A stretch of DNA of 64,000 nucleotides from a virus: the IMG/VR virus record IMGVR_UViG_3300009506_000003, positions 1 to 64,000 of that record; one strand, 5' to 3'. Of this stretch, positions 1-64,000 are shown in pieces. Every line of letters begins with the position of its first letter. The first letter of the stretch is position 1. The notes under the pieces are model-generated. The model was not told the origin of the DNA. It was given only the letters and a program-made list of their open reading frames with translations, and ran no database searches. Made by a program: the position numbers and the translations under genes.

Positions 1-1347
1 GTACAAAGCGCTGCGCTGCAAGTCATCGGCCATCTTGAACCGTTTGTAGTGAACGGGGACGACCTCCCAGTCCATGAATGCCCCGATGGCAGGCATGATG
101 AAGTCGGTCACGAGCTGCTTGCGCTGGGTCTTTTGATCGAGGAAGTGGTTCTCCAAGATCCGCATTGAGACGTTGGACCCAGAGTATTGCATGCCGCCAT
201 AGACAAACTCGATGGGTACTCCCATGCCGGCGACGATCTGCTCGGACCACACTCGGTATTCCTGAGCAAGCATGAGCGCGCGGCCATCCCCGCCCAAAGT
301 CTGTTGCCCGACTGGGATGGGGAGAAGCGGTATGTAGTTGTTGTCGAGTCTCCAGCGAATGATCTCCTGCTCGATCTTGTCACGCCACTGGGTGAGGTTG
401 ACCGTGGAGTAGACGCTGGCTTCTGGGGAAGCGGTCTGCGGGAAGAGCAACCGGAGCGGAACAATATGCTCGACGGCGATGGCTTCCTGCGCCTTGCGGA
501 GAACCTGCAGGTAGAAGGTGTCCTTCAACACCGGCAGGATCATCGGCATGCCCCAGCCCTTGTCCTTCTGGGCAATGGTAGGCCGCTTCATGTGGTAGAT
601 GTTGTCACGACTGAAGAGCAGCGCTTTGTTCTTGCGCAGCGCCTCAATGAATACCTGAGGTACGCGCTCGATGATGTGCCGCTTCGACATCCGAATGTCG
701 TTCGCCATCGACGGAGGAATCGAGTAGTAGTACCGACTCTCTCCCGTGGCCTCGTTGTGCTGGATGGTGATGTACTCAGGGTTCCAGCGCACGAGTCGGA
801 TGTCTCTGATGGACCGGATGTAGTGGTCCCTCACCTTGAACTCGCCGTGGTGGCCACACTTCTGGCATTCACCGATGAACTTGTACTCTCGGAAGATGTA
901 CTTCTGCTTCTCGATGCGAGCGTGGTGATTGCAGCTCTTGCAGATGAGGAGCTTCTGAAACGGGAACGAGAGGGAGATGAATGCGTTCCCGTAGGTGTTG
1001 TAGTCCAAGCCCGCCTCGACCTCGAACTTCTTGAAGTTGAGGACGGCGCTGAAGAAACCCTCCCACTGCTGCCGCAGCGGGTCGTTTTCCGTGTCGAAGA
1101 TGAGATCAGTGACCGGGTACTCCGCCATCTTGGTGCAGACTGCGTTGATGAGCGGGTTGGTCATGAAGTAGTACCGGCACCACCGAAGCATCGTCTTGAA
1201 GCTGGTAGGCAAGTACGTGTGGGCGATGTCGAAGAACGGGGAGGGGTAACGGATGGCTCCGAGCGCCTCACTCGTCAGAGACCGGCCAGTGTTCCGCGAG
1301 AAGCGAAGCCCGCCGGCGGGCCCGTATGTCAGCGCATCCATTGTCAT
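1..1347 (-). CDS. phage portal protein (partial, C-terminus off left edge) with zinc-ribbon-like insertion
   Basis: Open from ATG at 1347 to the window edge (449 codons, no stop), three bases after the upstream stop. Portals form the dodecameric head vertex through which DNA is packaged and ejected. Portal-like signs are a run reading GMGVPIEFVYGG followed by QYSGSNVSMRILE (about residues 395-425), and upstream the segments PLRLLFPQTAS and PIPVGQQTLGGDGR. An insertion at residues 136-164 carries CKSC and CQKC, each followed by a His-His pair, which looks like a zinc ribbon and is not a usual portal element. The family call is my recognition of motifs, not an alignment. The position next to virion genes on the same strand supports it. 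An alternative would be another large head-vertex protein. Confidence 0.72.
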   Translation of the reverse strand, partial: MTMDALTYGPAGGLRFSRNTGRSLTSEALGAIRYPSPFFDIAHTYLPTSFKTMLRWCRYYFMTNPLINAVCTKMAEYPVTDLIFDTENDPLRQQWEGFFSAVLNFKKFEVEAGLDYNTYGNAFISLSFPFQKLLICKSCNHHARIEKQKYIFREYKFIGECQKCGHHGEFKVRDHYIRSIRDIRLVRWNPEYITIQHNEATGESRYYYSIPPSMANDIRMSKRHIIERVPQVFIEALRKNKALLFSRDNIYHMKRPTIAQKDKGWGMPMILPVLKDTFYLQVLRKAQEAIAVEHIVPLRLLFPQTASPEASVYSTVNLTQWRDKIEQEIIRWRLDNNYIPLLPIPVGQQTLGGDGRALMLAQEYRVWSEQIVAGMGVPIEFVYGGMQYSGSNVSMRILENHFLDQKTQRKQLVTDFIMPAIGAFMDWEVVPVHYKRFKMADDLQRSALY

Positions 1348-1350
1348 GAT

Positions 1351-2298
1351 CTACCCGTAGTTTTTCTGGATCGCTGCCATCTGAGACGCAGCCTCCTCCG
1401 GAGACGGAGCGGACACCGCGGTAGGGACGTCTGCTCCAGCCCTGATTCTGTCAAGCACGCGACCCAGCCGGGACCCACCCTTCTCTGCCGCGTACCAAAG
1501 TCCCATCGCCGGCAAGAAACCCAGCCCGCCTCCTAGCACCATTCCCCCTGTGCTGCCTAGAAGTCCGAGACCACGCTCGAGCCCTGCCCCCTCGCCCGTG
1601 GGAGTGGCTTTCTGCGCCTCGAGGACGTGGGGGATCCCCATCGCGCCGAAGCCCACGGTCATACCCTTCTGACCCACAGGAAGGTATTTTGTGGCTCCCC
1701 CTAGACTCATGACTCCTGAGCCTCCGGCACCTGTCCATCCACGACGAGACAGCTCCTCAGCAATGGCTCTGGACTTGTTGATCAGTCCAGGAGTCTTTGC
1801 AGCTTCAGCCAGTGACATTCCGGGTTGAAGAATGTGCTGTCCCCCGGGATTCAACTTGCCGAGTGACTTTTCCACCTCACCGAGCTGCTTCTTGAGACTG
1901 CCAAGCTGAGCTTTGTTGCCTTGAGTCTTGGCGGCCTCCATCATCTTTTGAATGGTGCCCTTCTGTTTGGTGAGGGTTTGCACCCCTTCTGCGGCAGACG
2001 CGAATCCCATCGTGCCCGCATGGTGAGCCGCAGACTCCGCAGGAGAAGACAGCATCCAGCCTTTCTTTAGCCCTGCGAACGGATTGAAGAACCGCTCTCC
2101 TGCTTCACCTGTCTCTTTCAGAACACCAGTCGTGCCTCGTCCCACTTTGAGAGCGGCGTCGAGACCCAGTCGGGTAGGAGGCCGTAGCTTGCTCGCAACG
2201 AAAGATCCGATCTGCCCGATTCGCCCCCAGTTGACAGCCTCCTTGAGGAGCTCCTCCCCAAAGGCATCGAACATCTCGGGAGCTAGTGCGTCACCCAT
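1351..2298 (-). CDS. glycine-rich putative virion protein
   Basis: 315 residues. ATG at 2298 has a GAGGAGC site seven bases upstream and overlaps the end of the previous gene by 16 bases. The N-terminal third is mixed helical, the middle is Lys/Gln/Leu-rich (likely coiled coil, residues 105-150), and residues 195-280 are very rich in Gly, Ala and Leu in glycine-zipper-like runs such as GLLGSTGGMVLGGGLGF. Such segments are common in phage internal or ejected proteins that contact membranes. That role is inferred from composition and from the place between the portal and a larger glycine-zipper protein. No known family is recognised. Confidence 0.7.
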   Translation of the reverse strand: MGDALAPEMFDAFGEELLKEAVNWGRIGQIGSFVASKLRPPTRLGLDAALKVGRGTTGVLKETGEAGERFFNPFAGLKKGWMLSSPAESAAHHAGTMGFASAAEGVQTLTKQKGTIQKMMEAAKTQGNKAQLGSLKKQLGEVEKSLGKLNPGGQHILQPGMSLAEAAKTPGLINKSRAIAEELSRRGWTGAGGSGVMSLGGATKYLPVGQKGMTVGFGAMGIPHVLEAQKATPTGEGAGLERGLGLLGSTGGMVLGGGLGFLPAMGLWYAAEKGGSRLGRVLDRIRAGADVPTAVSAPSPEEAASQMAAIQKNYG

Positions 2299-3155
2299 GA
2301 CTTCAGCTCCTCAAGTTGGTCTGCGAGTTGTTGGTTTCTCAACAGCATGTACTCGTACGCTACCATGAGCTTGGACGCCTGAACATCCTCCGTGCGATCC
2401 TCGTCCAGGTCCATCTCGTTCTGGTCTTTGACCTTGAGCTCCTGGAACTTCTTCTTCACAGGCTCCGGGTCAAAGCGCAAGAACTTGTCGACGTTCCTAC
2501 CTGCGTCCTTCGGTACATGCTTCGAGGGCTTCTGGTTCAGCGGGTGCTCGTCGAGGTACCGCGCCGTGCAGAAATCACACCGACCATCAAGGTCGTCCGT
2601 GTCGATGTTCCCGCAGATGTTGCATCGGTACATCGGCTGCGACAACACTCTTTGGGCAAAATCCAATGGAGGAGGGAGGTAGGTAACTCCCTCGTCGAGT
2701 GAACACGCTGCAATGTATCGCTGGATTTCATCGCCAAACTCCTCCCTACGAACCGTGTTGGCGATGTCCACTCCTGCCATGAGCTGCGCCATAGTACAGC
2801 GCTGAGTGATGTCGAACCTCGGTACGTTATTGTTGAGCGCCTGAACGATCTTCTCGAAGATAGGCCACTCGGTCCAAAAGCCCACCGTCGTGGTCAGAGA
2901 TCGTATGGCTTGTATCTTCTGCCAGTTGTGCTCGCTGACTGAGGTCGCCTTGAACGTCCTGAGGATCTCAGTCTTGAGCGTGTCCGCTTCCCACTCCAAC
3001 CATTCAATGCCGAACTTCTCCATCAGCACGAACATCAAAGCGATGGGGTGGGCATCGTGGTAGCTGAAGAACCGAATGATCGGTTCGAGAGACGCTTGGA
3101 CGGGAGCGGGTGCCTTCGTCACGTCCAAGCCCCATTTTACGAGGCTTGGTTCCAT
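2283..3155 (-). CDS. zinc-ribbon protein of unknown function in head cluster
   Basis: 290 residues. I chose ATG 3155, which overlaps the upstream stop as ATGA; a TTG one codon earlier is possible. The N-terminal 170 residues look alpha-helical and globular. Residues 178-196 hold a C-x2-C...C-x2-C pair (CNIC, CDFC), the pattern of a rubredoxin-like zinc ribbon. The C-terminal 80 residues are charged and probably coiled coil. It is translated together with the flanking glycine-zipper genes and the portal, so a head or neck role is plausible. No specific function can be assigned. Confidence 0.72.
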   Translation of the reverse strand: MEPSLVKWGLDVTKAPAPVQASLEPIIRFFSYHDAHPIALMFVLMEKFGIEWLEWEADTLKTEILRTFKATSVSEHNWQKIQAIRSLTTTVGFWTEWPIFEKIVQALNNNVPRFDITQRCTMAQLMAGVDIANTVRREEFGDEIQRYIAACSLDEGVTYLPPPLDFAQRVLSQPMYRCNICGNIDTDDLDGRCDFCTARYLDEHPLNQKPSKHVPKDAGRNVDKFLRFDPEPVKKKFQELKVKDQNEMDLDEDRTEDVQASKLMVAYEYMLLRNQQLADQLEELKSWVTH

Positions 3156-5212
3156 CAAAGCGCCGCCTTCTGCTCCTCGTAACCGGACTCAGATTGGCCG
3201 AGCGAGTCAGAGTCGTTTGCCATGCGAGCCAGAATCTTCTTCATCGGATCCGGCATCGACTTAAAGATGCCCACCGGGTCCTTCTTGAACTCGTGGGCCA
3301 TGTCATCCGTGAACTCCGCGGTGACCTTGTCGGTGTGGTTCTCGGCCAAGTTCTTGAGTGACCTGTCGGTCACTCGGTCAGCCCCGTGCTCCCACACCAC
3401 CTCGGCAGTCTTGTCGATGCCGAACGTGGACGCCCAGGGATCCAAGATCACCCGGTCCCACCCTCGGTCGAGACCCTGCTCCACATCGAAGCGGCGCAGG
3501 CACTCAGCATAAGTGCTCGGCTCGAGGCTGGCGTGCTTCTCGAAGAGCTCGTCGAGGAACTCGCGCGCCTGGCCAGGAGCACACGCCGTCTTTCGCATCT
3601 CCACCGCTGCTTTCAAGTGCCCGGAAGCGGCGTAGGTCACCGCGCCTGCCTCGAAGATGTCCGCGTCCAGTGGATAGCCAATGGTGTACGCCTTGGCTGC
3701 GAGCTTGGTGGCGAACTGCCGACGAATCTCCGGCTGCATCCGGATGCCTTCCTCGTTGTAGTAGACTTCAGCCTTCTTCACGAGGTCCCACGAACTGATC
3801 GGGTAGTGACGGCTGCCATCAGGGAGGACCACCGCGTAGTCATCGTTGCTGAGCGGACGGGCTACCTTGACTTTGGGTGCCGGTCTTTGACCTGTGATGT
3901 CGACCATGGATTTCTTCTCCTTGTTTCCAAAAGACCTGAGAGCATCCCCAAGTCCTCGGCCGGTGAGACCTCCTGTGCCCCCACCAATAGCACTACCGAT
4001 CATGGTACCCAAAAGAGCACCTCCTGCTACCTGCTGGACAGTCTTCTCGGTCACTGCTTCCGCGGCAGGAGTACCCGTCAGAACCTTCTTGAGGACAGGG
4101 GCTGCCCGTGCAGCGCTGCCTGCTACAGCTCCTGCCGCGCCTCCCATCAGACCTGCTGCCGCCCCAAACATCATGCCCTTGCCCCGATCCTTGTCGCCGG
4201 CGGCCATCCCGCCGACCCCAGCACCGATCAATCCAGCACCGAGGGGCACTAGGGCCAACGCCTTTGCAGTCGACAAGGCCACCTTCTCGAGAATGGCTGG
4301 AGGGGTGATCTCGAATCGACGACATGCGTCGACGAGATTCGAAGCTGCCAGTTTCTGAGCTCCCTCAGGGAGCTTGTCCCCATGCTCGAGGAAGTAGATA
4401 ACCGACATGGCCGTGGTCCCCGGGTTGTGACAGGCGAACTTCCGAAGGACGTTTCCACTGTCGACGGCTACCAGGGCGAAGTCTTCGTGGGCCAGCTTCT
4501 CCTTCGGCAGGATGCGGGCCTCTTTGATGATCGCCGGGAGCACCGCTGGGGTTGGGAACTTGCCCTTCAGGGTCTCGCCCTTGTCATCGTACCAGTCGAG
4601 AACAACGCCGGCGTACTTGTTGAGGACAGGAGAAGCGGCCTTCTTCAAAGCCTTGGTTGCTGGCTTCTGCTCACGCTTGTCCTTGCCGAACAGTGCACCT
4701 GCCCCAAGACCAAGAGCTGCACCACCTCCAATGGATTTCAAGTAGCCTGGCCCCAAAGCTCGTCCACCCAACCCTCCAAGAGCTCCAGCAAGCATGCCGC
4801 GACCAGCTCCGAGTCGAGGGTCGTCGTGGGTAGCGCCACCAAGGGCACCTGTTGCCGCACCGGCAGCCATGCCAGGGGCAACCTGTTTGGCGAAGCTGGT
4901 GAGATGACGGATGCCCTCTTGCTTCCCGAGCTCACTGAAAGCTCTCGCTTCCTCTTGAGCCTTGCTGCTGAGATTGCCCAGCTCAGCCTGAGCCTGAGAG
5001 CTGAGGTTCTTCAGCTCCTGTTTCGCACCGGCTCCCGCCTCACCGATGCCAGACTTGACGTTCTGACCTACCCAACGACCTGGGGCAGTGCTCACACTGT
5101 GAAGCACGTCCTTGGCTTTCTGCCCGACGGCTCCGCCTTTGGCTCTCAACATGGTGAGGAGCTCTTGGATCTTCTGCCCTGCGGCGGCCTGCTTGAGTTG
5201 TTCCTCGGTCAT
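3155..5212 (-). CDS. large glycine-zipper virion protein with a duplicated globular domain
   Basis: 685 residues from ATG 5212 (GAGGTG five bases upstream); first leftward gene after the divergent region. Two architectures alternate: glycine-zipper stretches at about 110-175 and 315-428, each followed by a globular unit at about 243-312 and 457-523. The two units align by eye: DFALVAVDSGNVLRKF against DYAVVLPDGSRHYPIS, then a helix (YFLEHGDKLPEG / VYYNEEGIRMQPE) and an RRFEITPP / AYTIGYPL ending. The N-terminus is amphipathic and Ala/Gln/Lys-rich. Glycine zippers suggest membrane insertion or tight helix packing, as in ejected internal virion proteins; this is inference. No named family is recognised. 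Confidence 0.72.
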   Translation of the reverse strand: MTEEQLKQAAAGQKIQELLTMLRAKGGAVGQKAKDVLHSVSTAPGRWVGQNVKSGIGEAGAGAKQELKNLSSQAQAELGNLSSKAQEEARAFSELGKQEGIRHLTSFAKQVAPGMAAGAATGALGGATHDDPRLGAGRGMLAGALGGLGGRALGPGYLKSIGGGAALGLGAGALFGKDKREQKPATKALKKAASPVLNKYAGVVLDWYDDKGETLKGKFPTPAVLPAIIKEARILPKEKLAHEDFALVAVDSGNVLRKFACHNPGTTAMSVIYFLEHGDKLPEGAQKLAASNLVDACRRFEITPPAILEKVALSTAKALALVPLGAGLIGAGVGGMAAGDKDRGKGMMFGAAAGLMGGAAGAVAGSAARAAPVLKKVLTGTPAAEAVTEKTVQQVAGGALLGTMIGSAIGGGTGGLTGRGLGDALRSFGNKEKKSMVDITGQRPAPKVKVARPLSNDDYAVVLPDGSRHYPISSWDLVKKAEVYYNEEGIRMQPEIRRQFATKLAAKAYTIGYPLDADIFEAGAVTYAASGHLKAAVEMRKTACAPGQAREFLDELFEKHASLEPSTYAECLRRFDVEQGLDRGWDRVILDPWASTFGIDKTAEVVWEHGADRVTDRSLKNLAENHTDKVTAEFTDDMAHEFKKDPVGIFKSMPDPMKKILARMANDSDSLGQSESGYEEQKAAL

Positions 5213-5328
5213 CGTGTCACCTCATGGAATACGTAACGATGCTGGCCTCCTAGAGTCAACCGAAAATCCTTCTGATTCCCCGTCATAAGAGTCTCGAACA
5301 AAAACCCTGAGACTCCGGAGGTTAGCCC
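5213..5328. promoter_or_regulatory. divergent intergenic control region
   Basis: 116 non-coding bases between divergent genes, so promoters for both the leftward head operon and the rightward early/replication operon are expected here. On the minus strand TTGACT (5259-5254) matches a -35 box, but no convincing -10 box follows at 16-18 bases. On the plus strand CATAAG (5284-5289) is a weak -10 candidate without a -35 box. The promoters may need phage factors such as the sigma-like protein at 63099-63848. Confidence 0.5.
5289..5315. promoter_or_regulatory. 7-bp inverted repeat, candidate operator or leader hairpin
   Basis: GAGTCTC (5289-5295) and GAGACTC (5309-5315) form a perfect inverted repeat with a 13-base centre. 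It ends just before the GGAGG ribosome site (5317-5321) of the gene starting at 5329. It could bind the XRE-like protein encoded at 5849-6265, or fold in the mRNA leader and affect translation. Confidence 0.45.
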
Positions 5329-5823
5329 ATGAACGAAAATGAAGACAGCTTGATCAGCCAATGTCTGAACGGCGAGCGCACGCCTGATTGCGACTACTGC
5401 CCTGCGCAGCCGCAGAAAGGAGGAGGATGTTGTTTTGGTCTTCGCCATGAGTACAACGATTCTGACTGCCTTGCCTGTCACCTCGAAGATGAATGCCGTC
5501 CTCTAACACACGGGTACGCAAGAAGCGACCCGCGCGTGTCTACTCCTCGCATCATATACCCTGGGAGACGCCCAGCGAATACCCAAGGTAGTCCGAGGAT
5601 CCGCGTCAACACGGGAGCACAAAGACCATCTCGTCCACTCCACGAAGCTGGTCCTCTTCCTGGTGAGCCACTACTTGCTCAGCAACCCGTCGAGCCAGAG
5701 CCCATCGTCCTGAATCCCAAAGACAACCTCTTCACCCGCTTCTTGAAGGTCGGTGCATGGGGAGCTGGAGAGGGATTCTTCGAGATGGGTCTCAACTTTT
5801 TCAGAAAACGTAGACCGGAGTGA
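5329..5823 (+). CDS. cysteine-rich small protein, first gene of the early operon
   Basis: 164 residues, ATG 5329 with GGAGG seven bases upstream. Eight cysteines lie in the first 56 residues (12, 21, 24, 34, 35, 47, 50, 56), including C-x2-C and C-x2-C-x5-C. This spacing could hold zinc or an iron-sulphur cluster. The middle (about 65-125) is Pro/Arg-rich and probably disordered. The end (about 133-164, NLFTRFLKVGAWGAGEGFF then RKRRPE) is an amphipathic hydrophobic helix with a basic tail. Being first in the operon next to the inverted repeat suggests an immediate-early host-takeover or regulatory role, which is inference. Confidence 0.7.
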   Translation: MNENEDSLISQCLNGERTPDCDYCPAQPQKGGGCCFGLRHEYNDSDCLACHLEDECRPLTHGYARSDPRVSTPRIIYPGRRPANTQGSPRIRVNTGAQRPSRPLHEAGPLPGEPLLAQQPVEPEPIVLNPKDNLFTRFLKVGAWGAGEGFFEMGLNFFRKRRPE

Positions 5824-5848
5824 CCTACATAGATTATATGGGGTAGCG

Positions 5849-6265
5849 ATGGCAGTGCATCTATTCCACCTGAAGCTGACCGAGCTGCGGCAGCGGTCCC
5901 GTTGGCCTGACCAAGATGACTTCGCAGACGCAGCAGGGCTCAGCTATGGGGGCTACAAGAAGTACGAGAACGGGACACGCATCCCCAGCGCTGATGTCCT
6001 TCAAACGATCTGTCTGGTGCTGAAGCTCAACGAGGCTGACGCCGAGGAGCTCTGGTCCTTGAGAGACGATGCGAAGGCTAAGCAGGTGGGAATCTCACGC
6101 CCGTTCGGACTTGGTCCATCGGTTGACTCCGAAGCGCTGGCAAAGAAGATCCAGAACGAGGTCACCTACATTCTCAAACAGGATGGCCTTGTGGTGCCGA
6201 CTCGCCTATCGAGTGTTCTCGAAAAGCGCATCGGGATGATCCTCAAGTCAGCCCTCGGAGCATGA
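5849..6265 (+). CDS. XRE-family-like helix-turn-helix regulator
   Basis: 138 residues from ATG 5849. An in-frame start further upstream at 5753 would overlap the previous gene and adds an unconvincing leader. Residues 8-62 fit a Cro/CI-type HTH: LTELRQRSRWPDQDDFADAAG, then GGYKKYENGTRIPSADVL, with the typical K-YE-G-R-P-turn. The C-terminal half is helical and may dimerise. It lies second in the early operon, 26 bases after the cysteine-rich gene, and is a good candidate to bind the inverted repeat at 5289-5315 and autoregulate. Confidence 0.75.
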   Translation: MAVHLFHLKLTELRQRSRWPDQDDFADAAGLSYGGYKKYENGTRIPSADVLQTICLVLKLNEADAEELWSLRDDAKAKQVGISRPFGLGPSVDSEALAKKIQNEVTYILKQDGLVVPTRLSSVLEKRIGMILKSALGA

Positions 6266-6266
6266 G

Positions 6267-7676
6267 ATGAAGACGCTCAAGTACTTCCCCAAAGAAGATG
6301 ACAAGGCGTACGTGACGAACAACCTGCTTCTCCCGAAGCGGTTCATCAACTCCGCAGTCATCAAAGCGGCCCTCACGTTTCAGTTGAACGATGAGGAGCC
6401 GGTCATCGACGAGGATACTGGCGAAGTAGTCGGCGTCAGGCCGAAGATGCTTCGAATGTGGGATGAGAACCAGACGCACCTCATCGTGCCTCTCCGGTTC
6501 ATCCACCATGACCAGTACCCAGATTTCAGATGCGAGTTCGTCCACGTGCCAACTCCCAGGTACGAGAACGTTCGCATCGACGACCACATCATCCTTCGGG
6601 ACGAGGAGCAACAGGCAGCCTACGACGCCTTGCTGAGCCACACCTGCGGCACGCTGAACCTCTCCTGCGGGAAGGGGAAGACCGTCATCGCTCTCAAAGC
6701 AGCGGCGGCGTTCAAGGTGCCCACCATCATCGTAGTCAACACGACTGCTCTGCTAGAGCAGTGGAAAGAGGAGATCGCTCGCCACCTCGGGGTGGATAGC
6801 GTAGGAGTCTTGCAGGGTACGAATCACGACTGGCGATTCCATCCCATTGTGTTGGCCATGGTCCACACCCTCTCAAACAGGAGGGACTCTTGGCCCATGG
6901 ACTTCAGAAGAAGGTTCGGTCTGGTTCTGTACGACGAGGGGCACCACATGAGCGCCCCCGTCTTCGTCCAGAGCGCCGACCTCTTCTACGGCAAGCGGTT
7001 CTCCTTGACCGCCACTGCTCAGCGGACTGACGGCCTCGAGGTGGTCTACCAGTACCACCTGGGGCGCGTCATTCACTCGAACCTGTCTCAAGACCTGATA
7101 CCCCGCACGGTCTTCCACGTCCTGAAATGGACGATGCCGTATGGGGATAAGGGACAGGTCACAGACCGTAACGGGGACGTTAACACCCCGAAGGTACGGA
7201 CGTACTTGGGTCGGCTTGCCTGGCGCAACCGTCTCATATACGACCATCTGCTCTCTGACCTACAGGAGGGGCGGCAGATTCTGGTACTCAGCCACAGCGT
7301 CGAGCATGTCGAGAACTTGCAGGAGTACCTGAGCGGAATGGGAGCCGGGATGATCACGGGTGCCACACCGCAGGAAAGCCGAATGGCAATCTTGAGGAAC
7401 AGCAACCCGATCTTCGGCACCTTCCAGCTCGCGCGTGAAGGGCTGAACAAGCCCTCTCTCGACACTCTTTACGTCGTCACTCCGTTTAGCAATTCGAACG
7501 ACTTGCAGCAGTCGTGGGGACGTATCCAACGACAGTACGAGAACAAGATGCCACCTTTGGTGCGGGTCTTTGAAGACACCGCGTTCTCGTGCTGCACAAA
7601 ATCATGCAGCAGCCTTCGCCGCGTGCTGCGAGAGTTCAACTACCCGTTCGACCGGGAGATCACACTGGAGGAATAA
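6267..7676 (+). CDS. superfamily 2 DNA helicase (UvsW/RadD-like)
   Basis: 469 residues, ATG 6267 with GGAGC six bases upstream. SF2 motifs appear in order: Walker A SCGKGKT (133-139), motif Ia region VVNTTALLEQW, Walker B DEGH (223-226), motif III SLTAT (246-250), and motif VI QSWGRIQR (415-422). Residues 1-110 form an extra N-terminal domain, as in UvsW-type helicases, which remodel forks and R-loops and help origin-independent replication. A Cys-rich end (SCCTKSCSS) follows motif VI. Helicase class is certain by motif; the UvsW/RadD comparison is inferred from size and domain order. Confidence 0.9.
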   Translation: MKTLKYFPKEDDKAYVTNNLLLPKRFINSAVIKAALTFQLNDEEPVIDEDTGEVVGVRPKMLRMWDENQTHLIVPLRFIHHDQYPDFRCEFVHVPTPRYENVRIDDHIILRDEEQQAAYDALLSHTCGTLNLSCGKGKTVIALKAAAAFKVPTIIVVNTTALLEQWKEEIARHLGVDSVGVLQGTNHDWRFHPIVLAMVHTLSNRRDSWPMDFRRRFGLVLYDEGHHMSAPVFVQSADLFYGKRFSLTATAQRTDGLEVVYQYHLGRVIHSNLSQDLIPRTVFHVLKWTMPYGDKGQVTDRNGDVNTPKVRTYLGRLAWRNRLIYDHLLSDLQEGRQILVLSHSVEHVENLQEYLSGMGAGMITGATPQESRMAILRNSNPIFGTFQLAREGLNKPSLDTLYVVTPFSNSNDLQQSWGRIQRQYENKMPPLVRVFEDTAFSCCTKSCSSLRRVLREFNYPFDREITLEE

Positions 7677-8102
7677 ATGGAAGACCTGAACTGGGACCGC
7701 ATGGTGGTAGTTACCGCCGTGCATGGAGAGAGATTCCACGGGTGGGTCCCAATGAGCAAAGGTGACCCACACGAGTACCTCGCGGACTGCGCCAGCAAAG
7801 GCAGACCCGCCGAGATCCACAACGTCCGGAACCTGATTGGCCACAAAGAGCCAAAGTTGGACGCGATGGGGAACTTCGTCGGAATGGCAAGCATGATGTC
7901 GCTCATGGCCATCGACATGTTCCCTGAAGCCATGCCCACGTACCACATCATCCCTTCCTGTTGGTACTTCCCAACGGAGAACGATGGGGCCAAGAAGCCA
8001 ATGAAGGCTCTCATCGACAACGCCGAACAGAACGAGGTGAGGAACAGGGCCATCGCCGCCGGCATCACTCCTGCAGGGCCAGTGCCCAGAGGTGGACACT
8101 GA
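7677..8102 (+). CDS. conserved-looking phage protein, unknown function
   Basis: 141 residues. ATG 7677 follows the helicase stop directly, with GGAGG five bases upstream. The N-terminus looks like a small beta domain (WDRMVVVTAVHGERFHGWV). A Met-rich stretch at residues 60-82 (MGNFVGMASMMSLMAIDMF) may pack into a hydrophobic core or surface. It overlaps the glycosylase start as TGATG, so it is translationally coupled to DNA-repair genes. No family is recognised. Confidence 0.7.
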   Translation: MEDLNWDRMVVVTAVHGERFHGWVPMSKGDPHEYLADCASKGRPAEIHNVRNLIGHKEPKLDAMGNFVGMASMMSLMAIDMFPEAMPTYHIIPSCWYFPTENDGAKKPMKALIDNAEQNEVRNRAIAAGITPAGPVPRGGH

Positions 8103-8857
8103 TGGATTTGTGGTCCAGGGAAGGGAAGGAGGAACAGCTACAAGTACTGGCAGAGAAGTGGAAAGACTGTCCAAGATGCGCGCTCGGGGAAGGGAGAGAG
8201 CACGTCGTCTTTGGGCAGGGAAACCCTGACGCCAGGCTCCTGTTCATAGGGGAAGCCCCCGGGGAAGATGAGGACAAGACCGGACTCGCGTTCATCGGAG
8301 AGTCGGGAAACCTCCTCAAGGCCTTGGTCAACAAAGCCGGCCTGGATTGGAACGACATCTACATCACCAACATCGTAGGCTGTCGACCTCCAAAGAACAG
8401 GGATCCAAATACGACCGAACGTGATGCGTGCCTGGAACGTGTTCACACCATCATTTACATCGTGGATCCCTGGATTGTGGTTCCTGTCGGGAAGTTCGCG
8501 TTGAAGTCCCTGGCTCGTGGGAGAGACTGGGCGATCACGGACAACCACGGAGTCGTGTTCAGTAGTCCACACCCAAGCGCCAAGCATTCCGGGGACCGGA
8601 ATAGCGTCGAGGTCATTGGGCACGTGTTCCCTCGAACAGGGGACGACAAAAAGAAGCACATCCTGGAGTACGAGATGATCCCCATCTTGCACCCCGCCTT
8701 CCTGCTCAGAGAGGATGGCTTCGACATTGAGAAGCAAAAGAAGTTCCAAGCTGGGGGTTGGACCAAGCAAACGCTGACCGACCTCCTCAACATCAAAACG
8801 TACCTCAACGCGCTCGAAAAAGAGTACGCGGCGGTGCCTCAGCTCACAGGGAGATAG
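8102..8857 (+). CDS. uracil-DNA glycosylase, family 4-type with iron-sulphur cluster
   Basis: 251 residues from ATG 8102 (overlaps the previous stop). The active-site loop GEAPGEDED (50-58) and the second motif HPAFLL (197-202) fit the UDG superfamily. Cysteines 23, 26, 94 and 110 match the C-x2-C...C-x15-C pattern that binds [4Fe-4S] in family 4 enzymes, which remove uracil from DNA. About 40 extra residues (150-190, His/Asp/Lys-rich) separate the core strands from motif 2. Some large phages keep such enzymes next to replication genes; a replication-linked role rather than plain repair is possible. Confidence 0.88.
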   Translation: MDLWSREGKEEQLQVLAEKWKDCPRCALGEGREHVVFGQGNPDARLLFIGEAPGEDEDKTGLAFIGESGNLLKALVNKAGLDWNDIYITNIVGCRPPKNRDPNTTERDACLERVHTIIYIVDPWIVVPVGKFALKSLARGRDWAITDNHGVVFSSPHPSAKHSGDRNSVEVIGHVFPRTGDDKKKHILEYEMIPILHPAFLLREDGFDIEKQKKFQAGGWTKQTLTDLLNIKTYLNALEKEYAAVPQLTGR

Positions 8858-8859
8858 AC

Positions 8860-9417
8860 ATGCCAAGACCAACCATCAAGACGGGTGGTGCCCCACAGAA
8901 GGAAAAGCCGAAGCCTGCGGGGCTTCCCAAGCCCAGGGCGAAGCCGAAGCCTGACGTGAATGCAGACCTGGCCTCCGCCCAGCGCGCAGTCCAAGAGTTC
9001 GAGACCCAGCACAGGATGCTGGTGGAGATGAAGCAGGATTGGGACAACAACTTCCCAGAAGCCCGACTGGCTCTCGAGGACATCCGTCGTCAAGAGGACA
9101 TGGTCCAAGACGCCATCAAGAAGGCGAAGCCTCTGGTCGCCAAGTGCAAAGAGACTGTTGGGGACTTCAAAGCCCAACGGAAGTTCAGCAAGCCGCACTA
9201 CGACCCGGAAGAGGTCACTCGTCTGGTCACCGAGCTCGAGAACGGGCTGGTCATCTTCGAGGAGATGCTCGACAGTGGCATCGTCAAGGTCATCGACCTG
9301 GACAAGGACGCCGCCCTGGCCTGGTTCGCCCAACGTCCGGACTACTCCGAGGCGTTCAACTCGGCGTTCAAGCCAGAAGAGGAAATGACCACGGCCGTCA
9401 CGGTCCCCAAGGTCTAA
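8860..9417 (+). CDS. coiled-coil protein of unknown function
   Basis: 185 residues, ATG 8860 with GGGAG six bases upstream; an earlier in-frame start would lie inside the glycosylase gene. The first 35 residues are Lys/Pro-rich (KEKPKPAGLPKPRAKPKP) and probably disordered. Residues 40-150 are long charged helices with coiled-coil character. Its first seven residues, MPRPTIK, nearly match those of the RusA-like protein at 20793 (MARPTIK). The replication-operon position suggests an accessory role; no family is recognised. Confidence 0.7.
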   Translation: MPRPTIKTGGAPQKEKPKPAGLPKPRAKPKPDVNADLASAQRAVQEFETQHRMLVEMKQDWDNNFPEARLALEDIRRQEDMVQDAIKKAKPLVAKCKETVGDFKAQRKFSKPHYDPEEVTRLVTELENGLVIFEEMLDSGIVKVIDLDKDAALAWFAQRPDYSEAFNSAFKPEEEMTTAVTVPKV

Positions 9418-9427
9418 GGGGGCTGAC

Positions 9428-9949
9428 ATGACGGAGCCGGTCCTGGAATCAGTCGACGTGACCGGCCTCGACAAAGTCATCCGCTTCAGAGGATGGGAGT
9501 TCGAGGAAGACGGAGTCGGTCACGTCACTACAAGGAACCAAACCAAGCAGGAAGAACTACCGGAGGATTTGATGTCAGCATTAGCAGATACCATTGGCGA
9601 CGGCATGGCGAAGGTCACTGTCGGCGCCGAGCTCGGGCACAGCAAAGAGTACGGCTGTAAGGCCCAAGCATTTGTGAGCATCTCTGTTCACTGCAACAAC
9701 GACGACGGGACCATCGACGAGGTGCAACGGCTCCTCCACGACAAGGCCCGAGCGTTCGCCAACCAAGACCTCGAAGACATGATCGCAGACAGGGATGCCT
9801 TCATGTTGAGAGACAAAAGCCAAGAAGAGAAGCCCGCAGGTAAGCTGGCCCGAACCGGGGATGCAACAAAGCCGCCGGCCAAGGCCAGCCCCAAACCGGG
9901 AGCAAACTCCAAAGGCAAAGTACGGGCCAGACCGAACTTCCGGAGGTGA
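9428..9949 (+). CDS. hypothetical early protein with basic disordered tail
   Basis: 173 residues, ATG 9428 after an AGGGGG ribosome site. Residues 15-125 look like one alpha/beta domain (VIRFRGWEFEEDG, then KAQAFVSISVHCNNDD). The last 45 residues are Lys/Pro/Ala-rich (TKPPAKASPKPGANSKGK) and end in RARPNFRR, a likely flexible nucleic-acid-contacting tail. It sits between a coiled-coil gene and the DnaB-like helicase. Function unknown. Confidence 0.68.
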   Translation: MTEPVLESVDVTGLDKVIRFRGWEFEEDGVGHVTTRNQTKQEELPEDLMSALADTIGDGMAKVTVGAELGHSKEYGCKAQAFVSISVHCNNDDGTIDEVQRLLHDKARAFANQDLEDMIADRDAFMLRDKSQEEKPAGKLARTGDATKPPAKASPKPGANSKGKVRARPNFRR

Positions 9950-9950
9950 C

Positions 9951-10292
9951 ATGTACGTCCGGAGTGAAGGAAGGAACAGCGCCTTCGACGGCGTGATGGC
10001 TGTCGAAGGCAAGTTCACGTTCAGACCTGACGTGGACAAGGTGCCGAACATCGAAGTGCTCTTGTGCTATCTGAACAGCGCAACGCACACGACGTACGGT
10101 ACTTGCCCGTTCACAACCCCGAGCCCGAAGACCATTGAGGCATTCTTGGAGTTTCTCAAGTGCATCGAGCAGGACTTCGGTGAGGTTGTGTTTGAGGGAG
10201 GCGTGCTGACCCCATTTGGGCCTGCCACGTCCCTCACATCGAGTAGAGCAGAGTCAGGCGAGGGTCTTCCCTCTGGCCTGGGAGAGGGGTGA
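9951..10292 (+). CDS. small hypothetical protein upstream of DnaB
   Basis: 113 residues from ATG 9951, with GGAGGTGAC just upstream overlapping the previous gene's end; this ribosome site decides the start over an upstream in-frame one. It has a short alpha/beta pattern (NIEVLLCYLNSATHTTYG, TIEAFLEFLKCIEQDFG) and a Ser/Gly-rich end. It lies four bases before the helicase gene and so may act with it. No family is recognised. Confidence 0.65.
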   Translation: MYVRSEGRNSAFDGVMAVEGKFTFRPDVDKVPNIEVLLCYLNSATHTTYGTCPFTTPSPKTIEAFLEFLKCIEQDFGEVVFEGGVLTPFGPATSLTSSRAESGEGLPSGLGEG

Positions 10293-10295
10293 CAC

Positions 10296-11933
10296 ATGGC
10301 TTCGCTGGAAGACCGGATTCTGTCGCAGATATTGGACTCCGGTACGATGGCGGAGGCCCTTCGGTGCGGACTCAACGAGAAGCTATTCCTCAGCGCAGAA
10401 CCGAGGATGATCTACCGCTTCATTTCTCAGTACTGGTTCAACCCAGCTACGCACGGTACCGTTCCAACCTACGACCGAGTCAGGCGCAGGTGGCCGGGGT
10501 TTGAGCTTGCCCTCCCACCAGAGGGAAAAGATGACCCCATCAAAGTCCTGATTGACGACCTGAAGTTCAGGTCCCTGGAATCTGATGCCAGGGGCATGGT
10601 GGATCTCTTTCAAGAGCTCGTCGAGGATGACCCGGTTGAAGCTGTCAGGACGATGAAAGCCTCACTCGACTCCCTCGACATCGAGCTCAGGTCAGGCGGG
10701 CTCAGTAGGGGTATGGGTCTCGACGACATCCTGGCCATGGCAGAAGAACACTACGAGGGCGCTCAAACAGGTGCCATCTACGGGGTTCCTTGGCCATGGC
10801 AGTGTCTGACGGAGGACACCTTGGGTAAGCGAGGTGGGGATTTCGTGGTCTTCTATGGACGAATGAAGTCCATGAAGACCTGGATCCTGCTGTACTGTGC
10901 TGCGGTAGACTTCTTGAACCACAACAAGCGTGTGCTGGTGTGGTCCAGAGAGATGTCCAAACCAAAGCTGGGCTTGCGCATGGCTACACTGTTGGCGCAA
11001 GTGGACTACCAGCTTTTCAAGAAGGGTCTCCTACCACCCAAGGTACGGGACCGTTGTTTTGATGTTCTCCGGACTCTGGTTCGAAAAGTGTCTATCCGAG
11101 AGATGAGGGAGGGGGCGGGAAGAGGAACCCGCGACCTACTTCTTCTGGCCGGAAAGGATGCCCCCAGAAACCTGGAGGACTTGAAGCGCAAGGTGAATGA
11201 GTTCGAGCCGGACGTCATCTACCTCGACAGCTTCTACCACATGGACACCGCGCGTTCGATGAACGTGAACGTAAGGTGGCAGAGAGTTGCCTGCGTGGCC
11301 GAGGACGTCAAGGCGTACGCTGAAGACGACCACGTGCCTGTCGTTGCAGTTCACCAAGCGAACAGGCTTGGAGAGAAAACGTACGGCAACACCTTGGCGG
11401 ACCTCGCAGACGCGGACGTGATTGCCCGAGAGGCAGACCTCATCATTCGAGTGCTCAAGAGCCCTGGCTACAACGAGCTGGATGAGGAGGAGTACGAAGG
11501 CGAGCTGCAGCGGTTGGTGCGAGATTTGAAGCGCAAGGCTCCCGGCAGACAAAACAGCCGCCTACCCAGCATCAAGCTGGGCAAGAGCGACAAAAGGGCC
11601 GCCAACAAGAAATTGATGGAGCGGCTCACGGCTCAGCTAGATGTCCCCCGAGTCGGTGGGGAGTTGGCTATGGTCCTGGGTGGAAACCGTGAGGGAGTCC
11701 TCGAGGCATTCACCATGAAGGCCATCCCGTCCTACAACTTCGGCATTATCTCAGACCGCCCAGACATGAAGATCATTCGGGATTGGATGAAGGAAGACGA
11801 CAAGTCCAACGACGATGATCCTCCTCGAAAGGCGAAGCCGAAGAAGGAAAAAGAGCGGACGTCAGTGGCGCAGTTTGACGAAGCCCTGACGGACATGGAC
11901 CCGTCAGAGAAAAAGAAGAAGAAGAAAGGATGA
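10296..11933 (+). CDS. dnaB: DnaB-like replicative DNA helicase with non-canonical Walker A
   Basis: 545 residues, ATG 10296. Residues 1-130 resemble the DnaB N-terminal helical domain. The RecA-like motor follows: P-loop GRMKSMKT (188-195), the segment VLVWSREMSK that matches the DnaB 'S-EMS' motif (H1a), Walker B DVIYLDS (306-312) and VVAVHQANR (349-357), matching motif H4. The C-terminal 60 residues are Lys-rich. DnaB unwinds the fork ahead of polymerase and contacts primase; the primase-like gene follows directly. Unusual: the P-loop has Met193 where the consensus GxxxxGK[ST] has Gly. Confidence 0.85.
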   Translation: MASLEDRILSQILDSGTMAEALRCGLNEKLFLSAEPRMIYRFISQYWFNPATHGTVPTYDRVRRRWPGFELALPPEGKDDPIKVLIDDLKFRSLESDARGMVDLFQELVEDDPVEAVRTMKASLDSLDIELRSGGLSRGMGLDDILAMAEEHYEGAQTGAIYGVPWPWQCLTEDTLGKRGGDFVVFYGRMKSMKTWILLYCAAVDFLNHNKRVLVWSREMSKPKLGLRMATLLAQVDYQLFKKGLLPPKVRDRCFDVLRTLVRKVSIREMREGAGRGTRDLLLLAGKDAPRNLEDLKRKVNEFEPDVIYLDSFYHMDTARSMNVNVRWQRVACVAEDVKAYAEDDHVPVVAVHQANRLGEKTYGNTLADLADADVIAREADLIIRVLKSPGYNELDEEEYEGELQRLVRDLKRKAPGRQNSRLPSIKLGKSDKRAANKKLMERLTAQLDVPRVGGELAMVLGGNREGVLEAFTMKAIPSYNFGIISDRPDMKIIRDWMKEDDKSNDDDPPRKAKPKKEKERTSVAQFDEALTDMDPSEKKKKKKG

Positions 11934-12988
11934 TTGGATTAGCAGACCAGATTGCCGAGGAGCACCTACGTCGAGTCAGAATCAAGAGCGACTTCATCTC
12001 CGCAGCCTGCCCGTTCCACAAGGGAGGCCAGGAGTCGAACCCGTCGTTCTGGATCAACCGTCACGTAGGCAACTGGGGCTGTTTTACCTGTGATGCTCAC
12101 GGGGGCGGTCTCAAGTGGCTCCTCAAAGAACTTGGAGTCAGCAGCAGAAAGATAGAGGCACAGCTCGATGAGGCTGAGCGGCAGGCGGAGAAGTACCGGA
12201 AGCTGGATGAAGTCAAAAAGAAGAAGAAGTCCCGCAAGGATTTCAAAGGCGACTTCATCCTTCCGGATGCACTGCTCGGCGTCTACGACTGGATGCCAAT
12301 AGACCTGGTAGAAGAAGGCTTCAAGAAAGAGCTCCTTCGGGAGCACGATGTCGGCTTCGACAGGAATAACAACCGCATCACCTGGCCCATCCGCGACCTG
12401 TACGGGAACCTGGTCGGCATCTCTGGGAGGGCTACCCTCATCGGTGAGGAACCCAAGTACCGGATGTACTCTGGGAAGAGGATCCTCGACGACAAAGAGG
12501 TGCTAGGAGAGCTGGGAGAGTGGTACCCAACGTACTCCAACGAAGGCGTGAGAGACCACTTGTGGCGGCTCGACAAGTGCTGGAATCGCCTGTTGGAGAA
12601 CAAGGATGGAGACGAGCAACTCATCATCGTCGAGGGCTTCAAAGCCGCCCTGTGGATGGTCCAGAACGGTTGGACCAACACGGTAGCCCTGATGGGTGCG
12701 AACATGTCTCCTGCCCAAGAGCGGATTGTCCGCAAGCTCGGGCTGGAAACGTTCGTTTTGCTCGACAACAACAGACCCGGACGGAAAGGAAGCTATCGGA
12801 TCTGTCAGAGGTTGGCTGTAAGCTCGTTCCCAGTTTATGAGGTCTCATATCCGGGGTACCTGGACGATGACGTCCAGCCGGATGACCTCGAGGAAGATGA
12901 GCTCGAAGAAGCTCTGTGTTCAGCTAGACGCATTGGAGGAAAGAAAAATGTCTTACGACGCATGGGACGACAGTCTCGAAGAGGATAG
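11930..12988 (+). CDS. DnaG-type DNA primase
   Basis: 352 residues; ATG overlaps the helicase stop. The zinc-binding module is at 27-54: CPFH and then CFTC (Cys27, His30, Cys51, Cys54). A Toprim-like core follows: IIVEGFKAAL with Glu235, then LDNNRPG (278-284). DnaG-type primases make RNA primers for lagging-strand synthesis. At only 352 residues it has little room for the helicase-binding C-terminal domain of bacterial DnaG. Odd: the usual DxD of Toprim reads D-N-N, so metal binding may differ. The end overlaps the next gene by 41 bases. Confidence 0.85.
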   Translation: MIGLADQIAEEHLRRVRIKSDFISAACPFHKGGQESNPSFWINRHVGNWGCFTCDAHGGGLKWLLKELGVSSRKIEAQLDEAERQAEKYRKLDEVKKKKKSRKDFKGDFILPDALLGVYDWMPIDLVEEGFKKELLREHDVGFDRNNNRITWPIRDLYGNLVGISGRATLIGEEPKYRMYSGKRILDDKEVLGELGEWYPTYSNEGVRDHLWRLDKCWNRLLENKDGDEQLIIVEGFKAALWMVQNGWTNTVALMGANMSPAQERIVRKLGLETFVLLDNNRPGRKGSYRICQRLAVSSFPVYEVSYPGYLDDDVQPDDLEEDELEEALCSARRIGGKKNVLRRMGRQSRRG

Positions 12989-14153
12989 GAAGAGTACACG
13001 TCGCAGCAGCGGCAAGAAGTGGGGGTACCTGTTCCGGTTCACGGATGCCCCGACCAAGATTCACCTGAGCCACCCGGAGCAGCCCTACACCCACCCGAAG
13101 ACGGGCAAGGAGCTTCCGTTCCGTTCTGGCAAGCGGCACTACCTGCCGGGCCGGGGCAAGCGGAAGAAGGGCATGTTTGCCGAGTGCGGGGTAGACGCAG
13201 GAGAGCCCTGCGTGGTTTGCGCCTACAGCAATCCGACCGCCTTCGGTCTGGAGAACGTGGCGCCGGATGCGAGCCTCGCCCAGCATGACGCCAAGGTGTA
13301 CTACGCCGTGGCCGGCTGGATCGAGGAGTGGTACCACCTGGTCGAGTACTACAAGGACGAGAATGACCACAACGCGGGAACGTACACCCAGCGTGAGCGT
13401 TGTCTCGGCCGTGGTTGCGAGTACTGCCAGGATGAGCTCCCCAAGGTCTTCGGCAAGAAGTTCTACACCGAGATCTCCCCGGGGCAGTGGCGCCACAGCA
13501 TCCATGACCTCCACAAGAAGATCGAGAATCGTTACTGCAAGTGCGGTGGGGACATCTTCGTCACCAGCTTCACCTGTGCCGGCTGTGACAAGCTGGTGCT
13601 CGACGTGGCGACCTACTGTGACTGCGGCAGCGACGACGTCTCCATCGACGTGGAGAAGGGAGAGGCACACTGCGGGAAGTGCAACTCCGTGTGGTCCGCA
13701 TTCTACACGGACCACCAGAAGCTCTACGAGGAAAGCCGCGAGGTCTACAAGTGCAAGTGTGGGCACCGCGGGTTCCTGGTTCCCCAGCGCATCTGCTCCA
13801 CCGAGGGCTGTGAGGTCGACCCGTTTGGCGTCTTTGACTGCCAACTCACGGTTCGTACCACCGGCACCAAGAAGGAGAAGCGCCTGGTCATCGACGACTA
13901 CCAAATCCAACCCCCGGATCCGATGCTCTTCGACGAGCAGGCTCAGGGTGGGGATGAGTGGGCGCCGAAGATCGTCGAGGCGTTCAAGAAGCCGCTGGAC
14001 CTCGAGTACTTGCTGCGCCCAGCGAGCACGGCCGAGCAGGCGAAGGAGATCGGGAAACCTGATCCCTTCAACTCTGCCGCCAGGGGCTCCGACAGGTACG
14101 CGCAGTACGACGGGGACGCGGGGGACAGTGACGACGAGGCGTTGACCTCGTAG
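12948..14153 (+). CDS. zinc-rich protein, probable single-stranded-DNA-binding protein
   Basis: 401 residues. ATG 12948 is set by a strong GGAGG eight bases upstream. It has 19 cysteines, mostly paired: 80/88/91, 152/157/160, 197/199/210/213, 224/226/242/245, 269/271/283/288. This implies several zinc ribbons. The tail is acidic (YDGDAGDSDDEALTS), as in SSB and T4 gp32-type proteins, which recruit replication partners through it. The gene lies between primase and DNA polymerase, and its strong ribosome site and regular GC-ending codons suggest abundance. The SSB role is inferred from tail, context and expression, not from a recognised fold. Confidence 0.6.
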   Translation: MSYDAWDDSLEEDRKSTRRSSGKKWGYLFRFTDAPTKIHLSHPEQPYTHPKTGKELPFRSGKRHYLPGRGKRKKGMFAECGVDAGEPCVVCAYSNPTAFGLENVAPDASLAQHDAKVYYAVAGWIEEWYHLVEYYKDENDHNAGTYTQRERCLGRGCEYCQDELPKVFGKKFYTEISPGQWRHSIHDLHKKIENRYCKCGGDIFVTSFTCAGCDKLVLDVATYCDCGSDDVSIDVEKGEAHCGKCNSVWSAFYTDHQKLYEESREVYKCKCGHRGFLVPQRICSTEGCEVDPFGVFDCQLTVRTTGTKKEKRLVIDDYQIQPPDPMLFDEQAQGGDEWAPKIVEAFKKPLDLEYLLRPASTAEQAKEIGKPDPFNSAARGSDRYAQYDGDAGDSDDEALTS

Positions 14154-14158
14154 TCGCC

Positions 14159-14449
14159 ATGGGCTGGACCAAACACCCTGACGCCGTGCAGGCGTATCAG
14201 AGTGGGCGGAAGGAGGCGCTCTCGAGCGTCAGGAAGCTGACCAAAGCGATAAGGCTGGAGCTGCAAAGCCCCGGCGATCTCTACGGCCAGAACCTCCTGG
14301 AGCTCGGGCGCGCTCTCCATACCGACCTCCGAAGATTCATTGCATTCAGGCGTGGGGTGGGCGGCGACGAGGACGTCGACACGCAACCCTACGTCGACCT
14401 CCTCCTGGAGGTTTTCACTCAATTCAAATGGAGCGTGCATGTCCGGTAG
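14159..14449 (+). CDS. small hypothetical protein before DNA polymerase
   Basis: 96 residues, ATG 14159; its end overlaps the polymerase start by 11 bases. It appears all-helical (KEALSSVRKLTKAIRLELQ, then YVDLLLEVFTQFKW). No motif is recognised. The overlap suggests coupling to polymerase translation. Confidence 0.6.
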   Translation: MGWTKHPDAVQAYQSGRKEALSSVRKLTKAIRLELQSPGDLYGQNLLELGRALHTDLRRFIAFRRGVGGDEDVDTQPYVDLLLEVFTQFKWSVHVR

Positions 14450-16787
14450 GACGTTGAACATAGGCCTCGACGGCCGAGTGGGCGTGCCACTTCCAGAATA
14501 CATCAAGACGGATGAGCAAGCTCAGGACCTCCTGCATCTGACTTTGAGGAAGGTGCAGGAGGACCCTGGCGACCTGATCGGGTGGGACACTGAAACGACC
14601 GGCAAGAAGATGCCATTCAAGGTCGGCAACAGGAACCCGCTCGATTGGATGTCCGACACGATCACATTCTGGTCGATGGCCTTCCGCGACCGTGGGGAGT
14701 ACCGAAGGTTCTGCCTGCGGGGTGAGCACTTCCAGTACTTCGCACCACTGCTGGAGAATCCAGACGCATGGTTTGCATGCTGGAACGCCAAGTACGATGC
14801 CCACATCGCGTGGAACATGGGCATCAACATCTGGAATGCCCATATCGTTGACGGTCTGGCTCTAGCTGGACTGCACGACGAGAACAAGCTGCAGCGCGGC
14901 TTGAAGGTCTGTGCACTCCACTGGTGTGGGCTGCCAATGACCAAGTACGCAGACCTGTTCCCGGAGAAGGACATACACGGCAAAAAGATAAAGGAGTTCG
15001 AGACGAGTCTGTACGACCTCCCGCTTGAGCCGGTAGTCGACTACGCCTCGTACGACGCCTTCTGCCACCTGGTCACTGTGGAGTGGGTACGAGACAAGCT
15101 CAAGCAGACGATGATTCAAGAGGGCTACAGCCTCTGGGATTATTTCCTCCGCATGGAGATGAAGATGACCGAGGTGCTCTGGAGGATGGAGCGCCGAGGG
15201 ATGTACCTGGACGAGGAGTACCTGAGGGCAAAGATTCCTGTCATCGAGAAGGAAGTCGAAGCCATCAACAGAGAGATCGCGCGTGTCTCTGGACGTCCCG
15301 ACATCAACATCAACTCAACTCCCCAGCTCACTGACTTCTTTTTCGGGAAGGGCAAGGGTTGCATGGGGTTGAAGCCCGTGAAGATGACCAAAGGTGGGAA
15401 GCCTTCCGTTGACAAGGAAGTGCTCGACCTCCTGGCCAGCTCAGGGATAGACCTGGCGAAGAAGATCGTCCGCCACCGTAGCATCAGCAAAACGAAGAGC
15501 ACCTACCTCGACACGCTGCTGAACTTGTCCGCCTACTACGGGGACAATCGAATCCACCCAGGGTTCAACCAGTTCGGTGCCAAGACAGGTCGGTTCTCTA
15601 CGGACGTTCCCAATTCGCAAAACTTTCCTCGTCCTGACACTGACGAGTTTGGAATACGGAAAGCCTTCATTGCTCCTCCGGGCTACAAGCTCATCGTAGC
15701 CGACTACGAGCAGTTGGAAATGCGGATCATGGCACACATGTCTGGCGACCGCGCCATGATCAAAGCCATCCTGGATGGAATGGACCTTCACTCCTTCACG
15801 GTGTCTCGAATGGTTCCGGGAGTCACCTACGAAGAAGTGGTAGAAGCCAAGAAGGCAAAGGAGCGCACCGACAAGCAGAAGTGGTTGGTGGGTCTTCGGC
15901 AGGACTCCAAAGCCATTGGGTTCGGCATCATCTACGGTGCTGGTCCGCCTCGTATCGCTGAGGCCATCGAGATCTCGGACGAGGACATCCAAGCTCGCAT
16001 CGAGCGTCTCACTCGCGAAGAGATGAAGCTGGACATGATGGTAGAGGAGCACGGGTATCTGTGGCAGGACCCGAAGTGGAAGCGTGACAAGGCTCGAGCC
16101 CTGAGTGGTCGGGTCAAGAGAATGCGACAGCGCAATTCACTTCTGGACGAAGAGGCCGCCGTGATACTGGCTGCTCGTCAGTCAATAGCCAGTGAGAAAA
16201 TCCAAGCGTACTTCGCCACGTTCCCTGGCGTGAAGCAGTACATGCAGGACGTCCCAGAAGAGTGCCGTCAGTCTATGGAGTGGACCGAAGACGGACAGCC
16301 TCGCTTTCCACCCAAGAAGAGCTCGGACCCGGTCACCGCATCGGGAGAGTACGATTGGGACATGGAAGAGTGGCTGCCGGCATCCAAGTTACTCACCCGC
16401 ACTGGTCATCACAAGCCGTTCGGTTTTGTGAAGACACTCTGCGGCCGGTACCGACGGTTGGAGGACATCAACCACACCAACTACGTGTTCAAGTCTGAGG
16501 CCGAACGCCAGGCTGTGAACACGACCATTCAGGGATCCGCTTCTGACATCACTAAGGGTGCCATGCTACGCATCGAACGCGACCGTCGATTGAACATGAT
16601 GGGCGTGGAGATGCTGAACCAAGTCCACGACGAGCTCATCTTGGCAGTTCCGGAAGAGTACGCAGAACAAGCATTGCCTATCGTTGAAGAGTGCATGATG
16701 CACCCCTTCAGAAAAGGCGAGGACCCTCTGCGTGTCCCTATCCCTACAGAGGGCAAAATCGTAGACTCATGGGCCGAAGGCAAATGA
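14439..16787 (+). CDS. polA: family A DNA polymerase with 3'-5' exonuclease domain
   Basis: 782 residues from ATG 14439 (GGAGC just upstream). Proofreading motifs: Exo I WDTET (Asp50, Glu52), Exo II NAKYD (Asp120), Exo III Y202-x3-D206. Polymerase motifs: A VADYEQLEMR (Asp422), B RQDSKAIGFGIIYG (Lys491, Phe495, Tyr499), and C VHDE (729-732). It copies the phage genome. Between motif B and the end of the fingers, residues 510-690 hold an insertion-rich, highly charged region longer than in E. coli Pol I. Motif A has Glu where Pol I has Ser (DYSQIELR). No 5' nuclease domain is present. Both sets of catalytic residues appear intact. Confidence 0.95.
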   Translation: MSGRTLNIGLDGRVGVPLPEYIKTDEQAQDLLHLTLRKVQEDPGDLIGWDTETTGKKMPFKVGNRNPLDWMSDTITFWSMAFRDRGEYRRFCLRGEHFQYFAPLLENPDAWFACWNAKYDAHIAWNMGINIWNAHIVDGLALAGLHDENKLQRGLKVCALHWCGLPMTKYADLFPEKDIHGKKIKEFETSLYDLPLEPVVDYASYDAFCHLVTVEWVRDKLKQTMIQEGYSLWDYFLRMEMKMTEVLWRMERRGMYLDEEYLRAKIPVIEKEVEAINREIARVSGRPDININSTPQLTDFFFGKGKGCMGLKPVKMTKGGKPSVDKEVLDLLASSGIDLAKKIVRHRSISKTKSTYLDTLLNLSAYYGDNRIHPGFNQFGAKTGRFSTDVPNSQNFPRPDTDEFGIRKAFIAPPGYKLIVADYEQLEMRIMAHMSGDRAMIKAILDGMDLHSFTVSRMVPGVTYEEVVEAKKAKERTDKQKWLVGLRQDSKAIGFGIIYGAGPPRIAEAIEISDEDIQARIERLTREEMKLDMMVEEHGYLWQDPKWKRDKARALSGRVKRMRQRNSLLDEEAAVILAARQSIASEKIQAYFATFPGVKQYMQDVPEECRQSMEWTEDGQPRFPPKKSSDPVTASGEYDWDMEEWLPASKLLTRTGHHKPFGFVKTLCGRYRRLEDINHTNYVFKSEAERQAVNTTIQGSASDITKGAMLRIERDRRLNMMGVEMLNQVHDELILAVPEEYAEQALPIVEECMMHPFRKGEDPLRVPIPTEGKIVDSWAEGK

Positions 16788-17221
16788 CGTTAGCGGAGAT
16801 CATAGAACGAGTAGCCCAACGCCAGGAGGTTTCGACCACCCTGGTGAAGGGCTTCGTTCATGAGACCATAGAGGAAGTCGTCCGGGTACTCGACCGAGGC
16901 GAGGACGTAAAAATCCGAGGTCTCGGTACGATGTGCTGGAGACGATCTCGTAGCAGAGTCGTCCCTGGAGGCGGCCATGTACCGGAAGGTTGGAAACTGA
17001 AGTTCGTGCCTTCCACCAAACTCAGAACACGGAGGACTGAGATGCCAGACCAAGATGAAGGAATGAACAAGTATGGAGTAGAGCTCGATGACGACAAAAC
17101 CAAACAGGCTTCTGAAGGACCTGACCAAGTGGGCCGTTGTCCCACTTGTCAGCGCCAGCTCGACGATGCTGGAGCGTGCCCTGTCCACGGTACTGAACCT
17201 CTTGAACCGTCTGGACGATGA
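16784..17221 (+). CDS. HU/IHF-like DNA-binding protein with C-terminal zinc ribbon
   Basis: 145 residues. ATG 16784 overlaps the polymerase stop (ATGA); ATG 16769 is a possible earlier start. Residues 1-82 fit the HU fold: TLAEIIERVAQRQ, then VKIRGLGTM, an Arg-rich arm, and KLKFVPSTKLR at the usual F-P-S-x-x-L position. HU bends DNA. A linker leads to CPTC...CPVH (Cys119, Cys122, Cys132, His135), a compact zinc-binding tail that HU proteins normally lack. The 3' end shares 134 bases, out of frame, with the next gene. Confidence 0.8.
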   Translation: MTLAEIIERVAQRQEVSTTLVKGFVHETIEEVVRVLDRGEDVKIRGLGTMCWRRSRSRVVPGGGHVPEGWKLKFVPSTKLRTRRTEMPDQDEGMNKYGVELDDDKTKQASEGPDQVGRCPTCQRQLDDAGACPVHGTEPLEPSGR

Positions 17222-17627
17222 GCACGCAGACCCAGCTCCCGAAGTTTTCGGTTGCAGAGCTTGCGGCCTGATCTACGACCCAAGCGTGTACCGGCACTCA
17301 GGACAGGACGGTACGAGACGGAACGAAACGGCACGGCCGTGGAACTTTTGTCCTGAATGTGGTGAGCAGGGGGTTGAACTCCTCGGCCCCTTGCCCCACT
17401 CAGTAGAAAACGCCGACGGCTTCTTCCTCATTGCAGAAGATGGGGAGAGCCAAGGCCCGTACCCATCCGAGTCCGGTGCCAGCGACGCACTATGGGACTG
17501 GTTCAACAGGAGACAGCATGCCAAAGAAGAAGGTAGCAAAGAAACCAGCCGTGAAGGCCAAGTCATCCGCCTCGTCAAAGGAGGCAGTCAAGAAAGCCTC
17601 CCCGAAGAAGGCCGCTCAGAAGAGTGA
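17088..17627 (+). CDS. zinc-ribbon protein overlapping both neighbours
   Basis: 179 residues from ATG 17088 (GGAG nine bases upstream); ATG 17166 is an alternative. Residues 12-42 are hydrophobic and helical. Then come CRAC (56-59) and CPEC (88-91), the arrangement of a rubredoxin-like ribbon (FGCRACGLIYDP). The gene overlaps the HU-like gene by 134 bases and recA by 110 bases in different frames. The overlapped ends are low-complexity or linker regions in the partner proteins, and the zinc core lies in the only non-overlapped part. The core looks real; the exact start is uncertain. Function unknown. Confidence 0.65.
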   Translation: MTTKPNRLLKDLTKWAVVPLVSASSTMLERALSTVLNLLNRLDDEHADPAPEVFGCRACGLIYDPSVYRHSGQDGTRRNETARPWNFCPECGEQGVELLGPLPHSVENADGFFLIAEDGESQGPYPSESGASDALWDWFNRRQHAKEEGSKETSREGQVIRLVKGGSQESLPEEGRSEE

Positions 17628-18858
17628 GCCGAAGATCACTGCTCGAGAGCGGGCAGACGCTTTCGTGGAGCGTATGCGTACTGACCCTGCCTTCAGAGGC
17701 AAAGTCCAAGTGCGCAGCGCCAGGAGCTACCAGACACCGTACAACCTGCGGAGACCCACGGGTGTACTGGGCTTGGACCTGGCCCTACGTGGAGGGTTCC
17801 CCGCCGGCGGAGCGTCCCAAATCTACGGGCCGCGCTCCACCGGCAAGACCCACCTGGCGTTCCGAGTAGCTGGGGAGGTCCAGAAGAACTACGGCAACAA
17901 CGCCATCGTCGCCTTGGGGATGAGCGAAGGTCGGGCTGACGTAGGCTTCGCCAGGAGCGCGGGCTTCTGCATGGCCTACTCCGAAGAGAAGATCAAAGAG
18001 CTCGAGGGCATTCGTGTCAACAAGGGGCTGCCAAAGTTCACCGCAGAAGAGAGAGCCGACTTGCGCATGCAAATCGGGGAGGTGCTCTTCCTGCACGGCT
18101 CCACTGGTGGGGATATGCTTCAGAGCACTATCGAAGTCCTGACGGACATGGGTAGTGCCTGCCAGCTCATCCTCATCGACTCCCTTGGCTCCCTGCTGAC
18201 TCCAGACCAGGACAAGGGCAAGGTCAGTGACCGGCAGTACGGCGGAAGCTCAGGTATCATCACGACCTGGCAGACCAAAGTGCAGCCGCTCTACATCAAC
18301 GACCAGCCTGACGGGTCGTGTCTCGAGACCACCATCCTTGGCATCAACCAGGTGCGTGCCCTCATTGGGGGCCCTTCCCCGAACATGACGAGACCTGCCG
18401 CCGGTGCCAAGTCCTGGGAGCATGCTCAGCTCAACAGCATCGAGCTCAAGCGCGGAGAACCACTGTGGGCTGACACAAAGCACACCAAGCAGGCGGGCCA
18501 CATCGTGAAGTGGTCCATCAAGAAGGGGAAGGCCGGAACCCATGACGGGTTGAAAGGGGAGTACGACTGGCGGCACATCCTCGATTCGGAGCCCATCTTT
18601 TGGAAGGACGTGCTCGAGGTAGGCAAGTCGTACGCCATCGACGTTGTGCAGGACCTGGTGGAATCGGCTATCTCGGTCGGTGTCATCTCCCGCGCGGGGT
18701 CATGGCTGACTTGGGCAGACGAAGAAAACCGTGTCATCGCCAAGGCACAAGGTGCGGACAAGATGGCCGACATCATCCAGGATGAGGACGAGGAGCTCGA
18801 GGAGCGCCTTCGGAAAGCCTGCCTGGATGCTGCTGACCTGACGGTGCGGTACAACTGA
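17518..18858 (+). CDS. recA: RecA/UvsX-like recombinase
   Basis: 446 residues; ATG 17518 is set by AGGAG before it. Residues 1-40 are a Lys/Ala-rich tail with no RecA counterpart. The ATPase core has Walker A GPRSTGKT (104-111), Walker B LILIDSLGSL (218-227, Asp221), and a later segment ILGINQVRALIGG like the RecA L2/motif 4 region. It forms filaments on ssDNA and drives strand exchange for recombination-dependent replication and repair. The C-terminus is acidic (DEDEELEER), as in RecA. It sits with three nuclease genes downstream, forming a recombination module. Confidence 0.9.
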   Translation: MPKKKVAKKPAVKAKSSASSKEAVKKASPKKAAQKSEPKITARERADAFVERMRTDPAFRGKVQVRSARSYQTPYNLRRPTGVLGLDLALRGGFPAGGASQIYGPRSTGKTHLAFRVAGEVQKNYGNNAIVALGMSEGRADVGFARSAGFCMAYSEEKIKELEGIRVNKGLPKFTAEERADLRMQIGEVLFLHGSTGGDMLQSTIEVLTDMGSACQLILIDSLGSLLTPDQDKGKVSDRQYGGSSGIITTWQTKVQPLYINDQPDGSCLETTILGINQVRALIGGPSPNMTRPAAGAKSWEHAQLNSIELKRGEPLWADTKHTKQAGHIVKWSIKKGKAGTHDGLKGEYDWRHILDSEPIFWKDVLEVGKSYAIDVVQDLVESAISVGVISRAGSWLTWADEENRVIAKAQGADKMADIIQDEDEELEERLRKACLDAADLTVRYN

Positions 18859-19364
18859 TGCCGGTCAACACCCAACTGCTCTGCAAAGAGTGTGACCACA
18901 CGACCTCCATCAACCTCACTGTCTACCGTCAAAGGAAGAAAGCGGGGCTGGAGATCCTGTGCTCCCACTGCGGAGCAGAACTTTCCCTGAGAAGGGATAA
19001 GCCCCGGCTAGGGGCTACTGACAGTCAAAAGCGGAGTCGGAACCAGGAGAAGCGGGTGGCCTCTCGTGAGGGCGGCCGTCGCCAACCTGGATCCGGAGCC
19101 GTCGATGGCTTCGAGGGTGACGTCCGTGTCACCGGGAAGTACCGAGGCGAGTGCAAGTTCACCAGAGCCAAGTCGTTCAGCCTGAAGCTCTCCGAGCTCC
19201 TCAAGCTCGAGCGGCAAGCTGGCTCTGGTGAGCTGCCTGCCTTTGACATCGAGTTCCAAGGGGTCAGCCCCCACAAGCGGTATGTCGTTCTCCCTGAATG
19301 GGTCTTCGACACACTGATGGAGGAGTCCGGAAGGAGAACGGATGCAGATACTGACAATCGCTGA
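18858..19364 (+). CDS. zinc-ribbon plus PD-(D/E)xK nuclease, Hjc-like resolvase candidate
   Basis: 168 residues; ATG overlaps the recA stop as TGATG. Residues 9-38 hold two C-x2-C pairs (CKEC, CSHC). Residues 64-115 resemble the archaeal Holliday-junction resolvase Hjc and related nucleases: EKRVASREGG, then a PGSGA turn, GDVRV (Asp88) and GECKFT (Glu98-x-Lys100). Hjc-type enzymes cut four-way junctions. The fold call rests on the motif order only. It directly follows recA, which supports a recombination role. Confidence 0.7.
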   Translation: MPVNTQLLCKECDHTTSINLTVYRQRKKAGLEILCSHCGAELSLRRDKPRLGATDSQKRSRNQEKRVASREGGRRQPGSGAVDGFEGDVRVTGKYRGECKFTRAKSFSLKLSELLKLERQAGSGELPAFDIEFQGVSPHKRYVVLPEWVFDTLMEESGRRTDADTDNR

Positions 19365-20151
19365 GCTCAACGAAGCCCTCGAGAAGGACTTCAAAGGGGT
19401 CCAGCACTACATGAAGCAGGTCACCGTCGAGGAAGACCTGTCCAACTATCTCAAGTGGCTAGCCGACAATGAAGTGGTCACTGAGGTGCATGCCCGGCTG
19501 GAGAGGTACAAGCGCCGCAGCAAAGGTATTCACCCAAGCTCCGCTTCGAAGTCCAAGCCGTGCTTGCTCAAGCTCTACTACGAATGCACGTTCGAGGTGG
19601 AGCCCCTGGCAGCATACGACGAGAAGATGCAGCTCACATGGGACGTGGGCACCTTGCTCCACGAGACCTACCAAACGTGGTTCCGGGACATGTACGGGGA
19701 CCAGTTTCAAGCTGAGGTTCCTCTGAAGAGCGAGGACGGCTACATCAAAAGCCGCACCGACGGGATCTTCTCGTTCTCCCACTACGGGTTCATCCTCGAA
19801 GCCAAAAGCATCAAGGAGGGTGGCAACTACGGGTGGGAAACCATCCAAGCAAAGCCGATGGATGACCACGTTCGCCAGGCGCACTTCTACATGTGGCTGG
19901 CAGACGTTCCCTTCGCCATCATCTTCTACATGAACAAGAATGCAGGCGAGTTCAAAGAGCACGCCGTCATGTTCAACCAGAAGCTCTGGGACGAGATGAT
20001 GGACAATGTGATTGCCCCTGTGGTCGAAGCGGCCTATCTGGGCGGGGGCAAAGAGCTCGTACCCGCAAACCCGCAATGGTCATGTCGGTGGTGCGCGTTC
20101 AGTCATTCATGCCCAGAGAAAGGAGGAAAGGAAGAAGATGTCGACTGGTAG
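19342..20151 (+). CDS. Cas4/RecB-like PD-(D/E)xK exonuclease with iron-sulphur cysteines
   Basis: 269 residues; ATG 19342 with GGAG five bases upstream, 23-base overlap with the previous gene. Motifs: Cys74 in SKPCLLKLYYE, His107 (LLHETY), Asp140 (RTDGIF), Glu153-x-Lys155 (ILEAKS), and QAHFYMW (Gln179, Tyr183). Near the end are Cys248, Cys251 and Cys257. With Cys74 these can hold the [4Fe-4S] cluster typical of Cas4/AddB-type nucleases. These enzymes resect DNA ends. There is no CRISPR array or other cas gene here, so a recombination exonuclease feeding the RecA-like protein is the best reading. Confidence 0.82.
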   Translation: MQILTIAELNEALEKDFKGVQHYMKQVTVEEDLSNYLKWLADNEVVTEVHARLERYKRRSKGIHPSSASKSKPCLLKLYYECTFEVEPLAAYDEKMQLTWDVGTLLHETYQTWFRDMYGDQFQAEVPLKSEDGYIKSRTDGIFSFSHYGFILEAKSIKEGGNYGWETIQAKPMDDHVRQAHFYMWLADVPFAIIFYMNKNAGEFKEHAVMFNQKLWDEMMDNVIAPVVEAAYLGGGKELVPANPQWSCRWCAFSHSCPEKGGKEEDVDW

Positions 20152-20911
20152 GCCGGCAGAGATTGAAATGGACTTCGAGGCCAGTGAGAACGACGGCATC
20201 GAAGCCTACACCTTCGCGGAGAAGGTGAAGCAGCGAGTGTCCATGCTGGGAGTCGGGAACCACAAGCGCCCAAAGCTCGCAGAGGACCACGTGAGCATCT
20301 ACCCAGGAGAGAAAGCCGGGAACTATTTTGAGGGCAAGCTGCCCTCCGTCATCCGGAAGCTCGACCTGGATCAGCTATCTGCTCTCTACTCGCTCTACTC
20401 CAACTGGTATGGGTATCTGACCACCCAAACCATGTTGGTTGCAGCAGAGAGGTCCGAGGCCATCCGGCAACGGGACTTTCTCAAGCGCCACCTGAAGAAC
20501 CACTACCGCAACCGCATCAATCCGGAGACGAACAAGAAGTTCCCGGAGGCGTCCATCTTGGACTTCGCTGAGGCGGACAAGAGGTTCATCCAGGCCAACG
20601 CCACGTACGAGCAGCACAACGCTCTGTACGAGATCCTCGACGCCATGCGAAAGGTGGCTGACCAGGACATGAAGGTGATCAGTCGGGAGGTCACCATCCA
20701 GCAGGAGAAGCTGCGCAAGGAACTCTTCCTGCAGGGCTTCGGTAAACGCGGTCAGGACACTGAGTTCGAGGCTGCACTAGGAGACGAGGACTATGGCTCG
20801 ACCAACGATCAAGCTCAGCGCCCACCGCCCAGTAGGCCGAAGCGTGAGGTCAAGCGATACGCCGGCGGTCCGGGCAAGCCCAGAGTTCAGGGCAAACCCC
20901 GAGGGCGCTAG
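20138..20911 (+). CDS. helical protein of unknown function in recombination module
   Basis: 257 residues; ATG 20138 is set by AGGAGG upstream and overlaps the nuclease end by 14 bases. Residues 75-215 are predicted to be long charged helices with coiled-coil character (AERSEAIRQRDFLKRHLKNH). The C-terminal 40 residues are Pro/Arg/Gly-rich (RPPPSRPKREVKRYAGG) and basic. Its place between the Cas4-like nuclease and the RusA-like resolvase suggests an accessory recombination factor, but no family is recognised. Confidence 0.7.
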   Translation: MSTGRPAEIEMDFEASENDGIEAYTFAEKVKQRVSMLGVGNHKRPKLAEDHVSIYPGEKAGNYFEGKLPSVIRKLDLDQLSALYSLYSNWYGYLTTQTMLVAAERSEAIRQRDFLKRHLKNHYRNRINPETNKKFPEASILDFAEADKRFIQANATYEQHNALYEILDAMRKVADQDMKVISREVTIQQEKLRKELFLQGFGKRGQDTEFEAALGDEDYGSTNDQAQRPPPSRPKREVKRYAGGPGKPRVQGKPRGR

Positions 20912-21440
20912 GCTAGAGCTGACGACAGAGCTCCCTCCCTCCACCAACCAGCTATACCAACGCCGGCGTGGGGGGCAAATTGCTCTGACAGAGGAAGCCC
21001 AAAGGCTTCGCATCCGGGTGAAGCACGTTGTGGTAGAGCAGCTCGGAAAGGTGATGTCATTCCCGACTGACCCCGAGCTCATCTACCGCTTCGACATGAT
21101 CGCCTACTTCGACTCCCTGGAGAACCCTGGGTGGTTCGAGTTCTACGAGAAGGACACCTACTACACCAAGGCCTCCAAGGACGGAAAGCACAAGAAAGGA
21201 GAGCTGAAGAACCGCAAGGGAGAAAGAAAGGCAAAGACTCGGTATAAGCGTATCGACGTCGACAATAGGGTGAAGTTCATCCAGGACTGTGTGTCGAAGT
21301 CGGTAGGCATCCCTGATGATGCCCAAATCTTCATTGGGTCTCAGGAGAAACGTGAAGACCCGGACAACCCAAGGGTGGAAGTCACCGTGAGCGTAGTGAC
21401 CGACACTGACCGGTTCTTCCCACAGAAAAGGAGGCGATGA
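20793..21440 (+). CDS. RusA-like Holliday-junction resolvase
   Basis: 215 residues. ATG 20793 has GAGG close upstream and overlaps the previous gene by 119 bases. The RusA core begins at about residue 46 (ELPPSTNQLYQRRRGG). The catalytic segment RIDVDNRVKFIQD (Asp155, Asp157, Lys161, Asp165) and GIPDDAQIF (Asp175, Asp176) fit RusA, which cuts Holliday junctions. A Lys-rich insertion (125-152) precedes the catalytic motif. The first 45 residues, encoded in the overlap, are not part of the family core, so an internal non-ATG start is possible. Opening MARPTIK recalls the protein at 8860. Confidence 0.8.
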   Translation: MARPTIKLSAHRPVGRSVRSSDTPAVRASPEFRANPEGARLELTTELPPSTNQLYQRRRGGQIALTEEAQRLRIRVKHVVVEQLGKVMSFPTDPELIYRFDMIAYFDSLENPGWFEFYEKDTYYTKASKDGKHKKGELKNRKGERKAKTRYKRIDVDNRVKFIQDCVSKSVGIPDDAQIFIGSQEKREDPDNPRVEVTVSVVTDTDRFFPQKRRR

Positions 21441-21775
21441 TGCCAAAGATTCCCGTGGTTGACATCGACCTCTCCGAACTCAACCACTCAGAGCTCGTGT
21501 TGTTGGCCAAGTGGTGTGACCTTCCAGCGTCCAGGGCCCTTCCTCGAGAAGTCCTCATTGAGTCCCTCCAGTCATTCCAGCCCGTTGACATCCCCATCCC
21601 GTTCGACAAGAAACGGCAGGAGATGTCCAACTGGCTCAAGCGCTGGTGGGACGTAGTGCGGATGCAAGTGTCCAAGAAAGTCTGCCCGAGGTGTGACCTG
21701 TGCAAGGACTTGCAAGTGCTGGACTGCTACACGAAGAACGAGGCCAACATCAACCCCAAGAGGGCCCGCCGCTGA
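21440..21775 (+). CDS. small protein with SAP-like helix pair and cysteine cluster
   Basis: 111 residues. ATG 21440 is preferred because GGAGG lies five bases before it; ATG 21437 would leave only two. Residues 10-45 (LSELNHSELVLLAKWCDLP, then LIESLQSF) resemble a SAP/HeH helix-extended-helix DNA-binding motif. Near the end are four cysteines, C-x2-C-x2-C-x7-C (CPRCDLCKDLQVLDC), which probably bind metal. It directly follows the resolvase gene. Its role is unknown. Confidence 0.65.
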   Translation: MPKIPVVDIDLSELNHSELVLLAKWCDLPASRALPREVLIESLQSFQPVDIPIPFDKKRQEMSNWLKRWWDVVRMQVSKKVCPRCDLCKDLQVLDCYTKNEANINPKRARR

Positions 21776-22971
21776 TGGAACGCACATGCCAGTACTGCAA
21801 GAACATACTGGGATGCCCGCACCTCGGTGACGAGCACGGCCGATTCGTGGCCGAGAAAGTGATCACGGCCGACAACCCCCGCGACTGCCGAGGCTTCGCA
21901 GAGATCGGAGACCGTGAGAAACAGGGCGTCAGAGAGCGGTTGTATGGGCTGTCCGGATTGGGGTACTTGCGTACGCTCCACGAGTTACCCAACATTTTGA
22001 TGGACGGCCTCAGACAAGGAGAGAAGGATGAGCTGATGTACGAAGAAAAACCGGACTTTCAAAACCCGAAGTTGCTCTACGAGGGCATGCCTGTATCTGA
22101 GCGCGAGGAGGTGCTCAGGTACGAAACCGACGAGGAAGGGCAAGTCATTGTCGAGACGGACAGCGAAGGGAACGAGGTCAAGCGTGCGCGCCCCTCGTAC
22201 CACCTGAAGCAGTACGCCATCGACGAAGAAGGCCCCATTCGTCTCAACCACAGTGTGTGTTGGTTCTGGACAACCAACCAGCTCGTTGACTACATCCTGA
22301 AGGCGGAGCTCGAAGCGGGCATCCTCTTCAAGGAGAAGAAATCCCGGGCCGCCAACGATAGGGCGACCCCCAAACTACCTCCTGCAACGCAGGAACGGGA
22401 GACCAAGATGACAGACGGCAAGCGAGTACGTGTTACCAGAGGCGGCGGCAGCAAGGGCGCGGCGAAGCCCGCGGCGGGCAGAGTGAACCCGAAGCGCGCC
22501 ACCCCCAAGCCCGCGGCGGGCAATACCTCCACGGGGGGAGGCGGAGGTGGAGGAGGCCGGGTTGCCCGCCCGGCTCGAGGAAAGACCGCGGCGGCCCCTC
22601 AGACTGAGGCTGAAGCCCCCGCCGGCGCCCCCACCGGGGACCTCGGAGACGTCAAAGAGATGTTGGCAGAGCTCAAGGAGATGGTGACCGAGCTCAAGGC
22701 GGAGAATGCCGAGCTCAAGGCTCAGATCACGGACCTTCGGGAGACCGTCATCGACACCATCACCATCTTCCACGACATCATGGCCCAGACTGCGGGCACC
22801 CTGCAGTACCCGGCCGAGGATGAGGAAGGCAACGACGTCTTTGACGAGGACGGCAACCAGGTCATGAACAATGGCCCCGAGCTGTACCCCAAGGCGTCCA
22901 AGATCTTCGCGTACCTCGACGGCACTGCCTTCGAGGCCGATGAGGACGAGGGAGGCGAGGGGGAAGAGTAG
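21775..22971 (+). CDS. modular protein: cysteine N-terminus, Gly-rich linker, coiled coil, acidic tail
   Basis: 398 residues from ATG 21775, overlapping the previous stop. The first 40 residues carry Cys5, Cys8, Cys14 and Cys38 and may bind zinc. Residues 40-210 are charged and globular. About 215-290 is a basic Arg/Gly/Ala/Pro-rich linker including eight glycines in a row. About 300-345 is a coiled coil built on ELKxE heptads. The end is strongly acidic. The second half has much higher GC than the first. ATG 22408 inside the frame has its own GGGAG site six bases upstream and may start a separate 187-residue product. No family is recognised. Confidence 0.7.
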   Translation: MERTCQYCKNILGCPHLGDEHGRFVAEKVITADNPRDCRGFAEIGDREKQGVRERLYGLSGLGYLRTLHELPNILMDGLRQGEKDELMYEEKPDFQNPKLLYEGMPVSEREEVLRYETDEEGQVIVETDSEGNEVKRARPSYHLKQYAIDEEGPIRLNHSVCWFWTTNQLVDYILKAELEAGILFKEKKSRAANDRATPKLPPATQERETKMTDGKRVRVTRGGGSKGAAKPAAGRVNPKRATPKPAAGNTSTGGGGGGGGRVARPARGKTAAAPQTEAEAPAGAPTGDLGDVKEMLAELKEMVTELKAENAELKAQITDLRETVIDTITIFHDIMAQTAGTLQYPAEDEEGNDVFDEDGNQVMNNGPELYPKASKIFAYLDGTAFEADEDEGGEGEE

Positions 22972-22973
22972 AG

Positions 22974-22998
22974 GCGCCTGCTGACGGCGAGCAGGTGC
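22974..22998 (+). other. stable hairpin just after the 22971 stop
   Basis: GCGCCTGCT (22974-22982) pairs with AGCAGGTGC (22990-22998): nine base pairs with one G-U and a seven-base loop. No T-run follows, so it is not a terminator. It begins eight bases after the GGGGGAA run (22959-22965) that ends the 398-residue frame and covers the candidate GTG at 22995. It could stimulate frameshifting or hide the start of the next small frame. Confidence 0.55.
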
Positions 22999-23147
22999 CC
23001 GAGATTGTCATCCCCTCCCAATACCTGAGGGCGATGGGGCTCGAGCAGCTCCAGGAGATAGCGTCTCAGGTTGGTATCGGGTATGCCGGCCTCGGGGAAG
23101 CGGCCCTTCGGGAAAAGCTGATCCTGGAAGGCACGCCTGAGGACTGA
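22995..23147 (+). CDS. small SAP/HeH-like ORF (50 aa), non-ATG start or frameshift product
   Basis: The frame reads through to TGA 23145-23147. The product contains YLRAMGLEQLQEIASQVGIG and EAALREKLILEG, a helix-loop-helix pattern like SAP, HeH or Rho-N nucleic-acid-binding domains. No ATG gives the whole domain: GTG 22995 would, and ATG 23034 would cut it. There is no clear ribosome site. It may also be reached by a -1 shift from the preceding frame at the G-run. It lies between the hairpin and the terminator, so it is the last reading frame before the strong transcription stop. Confidence 0.45.
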   Translation: MPEIVIPSQYLRAMGLEQLQEIASQVGIGYAGLGEAALREKLILEGTPED

Positions 23148-23153
23148 ACAAGA

Positions 23154-23191
23154 GCCCTCCCCTGGTGCAAGCTGGGGGAGGGCTTCTTTTT
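23154..23191 (+). terminator. rho-independent terminator of the early operon
   Basis: GCCCTCCCC (23154-23162) pairs perfectly with GGGGAGGGC (23175-23183), followed by TTCTTTTT (23184-23191). It is a canonical intrinsic terminator closing the plus-strand replication/recombination operon. The ribosome site of the next gene follows at once, so that gene is expressed by read-through or from another start. Confidence 0.92.
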
Positions 23192-23201
23192 GGAGGACAT
23201 C

Positions 23202-23528
23202 ATGGAACACGACATGCTCGACGACGAGTTCGAAGAGCGAAGGTCCCAAGACCTGTCCCCACAGAGGCTGGCGCTGAACACGGTCCTGAAGGAGCGTGAC
23301 AAGCAGCGTGGGCAGTGGGGGCCAGAGCACGACCGGGAGCACGATGTGACCGATTGGCACACCATCCTGTCGGTCTACCTGGGGAAGTTGGGTTACGAGA
23401 CACCCCTGTACCAGCAAGCCGGCTTCGACAAGGAGAAAGCCAAGAAGAGGTTGGTGCAGATCTCTGCGATTGCCCTGGCCGCCGTAGAGGCGCTCAGCGT
23501 TGTGCCAGAGTCGACAGGTACAGAGTAG
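23202..23528 (+). CDS. small phage protein with EHD-H motif, possibly dNTP-pyrophosphohydrolase-related
   Basis: 108 residues; ATG 23202 follows GGAGG (23192-23196), which abuts the terminator T-run; an in-frame TTG at 23190 is less likely. Residues 37-52 (QRGQWGPEHDREHDV) and later LVQISAIALAAVEAL recall a family of small phage proteins linked to dATP/dGTP or NTP pyrophosphohydrolases, where E-H-D-x-x-H precedes a W and a helical end. This is a motif impression only. The 3' end overlaps the convergent minus-strand gene by 35 bases. Confidence 0.6.
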   Translation: MEHDMLDDEFEERRSQDLSPQRLALNTVLKERDKQRGQWGPEHDREHDVTDWHTILSVYLGKLGYETPLYQQAGFDKEKAKKRLVQISAIALAAVEALSVVPESTGTE

Positions 23529-23937
23529 CCCCAACGATGCCAACGACCGCGCCGACGGCTCCCACGACGTAAGGCCAGATGGGACCGCCGGCGTTGTCGA
23601 TGGCTTCTTGCTCTGCATCGTGCCACAAACCTTCGACTCTTTTTATCCGTTCGTCCTTGATCACGATGTCATCCTGCAGAGTCTGGATGATGGCATCCTT
23701 CTGCTGGATGATGCCGGCGTACTTGAGATCGATGTCTTTGTAGATCTCCAGACGCTGGCTCGCGTCCCAGAGCTTCCCATCCATCTGCAGCAGGAGCTTG
23801 TACTCGGTGAAGGTGAAGTACTGCACTCGGGTCATCTGCCCCTCGAGCTTGAGCTCAAGAGGAGTGCCCAGGGGCATGTAGTGGACCTCCGCCTCCACAG
23901 GAGCGGACAGGGTCACCATCAACATCAAGGCCAGCAC
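23494..23937 (-). CDS. secreted/membrane coiled-coil protein, spanin-like candidate
   Basis: 147 residues; start GTG 23937 has GGAG eight bases upstream. Residues 1-16 form a short signal peptide (ALMLMVTLSAPVEA) without a lipobox Cys. About 55-108 is a coiled coil (IIQQKDAIIQTLQDDIVIKD). Residues 118-142 form a C-terminal membrane segment (WPYVVGAVGAVVGIVGATLY). Envelope-spanning coiled coils with a membrane anchor are typical of spanins, which disrupt the outer membrane at lysis. The order signal peptide, coil, C-terminal anchor is the reverse of classical Rz. It is the last gene of the late block. Confidence 0.6.
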   Translation of the reverse strand: MLALMLMVTLSAPVEAEVHYMPLGTPLELKLEGQMTRVQYFTFTEYKLLLQMDGKLWDASQRLEIYKDIDLKYAGIIQQKDAIIQTLQDDIVIKDERIKRVEGLWHDAEQEAIDNAGGPIWPYVVGAVGAVVGIVGATLYLSTLAQR

Positions 23938-23940
23938 AAG

Positions 23941-24273
23941 CTACTCCACGGTGCCGTCGTACTGTTCGACGTTCACTTCCAGCCAAGTGAGGATCTGCCG
24001 CTCGAGCTCGTCGACGTACACCTCGTCGTTCGCAGCAGACACCGCAGCGATGATGGTGTTGTAGTCCTCACCCTGAATGAGATGCTTGTTGACGGGGGAT
24101 GCAGAGCCAGGTTGGGGCCGGTCGCCTTCGAGCGACCCGAGGCCGACGAGGGCGGTGATGATTCTGGTTCTGCGATTGACGGTGTACTCCAAGAGTACGG
24201 CTTTGGGGTACGTGTTCCCGCTGTCCAATGACCCAGGATTCCATGCAGATGTCAGAGTGATTGCCAAGGGCAT
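23941..24273 (-). CDS. hypothetical late protein
   Basis: 110 residues; ATG 24273 with AGGAGAG upstream. The N-terminal half appears to be beta strands (LAITLTSAWNPGSLDSG, VLLEYTVNRRTRIITALVG). The second half is helical (LERQILTWLEVNVEQYDG). No signal peptide or membrane segment. It lies between two membrane-type genes in the lysis-like cluster. No family is recognised. Confidence 0.65.
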   Translation of the reverse strand: MPLAITLTSAWNPGSLDSGNTYPKAVLLEYTVNRRTRIITALVGLGSLEGDRPQPGSASPVNKHLIQGEDYNTIIAAVSAANDEVYVDELERQILTWLEVNVEQYDGTVE

Positions 24274-24274
24274 G

Positions 24275-24724
24275 TCAGTCTCTCCTATCCACGACCACCA
24301 AATCGTCCCACGACGTGGCGTCCGAGATTGCTTTGCTGCGCGCGTTGGCCAGGGCGGTTTGCTCTTCGAGCTTTTTCTTTAGCTCGTCAATGTCATTCTG
24401 CAACGCCTTGACCTTCTTGTGCGCCTCATTTCTTTTCTGACCGTTCTCCGCCAGCTTGTGATCCTCTGCTGCCTGCTTTTGCTCCTCTTCCTTCTTGCGG
24501 AGCTCGTAGGCCAGCTTGGCTGCCTCCCTACGAGATCGGACCAGCAGGAAGCCCATGATGGAGAACCCAAGGACAGCAATGCCAATGAGGATGAGGTAGA
24601 CGACGAACGAGGAGCCCGAAGGACTTCCGCCCTCCGAGCTCCCCTTCCTTTCCGTCGCGGCCTTGACCAGATCGACGAGGAGGTGGGGCTTTTCAGCCTC
24701 CTTCACCTTCTCTTCGTCAGGCAT
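24275..24724 (-). CDS. single-pass membrane protein with long coiled coil (inner-spanin/holin-like)
   Basis: 149 residues; ATG 24724 overlaps the upstream gene by eight bases. One membrane segment spans about 39-62 (FVVYLILIGIAVLGFSIMGF). It is followed by a long Lys/Glu/Gln-rich coiled coil (65-135). One N-terminal membrane anchor followed by a coiled coil is the layout of an inner-membrane spanin (Rz), but the 38-residue N-terminal arm is long for that family. Grouped with a secreted coiled-coil protein and an EF-hand membrane protein, it is probably part of the lysis machinery. Confidence 0.6.
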   Translation of the reverse strand: MPDEEKVKEAEKPHLLVDLVKAATERKGSSEGGSPSGSSFVVYLILIGIAVLGFSIMGFLLVRSRREAAKLAYELRKKEEEQKQAAEDHKLAENGQKRNEAHKKVKALQNDIDELKKKLEEQTALANARSKAISDATSWDDLVVVDRRD

Positions 24725-25262
24725 CTGCCTTGGCCTCTTCGGGAGGAGGATCTTTGGAGTCCGACGTGTACTCGTGGATGGCGACCGCCAACGGGCCGCT
24801 CAGCACGATTTGGATGGCCTCGATCCAGTGCATACCGAACGCCAAGTTGGCGACCAAGCCTGCCGCTGCTCCGAGACCGAGAGTGCTGTACTTGATGACG
24901 CGCTTACCGTCCTTCGTCTTGAACCAGGCGATGTTCTTGCCCAGGACTTTGATCAGGCTCAGCAAGAGCTTGAACGCGACGCCCAGAATCACCAGGATCA
25001 TGGTGCCCAAAGGCATCTTGTTTTCCTTCTCACCGACGAGATCCTTGATGATCTTCGCTGCGTCCGCACCATCGGCTACGACATCTGCGACGCCGGCGTC
25101 AGCTTCCGTGGCGGCAGCCATCTCCTTCTCATCGACCTTGCCATCCTTGTTGGTATCGAGGTCGGAGCTCACCACTGGGGTCGCGGGGGCCGGGGGCTCC
25201 TGCGCATTCGCTGGGATGGATACCAGAAAGACTCCGAAAAGCAGTGCTCGTAGCAGGTTCAT
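24717..25262 (-). CDS. secreted multi-pass membrane protein with an EF-hand loop
   Basis: 181 residues; ATG 25262 with AGGAGA upstream. Residues 1-20 are a clear signal peptide ending ANA|Q. Residues 36-47 read DTNKDGKVDEKE, a perfect EF-hand calcium loop (Asp36, Asn38, Asp40, Asp44, Glu47). Hydrophobic segments follow at about 84-107 and 128-163. The end is acidic. A calcium site outside the membrane plus two or three membrane helices, in a cluster with spanin-like genes, suggests a holin or membrane protein that senses calcium. The function is inference; the motif is plain. Confidence 0.68.
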   Translation of the reverse strand: MNLLRALLFGVFLVSIPANAQEPPAPATPVVSSDLDTNKDGKVDEKEMAAATEADAGVADVVADGADAAKIIKDLVGEKENKMPLGTMILVILGVAFKLLLSLIKVLGKNIAWFKTKDGKRVIKYSTLGLGAAAGLVANLAFGMHWIEAIQIVLSGPLAVAIHEYTSDSKDPPPEEAKADA

Positions 25263-25271
25263 GGTCTTCTC

Positions 25272-25727
25272 CTATGCCGCCGACGATTCTGCCGGCTCGT
25301 TGTTGTTTTCCACTTCTTCGGCCTGTGGCTCTTCACCCTTTGGCTCTTCGCCTTTTGCTTCCTCGCCTTTTTCCTCTTCGGCTGGAGCGGGCTCTGGAGG
25401 TCTTTTTTTGAGAAGCTCTGGGGGAGGAGGGCCAGGGCTCTCCGCAGCGTCTCTTTCCTCCAGGAGCTCCTCCACCAACGTGTTGGCTGAGCCTTGGATG
25501 TTCTCAGACTGCAGCTCCAAGGATCGAATCCTCGCCTGGGCCTGCTCCACCTGGTTCTTCAGTCCGTTCAGGTCGTCGAAGCATCTCTTCAAACGGTTGG
25601 TGGTTTCTTTGTACTTGATGGCAAGCCGAGCTGTTCTCCGGTCGAGTTGATCGGGGTGCTTCTCGAGGGTGTTCATCACCGCCCGGATGTAGTCTCGGAC
25701 TTCCCGAGGATCAGATTCCATTTCCAT
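25272..25727 (-). CDS. coiled-coil protein with Glu/Pro/Lys repeat tail
   Basis: 151 residues; ATG 25727 with GGGAG upstream. Residues 1-90 are a charged coiled coil (LKNQVEQAQARIRSLELQSE). Residues 98-150 are a disordered acidic tail with repeated units (EEKGEEAKGEEPKGEE). There is no membrane segment. It starts the small cluster that follows the tail-fibre gene. Function unknown. Confidence 0.65.
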   Translation of the reverse strand: MEMESDPREVRDYIRAVMNTLEKHPDQLDRRTARLAIKYKETTNRLKRCFDDLNGLKNQVEQAQARIRSLELQSENIQGSANTLVEELLEERDAAESPGPPPPELLKKRPPEPAPAEEEKGEEAKGEEPKGEEPQAEEVENNNEPAESSAA

Positions 25728-25759
25728 GTTGTTGGTCTCCCTTGGTTGTGACTGAGAAC

Positions 25760-28700
25760 CTAAACGATTTCACAGTCGAAAGTAAAGTGGCCTCCAGTTT
25801 GAGCCGTAGCTGAAGGAGTGACCGCACCTCCCGTGTTGTTCCTGATCCGGAACCCGTAGATGTCCGTGGTCGTGCTGCTGTTTCTCACAACCCCGCCTAT
25901 CGTCCAGGCGTCAGGCGTTCCATCCAATGCCCAGATTTGAACTGTCGGGTTGATGTTGGGCGTGTCCGCAAACTCATGCTTTCCTCCTTGACCGAGCCGG
26001 CTACCTTGAGTTGCGATACCCGCAGGCGGGCGAGGTTGCAGCCCCAACGGCCAGTCGGTACCGTTGGGCACCGACACGTCGACGCAGTTGGTCAACCATG
26101 CTCCGAAGTACTGCGTGGGGGACCCAGGAACAATCTCTGCCGCGTTGGTCTTGTAGAAGAACCGCTGGCACAGTTTGAACTCTCCCTGCCATGAGCCGCC
26201 AGCCAACTTCCAGATAGACCTCTTGGGGGTGGAGTCGTAGGTGACTGCATCCACATGATGCTCTGGGACGATAGTGAGCTCCGCAAAACGGAAGTAATCG
26301 GAGGCCCCTGCCGTACCAGTAGGGTTCCAAGTGAACTGCACGCACAGCCCCATGCTGTTGTTGTGAGTACCCGTCGATGGAATAGTGACCCACGTCCTAC
26401 TGGAGCTCACCGTGATGACTTCATTGATGAGCACGGTGGTCCCGTAAGAAGCCCACCCACCCGAGCTAGTCACCGCCGGGGCGAGAGATGTAGCGCCCGC
26501 ATTCGCGGAGATGAGCTTCACCCGAATCTCTCTCGAGCCGCCCTCACTTCCAGAGAAGTCTGCACCTCCCCAGAGCTTCATCTGTAGAGTGGTGTTGCGC
26601 CCAGCGTAGCCCCTGCTGCCCACGAAGTACGAGTATGAGCGCGGGAGCTCTTGGGTCACCCACACTGTGCTGGTGGTGGTACTCGAAGCCGCGCGACGAA
26701 CAACGATTTCCCCGAAGGCGTTGTCGTCCACACAGTCAACAGTGATGTCCCCAGAGTTTCCAGCATCCCAGCACCGCCACCTGTCGAGCGTGTACTGCGG
26801 AGTGGAAGTCAGCGTGTAGGGGGAGCCCCCTCTTTGATCGATGAGCCCGTTCCCGTTGAGAACCATATTGGGGATAGGCTGGGTCCTGCTCACCACGAAC
26901 CGGCGCGTCGCCACGTCACTGTCGTTGTCAGGCAGAGGCTCACCAACATTCTCGATCCGGTTGGTGAACATGTCGAGGATGTCACCGAAGTGAACCTTAC
27001 CGAGGTTGGTGTAGATGGCGTAGTTGTTGGAGGCCCCGTCAAAGTCGTCGATGTAGAGCGCCGCATGATTGGTGAGTGACCCACCTGTCATGCTTCCTTC
27101 AACGATGCGCAGCGCCCTTTGCCACCCGGAGTTGCTGTACGCAGAGTTGCGTCGTGACCGAATGATGAAGGCGTTCATATCGAACGAGCCATTCCACTCA
27201 GTCGACTCCAGGTAGTCGAAGTAGTACCCCACGGAACCGCCCGTTGGGTTGACGTAGTCGTCCTGGACCACCGCGTGGACTCCGTAGCCTGTAGTGGTGC
27301 TGTTCAGGCCAGAGCCTACCCGGTTGATCTCCACTCCACCTTGGAACAAAGCGGACCCAGAGGTAGCGGTTCGGATAGCGTAGCCACCGGGGATGCTCCC
27401 AATGTCGACGCCAACCCGAGTTGAGGGGATCGGGCTGAATGTCGGGAAGTCCTCGATCCGGATGCCGTAGGCTTCCGAGATTGAGGTGTAACTGGTGCCC
27501 TCTCCGAGAGAGAAGTACCCCGCCATCATGGCAGTGGCAGAGCCAGTGCTCATGTAGGCGTGGCCCCAGACACCAATTATCTGACCGACCGTATGGCTCC
27601 CAGCACCTCCGGCATACCAGGCCTCACCGTGCATGCCGACGACGCCAGACTTCGCACCGACCGTATCTCCCATGTCAAAGATTCGACTGACGCTGCCGAA
27701 GATGTAGCTGCTACCGGCAAAGGTCCACCCGTCGTCGTCAACGAGTGTCCGCACAAACATTCCAGAGGTGCGGTAGGACGAGTCAGTGATGGGGTCGTTG
27801 TAGGGGTTGGTGACCTCCGTGTTGAAACACCCACGGTGTCGCACCTTCCCACCGCTCGTGTAGATGGCCCAGTTCTGCTTTGAGGGCTGGTCGGTTGTCT
27901 GGTCTGCAATGTAGAGGCCGTAGGTCGTGTGGCCGCTACCTGCAGGCCATGAGTGGTCATAGTGAATGCCGTAGGTGGTGTACCCGTTGACCGAAGCGAG
28001 ACCGTCAGTACCCGTCAGGTGGAGGAACCGCCTGGTGACAGCGTGTCCGTCATCCTTCACCATGCCAATGCGAGCGCCGGTCCAGTTGGTGAAAGAGCCT
28101 CCACCAACGTTCGAGATCAGCATGTCCGTGCCTAGCCCGAGCAAGCTCGAACTATTCAGGTTGGCGACGGTCCACTCAAGACCGAACTTCGCAAGTGCAG
28201 ACTCCACACCGTTCGAGTGCTTCAAAGTCGTGCGGCTATCCCCCTCCGTGTAGTAGAGGTTGAGGCCGACGTGATCGTTCGGGGAGGTGCCATTCGCGTT
28301 GTCGATGTGGCCACGCGCGGTGAAGCGCAGAGTGATCTGCTCGTTCAGGTTCTCCACTTGAGCAACGATGTCATCATCGTAGCCAGACGAGTGACCTAGC
28401 ACACCGATACCCCGAAGGGTGGTACGAGGAGTGGTGTCATCCCCAGTGTACCAAGGCCACATGTTGATCGTGTCTGGGCGGATGTCTTTGTGCTTGCCGT
28501 AGTTGCGTTCGAGGTCTCCCTCGTTCATCGCCGGCCAGTACGTAGAATCCTTGAGCGACTCGTCCCAGTCGTAGTGCTCAAACGAAATCCTTGTCCTGAC
28601 ACCCTGGATGGACTGGCGTAGGTCGCCGTAGAGCACGTCGTCGAAGCTGTCCGTGTTGCCCCACAGGTTCATGATGGCGCGTTGGACACTTGCCTCGAGC

Positions 28701-30316
28701 ACACCTTCGTTGGCTGCCCCTCCGATAGACGCTGTCGGGTCGTCAGCAATCCCTCGAAGCGTAGACGCTTCCAGCATCTTGATGGCCACCGCGTCACCGG
28801 GGTCCGGAGGTAGCTGGTCGCCAGAGGTATCGAATCGAAGGAATGGGTCCAACACCCACTGACCGTCTGTCTGAATGGTAACGGTGCCCGGACTGCCCGA
28901 TGTCAAATCGGAGTTCAAGTAGACCGGACCGAAGTCCGAAGCGACGAGCTTCAAGGTCTCCTTGTCAATGATGCGATCCACTCGGTAGGAGCCGTTGTTG
29001 CTGAACGGCTCAGAGACGGTAGACCCGGCCCAGGTTACCTCATCCCCCTCCAGGATGGCATTCGTGGTGAGGAAATCCTCCCCAACAAACACGACCCGGT
29101 TCCCTTGCTCTACTCGAGTGGGGGAGATACCGCTGCGCTTGACGACAGGAACATTCTCCAGCCTGTTGGTCCCAGCCGCCGCGTCGGTCACGTTGGCGTA
29201 CACCCCGTCCACCAGAACAGGGTTGAACACGATCAGCCCACGCTGAGCTGAGATGTTCTGGTTCTCGAAGCTGCCCTCGTTGTAGATCCGGTAGCGCTGC
29301 CCTGTAGCTGGGTCGACATTGTCTATGGCGATCCGGTCCCCTGTGGGGTCCTCGAACACTTCGAGGATCTTCATCGGGATGCCATTGAGAGCCGCGCCCT
29401 CACCCGTGAAGTTCGTGGACATCACGTGGGCATTCTTCTCCAACAACGACTCTGGATTGCCCCAGTTGGTGTCGCCCTTCGCAATCTGACGACCTTGGTC
29501 GTCGATATAGAAGTTGGTCACCGCGTTCGTGTACGACGGCACGAACGTCTTCTTGGCGAGCTCTCTGCCGTCTCCACTCTGGACAGAGAAGAGCTTCTTC
29601 AGTTGTGCTGTAGTGGGGGCGGTGACATCTCCTACATAGACCAGCTTCCCGCCGGACAACTGGACGCCTTCTGCCGCTCCCGGTGAAGAGTAGACGCCAT
29701 CGTAGCCGAAGGACTTTTTGGCCACCCTCTTTTTGCTGATGATGCCTTCGTTTCGGTCGTTGTTGACTGCGAGCTGGTAGATGGCCCGGTTGACGATCTT
29801 GGAGTTGAAGCTCTCGCCTTCAGCCATGGTCATCTGACCAGGCGTGGCGACTTGCCGGTCTGGGTCTACGTGCGCGGCCTGAACGATGTCTCCGGAGTAG
29901 GACTCTGTCTCAGCGAAAAGGCCAAGGTTGAAGAACACGTCGGTGGGGGAAGATGCCGGGTCGGTCTCAAGACGGAGAGAGCTGCCGTCGCCTGTCGTGG
30001 TGCTGGTGAGTCGAAGGAACCCGTTGTCCCTGCTGGCAACAGAGGCCCCTACTTGAGTGTTGATCTGGCTGACAACCTCATCCAAAGGGAGCTTGGCCCC
30101 GTAGGTAAAGCTGATCGTGTGCAGGACACTGTCGACATACAGGTTGAACGCGCGGCCGTCGACGTCATACCCGTCCACGGGCTCCCTGACCACACCGAGG
30201 ATGGTAGCCTTGGTGAGCATGGTGTTTGGGAGAAGGTTGGGGGTAGACCCAATCTTCAAAATGGGCCACGACCCAATGAGGGTCCCCAAATCTGAATGTC
30301 GTGTCATCTGCGGCAT
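25760..30316 (-). CDS. large tail-fibre/adhesin-type virion protein
   Basis: 1518 residues; ATG 30316 with GAGG close upstream. The first 500 residues are beta-rich with repeated VxGxxxTxxA patterns. The middle (about 700-1240) is Gly/Tyr/Ser-rich with recurring YGIxxD, GYAIxT and NYAIYTxxGKV units, as seen in phage beta-solenoid fibres. Near residue 1290 the text PNMVLNGNGLIDQRGG, then LDRWR, matches a C-terminal domain common in phage receptor-binding proteins. It probably recognises the host surface. It is the longest gene of the distal tail cluster, after a run of smaller fibre-like genes. Confidence 0.75.
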   Translation of the reverse strand: MPQMTRHSDLGTLIGSWPILKIGSTPNLLPNTMLTKATILGVVREPVDGYDVDGRAFNLYVDSVLHTISFTYGAKLPLDEVVSQINTQVGASVASRDNGFLRLTSTTTGDGSSLRLETDPASSPTDVFFNLGLFAETESYSGDIVQAAHVDPDRQVATPGQMTMAEGESFNSKIVNRAIYQLAVNNDRNEGIISKKRVAKKSFGYDGVYSSPGAAEGVQLSGGKLVYVGDVTAPTTAQLKKLFSVQSGDGRELAKKTFVPSYTNAVTNFYIDDQGRQIAKGDTNWGNPESLLEKNAHVMSTNFTGEGAALNGIPMKILEVFEDPTGDRIAIDNVDPATGQRYRIYNEGSFENQNISAQRGLIVFNPVLVDGVYANVTDAAAGTNRLENVPVVKRSGISPTRVEQGNRVVFVGEDFLTTNAILEGDEVTWAGSTVSEPFSNNGSYRVDRIIDKETLKLVASDFGPVYLNSDLTSGSPGTVTIQTDGQWVLDPFLRFDTSGDQLPPDPGDAVAIKMLEASTLRGIADDPTASIGGAANEGVLEASVQRAIMNLWGNTDSFDDVLYGDLRQSIQGVRTRISFEHYDWDESLKDSTYWPAMNEGDLERNYGKHKDIRPDTINMWPWYTGDDTTPRTTLRGIGVLGHSSGYDDDIVAQVENLNEQITLRFTARGHIDNANGTSPNDHVGLNLYYTEGDSRTTLKHSNGVESALAKFGLEWTVANLNSSSLLGLGTDMLISNVGGGSFTNWTGARIGMVKDDGHAVTRRFLHLTGTDGLASVNGYTTYGIHYDHSWPAGSGHTTYGLYIADQTTDQPSKQNWAIYTSGGKVRHRGCFNTEVTNPYNDPITDSSYRTSGMFVRTLVDDDGWTFAGSSYIFGSVSRIFDMGDTVGAKSGVVGMHGEAWYAGGAGSHTVGQIIGVWGHAYMSTGSATAMMAGYFSLGEGTSYTSISEAYGIRIEDFPTFSPIPSTRVGVDIGSIPGGYAIRTATSGSALFQGGVEINRVGSGLNSTTTGYGVHAVVQDDYVNPTGGSVGYYFDYLESTEWNGSFDMNAFIIRSRRNSAYSNSGWQRALRIVEGSMTGGSLTNHAALYIDDFDGASNNYAIYTNLGKVHFGDILDMFTNRIENVGEPLPDNDSDVATRRFVVSRTQPIPNMVLNGNGLIDQRGGSPYTLTSTPQYTLDRWRCWDAGNSGDITVDCVDDNAFGEIVVRRAASSTTTSTVWVTQELPRSYSYFVGSRGYAGRNTTLQMKLWGGADFSGSEGGSREIRVKLISANAGATSLAPAVTSSGGWASYGTTVLINEVITVSSSRTWVTIPSTGTHNNSMGLCVQFTWNPTGTAGASDYFRFAELTIVPEHHVDAVTYDSTPKRSIWKLAGGSWQGEFKLCQRFFYKTNAAEIVPGSPTQYFGAWLTNCVDVSVPNGTDWPLGLQPRPPAGIATQGSRLGQGGKHEFADTPNINPTVQIWALDGTPDAWTIGGVVRNSSTTTDIYGFRIRNNTGGAVTPSATAQTGGHFTFDCEIV

Positions 30317-30326
30317 GCCGACCTCG

Positions 30327-30932
30327 CTACTCGAACCGGAAGTCCCAACGCACTTCCAGCGTGAAGTCTATCGTTTTGGTCAAAGGCTCGAAAGCCTTAT
30401 AGGCCACCGGCGGGTTGGTACCTACCGATGGGTTCAACGTGGTGTCCACATTCCCCGGGTCCTGAGCAGCGTCCTCTGAGCCGTCGTTGGGCAGCCCAGC
30501 ATTGGCAGGATTGACGTCCGCAAACAGACCAGCCTCCGTGATCACCACCGGAGTAGCAGAGAGAGTGATCTCATTCAGCAAGAACTCCTTGATGAACCGC
30601 ACAGACGTCGCAGTGGGAAACTCAACCGCCTGGATCGGGACCATGTACTGCGTCGTCGTAGCCAGAACAGGGATGGCCAAAGATGCCACCGTAGTGGCCT
30701 CGATCTGCGAGCCCCTTCCCATACCCAGCCAGCGTACCCTCCGATTGGTAAAGGGCACGTCAGTGGACGCAGTAGCATACCAGGAGACGAGCTTGGCCAG
30801 CCAGTTGCGGCCATTCGTCGTGAAGATGTTGTGCCCTTCCCGACGCGAGCCGGGCACGATCTTCCCGCCTTCGCGCAGGTGAGCATAGAAGTTGCCTATT
30901 GCGCGAATGTCTTCTGGAAATCGCATGCCCAT
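30327..30932 (-). CDS. tail accessory protein, paralogue A
   Basis: 201 residues; ATG 30932 with AGGAGG upstream. It shares a clear block with the next gene upstream: REGHNIFTTNGRNWLAKLV against REGHNVFTLYGREWLRNLI, then TDVPFTNRRVRWLGMGRGSQ against TDVPLEDRRLKRFVYGQGTQ. Both end in an aromatic beta strand (RWDFRFE / FWELKF). Such duplicated small proteins often decorate baseplates or fibres. No named family is recognised. Confidence 0.7.
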   Translation of the reverse strand: MGMRFPEDIRAIGNFYAHLREGGKIVPGSRREGHNIFTTNGRNWLAKLVSWYATASTDVPFTNRRVRWLGMGRGSQIEATTVASLAIPVLATTTQYMVPIQAVEFPTATSVRFIKEFLLNEITLSATPVVITEAGLFADVNPANAGLPNDGSEDAAQDPGNVDTTLNPSVGTNPPVAYKAFEPLTKTIDFTLEVRWDFRFE

Positions 30933-30941
30933 CTCTGCCTC

Positions 30942-31427
30942 CTAGAACTTCAGCTCCCAAAACGTCTCGAGCTCGAATCCGGACATCTTGAGAATCGGCT
31001 CGAACGTCTTGTAGAACGCCAGCCTATTCTCCAACGAACCCGCCCCAGCTCGCAACTGGAGACCTGTCTCCGAGATGTAATAGCCGTTGAGGGTTCCCGT
31101 GCCTAGAGTGTGGTGGATTCGAACGACGGTAGACGTAGGGAACGTTGTCTCATCTCGTGCGTTCACGTCAAAGCCGGCGATGTAGTTGTTCAACCACGTC
31201 ACGGCCATCGAAGCAGGCTGAGTACCTTGTCCGTAGACGAATCGTTTCAGCCTCCTATCTTCCAAAGGGACGTCCGTGCCGGCGATGGTGTCCCAGACAA
31301 TCAGGTTCCGAAGCCATTCCCGGCCGTACAGAGTGAAGACGTTGTGGCCCTCCCGAACAGAACTCTGCACGATGCACCCGTCAGGGTCGCGCAGGTACGT
31401 GAGGAAGTTGCAGCCCGGTGACATCAT
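30942..31427 (-). CDS. tail accessory protein, paralogue B
   Basis: 161 residues. ATG 31427 overlaps the upstream stop (ATGA) and has AGGAG eight bases before it; a start further upstream at 31463 is therefore less likely. It is paralogous to the protein at 30327-30932 over most of its length but about 40 residues shorter. The shorter loop lies in the region of residues 135-180 of paralogue A. Same inferred role: small virion protein near the fibres. Confidence 0.7.
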   Translation of the reverse strand: MMSPGCNFLTYLRDPDGCIVQSSVREGHNVFTLYGREWLRNLIVWDTIAGTDVPLEDRRLKRFVYGQGTQPASMAVTWLNNYIAGFDVNARDETTFPTSTVVRIHHTLGTGTLNGYYISETGLQLRAGAGSLENRLAFYKTFEPILKMSGFELETFWELKF

Positions 31428-32587
31428 CACTCGACACTCCTGAAGACCAAGAACTGGTACCATTCCGTGTCGGTTGGGTCGACAGACTCAAACACCCCAA
31501 AAGTGTCCGGGTCCTGCAAGGTGAACACCATGCCATGCTGCGGCTCCGTGCCCACGCTTCCAATCAATCTGATTCGGTCTCCCTTTCGGAAGCCCAGCCT
31601 CTTTGGTGACACAGCGTCGTTCGCAGGTCCTCCCAAAACGTAGTTGAGCCCGCTGTAGGCGGGGTTGCGTTCAAAGTTGGCCGACCCCAAAGACCTGATG
31701 GTGTTGTTCAAAGACACAGAGCTCAGGCACCCAGGCTCCAGTCGGTCGGTGGGACTCAAATCATCCAGAGCGGCCCACGGGGTCCGGATGCCCGGCGCTG
31801 CAGAAGAGAAAGCCTCAGTGGCCTCTGCCTCTGCCGTGAACTCGATGTCCGCTTCCGCCCCAGATCCCAGCGTTCGAATGGCAGTGACGTCGGAGACTAG
31901 ACCTTGGCCCTGAATGTCTTCCGTCTCGCCGCCTGTCTTTCTGAATGGGCTGGTGTCAAACGCCAATCCCTGCCCTTGAATCGGGTCAGCGTTGGCGAGC
32001 CGTATGATGCCACCAGTAGCGGTGGTCCATGACGTTCCTTGAAGAACTGACTCCGTGTTGACGATGACCCGCAGCACCCCAGACTTGGGAACCAGACTGT
32101 CCAGAGTTGGAGTCTCAACCGCTATCAACCCATCCAGGTCGGCTTCCATGCCGACTGCAGTGACCCCGTCTGCGGTCACCATCGGGGCCCACTTCTTCCT
32201 GTACGTCTTGATGCTGACTGGTGGGAGCCACGACACGTCTCCGTCGCAGTCCATAGCTCCGTCTTCGTCGTAGTTGTTCTTCGGCGCTAAGTACTGCTCC
32301 CTGGTGTACGGAGCGCCGGATACTCCACGTGGGTAGACGGCACACCCCATCTCCTGAGCTTCAGGAGTCGAAGGGTCCCACACGAGCATGCCATCTTGAT
32401 CTACGCCCTGGGTTGTACCGTCCCAATACACACCCGTGAGCCGCTTCTTCGCAATCTTTCGGAACGAAGAGGCCACAAAAGGCTGAATGGAGAGGTCAGC
32501 CTCGTAGGCCAAGCAGCCATCCAAGTCCGCCCCAAAGGACGAACCGTCCGTGTAGACGGGTGCTGCAATCAGGGCGTGGTCAGCCAC
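31427..32587 (-). CDS. late structural protein of unknown fold
   Basis: 386 residues; start GTG 32587 with GGAGCG upstream. The N-terminal 160 residues have repeated short D-x-D-G turns (ADLDGCLAYEAD, VDQDGMLVWD, EDGAMDCDGD, MEADLDGLIAVE) that look like small calcium-loop or beta-hairpin repeats. The remainder is beta-rich (IQGQGL occurs twice, at about 203 and 224). The last 60 residues contain LGFRKGDRIRLIGS, similar to the beta-module repeated in the large tail proteins. It lies among fibre-type genes. No family is recognised. Confidence 0.68.
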   Translation of the reverse strand: MADHALIAAPVYTDGSSFGADLDGCLAYEADLSIQPFVASSFRKIAKKRLTGVYWDGTTQGVDQDGMLVWDPSTPEAQEMGCAVYPRGVSGAPYTREQYLAPKNNYDEDGAMDCDGDVSWLPPVSIKTYRKKWAPMVTADGVTAVGMEADLDGLIAVETPTLDSLVPKSGVLRVIVNTESVLQGTSWTTATGGIIRLANADPIQGQGLAFDTSPFRKTGGETEDIQGQGLVSDVTAIRTLGSGAEADIEFTAEAEATEAFSSAAPGIRTPWAALDDLSPTDRLEPGCLSSVSLNNTIRSLGSANFERNPAYSGLNYVLGGPANDAVSPKRLGFRKGDRIRLIGSVGTEPQHGMVFTLQDPDTFGVFESVDPTDTEWYQFLVFRSVE

Positions 32588-32597
32588 TCAAACGCTC

Positions 32598-33641
32598 CTA
32601 CAGCGGCCCAAGAAGGATAGACGCAGTGGTGCTGGTCACCAGGGCAAGATAGGCGTTGACGCCATCAGTGACATTGTCCCCTTTGATGACACCCTGACCA
32701 TCGCAGCTCTCCATGTTGTAGCAGTACCCCACAAAACCTGTGAGACCTGACACGGAGATGGACACCGACATCACCCCTCCAGCAAGCTCTCCACTCCATT
32801 CTGATGGGTCGTTGTACGAAGCGTCAGAGAGCAGAGTGTAGTAGGCTCTGTTCTGATGCGCTGTGGAGCCGTTGTAGACCCCATTCGGGCACAGTCCCGT
32901 GTACCCGTAGAAGTAGTAGTAGTCGTTGCTGAAGTTGGTCATGTAGCACGCCATGGCAGGATGGGGGTTCTCCCCAATGACCGCCCCGGCGTCGAAGCCT
33001 GACCCCAGCGTCGACTGGAAGGTGATGGACCCAGCGGCGATGGACTGGATCGTGTGCCACTCAGCATTCCCCCAGTTGGCACTCCCCGAGTTGTGCCCGT
33101 GGTTGTAGATCAAAACCTTCTGACCCACGATCAGCTTCGTCGTCATGTCCGACGCCACGTTCACCGTCTGAACGCCTGCAGCGTACGCCGCTGTCGTGCG
33201 AGTCAAGCCCGCTTTGCTCGGGTGGAGACCACGACGGAGGAACCCCTCATAGAACTTGTACCAGGTTCCGTTGTAGATGAAGACGCCGGCGACCGCGAAC
33301 TGGTTGACCCGGAAGTGGTACTGCAAGTTGGACCAGCCGGACATGTACGATTGGTTGCCTGACGAGCTGTTCTCGTGCGTCCCGGTGTGCGAAGTGGTGT
33401 CCCAGTCCGTGTAGGTGTTCCACGAGAAGTAGTTGGCGCTGGAAACGCCCCACCTCATTCGCAGGTAGCAGTAGTTCAAAGCCGTGGCGTCGATGGGAGT
33501 GCTTCGGAACACAATGTCTCTGCTGCCGGCGCTGTCGCTCAAGATGTCGTGAGCAGTCCACCCGTTTGCCAGAAGACCGGTGCGGATAGCCTGGTACAGA
33601 GCATCTCCGTCGGCCGCAGTTCCTGTGTAGTATTGTGCCAT
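32598..33641 (-). CDS. virion structural protein, Tyr/Ser/Gly-rich
   Basis: 347 residues; ATG 33641 with AGGAGG upstream. The composition (Tyr, Asn, Ser, Gly, Trp) is typical of fibre tips and decoration proteins. Recognisable stretches are ALYQAIRTGLLANGW at the start, a run of aromatic residues in the middle (YMTNFSNDYYYFYGYTG) and an Ala/Thr/Leu end. The beta-module signature occurs once (LIVGQKVLIYNHGHNSG...WHTIQSI). A tail-tip role is inferred from position and composition. Confidence 0.7.
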   Translation of the reverse strand: MAQYYTGTAADGDALYQAIRTGLLANGWTAHDILSDSAGSRDIVFRSTPIDATALNYCYLRMRWGVSSANYFSWNTYTDWDTTSHTGTHENSSSGNQSYMSGWSNLQYHFRVNQFAVAGVFIYNGTWYKFYEGFLRRGLHPSKAGLTRTTAAYAAGVQTVNVASDMTTKLIVGQKVLIYNHGHNSGSANWGNAEWHTIQSIAAGSITFQSTLGSGFDAGAVIGENPHPAMACYMTNFSNDYYYFYGYTGLCPNGVYNGSTAHQNRAYYTLLSDASYNDPSEWSGELAGGVMSVSISVSGLTGFVGYCYNMESCDGQGVIKGDNVTDGVNAYLALVTSTTASILLGPL

Positions 33642-33653
33642 GGTCCTGTCCTC

Positions 33654-34043
33654 CTACAATTCTTGAACTTGAAGATCCCCGATGGGGAACTCCAAGATGT
33701 CGTCAAGGCCGATTGTTTTGGGCGCCGTGAGGTTGCCGTAGTAGAGCATGTTCCCTACCGTCAACGCATCCATGATGGCGTAGTGCCCAATGGTCCCCCA
33801 CGACCCGGTGGCTGTGGGGAAAGTGATCGCCGCCGAGTTCGTGACGATGCCACCAGAAGCCGCACCGAACGTAATCAGCTTCCTAGCGTACCCAGCCCCA
33901 GAGACCTCAGTACCGCCGCCTGCCTCACCTGGACCGGATCCGTCGATGAACAGGGCCATGTAGGGTTGGACAGCGGACTGAGCATTGTTGCGCAGAAAAT
34001 GCTCGAGCACCACGTTCTCGAACCAGTTTGTTTTTGCCGTCAT
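33654..34043 (-). CDS. small fibre-type protein, paralogue A
   Basis: 129 residues; ATG 34043 with AGGAGG upstream. It aligns with the next gene upstream through TGSWGTIGHYAIMDA / TGSWGTVAYWFLYDA, then YYGNLTAPKTIGLDDILEFP / VHGDLASPKAVEAGDIFRIP. The pair belongs to a type of small phage tail-fibre-associated protein often found in tandem copies. The exact family name is not certain. Confidence 0.7.
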   Translation of the reverse strand: MTAKTNWFENVVLEHFLRNNAQSAVQPYMALFIDGSGPGEAGGGTEVSGAGYARKLITFGAASGGIVTNSAAITFPTATGSWGTIGHYAIMDALTVGNMLYYGNLTAPKTIGLDDILEFPIGDLQVQEL

Positions 34044-34072
34044 GCTTCAGTCCTCCTTCAGACTCTCATACC

Positions 34073-34495
34073 TCAATTCGCCGTGATAAGCATTCCCCCG
34101 CTCGGGATTCGGAAGATGTCCCCAGCTTCGACCGCCTTTGGTGAAGCCAGATCTCCGTGCACCACGTACCTCGCGTTCGTGGCGTCATACAGGAACCAGT
34201 AGGCAACCGTGCCCCAGCTCCCAGTAGCGGCAGGCGTCCACGTGAAAGAGACACCGTTGGTCTTGGTTGTCACGCCACCCCCGTCAGTGGAGGCAGCGGG
34301 GAATGTCGTGGCGTTGTTGGTTACGGTCAGGCGCCCGTAGCCTCCGCCTGAAGGCTCGGTGATTCCCGTACCGTCATCGCTGATCGGCGTAGTAGACAAC
34401 CCAAGCTGATAGCTGGCAGGGGTGTACCCTGCAATGGCTCCCGCCCCGAATACGAGGTCCAGTACCGTACGTTCGCCTACGTCGAATAGACTCAT
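34073..34495 (-). CDS. small fibre-type protein, paralogue B
   Basis: 140 residues; ATG 34495 overlaps the upstream stop (ATGA), with GGAGC upstream. It is the tandem paralogue of 33654-34043, sharing the ATGSWGT and PK-x5-GDI-x-x-P blocks. The N-terminal half differs: a Gly/Thr-rich loop replaces the Gly/Glu loop of the partner. Divergence in that half suggests different binding surfaces on a shared core; this is inference. Confidence 0.7.
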   Translation of the reverse strand: MSLFDVGERTVLDLVFGAGAIAGYTPASYQLGLSTTPISDDGTGITEPSGGGYGRLTVTNNATTFPAASTDGGGVTTKTNGVSFTWTPAATGSWGTVAYWFLYDATNARYVVHGDLASPKAVEAGDIFRIPSGGMLITAN

Positions 34496-37400
34496 GGCTG
34501 CGCTCCAAATGTCAAAGTGACGGGGGTGTTTGACGTCTCTGTGAACGCGGCATCGATGGCGATTCTGCCGGGGTCAACGTACCCCTTGATGTAGAAGGTT
34601 TGGTTGCGAGTCGGGTCCGGGTGGCCAGAGACTGACACAAACTGCCCGACCATCCCAGGCGTGAAGATGTCTCGCACTGGGGGAGCCCAGTCCCAGTTCA
34701 TCGCCAGCCCCACAACGTCCATGTAGATTGCTCGCAGTAGCTGCTCGGTAATCCCGGAGTTGTATTCGAAGGACGCCGCCAGGACCTGCTGCTTCAAATG
34801 AACAGGCCGTACAATCCTGTAGGCCAGATCACTGTCCGTACCGAAGACGGGGTCGGTACCGTCTGCAAGGCGAACCACCAGACTGGTAGGATCGAGAGTG
34901 GGAGGCAGCGGAGCAATGTGCCAGCGCTCGTTGCTTCTCGTAGCGGTGGCTCCGCTGTCGTTGCGAACCTCCACAGAGGTCGGATCGACGTAGGACGTGA
35001 TGATGGCGGACTTCTGCTCGGCATACGCCCAGAAGTCATCGAACACGATAGTGCGGCCCACCATGGAAGGGGACATCCCAGTCAGCCCCGTCACTACCCC
35101 AGTGGTCCAATTCACCGTACAGTTCAAACCTCGAAGGTTTGAGTCGCGATGCACAATAACATACTCGCCCTGGCTGGCTGGCAAGGTGGGGTTCGCGCGG
35201 TCTTTCTCGATGACTACGTGGTCTCCTACTCTCACGCTGGCTTTGACGAAGTCCGCTGCAGCAGAGGACACCACGTTGTCAGCAACTACCAAGTCGGTGC
35301 CGCGGTAGAGGGTTGGGGCTTCTCGTCGGAGAATGGTGCAGATGAGGTTGCTGCCGAACTGAAACTGCTTCGTCACGAGGTGATGCTTCGGGGTCCCCAT
35401 GCGAGTCACAGGTAGGGTGTAGTACGTGTAGTCGTCTGGGTCTGGGCCAAACGCTGACCACCCAAGATGAAGAGTGTTCTCGTCGATAACCTCTTCGATC
35501 TCGTACATCCCGGGCTGCGTAGGCGTAGAGCCCTCCTGGCCTTGCAAGATCACCAGGATGTCTCCTTCGATGGGAGACCATGGCCGAAGGGTAGCGGACT
35601 CCCCACCGTACTGCCTGCCGCGGACCATGTCCAAGTCCCAGCCCGTCGCAGACGATGCAAGGATGTTGGTGCCTACGATCTCGTAGCTGACTCCAGATTG
35701 AAGAGCGGTGAACGGGGTCCCTACGACTTTGACAATCGTGTAGTCTGACGTGTCCAGAATGTCGACTGAGAGGATCTCGTAGTCCCCCACGTAGGAACCA
35801 CTCAGCACTCGAAGAGTGTCTCCCGCCCGGGGAGGGTGAGGGATCATCGTGGTGATGTAGCCACTCATTCTGAAGAGAGAAGGATTGCCCAGAGCTCCGG
35901 CCTGCCCTCCAGTTCCGGACGTTCTCGGTTGGGATGTCGATTCCGAAGTGACGACATCCTGAAGCATACGAGGCGTGCGTGTATTAAACGGCGCCGAACC
36001 AGCGTTCCACAGCAACCCGCCCTGCTGATTGTAGTCGTTGGACCGCGCGGTGGCTTCCAGTCCCCAGATGTTGTCGTAGAACTTCATCACCTCCCGGCCG
36101 CCAAGAACGTCCGTCAGCTCGATGTCGTCCACGAGCTCGAGGAGGGTAGAGGTCACGACTTTTGTGTAGGCAGGTTTGATCTGCCTCACAAAGTCTACTG
36201 CGAACTGCACGTCGTCTGCGTTGAAGGTGCGGCTGTCGATAAAGACCTTGAACGTGAAGTACTTCAAGATCTCCAATCCCTGGAAGGTGCGCTGCCACCA
36301 GAGAGGGTCCTTCACATAGTCGACGACATCCACACCCTTGGAGATGGGCGCGAAGCGGACAATCTTGTCTCCGATGGCGTAGGGCCGCTGGGTGGCCGGA
36401 TTGGTCTCCAACCCCACTGCTGTCGAGTAGAAGTAGACCCTACGGAACCCCAACCTCTTTCCGGTTACCTCGTCCGTATCTTCAATCAGGATGCGGCCGA
36501 GAGGGTTCCCTTCCGTGTCTACGGTGAAGCTGTCCTGCACTTCAAGGACCACACCGGTCTCTTCGGAGAATGGAAGGCCCAAAAGAATCTGCAGCCCCAA
36601 CCGGATGTTCGAGATGGTAGGGCCGTTCGTGTAGGCGAAGAAGAGACCTTTCACTGCACTGAGGTAAGGAGCTCGAGTTCTACTCTCAGTGAGGTCATCC
36701 TTCAACAACCCGACCAGCCTGCCAAAGTTGCCTTCAACCACAGCCGAGTTGTCGAAGATGGCGCACTCCATCCAGAACTTCTCAGGGGAAGGCTCAGAGA
36801 TCGAGAAGAGATCACTGACAAACGTCAGCATCCCGTCCTCAATGACATAGTCGAGGTTCTCACGAAGAGCTACAGGGGGATCGATGACGCTCTCTTGCAG
36901 GACGGGCGCACTGACCAGCTCGTCTGGCACCCTCGCCTTTTGGTTGTGGATGATCTCTTTCGCTTTGAAGGTGACGCCATACTGAGAGAACGGACGGGTG
37001 TTGAGGTTGATGCCTGTGGGCATGAAGCTGATGAGAGTCTCAGCCGCCGCAGCGATGTCCTCATTGCTCGCCTGACCAGGGACAATCCTCAAGTCCAGAA
37101 CGATCTTCCTGAAGAGGGCCCGGTCGAAGTTCCCTCCGGTCTTGCCTCTCTCAACCCATTCGATTCCAGGATTGGCTGAGTCCGCCCCAGACGCGAGACG
37201 GTTCTCAATCGTGACCGCGTCTTCTGAAAGGAAACCTCGAATGCGATAGACCCCGGGATTATCCCCGTTGAGAATCTCGAGCCAGCCACCCACAGAAGTG
37301 GGGCGTATATTCTTCAATCCGCTGACTGTGACTAGCCCTCCAGACTCCACCAACGTAGCGTCGGAGCCGCTGTTCACCACCGGGTCGAGAACAGCGCCTG

Positions 37401-38952
37401 AAAACTCGAAGCCGATCCTGTCTCGGTCTGCCCCCACCACCTGGCCGTACACGTCTGTGGTCAGCCCAAGGTCTGCCCGAGAGACTTCAAACACCACCAG
37501 GTCTCCTGGGCTGACCCCCGCGTCCTCGAACCCAGATCCTGGAACATGCAGAAGATGCGGGATCCTCCACGACGCCCCAACCACACCTTCAGGCATGGCT
37601 TCTTCGTCTGTGATGATGAGGGAGTAGTCCCTCCCTACCGTGATACTCACAGTTGACCCGCCGGTGAAGGCAGGCACGGGCCCGCCCGGCGGGTCGGCCG
37701 GGTACGCAACAGTCAGGTCGTAGGACCCAATCGCCTTCAGGAGATAGTCACCTGCATCGTCCCCATCGTTGATGGTCAGTTTGTCCCCTACCTGAGACGC
37801 TCCGAAGTCCACGCCTGTAGGGTCGATGATCACGTACGAGAGACCAGTCTCCGCGGTAGGGAAGACAGTCCCACTGAGGACGAGGGCGGTCTCCAACATC
37901 GCGTTCAGGATTTGATAGTCACCAGCGTAGGTGCCGGAAAGGATTCGAAGGATGTGAGACGAAGTCACGCCATCCGTTTGGAAGGTGGCATTGGCATCAT
38001 CGAACCGCGCGGTGGCGGCCAGCGTTTCGCCGTCGGTCTGGTCTCCAGAAAGAGGAAGCAGTTTGGCAATGGTATTGCTGGAAGGAACTGCGCTGAGACC
38101 AGTGAGGTTCTCTACTACCAGCGTCTCGTTCGCCACTCGACTGATCGTGTGGGCTTCCCCATTGACCACCACCACGCGGCCCTTAGCCCCGTAGTTGCCG
38201 CCCAGGTTGGTGAAGTCGGTCTTGTCTCCGTCTCCTACTCGGCCTTTTCGAACCCGGAAAACGGAAGTCATGCCTGTGCCGGGGACGGTACCGAGTGGGC
38301 CTGTCTCTCCTCCCACGCCTGCATCGGTTTTGCCCGCGATGATTCTCTGATCGAGGGCAGTGCTCACGTCGGTACGCATGCTGACGCTTTGCCAGCGCCG
38401 CTGGAACGTTGGCTGGATCGTGTCCAAAGACTTGTTGAGGTTCACACCCCAGATCTTCATCAGGTCGGTACCGATGACCTGAATAGCTGACGACCAGATA
38501 GAAGTGATCTTTTCCCGGTCCTCGACGAGCTTCCAAAAGTCGGAGATGTAGCTCCACAAGAAGTGGGCGTCGGGAATGATGTTCTCCCCGCAAGGAACTC
38601 GGGAGATCTGAATGTTGACGGTACAGGTGATCGGGTCGCTGTCGAGCTCTCCGTCGTTGACGATGAGCTGAACAACGTACACGCCTGTCTTGTCAGGAAC
38701 GAAAGAGACCGCAGTGGAGTTCGGACGGATGTCTTTGAAGCCCGCCCCTTCGACCTCGCTACCAATGGGTACTTGGGTGAACTTCCAATGGTGCGTTACG
38801 GTCTCCCCATCCGGGTCGTAGCTCTTGCGACCGTCGAGCTGGATGATGGACCCGACCAACGTGTCAATCTTGGTTGTCGCCAATACGGCTACCGGCTTGG
38901 CGTTGGAGCTGCCAGTTACGCTCGTAGCGAATCTTCTAGTCGGGGTACTCAC
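34492..38952 (-). CDS. giant modular tail protein with PKD-like domain and repeated beta-modules
   Basis: 1486 residues; start GTG 38952 overlaps the upstream stop (TAGTG). Residues 10-120 resemble a PKD/Ig-like domain (LDGRKSYDPDGETVTHHWKF, then GVYVVQLIVNDGELDSDP). The rest holds at least five copies of a roughly 60-residue module with the signature GDxLxIxxGxxAGxYxI. One example is GGWLEILNGDNPGVYRIRGF, near 37229-37300. The central part (about 650-1000) may be a tail-tip or baseplate hub domain. Such long beta-rich proteins form tail spikes, fibres or baseplate arms. No specific homologue is claimed. Confidence 0.72.
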   Translation of the reverse strand: MSTPTRRFATSVTGSSNAKPVAVLATTKIDTLVGSIIQLDGRKSYDPDGETVTHHWKFTQVPIGSEVEGAGFKDIRPNSTAVSFVPDKTGVYVVQLIVNDGELDSDPITCTVNIQISRVPCGENIIPDAHFLWSYISDFWKLVEDREKITSIWSSAIQVIGTDLMKIWGVNLNKSLDTIQPTFQRRWQSVSMRTDVSTALDQRIIAGKTDAGVGGETGPLGTVPGTGMTSVFRVRKGRVGDGDKTDFTNLGGNYGAKGRVVVVNGEAHTISRVANETLVVENLTGLSAVPSSNTIAKLLPLSGDQTDGETLAATARFDDANATFQTDGVTSSHILRILSGTYAGDYQILNAMLETALVLSGTVFPTAETGLSYVIIDPTGVDFGASQVGDKLTINDGDDAGDYLLKAIGSYDLTVAYPADPPGGPVPAFTGGSTVSITVGRDYSLIITDEEAMPEGVVGASWRIPHLLHVPGSGFEDAGVSPGDLVVFEVSRADLGLTTDVYGQVVGADRDRIGFEFSGAVLDPVVNSGSDATLVESGGLVTVSGLKNIRPTSVGGWLEILNGDNPGVYRIRGFLSEDAVTIENRLASGADSANPGIEWVERGKTGGNFDRALFRKIVLDLRIVPGQASNEDIAAAAETLISFMPTGINLNTRPFSQYGVTFKAKEIIHNQKARVPDELVSAPVLQESVIDPPVALRENLDYVIEDGMLTFVSDLFSISEPSPEKFWMECAIFDNSAVVEGNFGRLVGLLKDDLTESRTRAPYLSAVKGLFFAYTNGPTISNIRLGLQILLGLPFSEETGVVLEVQDSFTVDTEGNPLGRILIEDTDEVTGKRLGFRRVYFYSTAVGLETNPATQRPYAIGDKIVRFAPISKGVDVVDYVKDPLWWQRTFQGLEILKYFTFKVFIDSRTFNADDVQFAVDFVRQIKPAYTKVVTSTLLELVDDIELTDVLGGREVMKFYDNIWGLEATARSNDYNQQGGLLWNAGSAPFNTRTPRMLQDVVTSESTSQPRTSGTGGQAGALGNPSLFRMSGYITTMIPHPPRAGDTLRVLSGSYVGDYEILSVDILDTSDYTIVKVVGTPFTALQSGVSYEIVGTNILASSATGWDLDMVRGRQYGGESATLRPWSPIEGDILVILQGQEGSTPTQPGMYEIEEVIDENTLHLGWSAFGPDPDDYTYYTLPVTRMGTPKHHLVTKQFQFGSNLICTILRREAPTLYRGTDLVVADNVVSSAAADFVKASVRVGDHVVIEKDRANPTLPASQGEYVIVHRDSNLRGLNCTVNWTTGVVTGLTGMSPSMVGRTIVFDDFWAYAEQKSAIITSYVDPTSVEVRNDSGATATRSNERWHIAPLPPTLDPTSLVVRLADGTDPVFGTDSDLAYRIVRPVHLKQQVLAASFEYNSGITEQLLRAIYMDVVGLAMNWDWAPPVRDIFTPGMVGQFVSVSGHPDPTRNQTFYIKGYVDPGRIAIDAAFTETSNTPVTLTFGAQP

Positions 38953-41900
38953 TACACATCCTCAGCTTCTATGATGACGTTGAATGCTTGGTCGAACTGG
39001 CTCAGTGCCTCCTCCTCGTCCAAAACCCTCCTGACGTCTAACTCGAACCCGTCGGAGATCCCGTACTTCAAGAGGTCCCAGTGAGAGACGCTCAACACCT
39101 CCGAGTCCACGTGCCCAATCCGTATCCTAGCATTGGTGCTTGAGGTTGTGGGCTCGAAACCCGGCTCGTCTATCTCAAGAATCACGTCCTCATCGATTCT
39201 CAAGACCACCTTGCCGCCCACCGTCTTCTCAAAACGATAGAGATGGAACTTGGTCCAGTCGACCTGGGCGTAGGTGCCCGCCACATCCTCATCCCCAGCT
39301 CTGATGGCATCAAGGTTCTCTTTGAATCCATCGGCAGTGGAGTCGAACTTCTTGTGCTGGAGTGCCACGATCTTGCCCAAGGGGGGACCGGCCTCAGCAA
39401 AGTTGATGCTCCACAAGAAAGTGCCATCGAAGATCTGGACTACCACACCCGTGAACGCGCGAATCGGGTTCACCCCCTCCGTCCAGCGGGTCGACCCTTC
39501 ACTGACCGTGTACGATGCAACTCGAGATCTCCACTCGACGTGCCATCCTGAGTCAGACTGAAGAACGCCAATCAACTCCCTATCGAACCTCTGGTTGAGG
39601 AGTCCCACGTCCGAGATAATCGCGAACGTCGGGTCGACTATCTCCTCCCACTCGATCTCGGGGTTTCCACTGTCGGCCCCAGATGCGGAGGGATTCTCGA
39701 TGGTGACCTCGTACCCAGTGATGTACCCGCTGATCCGGTAGATGCCTGGATGGTCCCCATTGAGGATTCGAAGGTAGTTGCCCACTGACTCAGCAGACAT
39801 GCCCGTCAGTCCAGATACGGAGACTACCCCGGCTGCTTCTTCGATACTCGCATCGGCCCCCTGGTTGGACTCTTGAGAATCCGTCCCAGGCACCACGGTG
39901 CCACCAACACTGGGGGCCCACGATGGTGTAGCAGACACCAGGTCTCTCCAGTCCGTCACCTGCCCCAAGTAGGAATAGCGGATCCTCCGAACGAACATCT
40001 CAGCTTCAGCGTCCACCGCATTCGCGTTGTGCAAGAACCCGATTCCGGGACCCGGAAGAGCTGCGGCTGGAAGGTCTATCGCTAGCACCTCCACCACGAG
40101 ATCCTCCGTCAAGCCCTCGTCCGTCTCGATGATGTTGTAGAGCTTCACCCGGTCTCCGGGCTGGTAGATGAGACGGTACTGGCGCTCAGTGCCGAAGGAC
40201 TGTTGCCCGCCTTCATAGGATGACAAGAGCTCAGGGTTCGCAGAGTCTGTCAGGATGCCGACGTACTGCGTCCCAGCACTGTCCTGCAGCAAGGCAAACC
40301 GGACGTCATTTGTCCCGTCGCTGATGTAGACCTCGATGCCAGTAGAGGCTGCTCCCTCTTCTTGCCTGACCACGGAGCCAGAAAGCCAGAAGTCCAAAAC
40401 GATGGGCCCTGTGACTCGAGGCTCTATGCGGTGGTAGCCAATGCTCTCCGCGCCTTGGCGACGGGTGAGCTGCAAACCGAGAGGGCACACCCGTTGGTAC
40501 CCACCCCAGGTGCCAAACGAAGCCGGCAAGGGTAACCACGGGCTCGAGGCGTCCAGTGGAGCGCTCTCAGTGCCATCGTACTCTATCTGGTTGTTCGTTC
40601 TGATGATGGAGACGTGCCCGCCTGCGGGGATACCATTGGCAACAGCTCGACTCACCTCGTTGTGAAGGAAGACACCCTTCCAGCGGCTGACACTGGTGGC
40701 GGCCGTTTCAACACCATGCCCGAAAATGACCCACGGTTGAGGTGTGCGAATCTCCCAAGAGGGGACAGAACCGAAAGCGGATACGGTAGTCTCGATGAGC
40801 AGGCGGTCACTGTCCGCGAACTCATCTTTCACATACAGCTTCACCAAGTCGAGCTGGGGGTGCCACAGCAGCTTGAAGGTGTTCGAGCCATCAGGATTCA
40901 AAGCAGCGCCCACGTCCCAGTCAAAGGCTGTACTTGGAACCACTACCTGGGGCCCTGTGAGGCCCGCATCGTACAGCGCTACCGTGCGCCCGCCATCGTC
41001 GATGAACTTGACCACAACTCCAGAGTCGTTTGCATACAACCCGACCTGCACCCCGCTGAGGATGCCAGAGTAGGCCACCTCTGAAGCATTCAGCTTCAGG
41101 GTGAACTCGATCATCATGGGAGCGTCCGGATTGGCCGGTGCCTCGAGCCCACCCATACGGAGTACGGCCTCCTGATTGCTGCCGCCGGCGAGCTTGGAGA
41201 TCTTCAGGTAGTCCCCATCGAGCTCGAGCTCAGCCGGGTTGTTGGGGTGCCCAGACAGTGCTTCGAAGTGCATCGTGGGAAAGTCGAGGTCCTGTGGAAG
41301 CTCATCTCCCAGGTAGAACACCGGGCCGTTTCCCAGGTAGACGTTGACCTTTCCGCGGTCAACCTCAGAGTCCGGGTCCCGAAGACTGCACCGAAGGCTA
41401 GACCCAACCTTTGCAGTGGAGTTGTGCAAGGGAACGATGTTGGTGACAATGGCTGCTTCACTGAAAACAGAGAAGCTCCACACCACACTTGAACCCTCGC
41501 CTCCTGGCCCAGAGGTCTCCACCCTCCAGTAGTAGAGCGACCCCGCGGACAGTGTTCCTGGATCATATGTCAGGCCGGTCTGGAATCCCTTGAACGTTCC
41601 ACCGACGCCGGCGAGGACATCAGCTTCCACCTGCCCGAAGTACACGTTGTACCCGTCGATGTGAGGGTCGCCTCCGACCGGAGCCGCCCATTCCAGTTGC
41701 TGCGTGGACGGGATTCCTGTGGACCCGTTCGGGGGGTCCACGATAGTTGGCGGGTCCGGAGCGGCCGGGGTCAACACGGTGAAGCTCCAGATGGCTCCCT
41801 TGGTGGTACCACCTTCCCCGACAGTATCGATTCTCCAATAGTGCGTCAGGCCGAAGCTCAGCGTGCCTGGATCGTAGGTTGTTCCTGCTTGATTCCCTTT

Positions 41901-42779
41901 GAAGGTTCCGCCCACTCCGGCGTCGACGTTGGCGTAGGACGTTCCGAAGTAGACATCGTAGCTGGATACAGGAGAGCCTCCAGATGGAGGATCCCACTCG
42001 AGCTGTTGTGTCTCCGGCCTCCCAGTGGCTCCATTGAGCGGATCAACGATCACCGCCTGATTGGGAGGCGGTGTAGGCATGAGAGAGACGATAGCTCCTG
42101 TGACGAAGTCGATGATGGTGCCAAAGCCCGTTATGTCGGAGTACGTGCTCCTTCCAGGGACGATGCTGGCGTCAATGCGGTCTCCGACTATGAGGCGCTG
42201 CTGGTCATTGTGAACCTGCCCACCACCTGTGTAGTTGAAGTACCTCTTGCCGACGAGGCTGAAGCTGTTGCCCGGATCTGTTGCGGAGCTCCAGGCATCC
42301 GTGCCGTCGTTGTGGGCCATAGCCGCGACGTACAGCTCTCCAGCCATAGATGGAGTGCCCGCTGTACCCGACACAACCGTGGCGGGGTTAGACCCAGGGT
42401 TGCCTACATAGCTGGCAGTCAGATCGGCTCCTCCTGCCGCCCAGACGCCTGAGTACTGAGCGAAGCATGCTGCTAAAGGAGCTCCGACGTCTTTGTAGAG
42501 GTACGCCGAAGAAGACACCCCTGGTCCAACAACCTCACCAATCCAAATCTCTACGGTTGGCTTTCTCTCCCCAGATCCGGCATAGGGGTTGTTGACCTCA
42601 ATGAGCTTCGACCAGTTGACCCCGGTCTGACTGATGCTGGAGAGGCCACAGTTGTGCCAGCTCGTGATGCACGTGATGATGGTCCGACCCACTACTGGCG
42701 TGAAGCCCATGCCCACAAACCAGGAGGTGGCCGTGGAGTTGTGGGCCGCGTTCGTCTGATGTGTCCGAACTATTGCCAC
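38952..42779 (-). CDS. giant tail protein with two fibronectin-III repeats and lectin-like domains
   Basis: 1275 residues; start GTG 42779 has AGGAGGG about ten bases upstream. After a 230-residue N-terminal beta domain there are two tandem FN3-type repeats (about 240-340 and 341-440): QQLEWDPPSGGSPVSSYDVY and QQLEWAAPVGGDPHIDGYNV, with YWRI/YWRV strands. Next come concanavalin/LamG-like segments (about 480-720 and 780-950) with FTLKLNASEVAYSGI-type strands. Later there is a copy of the GNYLRILNGDHPGIYRISGY module, and a last lectin-like domain. FN3 and lectin-like domains in phage tails often bind cell-surface sugars. Confidence 0.75.
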   Translation of the reverse strand: MAIVRTHQTNAAHNSTATSWFVGMGFTPVVGRTIITCITSWHNCGLSSISQTGVNWSKLIEVNNPYAGSGERKPTVEIWIGEVVGPGVSSSAYLYKDVGAPLAACFAQYSGVWAAGGADLTASYVGNPGSNPATVVSGTAGTPSMAGELYVAAMAHNDGTDAWSSATDPGNSFSLVGKRYFNYTGGGQVHNDQQRLIVGDRIDASIVPGRSTYSDITGFGTIIDFVTGAIVSLMPTPPPNQAVIVDPLNGATGRPETQQLEWDPPSGGSPVSSYDVYFGTSYANVDAGVGGTFKGNQAGTTYDPGTLSFGLTHYWRIDTVGEGGTTKGAIWSFTVLTPAAPDPPTIVDPPNGSTGIPSTQQLEWAAPVGGDPHIDGYNVYFGQVEADVLAGVGGTFKGFQTGLTYDPGTLSAGSLYYWRVETSGPGGEGSSVVWSFSVFSEAAIVTNIVPLHNSTAKVGSSLRCSLRDPDSEVDRGKVNVYLGNGPVFYLGDELPQDLDFPTMHFEALSGHPNNPAELELDGDYLKISKLAGGSNQEAVLRMGGLEAPANPDAPMMIEFTLKLNASEVAYSGILSGVQVGLYANDSGVVVKFIDDGGRTVALYDAGLTGPQVVVPSTAFDWDVGAALNPDGSNTFKLLWHPQLDLVKLYVKDEFADSDRLLIETTVSAFGSVPSWEIRTPQPWVIFGHGVETAATSVSRWKGVFLHNEVSRAVANGIPAGGHVSIIRTNNQIEYDGTESAPLDASSPWLPLPASFGTWGGYQRVCPLGLQLTRRQGAESIGYHRIEPRVTGPIVLDFWLSGSVVRQEEGAASTGIEVYISDGTNDVRFALLQDSAGTQYVGILTDSANPELLSSYEGGQQSFGTERQYRLIYQPGDRVKLYNIIETDEGLTEDLVVEVLAIDLPAAALPGPGIGFLHNANAVDAEAEMFVRRIRYSYLGQVTDWRDLVSATPSWAPSVGGTVVPGTDSQESNQGADASIEEAAGVVSVSGLTGMSAESVGNYLRILNGDHPGIYRISGYITGYEVTIENPSASGADSGNPEIEWEEIVDPTFAIISDVGLLNQRFDRELIGVLQSDSGWHVEWRSRVASYTVSEGSTRWTEGVNPIRAFTGVVVQIFDGTFLWSINFAEAGPPLGKIVALQHKKFDSTADGFKENLDAIRAGDEDVAGTYAQVDWTKFHLYRFEKTVGGKVVLRIDEDVILEIDEPGFEPTTSSTNARIRIGHVDSEVLSVSHWDLLKYGISDGFELDVRRVLDEEEALSQFDQAFNVIIEAEDV

Positions 42780-42801
42780 CTACCAGCCCTCCTGTGGTAG
42801 G
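42779..42801. promoter_or_regulatory. inverted repeat between divergent starts
   Basis: CCTACCA (42779-42785) and TGGTAGG (42795-42801) form a perfect 7-bp inverted repeat. It covers the last base of the leftward GTG start and the ribosome site of that gene (AGGAGGG, on the minus strand, lies in the centre). It ends nine bases before the ATG of the rightward gene at 42810. It could be an operator or an mRNA hairpin that limits translation of the leftward gene. Confidence 0.45.
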
Positions 42802-42809
42802 GTTTGAGC

Positions 42810-43196
42810 ATGTTCAAACCCATGGACCAAGAGCTCTGCCGCGCGCTCATTGAGGGGCAACCAGATCTCCTGTCCGAAGAGGCCAAGGCAGAGGAAGAGC
42901 TCTACCAAAACCTCTCCTGCCCAATGTGCAACGCCGGCGGGTGCGAGAAGAGAATAGAAGCCCCTCGGGTGCTGCCCGGACCAAATGGAGAGCCCGTCAT
43001 CGTGGCTTCCCCGTTCGTTGAGGGAAGGAATCTTCCCCAGGGCTATGCTCACTGCACTCATTGTGGCACCGATTTCAATCCTCGTTCTGGAGTCATCCGT
43101 AAAACGGAGGCCTCCCAAATCCTCCCTGTCGACGCAGCCGACACGGACCCTGCCTCTACGATTGTTTTTGCACAATCAATCCCTCGCCCAAAGTAG
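42810..43196 (+). CDS. lone plus-strand zinc-ribbon protein within the tail operon
   Basis: 128 residues from ATG 42810; a TTG six bases upstream is possible and ATG 42822 is internal. Cysteines occur as CPMC...C (37, 40, 45) and CTHC (82, 85) in the context YAHCTHCGTDFNPRSG, a convincing zinc ribbon. The N-terminus is an acidic helix. The gene runs against its neighbours and its 3' end overlaps the baseplate gene by 41 bases. A gene inserted on the opposite strand of a late operon is typical of an independently regulated accessory gene. Function unknown; the zinc ribbon may bind nucleic acid or protein. Confidence 0.68.
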   Translation: MFKPMDQELCRALIEGQPDLLSEEAKAEEELYQNLSCPMCNAGGCEKRIEAPRVLPGPNGEPVIVASPFVEGRNLPQGYAHCTHCGTDFNPRSGVIRKTEASQILPVDAADTDPASTIVFAQSIPRPK

Positions 43197-46100
43197 CGAA
43201 AAAGGCAGAAATCCTGCCGGTTCCGTTATACGGCACTTCAAGTGTGCCGCCTAGCCTGTTTTCGGTCCGATTCACCACCAGGTTCCTGTCGATGTCGTGC
43301 GTGATGACTGCGATGGTGATGGGGTGCTCGATAGAGGTCGCGTCACGACGCGCGATGAACGCCTCCAAATCTGACACCTCGAGCTCGCCTTCGGCTCCCA
43401 GGTTGTTGATGTAGTTCTCGATGAGCGGCCCCACGTCGGACTCCGAAGGACCTCCTCGATAGAGTAGCTGTGTGAACACGTAGGACGGCAAGAAGTGCCT
43501 GCCCAGCGGGTTCGCGTTGATGGGGCGCTCCTGGTCAGACCGGAGTAGATCGTGGACCAGCTTGGCCGTGGTTGAGGTCTCGTAGACCACCTTGAGGTTG
43601 CGACCACTGACTTCGGTCATGTTCTCTGGGCTGTCACTGTTGCCGACTGGCAAGAACCTCCGGTCGAAGCTGAGCGACACGCGCTCGAACGGAGAGAACG
43701 TCAGGTTGTTGTTGTCCACGACGTATGTGTAGCCGTCGACATCCAACCCCGACTTCACCACCAGGCGGGTGAGCCTCCCCAAGTTGAACTCATCTCCCGA
43801 CCCGAGAGACTCCACGTTGATGTCGACGTAGTAGAATGACCCGTCGAAGTTGTCTTCCATCTCCGTCGAGCTCACACGGAAGACCCCTGGACGCAGGATG
43901 CGGAAGGGGGCCATGTCTCCAGGGTTCAGCAGGCCGTTGTCACTTTCGAACGGGCCTACCGTAAGCATCGTTCTGGACCCGTGCAGCCCTCCCCATATCT
44001 TGTAGGGGTGGTTGGACCCTGTAGCAGGGAAACGGTTCTGCGAGTTGTTCACGATGGTGACCACGTTCGCGGCCACGCTCGCGATAGGGTACACGCCGGC
44101 AGACGGGCCTGCAGCGATCTCAACCTGGTCTCCGGGTTGCACCCCCAGAGAGAGGAAGTTCACCGTGAGGTCTTGGAGCTGCGTGAAGCTGATGATTCCA
44201 CCCACGCCGGCAAGATCGATGTCCTCCCTACGGGTAGCCACTTCTGTGACAGCAGCCTGCTTCGGGACGGTCTTGTAGATCTTGAAAGCGTGACCAACGT
44301 TCTCTTCACCCACCGTGTTGATCCACGAGAACAGGCCAGTGCCGAAGGGGATGATGTCCCCGCCCACATAGTCCACCTGCTCGTAGGTGCCGGGGTCCAT
44401 GTCGATCTCGACTTGGTTTGCTGCCGGCGTCGACTTGATCTCGTAGGTGCCATCGATGTCACCGCGAGTCGACTCGAAGATGGTGATGTAGTTGCCTATC
44501 TGAGTGCCAGGGTTGTCCGTGGCATCTTCCAGCGTGACGGAAGATGTCCCTGGAGTCAGGGTCGCATCTCGCAAAGGAGTGGCGAGCTCCTGATGGATGA
44601 TCGACTCCGTGCTCCCAGTCATCAGCGCGTTCAGCCGAAGAGTGTTTGGGCCAATGACCTCCTCGATGACGTACTCTCCCTCGTCCGGACCCTCATCGAT
44701 GTAGAGAAGCTGACCCGCAAGAGGAAACGCCTCATCCATTGCTTCAAAGTCGATGAGAGAGTTCGAAGGAACTGACACTCGGTTGGACCCAGCCACTGTT
44801 CTCAGCCCAGCGGGCTTGCCGTAGATGCCAATGCTCTCGAAAGTTTCCCCGGTTGTGCGCCGGAAGGGGAGCTGTTCATTCACCTCGAGGAGGTCTCCAG
44901 GTTGAATCTCCAGCTCATACACGCCAGGACCAGTGGGATCCGTGAGCTCAATGATGGACTCGTACTCCCCTGCCACTGCTCCGGGTTTGCTCCGTGCCAA
45001 ACGTATGTCCCTACTCCTGCTTGAGGACTCACCAGCAGACGGGAAGATCGAGTACCCGTCCACCTCAGAGAAGTGGTACTCCTTCGGGGTACCAGATTCC
45101 TCCTCGTTGAGTCTCCCACCCTGCAACCCGGTGGCCACCGTGACAGTGGTGGGCTCCTGGAAGTAGAGCCGAGCCACGCCAGAAGAAGGCAGACCAACAG
45201 AGTAGTGAACCGCCGAGGCGAGCTCGGTGAAGTGGGTACCTCCGTTGTTCTCGGTAGCAACCTCGATGTAGTGGTTGGATGGGAGACCATCCCCCGTACC
45301 CACTCTGGTGACAGTGTATCGACCAGCGTTGTCGGTGTTGAAAATGTTGAGTCTGAATCCTGGAACAACTCCCTCTGACAAGAAGTTCACGTTGTCGTCG
45401 AACAGCCGGATGTAGTACCCGCCTGTTCCAACCTGCGTCTCCCCCGTGAAGCTCTCTTGTTGAGACCCTTCTGCTCTGTTGGAGAAGACTCCCAGCGCGC
45501 GGGCGTCGATATTGTCCCCGTAGGGGATCTTGATTCCGGTCGGTTGAGAGCTGGAGTCGAGAAGCTCGATCTCCTTCACCCGCACCATCGGGCGCTCCAC
45601 GCCAGAGAACGCACGGTACACCGTGAAATCCAGCGAAGTGGCAGTGTTCAAGGGAGGATTGTCGAGCGTCACGGAAGTACCAGACACTGCCACGATAGTG
45701 AACTGACCTGCATCGTCTCCTTCCAGGATCTCAAGGGTGTCACCAGCCTCGACTCCTGCGAGCAGGAAGTTTGTGGACCCGCTGACGGACACAAACTCGA
45801 GGCCTGCCACAGTGGAAAGATCGTCGCCGGCGAAGATAGAACCCAGAGGGATCTTGACTACCCGAGGGGTCACCAGGTCGACGTCGAGCTCGTCTGCGAT
45901 GCGGTATCGAAGGCCGCTTCCATCCCCCAAACCTGAAGGAGAGTGGGTCTTGGTCAAGTCTCGATCCAAAACGAGAGTGTCACCTGTGTCCAACCAATCC
46001 AGAATCCTACGGATGGTGTAGATGCCCGCGTCGTCTCCTGTCTCGATGACAACAGAGTCTCCAACGCTGGCTCCCTTGACTCTGAGGTCGGCCCCGGATT

Positions 46101-48390
46101 TGAAGCCTGCTGCTATAACTCGGCTCCCGTCCCGATCTCGTATTCTGTCCTTGATCGAGGTCTTCTCCACGATCCGGAAGTCCGTATCGAAGCTGGTTGG
46201 GTTGCTGCCCAACACGTAGGCGACGAGCGGATTCTCCTGGTTCGTCAAGTCAACCTTGACCCGAGTGACGGGTATAGGGATGGCAGCCCCTGCTCCGGTG
46301 TAGTACTCCTCCCCGAGAATCTCCAAGATCTCGAGAAGACCCTGGCTTCCTCCTCCACTAGGAAGGATTTGGATGAACCGTCCTACATCTTCGTCCGTGG
46401 GCACCCACGGTGCGAACAGAGTGTAGATCGTGTAGACCAGTCCGGTACCGCCAACAAATGAAGCGGCGATCTTCAGCTCGGTCTCAGACACGACGTCGAG
46501 GATCTCATAGAGGCCTTCATCCCCTGCCGCGGGATTGATCAGTAAGGTCATTCCAGGATGCACGCCATCCGTCTCGAACGTGGCGTCCAAGTCGGTGAAC
46601 GTCCCAGTGCCGGCAGAGGTCACTCCATCATTCTGGTCTCCTGACAAAGCCAGAAGATCACCCTCTATTTTCTTGACCAGGATGTGGTCTGTGACGGCTC
46701 CACCAAACCTGTCAACACCAGGCCGGCAGGCTTCGAGCGTCACAGCTTCAGTGACCTGAACGAACTCGTCCTCTCGTTCCCCAAAGGATTCGAGGTCTAC
46801 TCCGAAATGCAGAGGCTCAGCGTCCAACACACCTTCGAGCACCGTATCCCGCTCGATGGGAGGTCCCGCGCGGACGAAGACATCCACGGTACCGCCCAAG
46901 TGAACCTCACTTGAGTCGACTGTGATCGTGCCCGCCGAAGTGGTGGGCTGAAGGATACCTCCAGGAATGTCCGAGATCGTGATACCGGACACCGGGTTTG
47001 ACAACAAGAAGGTCTTGCTCACAAGAGAGCCGGAGATCTTTGGCTCGACCTCGATCCACTGGGTCCCCGTTCGAGTAATGATGTGCTCCGAAACAGTTCC
47101 GGTGCCCACATCAGCGTAGAGCACCTTGTCCCCAATCTTGACTCCGGTCTCCGTGAAGGTGTTCTTCACCACCCCTGCCGCCGTCATGATGGCGTCGGTC
47201 AGGGCGGCCAGATCTATCTGAACACTGTCATTAAGAGGGTCGATGATTTGGTAGTCCAGATCTGACCCCAGAGTCGAGAACGTTCCAGAGACCAACAACT
47301 GGTAGTTGGCCACCGTCGTGATCGGATAGTCACCTGCGTCCGGCCCTTCTTTGACCCGAAGGATCATGGAGGTGGTGACACCATCGTCAGAAAATCGAGC
47401 CGTGGCGTCGTCGAAGATGTTGGTAGCCGGAGTCGTTGCTCCATGGGTCGTAGCTACCGAGAGGGGAAAGTTGCCCGTGCTCCCCAGGAAGAATGCGTAG
47501 GGGGCTGGGGTCTCAGTTTCACCCTTCAGGATGTCCCGGTTCATCTCTGGGTCGCCGTACCCGATGACCTGAATGAGTCGGATGCTCTCGAACACGTCCA
47601 GCATGCGAGCGGTAATGCCGCGCAGAGTGACCAGAGACTTCTCCGTCAGACTGTTCTCGACTCGCTCGATGAACTCCTCTGTGGTCTCTTTGTCATCCCC
47701 CTCGTCAAAGGGTGCTTTGTTGGTCACCTTGACCACGGAAGACATCTCTTCGATGCCTACCAGGGTGTTCGGATCGATGTTGTAGCTATCACCCTCCTCT
47801 TCTGCTCTGACAATGATGTCGAAGTAGTAGAGGTTGTTCTCCAGGTTGAAGAGCATGTTGTCGGCCGAGATGGCTTGGTTCTCGACCGGGAAGAACCGGT
47901 GACCAGCTCCGTCAAATACGGCGTTGTTGGGTGTAACGGAGGCACCTTGAGGAGCAGAGTAGTAGAGACGAGCGACTCCCACCGCAACCCCACCTTGTCG
48001 CCGGCGCACGAAGAAGTTGGCGCCCAGAGCGTCAGCTTCTCGCTCGTTCAGGATGGAAGGATCTTGAAGAGACTGGTTGTTTGAGACTTGCTGTATCTGC
48101 CGGCGGAACGCCTCGAGCAGAATCTGCATGATCTTGACGGCGTAGTCATCGATTGGCTCCCCGTCCTGCAAGACCATCTGCGGGAACTCGACTGCGAGCC
48201 TCCCAATGATGAACTCCCGAATGGGAGTGTTGTAGGGGTCCGGGCCAAGACGAGAAAGCAACGGCTTGATGACGTTGTTGTAGAAGGAGGACCCGCTGGT
48301 GGTGTCGACGGTGTAGTCAAAGATCTGCATCCTCTCCTGGATGAAGAGGGTCAGGTCTTCAGTCTCTGTGATTCCAGTCAAACTCGACAT
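43156..48390 (-). CDS. baseplate wedge protein, gp6/J-like, with many repeated beta-modules
   Basis: 1744 residues; ATG 48390 after GAGGTG. The first 290 residues resemble the baseplate J / T4 gp6 family: LNEREADALGANFFVRRRQG, then ARLYYSAPQGASVTPNNAVF and TTEEFIERVENSLTEKSLVT followed by LRGITARML. This family forms the wedge ring of contractile tails. The remaining 1400 residues are an extension containing about nine GDxLxIxxGxxAGxYxI modules. Examples are GDTLEILEGDDAGQFTIVAV (near 45692-45760) and GDQVEIAAGPSAGVYPIASV. The last 150 residues return to non-repeat sequence. The protein is far larger than typical gp6/J. Confidence 0.8.
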   Translation of the reverse strand: MSSLTGITETEDLTLFIQERMQIFDYTVDTTSGSSFYNNVIKPLLSRLGPDPYNTPIREFIIGRLAVEFPQMVLQDGEPIDDYAVKIMQILLEAFRRQIQQVSNNQSLQDPSILNEREADALGANFFVRRRQGGVAVGVARLYYSAPQGASVTPNNAVFDGAGHRFFPVENQAISADNMLFNLENNLYYFDIIVRAEEEGDSYNIDPNTLVGIEEMSSVVKVTNKAPFDEGDDKETTEEFIERVENSLTEKSLVTLRGITARMLDVFESIRLIQVIGYGDPEMNRDILKGETETPAPYAFFLGSTGNFPLSVATTHGATTPATNIFDDATARFSDDGVTTSMILRVKEGPDAGDYPITTVANYQLLVSGTFSTLGSDLDYQIIDPLNDSVQIDLAALTDAIMTAAGVVKNTFTETGVKIGDKVLYADVGTGTVSEHIITRTGTQWIEVEPKISGSLVSKTFLLSNPVSGITISDIPGGILQPTTSAGTITVDSSEVHLGGTVDVFVRAGPPIERDTVLEGVLDAEPLHFGVDLESFGEREDEFVQVTEAVTLEACRPGVDRFGGAVTDHILVKKIEGDLLALSGDQNDGVTSAGTGTFTDLDATFETDGVHPGMTLLINPAAGDEGLYEILDVVSETELKIAASFVGGTGLVYTIYTLFAPWVPTDEDVGRFIQILPSGGGSQGLLEILEILGEEYYTGAGAAIPIPVTRVKVDLTNQENPLVAYVLGSNPTSFDTDFRIVEKTSIKDRIRDRDGSRVIAAGFKSGADLRVKGASVGDSVVIETGDDAGIYTIRRILDWLDTGDTLVLDRDLTKTHSPSGLGDGSGLRYRIADELDVDLVTPRVVKIPLGSIFAGDDLSTVAGLEFVSVSGSTNFLLAGVEAGDTLEILEGDDAGQFTIVAVSGTSVTLDNPPLNTATSLDFTVYRAFSGVERPMVRVKEIELLDSSSQPTGIKIPYGDNIDARALGVFSNRAEGSQQESFTGETQVGTGGYYIRLFDDNVNFLSEGVVPGFRLNIFNTDNAGRYTVTRVGTGDGLPSNHYIEVATENNGGTHFTELASAVHYSVGLPSSGVARLYFQEPTTVTVATGLQGGRLNEEESGTPKEYHFSEVDGYSIFPSAGESSSRSRDIRLARSKPGAVAGEYESIIELTDPTGPGVYELEIQPGDLLEVNEQLPFRRTTGETFESIGIYGKPAGLRTVAGSNRVSVPSNSLIDFEAMDEAFPLAGQLLYIDEGPDEGEYVIEEVIGPNTLRLNALMTGSTESIIHQELATPLRDATLTPGTSSVTLEDATDNPGTQIGNYITIFESTRGDIDGTYEIKSTPAANQVEIDMDPGTYEQVDYVGGDIIPFGTGLFSWINTVGEENVGHAFKIYKTVPKQAAVTEVATRREDIDLAGVGGIISFTQLQDLTVNFLSLGVQPGDQVEIAAGPSAGVYPIASVAANVVTIVNNSQNRFPATGSNHPYKIWGGLHGSRTMLTVGPFESDNGLLNPGDMAPFRILRPGVFRVSSTEMEDNFDGSFYYVDINVESLGSGDEFNLGRLTRLVVKSGLDVDGYTYVVDNNNLTFSPFERVSLSFDRRFLPVGNSDSPENMTEVSGRNLKVVYETSTTAKLVHDLLRSDQERPINANPLGRHFLPSYVFTQLLYRGGPSESDVGPLIENYINNLGAEGELEVSDLEAFIARRDATSIEHPITIAVITHDIDRNLVVNRTENRLGGTLEVPYNGTGRISAFFATLGEGLIVQKQS

Positions 48391-48398
48391 AGCTCACC

Positions 48399-49055
48399 TC
48401 ATAGCACCAAAGCCGATACGGCGTCTGCTCCCGCGAGACTCTGGATGAGCACCCGAGCTCGAGCCTGCATCTGCGCTTCAAAGATGTCCAGGTCCACCAA
48501 GCTGGCGCTCAAAAGGCGCTCGCTCAGAGGTAGTGCTGGAACGTTTATTTGGGCCGCCCGAATCTGCGCCGAGGTTGTATCTATTGCTCGGGTGATGGAC
48601 GCCACGACCGGCTGCATGTCCCTGCTCGTGGAGATTTGACCTACGATGTTTTGCAGCCCTCCACCGCGCTGGGGGTTGAAGATGTCGCTCTGGGGAGACT
48701 GAAGGATCCATTTCATGAAGAGCTGAACCAGCTTCAGGACTCCATCGACCTTCCTCGTCTTGTCTCCCAGGGAGAACTCTACCTTGGAAGACTCGATGGT
48801 GCGCGTGAACCGGCTGCTCAGCACCTCTATCGTAGACATGCGACTGGTGCCTTCGGGGAGCTGAGCCCAGATCGTGCTCTTGTTGACGATCATGAACTCA
48901 GGGGAGGGCACCTGGTTGATGAGAACCGTCTCAGCAGTAGAGAGGTCTTCACCCTTCACGATGATGGTGGGCGGACTGATGCCCTCCACAAATCCAGGGA
49001 TCCCCAACACCGGCAGGATGTCACGAAAACGGATGACTTGTAGCTGATACGACAT
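48399..49055 (-). CDS. baseplate protein with gp25-like C-terminal domain
   Basis: 218 residues. ATG 49055 overlaps the upstream stop and has GGAGGAG seven bases before it; a GTG one codon earlier is too close. Residues 1-105 look like an added beta (IPT/TIG-like) domain (ISPPTIIVKGEDLSTAETVL). Residues 110-218 fit the gp25/W family: LFMKWILQSPQSDIFNPQRG, then a helix spaced with GQISTSRDMQPVVASITRAI and a final beta segment. gp25-like proteins link baseplate to sheath in contractile tails. The gene sits directly before the gp6/J-like gene, the usual order. Confidence 0.7.
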   Translation of the reverse strand: MSYQLQVIRFRDILPVLGIPGFVEGISPPTIIVKGEDLSTAETVLINQVPSPEFMIVNKSTIWAQLPEGTSRMSTIEVLSSRFTRTIESSKVEFSLGDKTRKVDGVLKLVQLFMKWILQSPQSDIFNPQRGGGLQNIVGQISTSRDMQPVVASITRAIDTTSAQIRAAQINVPALPLSERLLSASLVDLDIFEAQMQARARVLIQSLAGADAVSALVL

Positions 49056-49498
49056 CACTTCTCCTCCGGTGCGGCAATGTCAGCTTTGTCAACGTATTCG
49101 TCCATCTCCGCTACCTCAAGAGGTTTCAGCGCCTTTATCTCCTCTATGACACCGTCCAGGGTGTTCACGATGGCCAGTACTCGGTCCAGCTTCGTAGGCC
49201 GCTGAGTGTCCACCCCACTAGGGAGCGTAGCCCTTTTGATAGGCTCTTTGCCCGCCTCCTCGTCCTGCTCTGGGTTGTAGGAGTACGGGTCAAACTTGGC
49301 CTTGTTGGACCGCTCGCTTTCCCCGTTGCGTTCAATCTGGTCCCCCATCAACTGCTCGAGCGTGACGGTGGCCATGGCGGCGTTGGCTTCCGCGCTCCGG
49401 ATGAACGAGAAAGCGTCTGCCACGGCGGCCCGCAATCGCTTCCCTGGAGTCGGCTCCAGGTTCTCGTCAGCGGTTATTTGGAGGTCGTCTTCACTCAT
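49055..49498 (-). CDS. small late protein, charged, unknown function
   Basis: 147 residues; ATG 49498 overlaps the upstream stop (ATGA). Helical segments at 20-55 (LRAAVADAFSFIRSAEANAAM) and 100-135 surround a polar middle. No motif is recognised. Tight coupling to the baseplate genes suggests a small baseplate or assembly protein. Confidence 0.65.
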   Translation of the reverse strand: MSEDDLQITADENLEPTPGKRLRAAVADAFSFIRSAEANAAMATVTLEQLMGDQIERNGESERSNKAKFDPYSYNPEQDEEAGKEPIKRATLPSGVDTQRPTKLDRVLAIVNTLDGVIEEIKALKPLEVAEMDEYVDKADIAAPEEK

Positions 49499-52491
49499 TC
49501 AAAGGGCATCTCCGGTTCGTCATCAATGTCACTGTAATCGAAATCGGCATCGGTTGTCGTTATCCGATCAGTGGCAATGTCTCTTTGGTCCAGAATGGCC
49601 GCACGAGTACGTGAGGGACGCGGCAAGTCGTTGACCACGTTTCTCGATGCAGACATGACCGCTCCACCGTAAGAGGCAGTCTCTTCGTTGGTGGCGAAGA
49701 ACTCGACCACCTTTCCCTGCTGCAGGAGCTCCATCGCCCTGTCGTACTTTCGCTCCCGTAGAGCGTCCAAAAAGCTGTCTACTGCAACGACGTCGGGCGC
49801 CTCATACCCAGACAGGATGCTCGCCAGGTCATCGGCGGCGTTGGGTATCTGGTATTCGTACTCGTTGGTCCTGCTGTAGTTGGTGGTCAAGATCGACAGC
49901 AGGTCTCCAACCATTCTTCGTGCTTGGTTCCGAGACGCAAGGAAGTTCCTGCCCGGTAGCACAGCCAGCGTCACTGCGTTGCTGATGGCATCGATACCCT
50001 CGTCGAACTTGTTCTTGCGAAGCAGGTTCGGGGAGGACACAAACGTCTTGAGTCGCGCATTCAGCGCTTCGTACGACTTGGCCGCCGCACTCTTGATCTC
50101 AAATCCAGCATGCTCGACGTTGGAGGGGACACCAGTCTCTAAGATCAACCTGGTGGAATCCTGTACCTCTTCGATGACGTACTCAGTGGGGTTTCCCACC
50201 ACTCTCAGCAAGTCGGTAGGAACCACGCCTTTGAACTGCAGCTTCGACCCGAGCTTGTCTACCGCCTCAAACTGAGGAATCGAGCTGTAGACGACCCCCG
50301 AGGGAAGACCGAGCTCAGAAGGAGAAGAGGTCACTTCAAGAGAGGTTCCTGGCCCGGAGTCCGTCAAGGAGATCTTCACCTGCTCCCGGAAGATCCGAAA
50401 CGGAATGTTCTCCAGTTTGGAAGGGAAAGCCCCCTCTTCCACCTCAACTACCTCAGAGCTGATCACGGAAGTGATATGGTAGAGGCCTGCCCACGGACCT
50501 GACAGCAACTCTACCTGGTCTCCAGGCTGAACTCCGGCTTCCACGACATCCTCCCCCACCAACGCAATCCTGGAGACGGCTGTGGAGGTCTGAGCGCTGT
50601 TCCCGATCAGGAGCTCAGTGGTCACTACCTCACCCACGAGCCCAGAGATCGAACCTATCCTGCCAGCAAGCTCGGAAGCGGAGAGCGTGTCTGCGTCGTC
50701 GGTGTCGCCCTCGTAGAACCCCAGAACGATGTGAGCTGATGCTTCAACTAGGCCTGCAGAGCCCACTGGATCTGGGATGTTCAGAAACCGTCCTGTGATT
50801 TGGGCGAAAGGGTTCACCCTAGACCTGATGCGCAAGGCTATCTTCCCGTTGAACGTCGTTGGGAAGAGGTGCCAGTTCAAAGTGGCTCCGGGATTTGTTG
50901 CAGGGAACGGACCGGTCTCCGCCTCGATGTCTCCAACAATAGCGCTGGCGCTCCTGACACCCAAGCTGAGCTCGGCTGTCTTGACCGCCGGCCCCACTTG
51001 CACTCTGTGACCTGCCGCCGGGGCGTTGGTCAAAGCAGGCAGCACGTCAAACACTGCGTTTGATATGTTGCCGTATAGTGTAGGGGAGCCCCCAAACGAA
51101 GGTGTCATCCCACGAGGGTCGATAGTGGCGTAGTCGGAGCTCTCCACCGAAAGGATCTCGAACCTGTTGCCTGCGCCGTCTTTGATGTACCCGCCCACGT
51201 GGTCCGAAGTGAACCCAACAGCTAGCTGACCCCCTGCTCCCCATGTGGGGCAATAGACCTGACTCGTAGCAGGCACCCAAGACCCCGCCAGTAGGTACTG
51301 CAGCAGGTACAAGTCGGTGATGAATCTCCCCTGAAAGTCTGACGGGGCTGTCACCAAAGAGTCTGGGAAAAAGACGGGGCATCCGACATGCTTGAAGCTC
51401 AGCTCGGGCAACGTGGTCACAATGTGAGTCGCAGTAGAAGTGCCCAAAGCAGTGCCGTCGTAGGTGCTTGGATCGACACAGACGTGCAGGTACTTGTTGT
51501 CGGTCGTGATGGGAAATGATTCCGGCGCGCGGCCCGCGATGAATGACCCTATGATGCCTGCCAAATCCAAAGAGGATGGGGATCCTCCGCTGACGGAGAT
51601 GTCCAAAGACCCAGAGACGGGAAACTTCCACGGGGCCGGACCTGTCAAAACCGACGCAGGAGTACCCGTACCAACTACCCTACCATAGTGCTTCATGGTG
51701 GAGGGGATAGGACGAGTAGGCCCTCGGAACTTGAACTCCGATGGGTCCTTGAAGGTGCCCAAGAGCTTCACAGCCACCTTGTTCGCCAGGGTCTGCAAGA
51801 AGAGGTCCCTGCTACCCTCCAGGTTTTCCGTATCGGTGGAGTCGGCCACCTGGTCTGAGGCATCTTTGAGACGCTGGCTGATTGAGGCCAGTACGGAGCT
51901 CGACACTCTCGACGGGATGTCCAACGAGAGAAAGCTGGTGAGAACGTCCTTCAAAGCCGTAGTCTGAGACAGGAGTCGAGCATGGACCGCGGTCAGCGTC
52001 TGCAGGTTCTTCTGGATGACCGTCCGAGCCTCCTCTCGAGGACGGACCATGATGTTCCCTCGCTCCCTGGAGACGACGTTCTTCTTCACCTTGGCGGCGA
52101 AAATGTCCATCTGGCGGATGAACCGCTCGGTCTCTGGTCTGTCTGACACGGAGGAGGCCGCGTCCAAGGATAGGATGGTTGTGCGCGCGTTGTTGAGAGT
52201 GGTCTCGTCCCGAATCGGGGAGCCTATTTTGCCCAAGTCCTCGAGCAGGACCATGATGTCTTCGAGGATCCTCACCTCCTCGTTGGTGATCGAGTTCAGG
52301 CGATTCCGAGCCATCTTGGCCAGGTAGAACACCGAATCCGTACTGAAGAGGAACGTGGTAGAGGCGAGCTCGAGGAGCTGATTGTACTCGGTCTGGGTGT
52401 TGAGCGTGCCACCTTCGACGCCAGGATTGATGCCGGCTCGAAAGAGCTTGGAGACTTCATTGAGGAGGTCTGCGTTGGTGTACTCTGCCAT
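49495..52491 (-). CDS. large baseplate-region protein, helical N-terminus, one beta-module copy
   Basis: 998 residues from ATG 52491, which overlaps the upstream stop; a GTG at 52515 would add eight residues. The N-terminal 270 residues are helical with coiled-coil stretches (ARTVIQKNLQTLTAVHARLL). The middle (about 270-640) is beta-rich. Near residue 665 lies a copy of the repeat module, GDQVELLSGPWAGLYHITSV (around 50460-50560), and the last 200 residues are helical again. The layout helix, beta, helix and the location next to gp25-like and gp6/J-like genes suggest a baseplate scaffold or wedge component. Confidence 0.7.
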   Translation of the reverse strand: MAEYTNADLLNEVSKLFRAGINPGVEGGTLNTQTEYNQLLELASTTFLFSTDSVFYLAKMARNRLNSITNEEVRILEDIMVLLEDLGKIGSPIRDETTLNNARTTILSLDAASSVSDRPETERFIRQMDIFAAKVKKNVVSRERGNIMVRPREEARTVIQKNLQTLTAVHARLLSQTTALKDVLTSFLSLDIPSRVSSSVLASISQRLKDASDQVADSTDTENLEGSRDLFLQTLANKVAVKLLGTFKDPSEFKFRGPTRPIPSTMKHYGRVVGTGTPASVLTGPAPWKFPVSGSLDISVSGGSPSSLDLAGIIGSFIAGRAPESFPITTDNKYLHVCVDPSTYDGTALGTSTATHIVTTLPELSFKHVGCPVFFPDSLVTAPSDFQGRFITDLYLLQYLLAGSWVPATSQVYCPTWGAGGQLAVGFTSDHVGGYIKDGAGNRFEILSVESSDYATIDPRGMTPSFGGSPTLYGNISNAVFDVLPALTNAPAAGHRVQVGPAVKTAELSLGVRSASAIVGDIEAETGPFPATNPGATLNWHLFPTTFNGKIALRIRSRVNPFAQITGRFLNIPDPVGSAGLVEASAHIVLGFYEGDTDDADTLSASELAGRIGSISGLVGEVVTTELLIGNSAQTSTAVSRIALVGEDVVEAGVQPGDQVELLSGPWAGLYHITSVISSEVVEVEEGAFPSKLENIPFRIFREQVKISLTDSGPGTSLEVTSSPSELGLPSGVVYSSIPQFEAVDKLGSKLQFKGVVPTDLLRVVGNPTEYVIEEVQDSTRLILETGVPSNVEHAGFEIKSAAAKSYEALNARLKTFVSSPNLLRKNKFDEGIDAISNAVTLAVLPGRNFLASRNQARRMVGDLLSILTTNYSRTNEYEYQIPNAADDLASILSGYEAPDVVAVDSFLDALRERKYDRAMELLQQGKVVEFFATNEETASYGGAVMSASRNVVNDLPRPSRTRAAILDQRDIATDRITTTDADFDYSDIDDEPEMPFE

Positions 52492-52982
52492 CACATAGCC
52501 GCCGCGACTTGCCACTGAACCATCGGTATCGATGAGCTCAGGAACGTTTCCCTACTGATAACACGAGGTCGGAACTTCTCGCGATGCTCTTCGTTGAACC
52601 GGTAGAGAGGCAAGAACGGCGTGGCAAAGTTGGATGTCTTCCACTTCTCCGTGTTTTCTACGGTCACCTTCACGATGTCGTAGACAAAGTCTTCTCGGAA
52701 TTGGGTCGTCTCCATCTTCTTGATGTCCGAGCGCGTTAGCTTGGTGGTGAGCCTGCGGAGATAGTCAGGGTTCCAACCAAACAGATCGCAGACTTCCTCA
52801 AAGCTCACTCCGTTCTCATAGCGTAGCCCCTCCGTGAAGATGTACTGGAACGACTTCTTCCACTCGATGGACCGAGACCTGACACCCTTGTAGAGCACGT
52901 AGTCGAACACGGCCCTGCGGAGGACGGCTGCCCAGAGCATCTTGTCGCCAAATGGCAGCTCGTTCTTGTTCGCCCAAGTCAT
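52491..52982 (-). CDS. soluble protein with HTH-like segment in the baseplate cluster
   Basis: 163 residues; ATG 52982 overlaps the upstream stop. Residues 17-90 are helical and contain GVSFEEVCDLFGWNPDYLRR, which resembles a phage/bacterial helix-turn-helix module with SFE-x-x-C-x-x-LG-x-x-P-x-x-x-R spacing. The rest is charged. It has neither the beta-rich nor the Gly-rich character of its neighbours. A regulatory or chaperone role is possible; a structural role cannot be excluded. Confidence 0.62.
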   Translation of the reverse strand: MTWANKNELPFGDKMLWAAVLRRAVFDYVLYKGVRSRSIEWKKSFQYIFTEGLRYENGVSFEEVCDLFGWNPDYLRRLTTKLTRSDIKKMETTQFREDFVYDIVKVTVENTEKWKTSNFATPFLPLYRFNEEHREKFRPRVISRETFLSSSIPMVQWQVAAAM

Positions 52983-54265
52983 CAGCTCACCGTGATTACG
53001 GGAGCCGATGGTAGCACCTGAAGGTCTGCCAGCTCCGGGCTGTAGGGTGGGACCGTTCCAGTTTTCCGGGTAACGGAAAGATTGGCCACCCCTGCTGAGA
53101 GTCCAGTCACCACCAGGTTGCCGTCTTCCACCAGAATCTCAGCTACAGAGTCGTCGTCGAGCTCGAAGGTGAGCATTCCGCCCAGGATGAGCTGGCTGGC
53201 TTCCAGGAGGTTCGAAGTATAGATCGTCAGTCCCACTGTCGTCGTCCCGTCCACGGCCACAGCTATGGCGGCCGTGTCAAACACGATGGCTTCGACGTAC
53301 GGGTAGAGGACTTTCTCGATTTCGATGCCGGCCACATCAGGAACGTAGATGGCAGCCAGCAACAGGTTGTCAGGGGCGTCCATCCCCTGAATGTAGACGT
53401 CGAAGACGCCCTTCCTGGGAAGGTCGAAGTTCACGTACCCGTCCTTGTCCGTATTGACTCTACGCTCCGACGCGATGATACGGCCTCCCACCACAGAAGG
53501 CTGACCGCTATAGGGTGCGCCTCCAAGCGGGTACGGGTAGTCCGGGTATCCTTCCCTCGGGTGAAAGATGAGGGAGAGGTTCTTGATGGGGCGCTTGGAC
53601 GGATCGGTGAAGTACCCGGACAGCCTGCACATGTCGGGGTCAGGAGAGACCTCTGCCGTGGGCTGCTCCACCGCTACGAAATCGAAGGTGTTGGTTTCAG
53701 GAGGGGCCACAGGGTCCAGCACTGCTACGGTCTGCGTTGCCCCGTTCTGGATGAGATACCCCGTTGGGGGCACCAGGCGCACGATGTAGGCCTTTCCAGG
53801 ACTGGCTGCTCCCTCGAGAAGCAAGGAGGCTTCTCCTGCTGCGTCGGTGTCGAGCTCGGTGAGGTAGATGTCCGACTCGTCGAACAGGCGTACCTTGACG
53901 TTCTCCAAGGGCTGTGGGGCAGGCTGATCGTCCTTGACGGAGAAGATCACCACCACGTCGTCCAGGCCGGCATGAGCCACAAACTGGAACAGATTTGACG
54001 GCGCTGGTGGGTCATGCACCGTGATGGACTTCTGAGGCGCCGGCGGGAAGGACACTCCGCTCTTGGAGAGGAAGAGAGTGTAGGCTACCCCAGCAACGTT
54101 TCCAAAAAGGGTGAAGGCCACCTCGCCAGGTGTCACCGTCCCAGTGATGCCCTCTGTGATGTAGACGTCTGCATCATCATCGAACACCCGCACCAGGACG
54201 TTGTCCACAGGCTGTGGAGACGGCTGGTCGTCAACGACCCGGACTGTGACCGTCACATTTGCCAT
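52982..54265 (-). CDS. tail protein with tandem Ig-like/CarboxypepD_reg-like domains
   Basis: 427 residues; ATG overlaps the upstream stop. Two tandem beta domains occupy 1-97 and 100-195, sharing VVDDQPSPQPVDNVLVRVFD and VKDDQPAPQPLENVKVRLFD. A third related domain follows (about 205-320, with DKDGYVNFDLPRKGVFDVYI). The C-terminal 90 residues resemble a bacterial Ig-like (Big_2) domain (VLVEDG then LSAGVANLSVT). Ig-like domains are widespread surface modules on tailed phages and often bind carbohydrates weakly. Confidence 0.7.
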   Translation of the reverse strand: MANVTVTVRVVDDQPSPQPVDNVLVRVFDDDADVYITEGITGTVTPGEVAFTLFGNVAGVAYTLFLSKSGVSFPPAPQKSITVHDPPAPSNLFQFVAHAGLDDVVVIFSVKDDQPAPQPLENVKVRLFDESDIYLTELDTDAAGEASLLLEGAASPGKAYIVRLVPPTGYLIQNGATQTVAVLDPVAPPETNTFDFVAVEQPTAEVSPDPDMCRLSGYFTDPSKRPIKNLSLIFHPREGYPDYPYPLGGAPYSGQPSVVGGRIIASERRVNTDKDGYVNFDLPRKGVFDVYIQGMDAPDNLLLAAIYVPDVAGIEIEKVLYPYVEAIVFDTAAIAVAVDGTTTVGLTIYTSNLLEASQLILGGMLTFELDDDSVAEILVEDGNLVVTGLSAGVANLSVTRKTGTVPPYSPELADLQVLPSAPVITVS

Positions 54266-55227
54266 CAGAGCGTCCTACGCAGGGCTGCGGGGAATTGGGT
54301 CTCGACTATCTTGAACGGGTCAGGAGCGGCGCCCAGAAGGCTCAGGAGGTCAAAATCTGGCGCGTCTGGCACCACGAACTCCCGGATGAACGACGTTCCT
54401 TCGAAGATCACTTTCCACCTCGTGCCAATCACCAGCGGTGTCTCCGCATGCCCTGTCGTGTCCGTCACGATGGTGATTGGTCTCCGAGTGAGTGCTATCT
54501 GAAATCCGTCCACAGCGAAAGACTGGTCGACGCCGTAGAAGGTGATCTCCTGCTCGGGCAGGGCTACACCCCGACCGTCTATGAGGTCCACCTTGGCCAC
54601 TGACAAGTTGGCAGGGTCGACAACGGTTCCAGCATCTCCCTGAAACGGAGCGGATGGTGCGCTCTCGAGGTTGTTCGCCGTGTTGAGGTACTGGGCTACG
54701 TAGTAGTAGGTGGACTCGCCATCATCGTCGGTGAAGCTGTAAAGGCTCTGCCCTGCCACCAACTGGATGTGAGCTTCCTCTCCCACATCACGGTCTCCAG
54801 CCACCCATCCGAACTCCACCGCGGCCCCACCACCTACGATCTTCACTTGGGAGGCTAGCCCAGTATCGTTTGACGTCAGGCGGAGAGTGCCTGCATCGTC
54901 GTAGGCTACAGTGTCCCCCACCGCCGAGTTGATCTGGTCAGCCACCTGCTGGGCTGTGAGAGGAGCTCCGGGGGCTGCAGGAACGGGGGGATCCACAAAG
55001 ATGAGGTTGATCTGTGGGTCGCGGTCGATGACGAACTGGAGGGTCTTGCTGACGACGTCGTAGTTGCCTGCACTGGGGGCAACGAGCTCGGCGGCCACCG
55101 GGGTGAGCGCGGTGATTTCCTTGTAGACGCCTGCGACTCCCGTGGTCGAACGCTTGAGCTTGATGACGTTGAAAGAGGCGAGGGCGGACTCGATGTTCCC
55201 TACGTTGATTGTGAGTGTGACCGCCAT
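54265..55227 (-). CDS. beta-rich virion protein, unknown family
   Basis: 320 residues; ATG 55227 with AGGAGG upstream. Residues 1-130 include a segment, TAQQVADQINSAVGDTVAYD, followed by LRLTSNDTG, that recurs in the large fibre protein at 25760 (VVSQINTQVGASVASRDNGFLRLTS). The two proteins therefore share an N-terminal building block. The rest is beta-rich (STYYYVAQYLNTANNLESAP), like the FN3-type strands of tail proteins. A structural role in the baseplate/fibre region is likely. Confidence 0.68.
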   Translation of the reverse strand: MAVTLTINVGNIESALASFNVIKLKRSTTGVAGVYKEITALTPVAAELVAPSAGNYDVVSKTLQFVIDRDPQINLIFVDPPVPAAPGAPLTAQQVADQINSAVGDTVAYDDAGTLRLTSNDTGLASQVKIVGGGAAVEFGWVAGDRDVGEEAHIQLVAGQSLYSFTDDDGESTYYYVAQYLNTANNLESAPSAPFQGDAGTVVDPANLSVAKVDLIDGRGVALPEQEITFYGVDQSFAVDGFQIALTRRPITIVTDTTGHAETPLVIGTRWKVIFEGTSFIREFVVPDAPDFDLLSLLGAAPDPFKIVETQFPAALRRTL

Positions 55228-55236
55228 ACAGACCTC

Positions 55237-55497
55237 CTACCCTATCTTCGGCTTGTTGCCACCTGAAATCGTTGGAGCTTCTGGCTCTACTGCCACCTGC
55301 TTCCCGCCACCGCCAATGGAAGGTCCTGGGGTAACGCTGCCCGATATGGTCGGACCTTCCTCTGCCACCCTCACACCGCCATCGATGACCGGGCTGAGAG
55401 TCTTTTGACCGACGATGGACGGACCTTCCCCCACTTGAACAATCAGGTCACCGAGCCGAGGGTAGATGTACCCCCGCGTTGCGAGAGCTATCGTCAT
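55237..55497 (-). CDS. small Gly/Pro-rich repetitive protein
   Basis: 86 residues; ATG overlaps the upstream stop. The sequence consists of degenerate repeats with the core GP-S/T-I-x-G: EGPSIVG, EGPTISG, PGPSIGG, EAPTISG, about 17 residues apart. Such regular beta turns could form a small triple-stranded spike or linker. No family is recognised; reality is supported by the tight overlap and good spacing. Confidence 0.6.
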   Translation of the reverse strand: MTIALATRGYIYPRLGDLIVQVGEGPSIVGQKTLSPVIDGGVRVAEEGPTISGSVTPGPSIGGGGKQVAVEPEAPTISGGNKPKIG

Positions 55498-56231
55498 AGG
55501 ATCTGCTTGAGGGTGAACTTCCTCACGATGTTCACCCCGTCATACTCCGTTTCGATCTCGTACTTGTGCAGCAACCCCACTGTCTCGTTTCCTCCTGGCA
55601 TCGTCGGAACATTCGCCGGTGAATCGAACACCCGTAATCTAGCAAATGTGAGCTGAGAGTTGCCATCGTAAACCTGCTCATCGAGGATCGCGTTCCGATG
55701 TAGCAAGCCAAGAACTCGAGTGAGGTCCGTCTTGATGGCACCGAGCTCCACACCAATAGAGACATTGCCGGCAGCGATGGCCCCTGCGATGGCTTCTAGG
55801 CTGTGCAGGGAGCGGTCGTACGTCTGACTCGCGTCCTTGTTGGCCAAGCGGTCCAGCACGCTGCCAATGGTTGGCGGCCATGTCGTAGCGAGAAGGTCGA
55901 GCTTCTGCGCCTGGCTCCGCGCGCCGGCGGCGATGTCTCTGGTGAGCTCGGACACGGACTCGTATCGCGCGAAGCGGATGTCGCCGCTGAAGATGATGTG
56001 AACATGGAGCTCGTAGAATCCGTCTGCACTGGGGGTGAAGACCGTCTTGTACTCGCCAGGGTCTCCTGTGGCGGGGGTGATGGTGACAGGAAGAGCTACT
56101 ACGGCACCGTCTCGGTACACCTTCGAGCTGAAGTCCCCAGGCAAAAGACCAGAGCGTTTCGATATTCCGTCATCCTCAAACGCCGGGAACTGGTCAATGA
56201 CTGGGGCTCCTGTTTCAACCTCACGAGTCAC
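55494..56231 (-). CDS. late protein of unknown function
   Basis: 245 residues; start GTG 56231 overlaps the upstream stop. Residues 25-95 look like an Ig-like beta domain (SKVYRDGAVVALPVTITPAT, FYELHVHIIFSG). Residues 95-180 are helical and Ala-rich, and the last 60 residues are beta again (HKYEIETEYDGVNIVRKF). Beta domain, helix stalk and end domain suggest a trimeric virion protein, which is inference. Confidence 0.66.
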   Translation of the reverse strand: MTREVETGAPVIDQFPAFEDDGISKRSGLLPGDFSSKVYRDGAVVALPVTITPATGDPGEYKTVFTPSADGFYELHVHIIFSGDIRFARYESVSELTRDIAAGARSQAQKLDLLATTWPPTIGSVLDRLANKDASQTYDRSLHSLEAIAGAIAAGNVSIGVELGAIKTDLTRVLGLLHRNAILDEQVYDGNSQLTFARLRVFDSPANVPTMPGGNETVGLLHKYEIETEYDGVNIVRKFTLKQIL

Positions 56232-56587
56232 TTCGCTTGATTCACCTTTGCCAGGGCCAGAGTCGTGTCACTCACAAAACCGTCCACGCAGTCCGTCAGG
56301 CTCTGCGAGGTTCGTTGAGCGATGGCTATGGCCTGTTTCACATGCTGTGTTTCCACTCCTCCGTTCCTTGCTGCTGCCTGCCGTATGAGCAACAGCTCGA
56401 GCTTCTCCTCCGTGATGACCCCCTTCTTCACCAAGAACTGCCCCAGCAGCTCCTCGACTTTCAGCTCTTGGAACTCTGAAAGCAGTCCTACGAGCTCGTC
56501 GTGGCGAAGAATCCCTTCTTTCAAAATGAGGTTCCCGAGACTGGTCTCGTCGCGGGAGGCTTGGGCTAGTACCTTGAGAGGCGGCAT
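56228..56587 (-). CDS. small protein with two MshEN/GspE-N-like motifs
   Basis: 119 residues. ATG 56587 with GGAGC upstream is the right start: the frame stays open upstream, but that extension would overlap the previous gene completely. Residues 16-39 (SLGNLILKEGILRHDELVGL) and 47-70 (LLGQFLVKKGVITEEKLELL) match the pattern xLGxxLxxxGxIxxxxLxxxL. This is the helical repeat of type II secretion ATPase N-domains, including the c-di-GMP-binding MshEN domain. The conserved first Arg of MshEN motifs is Ser or Leu here, so nucleotide binding is uncertain. Such a domain in a tail operon is unusual. Confidence 0.65.
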   Translation of the reverse strand: MPPLKVLAQASRDETSLGNLILKEGILRHDELVGLLSEFQELKVEELLGQFLVKKGVITEEKLELLLIRQAAARNGGVETQHVKQAIAIAQRTSQSLTDCVDGFVSDTTLALAKVNQAK

Positions 56588-56595
56588 CTGAGCTC

Positions 56596-56856
56596 CTACA
56601 TCTTCTCGATCAGCTTCTCTACGACCGCCTTCAACGATTTGAATGCGTTCGCGTGAGTGAGGTCGGCTTCTATTCTTTTCTCTACGACTCGGAGCATCTC
56701 CTCGTTGACCCCCTTCTGGTCCTGGAGACGTTCGGCGTTGAGCTTCATGATGTGCTTCGCCAACCAGATGATCACCACTGTGTCGAGAGCGCTCAGGCCC
56801 CAACCTCCGTACTGTTGCAGGAGGTCTGCTATGCTTGTAACTGCTTCCATCGTCAC
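56596..56856 (-). CDS. small single-pass membrane protein, holin/XhlA-like candidate
   Basis: 86 residues from GTG 56856, or 84 from ATG 56850; neither ribosome site is decisive. One hydrophobic segment (about 18-39, WGLSALDTVVIIWLAKHIM) is followed by a charged amphipathic coiled coil. A short N-terminus, one membrane helix and a charged tail occur in small holins and hemolysin-XhlA-type phage proteins. It lies beside the four-helix membrane protein at 56857-57252. Confidence 0.58.
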   Translation of the reverse strand: MTMEAVTSIADLLQQYGGWGLSALDTVVIIWLAKHIMKLNAERLQDQKGVNEEMLRVVEKRIEADLTHANAFKSLKAVVEKLIEKM

Positions 56857-57252
56857 TCATCTTTTCCACACCACCAGTGGGTGTCCTTGAGGCCAGCTTT
56901 GGGGCCACAACAACCTCCCCAGAGGTACCCCAAGAACTGCCGGAAGAATAGGGAGAACGTCATATAAATCAACAACGTCCAGGACGATGGCAGCCGCAGC
57001 CACAGCAAACAGGATGGCAATGCGAATCCACATCCACTCGATTTTATCACGAGTGACCCAGAAAAGATGCCCCGTCAGAACTCCCCAAGCCAAGGGAATA
57101 GTCGCCCAGTCGAACGACCAGGTCTTGCCCCCAATACAGGATATGGTTGAGCACCCCTTTCCCCAAATGGCGGCAATGATGTCCCAAGCGATGATGACCG
57201 TCAGCGCAACGACCATGAACACCTGAGTAATGAGTGCGATTTTTTCCTTCAT
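56857..57252 (-). CDS. four-helix membrane protein, holin candidate
   Basis: 131 residues; ATG 57252 overlaps the upstream stop. Hydrophobic segments lie at about 5-30, 47-66, 71-90 and 96-115. Two cysteines (GKGCSTISC) sit in the first loop and could form a disulphide if the loop faces the periplasm. With the next small membrane gene it forms a membrane pair in the middle of the tail operon, apart from the lysis-like cluster at 23494-25727. A holin function is possible; the class is uncertain. Confidence 0.62.
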   Translation of the reverse strand: MKEKIALITQVFMVVALTVIIAWDIIAAIWGKGCSTISCIGGKTWSFDWATIPLAWGVLTGHLFWVTRDKIEWMWIRIAILFAVAAAAIVLDVVDLYDVLPILPAVLGVPLGRLLWPQSWPQGHPLVVWKR

Positions 57253-57686
57253 CAGTGTCTCATCCTCAAAGTTGCGTAGACCTCCCTCGTCTCACCTCCG
57301 GCCTCTGCATGGTACTTCAATCGGAACTTGAACCCGGCCGGAAACGACACGGTGCTCTCAGAGATGATTGGGTCAATCTTCCCGCTGGGTGGGATGTAGA
57401 CCGTCTCTCCAAACGTTCCCAGAACGGCACCCTCGTAGGGAGATCCCTCTGGAGCTACGACTTGGAGCTCGATGTAGTCCCCCTTTGCGTTGTTTTTCAC
57501 TTCCACTGCTGCACCCTGCAGCTCTCTGGTCTCAGGAAGCACATGGTCTTCCGGCGTGTCTTGACCCGCAGGAGCGTCGAACTGGAGCCCCTTCACTAGC
57601 ATCTGCCGGCCACTCTTACCGGGGAGTTGAGTGACGTACTGGACACCCTCGTCTGTCTTCGGACAATCTCGGAGGTCTATGCTCAT
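57252..57686 (-). CDS. beta-rich late protein
   Basis: 144 residues; ATG overlaps the upstream stop (ATGA). Alternating hydrophobic beta strands (AAVEVKNNAKGDYIELQVVA, FKFRLKYHAEAG) suggest one jelly-roll-like domain, as in tail decoration or fibre-tip proteins. No signal or membrane segment. No family is recognised. Confidence 0.65.
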   Translation of the reverse strand: MSIDLRDCPKTDEGVQYVTQLPGKSGRQMLVKGLQFDAPAGQDTPEDHVLPETRELQGAAVEVKNNAKGDYIELQVVAPEGSPYEGAVLGTFGETVYIPPSGKIDPIISESTVSFPAGFKFRLKYHAEAGGETREVYATLRMRH

Positions 57687-58702
57687 GCGCTTTCCACCTC
57701 CTCAACCCCGTAGTGGACAAACGCTCGAGCAGAGGCGAGTCCACTGAGATCGTCCTGGACCACAATCTCCAAAACGTCGTCATCTGTGATGACCACTGAG
57801 GCCAAACCAGGCTTGATCATGAACCCAATCAGGAGAGTGCTGTCGTTGAAAGTGACATCATCTTGGGGATGAAATCTGCCAAACAGGTCTGTGTTGTCTT
57901 TGCTGGTGATGGCCCACAAAACCTCACTCGTGGATAGTCTCCGATGGCGAAGAGTGAGTCCGTTCACCAGCGCCGAGACATTGGCGAAGCTGGTAGAGGT
58001 CCACCCGCCAGAGGCCCCGGAAAGTAGAAGCACGATCATCGAGACGTGTTGCTTCGTGTTGGCTGGGGCATCCACCTGAAAGATGTAGGGTCCACCACCG
58101 GCGCCGGCAGGGTTGATCTCGATGTCGTCCACGTAGAACCGCTCATACTTCGGGCCGTTCGATTGATACTGAATCTGGAGCTGGTCGACCAGTTGGCTTC
58201 CTGGAAGAGCGAAGTCGGATAGTGGAACCGTGATCTTCTGCCACACGTCGAGGTCCCAGTTGGGGACGTAGTTGTCGAGGATGACCAGTGTCCCTACGTT
58301 GGTTCCTCCATTGAACCAACGAAGACGTACCGTTGTTCCGGAGTCTTTCCTCTGAGGGTTTATCCACAAGGAGATCGAGTCGTAAGCCGCCTGGATGTCG
58401 AATGCAGTCCCGGTGACGAACGTCGTGGCATCACCGTTGGTGCGCTCTCCTGTATCCAAGCCGTTGGTGCCGCTATGCGCCGCATCAGTAGACTCCCCGT
58501 CGTTGTCCCCTCCCAGAGTCCAGTCTCCACCCGTGTCTCCTGCTCCAGTGCCGTTCCACACGATCAATGGAGTTCCACCTGGAAGACCATTGATGTTCAT
58601 CAGAGCAGTACCGTCGTCGGTTCTCAAGAACCGTGACTGGCCCAAAGTCCAGCCTGGCGGGGCGCTGAGAGGTATGCCTCCTGCTGATTTTGGAAATCCC
58701 AT
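57683..58702 (-). CDS. lectin-like virion protein, C-domain shared with next gene
   Basis: 339 residues. ATG 58702 overlaps the upstream stop as TAATG and has TTGGAG upstream, so a start further upstream (58750) is rejected. Residues 70-210 look like a carbohydrate-binding jelly roll (AYDSISLWINPQRKDSGTTV, WQKITVPLSDFALPGSQL, FYVDDIEINPAG), as in CBM-type domains. The last 120 residues share the pattern NGL...TSKD...DDLS...VHYG with the gene 58702-59592. A host- or sugar-binding decoration role is inferred. Confidence 0.7.
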   Translation of the reverse strand: MGFPKSAGGIPLSAPPGWTLGQSRFLRTDDGTALMNINGLPGGTPLIVWNGTGAGDTGGDWTLGGDNDGESTDAAHSGTNGLDTGERTNGDATTFVTGTAFDIQAAYDSISLWINPQRKDSGTTVRLRWFNGGTNVGTLVILDNYVPNWDLDVWQKITVPLSDFALPGSQLVDQLQIQYQSNGPKYERFYVDDIEINPAGAGGGPYIFQVDAPANTKQHVSMIVLLLSGASGGWTSTSFANVSALVNGLTLRHRRLSTSEVLWAITSKDNTDLFGRFHPQDDVTFNDSTLLIGFMIKPGLASVVITDDDVLEIVVQDDLSGLASARAFVHYGVEEVESA

Positions 58703-59592
58703 TAGGTCGGCTCCAAGATACCGAGGGCCGCAGCCTTCAGGTAGTAGCAACGATTGCTGGCAGAGAGGTCATCGCGCACTGTGATCCGGATCTTGTCTAC
58801 AGACCCGGCTCCCAACCGAATGACTCCTCCAAACTTCAAAGCGGCCTGGACGTAGTCCTTCGGGCCAGCGATCTCTATGGTCATGTCGGCAAAGGGGATC
58901 AAGAACCAGTCCTCGTTGGTGAGGAGGTTGCTGAGCTCGGTCTCGCTGCCCCCTGCGGTGATGGCAATCCTCAGGCCGTTTGTCAGCGGTGTCGTGGACC
59001 CAAAGTGATCGTCTCCCAGCGTCCAATCGGAGGCGGTCATGGTGAGGCGCAGCTCATAGAGCAGGATGTCGTCGTCAGGGTCAGCGTTGAAGTCAAAGTG
59101 AACTGGGGTGGTGGACCCATCCACTCGCATGGACGTGATGTCCCCTGGCCCCTTCAGGAAATCTCTTATGAGGGTGCCAAGGTCATCGGGAGCCCATGAG
59201 TCTAGGGCGTCCACCGACAGTCGGTTGTATCCGGCTATCTGCTTGGCAGAGATCATCCGGGCGTAGCCGTCTTTGTCCTTGCCGTGCGCAAGCAGACCTC
59301 GGGTATTGGCCGGTACCGCCAGCCCGTCTTCGACGGCCATGGCCTTGTCGTTGACGTCGTCGTAGAGGATGACGTGGTTGCCGTCCTCAGTCTCTCCAGG
59401 AGTGAGCTTCGCTTCGACCTTCAACCGGTGGACGGTACCGTCGTCGGCTATCTCAAACGTACGAGCATCGCCCGAGTCGTCCACACCGTGAGAGAGCACG
59501 CCTCGCGTATTGGCGGGGACTGCAACACCGTCCTGCACTTCCAGGGCTTTCCCAGAAGAGTCGTACAGTATGACCGCCGGAGATCGACTCAT
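58702..59592 (-). CDS. virion protein with tandem N-terminal repeats
   Basis: 296 residues. ATG 59592 has GAGG eight bases upstream; ATG 59598 would leave only two. Two tandem 70-residue repeats fill the N-terminus: VILYDSSGKALEVQDGVAVP with ANTRGVLSHG, and VILYDDVNDKAMAVEDGLAV with PANTRGLLAHG. The C-terminal 130 residues are paralogous to the end of 57683-58702 (TNGL..., ITVRDDLSASN). The combined repeat plus shared C-domain suggests a multi-copy surface protein. No family is recognised. Confidence 0.7.
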   Translation of the reverse strand: MSRSPAVILYDSSGKALEVQDGVAVPANTRGVLSHGVDDSGDARTFEIADDGTVHRLKVEAKLTPGETEDGNHVILYDDVNDKAMAVEDGLAVPANTRGLLAHGKDKDGYARMISAKQIAGYNRLSVDALDSWAPDDLGTLIRDFLKGPGDITSMRVDGSTTPVHFDFNADPDDDILLYELRLTMTASDWTLGDDHFGSTTPLTNGLRIAITAGGSETELSNLLTNEDWFLIPFADMTIEIAGPKDYVQAALKFGGVIRLGAGSVDKIRITVRDDLSASNRCYYLKAAALGILEPT

Positions 59593-60152
59593 GCCCATGT
59601 CCTCGTACGCGAGCTTTCGAACACGTTGCTCGTGTAGGTAATAGCATCAGTCAGCGTCACGAGGACAGTCGAACCATCCGTGTCGTACATCTTCCATACT
59701 TCTGTGGTGGGCATCTGGGCAGAGTTACGGGTGAGCGTTAGCTCGACGATCTTCTTCGCCTTCGTAGCGTCCTCATACCAGATGTAGCTGGTAGGGAATG
59801 GCCCCGCCGGCGTCGTCTCTTTGTACGAACCGCTCAAGACCCCGTCTGCGGGACCATCGTCGATGAAGTGGATGAGTTGACGAAGAGCTCTGTGCGCTGC
59901 CTCACTGATGCCCGAGCTGGCAGAGAGAAGCTCTGTTAGGGTGTACGCACCAGCGGCTGAATCCCAGAGCTTGAGCTCGCTATTGGTGCGCTCGAGGCCT
60001 ACGGCCTCATCGTTGCTGGTTGCGTTTTGAAGGACAATGCCACGGGCGTCTACGAAGTCCTCGTTAGGATTCAAAGACGTAGGGAAGTCATCTAGCTGGG
60101 TGCCAGGACCCGGCTTCTCCATTTTGAGAGGATGAACACGATCCCTAGCCAC
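59589..60152 (-). CDS. late structural protein downstream of the fibre gene
   Basis: 187 residues; start GTG 60152 has GAGGTG eight bases upstream. An N-terminal polar segment is followed by a helical centre (AAHRALRQLIHFIDDG) and a beta end (TKAKKIVELTLTRNSAQ). The segment ALRQLIHFIDDGPADG recurs in many phage tail-fibre-adjacent proteins, but I cannot name the family. It is separated from the preceding fibre gene by the hairpin at 60169-60192. Confidence 0.65.
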   Translation of the reverse strand: MARDRVHPLKMEKPGPGTQLDDFPTSLNPNEDFVDARGIVLQNATSNDEAVGLERTNSELKLWDSAAGAYTLTELLSASSGISEAAHRALRQLIHFIDDGPADGVLSGSYKETTPAGPFPTSYIWYEDATKAKKIVELTLTRNSAQMPTTEVWKMYDTDGSTVLVTLTDAITYTSNVFESSRTRTWA

Positions 60153-60168
60153 AGTGGCACCTCACACC

Positions 60169-60192
60169 GGGGGGTAGCCGAAGCTACCCCCC
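60169..60192 (-). other. perfect 10-bp hairpin with UUCG tetraloop, no U-tract
   Basis: On the minus strand GGGGGGTAGC-TTCG-GCTACCCCCC folds into a ten-base-pair stem closed by C(UUCG)G, one of the most stable RNA loops. It lies in the 63-base gap after the fibre gene (60216-61892). No T-run follows, so it is not a standard terminator; it may protect or process the mRNA 3' end. Confidence 0.85.
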
Positions 60193-60215
60193 AGCCGAAG
60201 AATCGGAGGAGGTGC

Positions 60216-61892
60216 TTACGCCACTCGACCGAAGTCCTGAATCTCGACCCAGAGGTCAGACGCATTCTTGGCAAAGCCCATCTGGATGACGCGGTTACCG
60301 GAACCGGCCGGACGGGTGTTGGTCAGTCCACCGCCAGACGCCAGGTAGTACCTGTCCCCAGGAGTAGCCGATGACAAGACACCGGCTGCCACACCGATTG
60401 CCACCGTGGTGGCCGGGCTTCCAGGAGTGGCCTGGGCAGTGGTAGCCACCGCGAACGGCTTGGTCGTGGACAGCGTTGCAGCATCAGCCTTGGCGATCCG
60501 GTCGCCAGTCCCGGTCCAGTAAACCGGGTCACCGACTGCCACCGCCGAGTCGACGTCCCAGTCATCCTCGAACGACCCACCGAGACCAGAGTGCGTGTGC
60601 AGAGCATCAGCATTGCTGGCCGACCCAGCAGTCAAGGTGTTGAGGTTGGTAGCGGTGACGTTGGCACTGACTGCCACGTCGTTGATCTTGAAGAGCGACG
60701 GCAGCCCCACCACCTTGAGACCGTCGGCGTCGACGTCCAAAGTATCCGGGGTGTCATCGATCTCGATGGCCAAACCAGACGCGGTACGAATGATGCCTTG
60801 GGTTCCACTGACCAGAATTGCCAAGTCCCCAGACTCGAAGGTGAGCCCTGGGTTGGTGGTGGCCAAGTCCACCGCTACGCCGCTCGAAGTGAGCTCGATA
60901 CCAGCCGTGGTGTCCACATTGACCTGCAGGTCTCCGGACCCGTCGAACTCGAGGCCACCAACACCAGCGCCGGCGGCAGCGATGTCGACTCGGAGCACGC
61001 CACTGACGATGACGAGACCGTAGTCCTCATCCGCAGTGACCTTGCCCTTGATCCCACCACCGGAAGCGGACGTGGCGTCGGGTACCGTGCCCGCGCCGGA
61101 CATCTGTTGCCAGACGTTGTCAGAGTCATCCCACGAGTAGAGGATGTCCTGAATCCGGACGTAGTGGATCTCGCCGTCGATGAGGCTCGCAGCCTGACGC
61201 TGGATGCCGACACGGCCGTTTCCGGGATCCGAAGTGGTCGCCGTGCTCGACGTGTTGTTCGCGTAGTCGTAGTTCGGCGTGGTGCCATCACTGTACTCGA
61301 CCAACTGCAAGTTGGCCTGAGTAGTGAAGGTACCGTAGATACGCAGTGGGTACTGCGCTGCGGCCGTGGAGGCATCGGCGTAGATCATCACCACACCAGA
61401 GGTATTGATCTCGTCGAGCTCTTGGGTAGCGGTGGCTCCCCAAGCTGCAGAACCATCACCGTTCACCGCTGAAGCGAAGTTCTGCATGGTGTCCCAGACG
61501 GTAGCACCGATGGAGAACTGGACGTCGCCACCAGTCGCTGCACCGTAGGTGCGCGTCGTGGTCCCATCCGTGATGGAAATGGTGTCGCCACTCACGGGCT
61601 GATTGGCGAAGAAGAGAGCCATGGCAGCCAGGATGCCCTGGGAGTTGCTGAGCTGTGCGGCCCCCAACACCACTTCCTTCACGGTGCCGCCCGAAATGAC
61701 CGCGTCGTTGAGCTGCTGCAGAGTGACCGCGTCGGAAGGGTTTGTACCCGTTCCCATCCCGGTCACCTTGTTGGTCCCCATGGCGATGTTGCCGCCCATC
61801 GTGAGGCCGGCTAGCGTCATGGAGTCAGCGGTTGGGTCCATCTCCTGAGAGAACCCGTCCGACGACATGAAAAGCGGTTTACGTTCTGCCAT
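60216..61892 (-). CDS. tail-fibre-like virion protein, probably abundant
   Basis: 558 residues; ATG 61892 with AAGGAG eight bases upstream. Near the N-terminus NPSDAVTLQQLND matches the start of many phage fibre proteins. Residues 310-420 show a shaft of short repeats (GLEFDGSGDLQVNV, GIELTSSGVAVDL, GLAIEIDD, GLKVV), as in adenovirus-like and T4 short-fibre shafts. The end (VAVGDPVYWTGTGDRIAKAD, DRYYLASGGG) resembles a domain of phage decoration or fibre-tip proteins. The strong ribosome site, regular GC-ending codons and flanking hairpins suggest high expression. Confidence 0.72.
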   Translation of the reverse strand: MAERKPLFMSSDGFSQEMDPTADSMTLAGLTMGGNIAMGTNKVTGMGTGTNPSDAVTLQQLNDAVISGGTVKEVVLGAAQLSNSQGILAAMALFFANQPVSGDTISITDGTTTRTYGAATGGDVQFSIGATVWDTMQNFASAVNGDGSAAWGATATQELDEINTSGVVMIYADASTAAAQYPLRIYGTFTTQANLQLVEYSDGTTPNYDYANNTSSTATTSDPGNGRVGIQRQAASLIDGEIHYVRIQDILYSWDDSDNVWQQMSGAGTVPDATSASGGGIKGKVTADEDYGLVIVSGVLRVDIAAAGAGVGGLEFDGSGDLQVNVDTTAGIELTSSGVAVDLATTNPGLTFESGDLAILVSGTQGIIRTASGLAIEIDDTPDTLDVDADGLKVVGLPSLFKINDVAVSANVTATNLNTLTAGSASNADALHTHSGLGGSFEDDWDVDSAVAVGDPVYWTGTGDRIAKADAATLSTTKPFAVATTAQATPGSPATTVAIGVAAGVLSSATPGDRYYLASGGGLTNTRPAGSGNRVIQMGFAKNASDLWVEIQDFGRVA

Positions 61893-61907
61893 GGGTCACA
61901 CTCCTTG

Positions 61908-62342
61908 TTACGCCACTGGCTGCGAACCCGCAGCGTCGTCTGGCGGTTCAGTTATCCTGCCCGTCTCATCGTCGTAGGTGACCTTGTCGAGGTCCTCGAT
62001 TCCGTAGACGGACTGAATTGCGGATCTCACTTTGATGAGCTCAGACTTCCTCTCCGCAGTGAGATCGTCGAGCTGCTTCTTCTTCAACTGCATCTGAGCC
62101 AGCTTCTCATTGGCCTTGCGCTGGTACTCGGTAGCGTCGTGCCCCATGAGACGGGCTGCTTGCTCCGCGTTGACGAACTTGAACTGGGCGAGCTCGAGCA
62201 CCTGCATGTCCTGCTTGGAGAAGTGCTTCATCCCGTCGACCATGATGGGTCCTTTGAGCTCCACTCCACAGACAACGGAAACTGCTGGGTCTTTGGACCC
62301 GTTGCTCTTCGCTGCCACCTTCTTTTTTCGTCCTCTTGTCAT
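61908..62342 (-). CDS. coiled-coil protein paired with the fibre gene
   Basis: 144 residues; ATG 62342 with GGGAG eight bases upstream. A basic N-terminus (RGRKKKVAAK) is followed by a helical region and a coiled coil (about 75-115, NEKLAQMQLKKKQLDDLTAE), then an acidic end. It directly precedes the fibre-like gene in transcription and lies with it between two stable hairpins, so a fibre-assembly or chaperone role is plausible. No family is recognised. Confidence 0.68.
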   Translation of the reverse strand: MTRGRKKKVAAKSNGSKDPAVSVVCGVELKGPIMVDGMKHFSKQDMQVLELAQFKFVNAEQAARLMGHDATEYQRKANEKLAQMQLKKKQLDDLTAERKSELIKVRSAIQSVYGIEDLDKVTYDDETGRITEPPDDAAGSQPVA

Positions 62343-62362
62343 TTTGGTCTCCCTTTAGGTTA

Positions 62363-62383
62363 CCCCTGCTGAGTCAGCAAGGG
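62363..62383 (-). other. stable hairpin upstream of the fibre cassette
   Basis: On the minus strand CCCTTGCTG (62383-62375) pairs with CAGCAGGGG (62371-62363): nine base pairs with one G-U and a three-base loop. No T-run follows. It lies between the stop at 62389 and the start at 62342. Together with 60169-60192 it brackets a two-gene cassette. Confidence 0.7.
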
Positions 62384-62388
62384 AAGAT

Positions 62389-62823
62389 TTAGCCAAGCCT
62401 CTTGATGATCGAGTAGTCTGGGTTGACTAACACCCGGTCCGTGCTGATGGCAATCCCCATAGATTGTATGTATGCGAGCTCCCCAACCCCAGGCATGACC
62501 GGCAAATGGTTCAGTGTCCCATCCGAGTAGACGAACACCACCTTGCCTGGAGTGAGCCCCGACACGACGCCGATCATTTCTCCGCTGGCCTGAACGCGGC
62601 AGGTGGTCGGTGTTGGTTTCTCGATGATGATGCCCATGGCCGGCATCTTGAGCGCACCGTTCAAAGGGTCCGCAGTGCTCACCTGGTAGACGTCCCCACT
62701 TGCAGGGCCCGTAATGTAGACGCAGTTCCCGACTGCGTCGGAGGACAGACAGGTGGCGGCGAATCTTGTCCTGGGAAAGAGCTGGAACGCTCTCGCTATG
62801 GACAGTTGGTTCAGTAGATCCAT
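62389..62823 (-). CDS. small beta-rich virion protein
   Basis: 144 residues; ATG 62823 with a weak ribosome site. Beta strands with Gly turns alternate (VGNCVYITGPASGDVYQVST, MGIIIEKPTPTTCRVQASGE, VVSGLTPGKVVFVYSDG). Such a barrel-like pattern with VSGLTPG recurs in phage decoration and tail-tip proteins. Its 5' neighbour is a helical small protein. Function unknown. Confidence 0.67.
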   Translation of the reverse strand: MDLLNQLSIARAFQLFPRTRFAATCLSSDAVGNCVYITGPASGDVYQVSTADPLNGALKMPAMGIIIEKPTPTTCRVQASGEMIGVVSGLTPGKVVFVYSDGTLNHLPVMPGVGELAYIQSMGIAISTDRVLVNPDYSIIKRLG

Positions 62824-62839
62824 GGCCGCCTACCATCGC

Positions 62840-63091
62840 TCATCGCTCTTCGTCCGGACCAAACGCGATGAACTCATCGATCTCTGTCTGCAACAAAGAG
62901 GCGGCCTCGTCCAGAGCTGTTGTGCCAGCTTTGTCGGAGCCGGTGCGACCCTTGAGAACCGCTCGCATGAACTTGACCTCGTTCTCGAGGCGATCCTGCT
63001 CCTTCTTGCCCCAGTCCTTCACTGCATCGGACAGCGCCTGTAGGTTCTCGTCGCGTTCGTCCTTGGTGGGTGGTCTCTTTGAGCCTGCCAT
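62840..63091 (-). CDS. small helical protein after the sigma-like gene
   Basis: 83 residues; ATG 63091 with GAGGACGGC upstream. It is almost entirely charged helix (ENLQALSDAVKDWGKKEQDR, LLQTEIDEF), likely a coiled coil. It lies eight bases after the sigma-like gene and could be a small partner of it or a scaffold. No family is recognised. Confidence 0.62.
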   Translation of the reverse strand: MAGSKRPPTKDERDENLQALSDAVKDWGKKEQDRLENEVKFMRAVLKGRTGSDKAGTTALDEAASLLQTEIDEFIAFGPDEER

Positions 63092-63098
63092 GCCGTCC

Positions 63099-63848
63099 TC
63101 AGTAGTACTTCTTGATCTTGTCAGTGATGGAGTTGCGCAGGCGAGACACCTTTGACGGGCTCATGTTCAACTGGCGGGCTATCTCTCCAGGGCGTAGTTG
63201 CTGCTTTCCTCCTTCTCCCGTCGTGTACTCCCATACCAAGAGCTCTTCCGGGGAGAGCTCGGGCTTGATGAACCGGGCAACCTCTGTTGCCCGAGACGGC
63301 ATGTTGGTAGCCGGGTCCAGCCCGAACGGTGTTGATGATGTGTAGAGTGCCTTCCTCGACTCAGACTGCGCGCGTTCTATCTCCGGTACCGACCACCCCA
63401 AGTACTCGGAGAGTTCCTGAGAAGTAGGCTCTCGACCATACTGGTCATCGAGCGTGGCGACAGCATTGTCGAACTTGCCCTTCTGAGCGCCCGTTCTGGT
63501 CTCTACGATTCGGGCAGGGTTCTGGTAAGTGGTCAGGAAGCGCTGTGGGGCTTTCTTCAAGTGGTTGCCCACCCAGGTGCCCAACTTCCCTTTGTCCGGG
63601 TCGAACGTTCGGAGAGCTCGAAGGAACTGTTTGTTGTGCTCCGCCTTGATGACCGCAGGCGGCATGTCGATACCCGACCACCGCCCAGTGTTCTGACGAA
63701 TCATCCCCCGGAACTGGTGCAGAAGAGGCCTCAGCTTATCGGGGTCCTCTTCGCTGTCCCTCCACTCGTTCCAGAGCTGGAGATCTTGGAGTTCACGCTC
63801 CTGTTTGGAGGCCTCCTTCTCCAGGTCAATGCTTGCAAGGCTCGACAA
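63099..63848 (-). CDS. sigma-70-like RNA polymerase sigma factor
   Basis: 249 residues; start TTG 63848 has GGAGGT eight bases upstream and no better ATG. Region 2-like helices span about 70-117 (FLRALRTFDPDKGKLGTWVG). Region 3-like sequence is near 138-168 (REPTSQELSEYLGWSVPEIE). Region 4-like HTH is at 198-249 (LSPEELLVWEY, then GEIARQLNMSPSKVSRLRNS). Phage sigma factors redirect host RNA polymerase to late promoters. It is near the promoter-proximal end of the late genes visible here. Region 1.1 and parts of region 2 are missing, as in many phage sigmas. Confidence 0.8.
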   Translation of the reverse strand: MSSLASIDLEKEASKQERELQDLQLWNEWRDSEEDPDKLRPLLHQFRGMIRQNTGRWSGIDMPPAVIKAEHNKQFLRALRTFDPDKGKLGTWVGNHLKKAPQRFLTTYQNPARIVETRTGAQKGKFDNAVATLDDQYGREPTSQELSEYLGWSVPEIERAQSESRKALYTSSTPFGLDPATNMPSRATEVARFIKPELSPEELLVWEYTTGEGGKQQLRPGEIARQLNMSPSKVSRLRNSITDKIKKYY

Positions 63849-63870
63849 GATGCCACCTCCGTAGCCCCTG

Positions 63871-64000
63871 CTACAAGCCGAGCACGCGGTCTACAACACC
63901 CGGGTCGTAGGTGTGGTCCTTCTCGGTGTGCTTCTTCCGAACGCCCTCAGTGTTGTCGAAGTGGGACTTCGTCTCTGCGTGCATGAGACCCCGAACTTTG
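63871..64000 (-). CDS. partial gene, C-terminal end of a virion or late protein
   Basis: Only the last 42 codons are in the window; reading continues past the right edge. The visible end is charged (HAETKSHFDNTEGVRKKHTE, then VVDRVLGL and stop TAG at 63871). It ends 22 bases before the sigma-like start, and the stop region carries that gene's ribosome site. No function can be assigned from the fragment. Confidence 0.7.
   Translation of the reverse strand, partial: KVRGLMHAETKSHFDNTEGVRKKHTEKDHTYDPGVVDRVLGL

Follow-up and report, generated by a model that had tools for sequence, protein, structure and literature searches.

Several large tail proteins of one virus carry copies of the same short sequence unit, and it may be asked what this unit is and by what route it came to lie in more than one gene. 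The window analysed here is a stretch of 64,000 nucleotides from a 132,593-base virus record (IMGVR_UViG_3300009506_000003), in which the large module-bearing proteins, all on the minus strand, are p1486, p1275, the J-like p1744 (hereafter J) and p998/p1006 (Table 1). Computation establishes that the copies form one repeat family with one predicted fold, that this family stands outside the named ones, where it occurs, how its modules are added to a conserved core and that its lineage-specific copies are closest kin. On balance, this unnamed small beta-barrel of ~70 aa and five strands is probably a promiscuous, spreading add-on of tail proteins that is primarily structural.

The repeat and its host proteins

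With the final profile HMM, which was iterated over related loci, 14 copies were found in the window at a domain E of ≤0.01 (eight in J, four in p1486 and one each in p1275 and p998/p1006), together with two or three degenerate ones (p1486-5 in Table 1, p1486 ~1129-1161 and p998/p1006 752-804), and the same search found the module in none of the other window ORFs of at least 150 aa. A preceding sequence-only reading had counted about 15 copies, a total that agrees with this result, as do the single copies that it placed in the 1275- and 998-residue proteins; its figure of about nine for the gp6/J-like protein is corrected to eight, and of the about five that it gave to the 1486-residue protein four reach the threshold and further ones are degenerate. 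Leave-one-out HMMs recovered each of 13 hand-cut copies, 12 of which scored 16-55 bits against a maximum of 13 bits over 2000 shuffles of the same segment, the sole marginal copy, J 1283-1354, doing no better than shuffles. The profile gave 108 matches on 215 real ORFs, 2 on the same ORFs reversed and 0 on the locally shuffled ones; this set contains the source sequences of the profile, and an independent check is given by the leave-one-out test.

The module is ~65-75 aa long, with the consensus xxFxDxxxxFxxxGVxxGDxLxIxxGxxAGxYxIxxVxxxtlxL...xxYxI, and no surface aromatic or polar residue is conserved across the copies. Because only glycines and buried-type hydrophobic or Tyr positions are conserved, the pattern suggests a scaffold rather than an enzyme, without one active or binding site common to the copies. 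Two segments between modules of J, window 46120-46410 (J ~661-757) and 46960-47215 (J ~392-475), resemble degenerate sub-threshold modules (VGRFIQIL..GG..GLLEIL; GVKIGDKVLYADVGTG).

The 219-aa protein adjoining p1744 matches a baseplate PHROG. In p1486, the PKD-like domain scores slightly below the Pfam cut-off, and homologues of the middle part are encoded by the gene following J in phage Arash and Vibrio phage D69. The listed 1006-aa start of p998/p1006 is an upstream GTG, and because relatives begin at residue 9 of this version, 998 aa is probably the correct length. Residues 1-440 of p1275 (window 38952-42779, minus), which are fn3-like, are missing from the homologue in the relative G002, and in that of G005 (L076:2941-8898) ~1240 residues precede the shared part; this tail protein is highly variable. 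On the minus strand, 33654-34043 and 34073-34495 of the window encode neighbouring 129- and 140-aa proteins that look like tandem paralogues and have the pattern SGxGYxR...TGSWGT...ASPK/APK in common.

Table 1. Module-bearing proteins of the window and their module copies (E values from the final profile HMM; relatives are G002, G003 and G005)
Feature	Coordinates	Strand	Evidence and remarks
p1744, J/gp6-like baseplate wedge protein, 1744 aa	43156..48390	-	phrog_6 E 9e-15; Pfam Baseplate_J 22.5 bits; core homology; conserved core at residues 1-306 and 1471-1744, modules in between
p1486, wedge-type protein, 1486 aa	34492..38952	-	N-terminal PKD-like domain
p1275, tail protein, 1275 aa	38952..42779	-	weak fn3
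p998, tail protein, 998 aa	49495..52491	-	1006-aa version runs to 52515
J-1 (J 318-385)	47236..47439	-	E 1e-16; absent from J of relatives; probable gain
J-2 (J 590-657)	46420..46623	-	E 5e-16; absent from relatives; gain and loss both candidates
J-3 (J 764-834)	45889..46101	-	E 6e-13; kept in relatives
J-4 (J 859-928)	45607..45816	-	E 1e-19; kept in relatives
J-5 (J 991-1067)	45190..45420	-	E 4e-13; kept in relatives
J-6 (J 1197-1263)	44602..44802	-	E 9e-6; divergent
J-7 (J 1281-1332)	44395..44550	-	E 0.003; marginal; leave-one-out no better than shuffles
J-8 (J 1399-1468)	43987..44196	-	E 7e-19; folded with AlphaFold2, mean pLDDT 82.5
p1486-1 (309-379)	37816..38028	-	E 8e-19; absent in relatives; probable gain; folded with AlphaFold2, mean pLDDT 81.1
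p1486-2 (379-432)	37657..37818	-	E 8e-7; resident in relatives, orthologues in L074-L076
p1486-3 (533-604)	37141..37356	-	E 6e-15; p1275 copy is sister submodule
p1486-4 (1034-1095)	35668..35853	-	E 3e-11; absent in relatives; probable gain
p1486-5 (~1222-1267)	35152..35289	-	16 bits, E 0.02; degenerate
p1275-1 (980-1048)	39636..39842	-	E 5e-13
p998/p1006-1 (643-712, 1006-aa numbering)	50380..50589	-	E 2e-18

Predicted fold and named families

AlphaFold2 was run on two copies that are 19% identical, with 62 module sequences for J-8 and 68 for p1486-1. Strands were placed at residues 7-12, 28-31, 38-45, 49-55 and 69-72 of the J-8 model and at residues 18-22, 38-41, 48-57, 60-64 and 77-80 of the p1486-1 model, with moderate confidence (pLDDT 81-82, pTM 0.63-0.69), and the two copies are predicted to form the same five-stranded small beta-barrel. 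One compact fold, which the sequence-only reading had named as a sign of a new domain family, is thereby borne out, by prediction, for two divergent copies with the same strand pattern. The seven-to-nine strands of an Ig sandwich were not seen in either copy, both having five. Foldseek searches of the PDB gave nothing below E 0.3 for either model; the lists of both held small barrels, for instance the barrel domain of pyruvate kinase and the N-terminal barrels of ATPases, and gpJ was not ranked among the matches of either. The leading fold matches in BFVD were mostly to tail fibre proteins, J-like baseplate proteins and proteins of the tail tip, with a probability of ~1.0 and TM of 0.6-0.74, at E values no better than 0.04.

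Scans of Pfam with 9 and then 68 module copies, and of NCBIfam with the 68, returned scattered sub-threshold matches only (best E in Pfam, 0.017), with no Pfam family common to more than two of the 68 copies and no match to the Pfam Ig, fn3, PKD, Big or BACON models. Matches to PHROGs were weak and fell on individual PHROGs of unknown function, and the repeat is not described in the literature searched. A FeoA identity was rejected on its single sub-threshold match, as was the endosialidase beta-barrel (PF12195), which across six records scored at best 12.2 bits (cut-off, 35), in a single one of them. The view that the repeat belongs to no named family is upheld against Pfam, NCBIfam, KOW (discussed below) and the endosialidase barrel.

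Placement on the J core and distribution

Homologues of J are 529 aa long in Arash and 561 aa in Vibrio phage D69, and then 855 aa (L087), 1592 aa and 1744 aa (window). Profile searches detected no module in the J proteins of Arash and D69 and only one weak module (E 2e-4) in that of L087, whereas the window J carries eight. Both parts of the core are recognisable in the L087 protein, and the N-terminal part in those of D69 and Arash. A landmark, IPGGI (IPGGI..GGxxDVYV), lies at residue 293 in L087, 394-395 in G002, G003 and G005, and 474 in the window, and the stretch from the N-terminal core to this landmark is ~80 residues longer in the window than in G002, G003 and G005, and in these ~100 residues longer than in L087. 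Because the homologues extend from a 529-aa protein with no module to the 1744-aa, eight-module protein of the window, the modules are, on this comparison, additions to a conserved wedge core. The J proteins of L075 (1033-1090) and L076 (1035-1092) have an insertion of ~59 aa (...VNRWIRLDSDGQFFRVIGL...) that is missing from the J of the window and G002; it resembles a module without the GxxAG loop and is another possible module-sized indel.

Among 24 records found via the DNA polymerase of the window, many of them fragments, 12 contain the module, in up to 12 copies that lie in large ORFs, again of these tail regions, and a search with the consensus module added nine IMG/VR records with 1-13 copies each, giving 21 further IMG/VR records. 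The proteins concerned are wedge proteins, the 1275- and 998-aa tail proteins and sheath proteins, the last in three phages (L089, a 1026-aa protein of G026 and gp236 of Salmonella phage Arash), and the module also occurs in the J-like protein of G027. Wide spread, the other sign named in the sequence-only reading, is thus seen in 21 further viral contigs, the Arash sheath protein and several types of tail protein, and this presence in unrelated phages and in several unrelated kinds of tail protein is promiscuous in the same way as that of Ig-like, fn3 and BACON domains. Three other searches were unproductive: tblastn with a consensus module against 50,697 phage records, tblastn with the ORFs of L086 and L088, and a scan for the consensus in contigs of bacteria and archaea (exact 8-mers, of low sensitivity). 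In G026, one module makes up a large part of a 160-aa ORF (L113 559-1038), which is possibly a nearly free-standing copy.

Gain, loss and probable movement between genes

None of the three close relatives, G002, G003 and G005, has J-1, J-2, p1486-1 or p1486-4, and in all three the flanks still align. J-1, p1486-1 and p1486-4, which lie in two genes, are closer to one another in the module tree (path 1.1-1.7) than to the next copy (2.5); this tree is weakly supported, the clade of these three private copies having an SH-aLRT of only 75. In pairwise comparison J-1, J-2 and p1486-4 each match p1486-1 best, and for nearly all remaining modules of the window the first match is an orthologue. By reading of the alignments, the outgroup positions favour gain of J-1, p1486-1 and p1486-4, which were probably acquired in the window phage, and p1486-1 appears, by alignment, to lie within p1486-2, the resident module, in its first loop. 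The view that all four were gains was withdrawn for J-2 after the outgroup comparison, in which this module is collinear with one in L077 and L080; J-2 may be an old copy that was lost in the relatives.

The private copies have only scattered short DNA identities among them, and recent DNA copying was rejected; no direct repeats border the four inserts. Given this low identity and the lack of flanking repeats, the copying of the private copies is not recent. p1486-3 forms a clade with p1275-1 (eight members, SH-aLRT 95), and the DNA pair singled out earlier (37229-37300 and 39718-39790), p1486 553-600 and p1275 998-1045, does represent one submodule, with a DNA likeness that is only moderate (BLAST at 7-base words finds one 8-base seed). 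Because orthologues of both members exist in G002, copying between these two genes is old. The sequence-only reading had called the unit self-spreading. Spreading is directly supported by three private copies that lie in two genes, are mutual closest kin and have empty sites in the relatives; the self is not borne out, as neither mobility machinery nor a target-site scar was found, and no module copy matched the endonuclease or splicing models of Pfam.

If there were no mobility at all, the modules would all go back by vertical descent to tandem copies that stood in an ancestral tail gene long ago, and the present pattern would reflect repeated losses. The collinearity of J-2 with a module of outgroup J proteins, the orthologues that most modules have in relatives and the J-core tree, in which the branching order of the window, G002 and G003+G005 is not settled, would fit such descent, which is nevertheless very improbable, because private copies of two genes are closest to each other and not to neighbours or orthologues, the J cores of L087-, Arash- and D69-type phages have no module or one weak one, and the module is also found in sheath genes.

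Origin and role of the module

Capture from cells of KOW/SH3-like domains of the SPT5/NusG/L24 type, from which the modules would have diverged, is suggested by a PDB profile search topped by SPT5 KOW domains (E 2e-4 and 1e-3) and by weak FeoA, KOW and SH3_KIN17 matches. However, this likeness is confined to ~16-38 residues at a single hairpin, the KOW model of Pfam (PF00467), which matches in all 14 control genomes, has no match at E≤10 in any of six records, and the best Foldseek PDB matches include no KOW structure for J-8 and only low-scoring ribosomal chains for p1486-1, which makes such an origin highly unlikely. It is also rather unlikely that the modules bind carbohydrates or receptors and mainly provide weak, multivalent attachment to the surface of the host: although tail proteins carry them in tandem, one copy weakly matches the endosialidase beta-barrel family (E 0.026, with one Foldseek match to that barrel), and glycan binding has been proposed for the BACON repeats of gut phage tails and for Ig-like domains (PMC6949934, PMC9230969), they lack conserved surface aromatic or polar residues, the endosialidase model stays below its cut-off in all six records, and many copies lie in wedge and sheath proteins, not in receptor-binding tips.

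In the structural reading favoured here, large, mostly contractile-tailed phages would use the barrel as a promiscuous add-on of tail proteins. Modules would enter sites, presumably at the surface, of wedge proteins (J/gp6-like and p1486-like) and sheath proteins, and would duplicate and move between tail genes, putatively by rare DNA recombination. They would primarily lengthen and stiffen the outer surface of the baseplate and tail, and may also offer exchangeable docking faces to neighbours, fibres or host glycans in the fashion of Ig-like domains.

The only match of the profile in lambda is gpJ 474-519 (E 0.0015), which overlaps the start of the 483-569 insertion, an inserted beta-sandwich/OB domain in HDIV of this tail hub protein (PMC10721106, PMC11101478). 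With hhalign, the module profile and a 15-member gpJ profile gave probabilities of 55.6 and 28.7 over only ~38 columns. A bolder proposal, which we regard as possible though doubtful, is that the unnamed family spreads inside a phage genome between wedge, sheath and hub genes by entering loops, including those of its own copies, that it is the main source of baseplate-protein enlargement in large environmental phages, and that the OB insertion of gpJ is a distant member.

A family model would account for one unannotated cause of very long baseplate and sheath proteins in large phages and would annotate parts of many 'hypothetical' tail proteins. The locus also provides a traceable example of a structural domain moving between genes inside one phage lineage, and the gpJ lead may link insertions in contractile and non-contractile tail hubs.

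Comparison with known systems

KOW/SH3-like domains (SPT5, L24) and the module both have a GDxVxVxxGxxxG hairpin, but the KOW model is negative and the matching fold is not significant. The gpJ HDIV insertion is likewise a beta domain inserted into a tail protein and has the motif PGDxxEI...AG in common with the module; unlike the module, it is present as a single copy per gpJ and not as a string. BACON repeats, which in crAss-like and other gut phages are tied to tail proteins and have spread by duplication and transfer (PMC6949934), are unrelated in sequence (no Pfam BACON match), and the module, unlike them, is spread over several wedge and sheath proteins. The extra domains of phage sheaths are for the most part Ig-like and face outward from the tube (PMC9230969). 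Phage Ig-like domains, including fn3 and PKD, are, like the module, promiscuous small beta domains that lie off the core of conserved tail proteins and are more frequent in large phages (PMC9230969 for the sheath), whereas the predicted five-stranded small barrel and its motif differ from theirs. By analogy, the module, although apparently unnamed, is of a familiar general kind, the promiscuous tail decoration domain, and is best read as a tail-decoration or spacer domain akin to the Ig-like or BACON domains of phages, with another fold.
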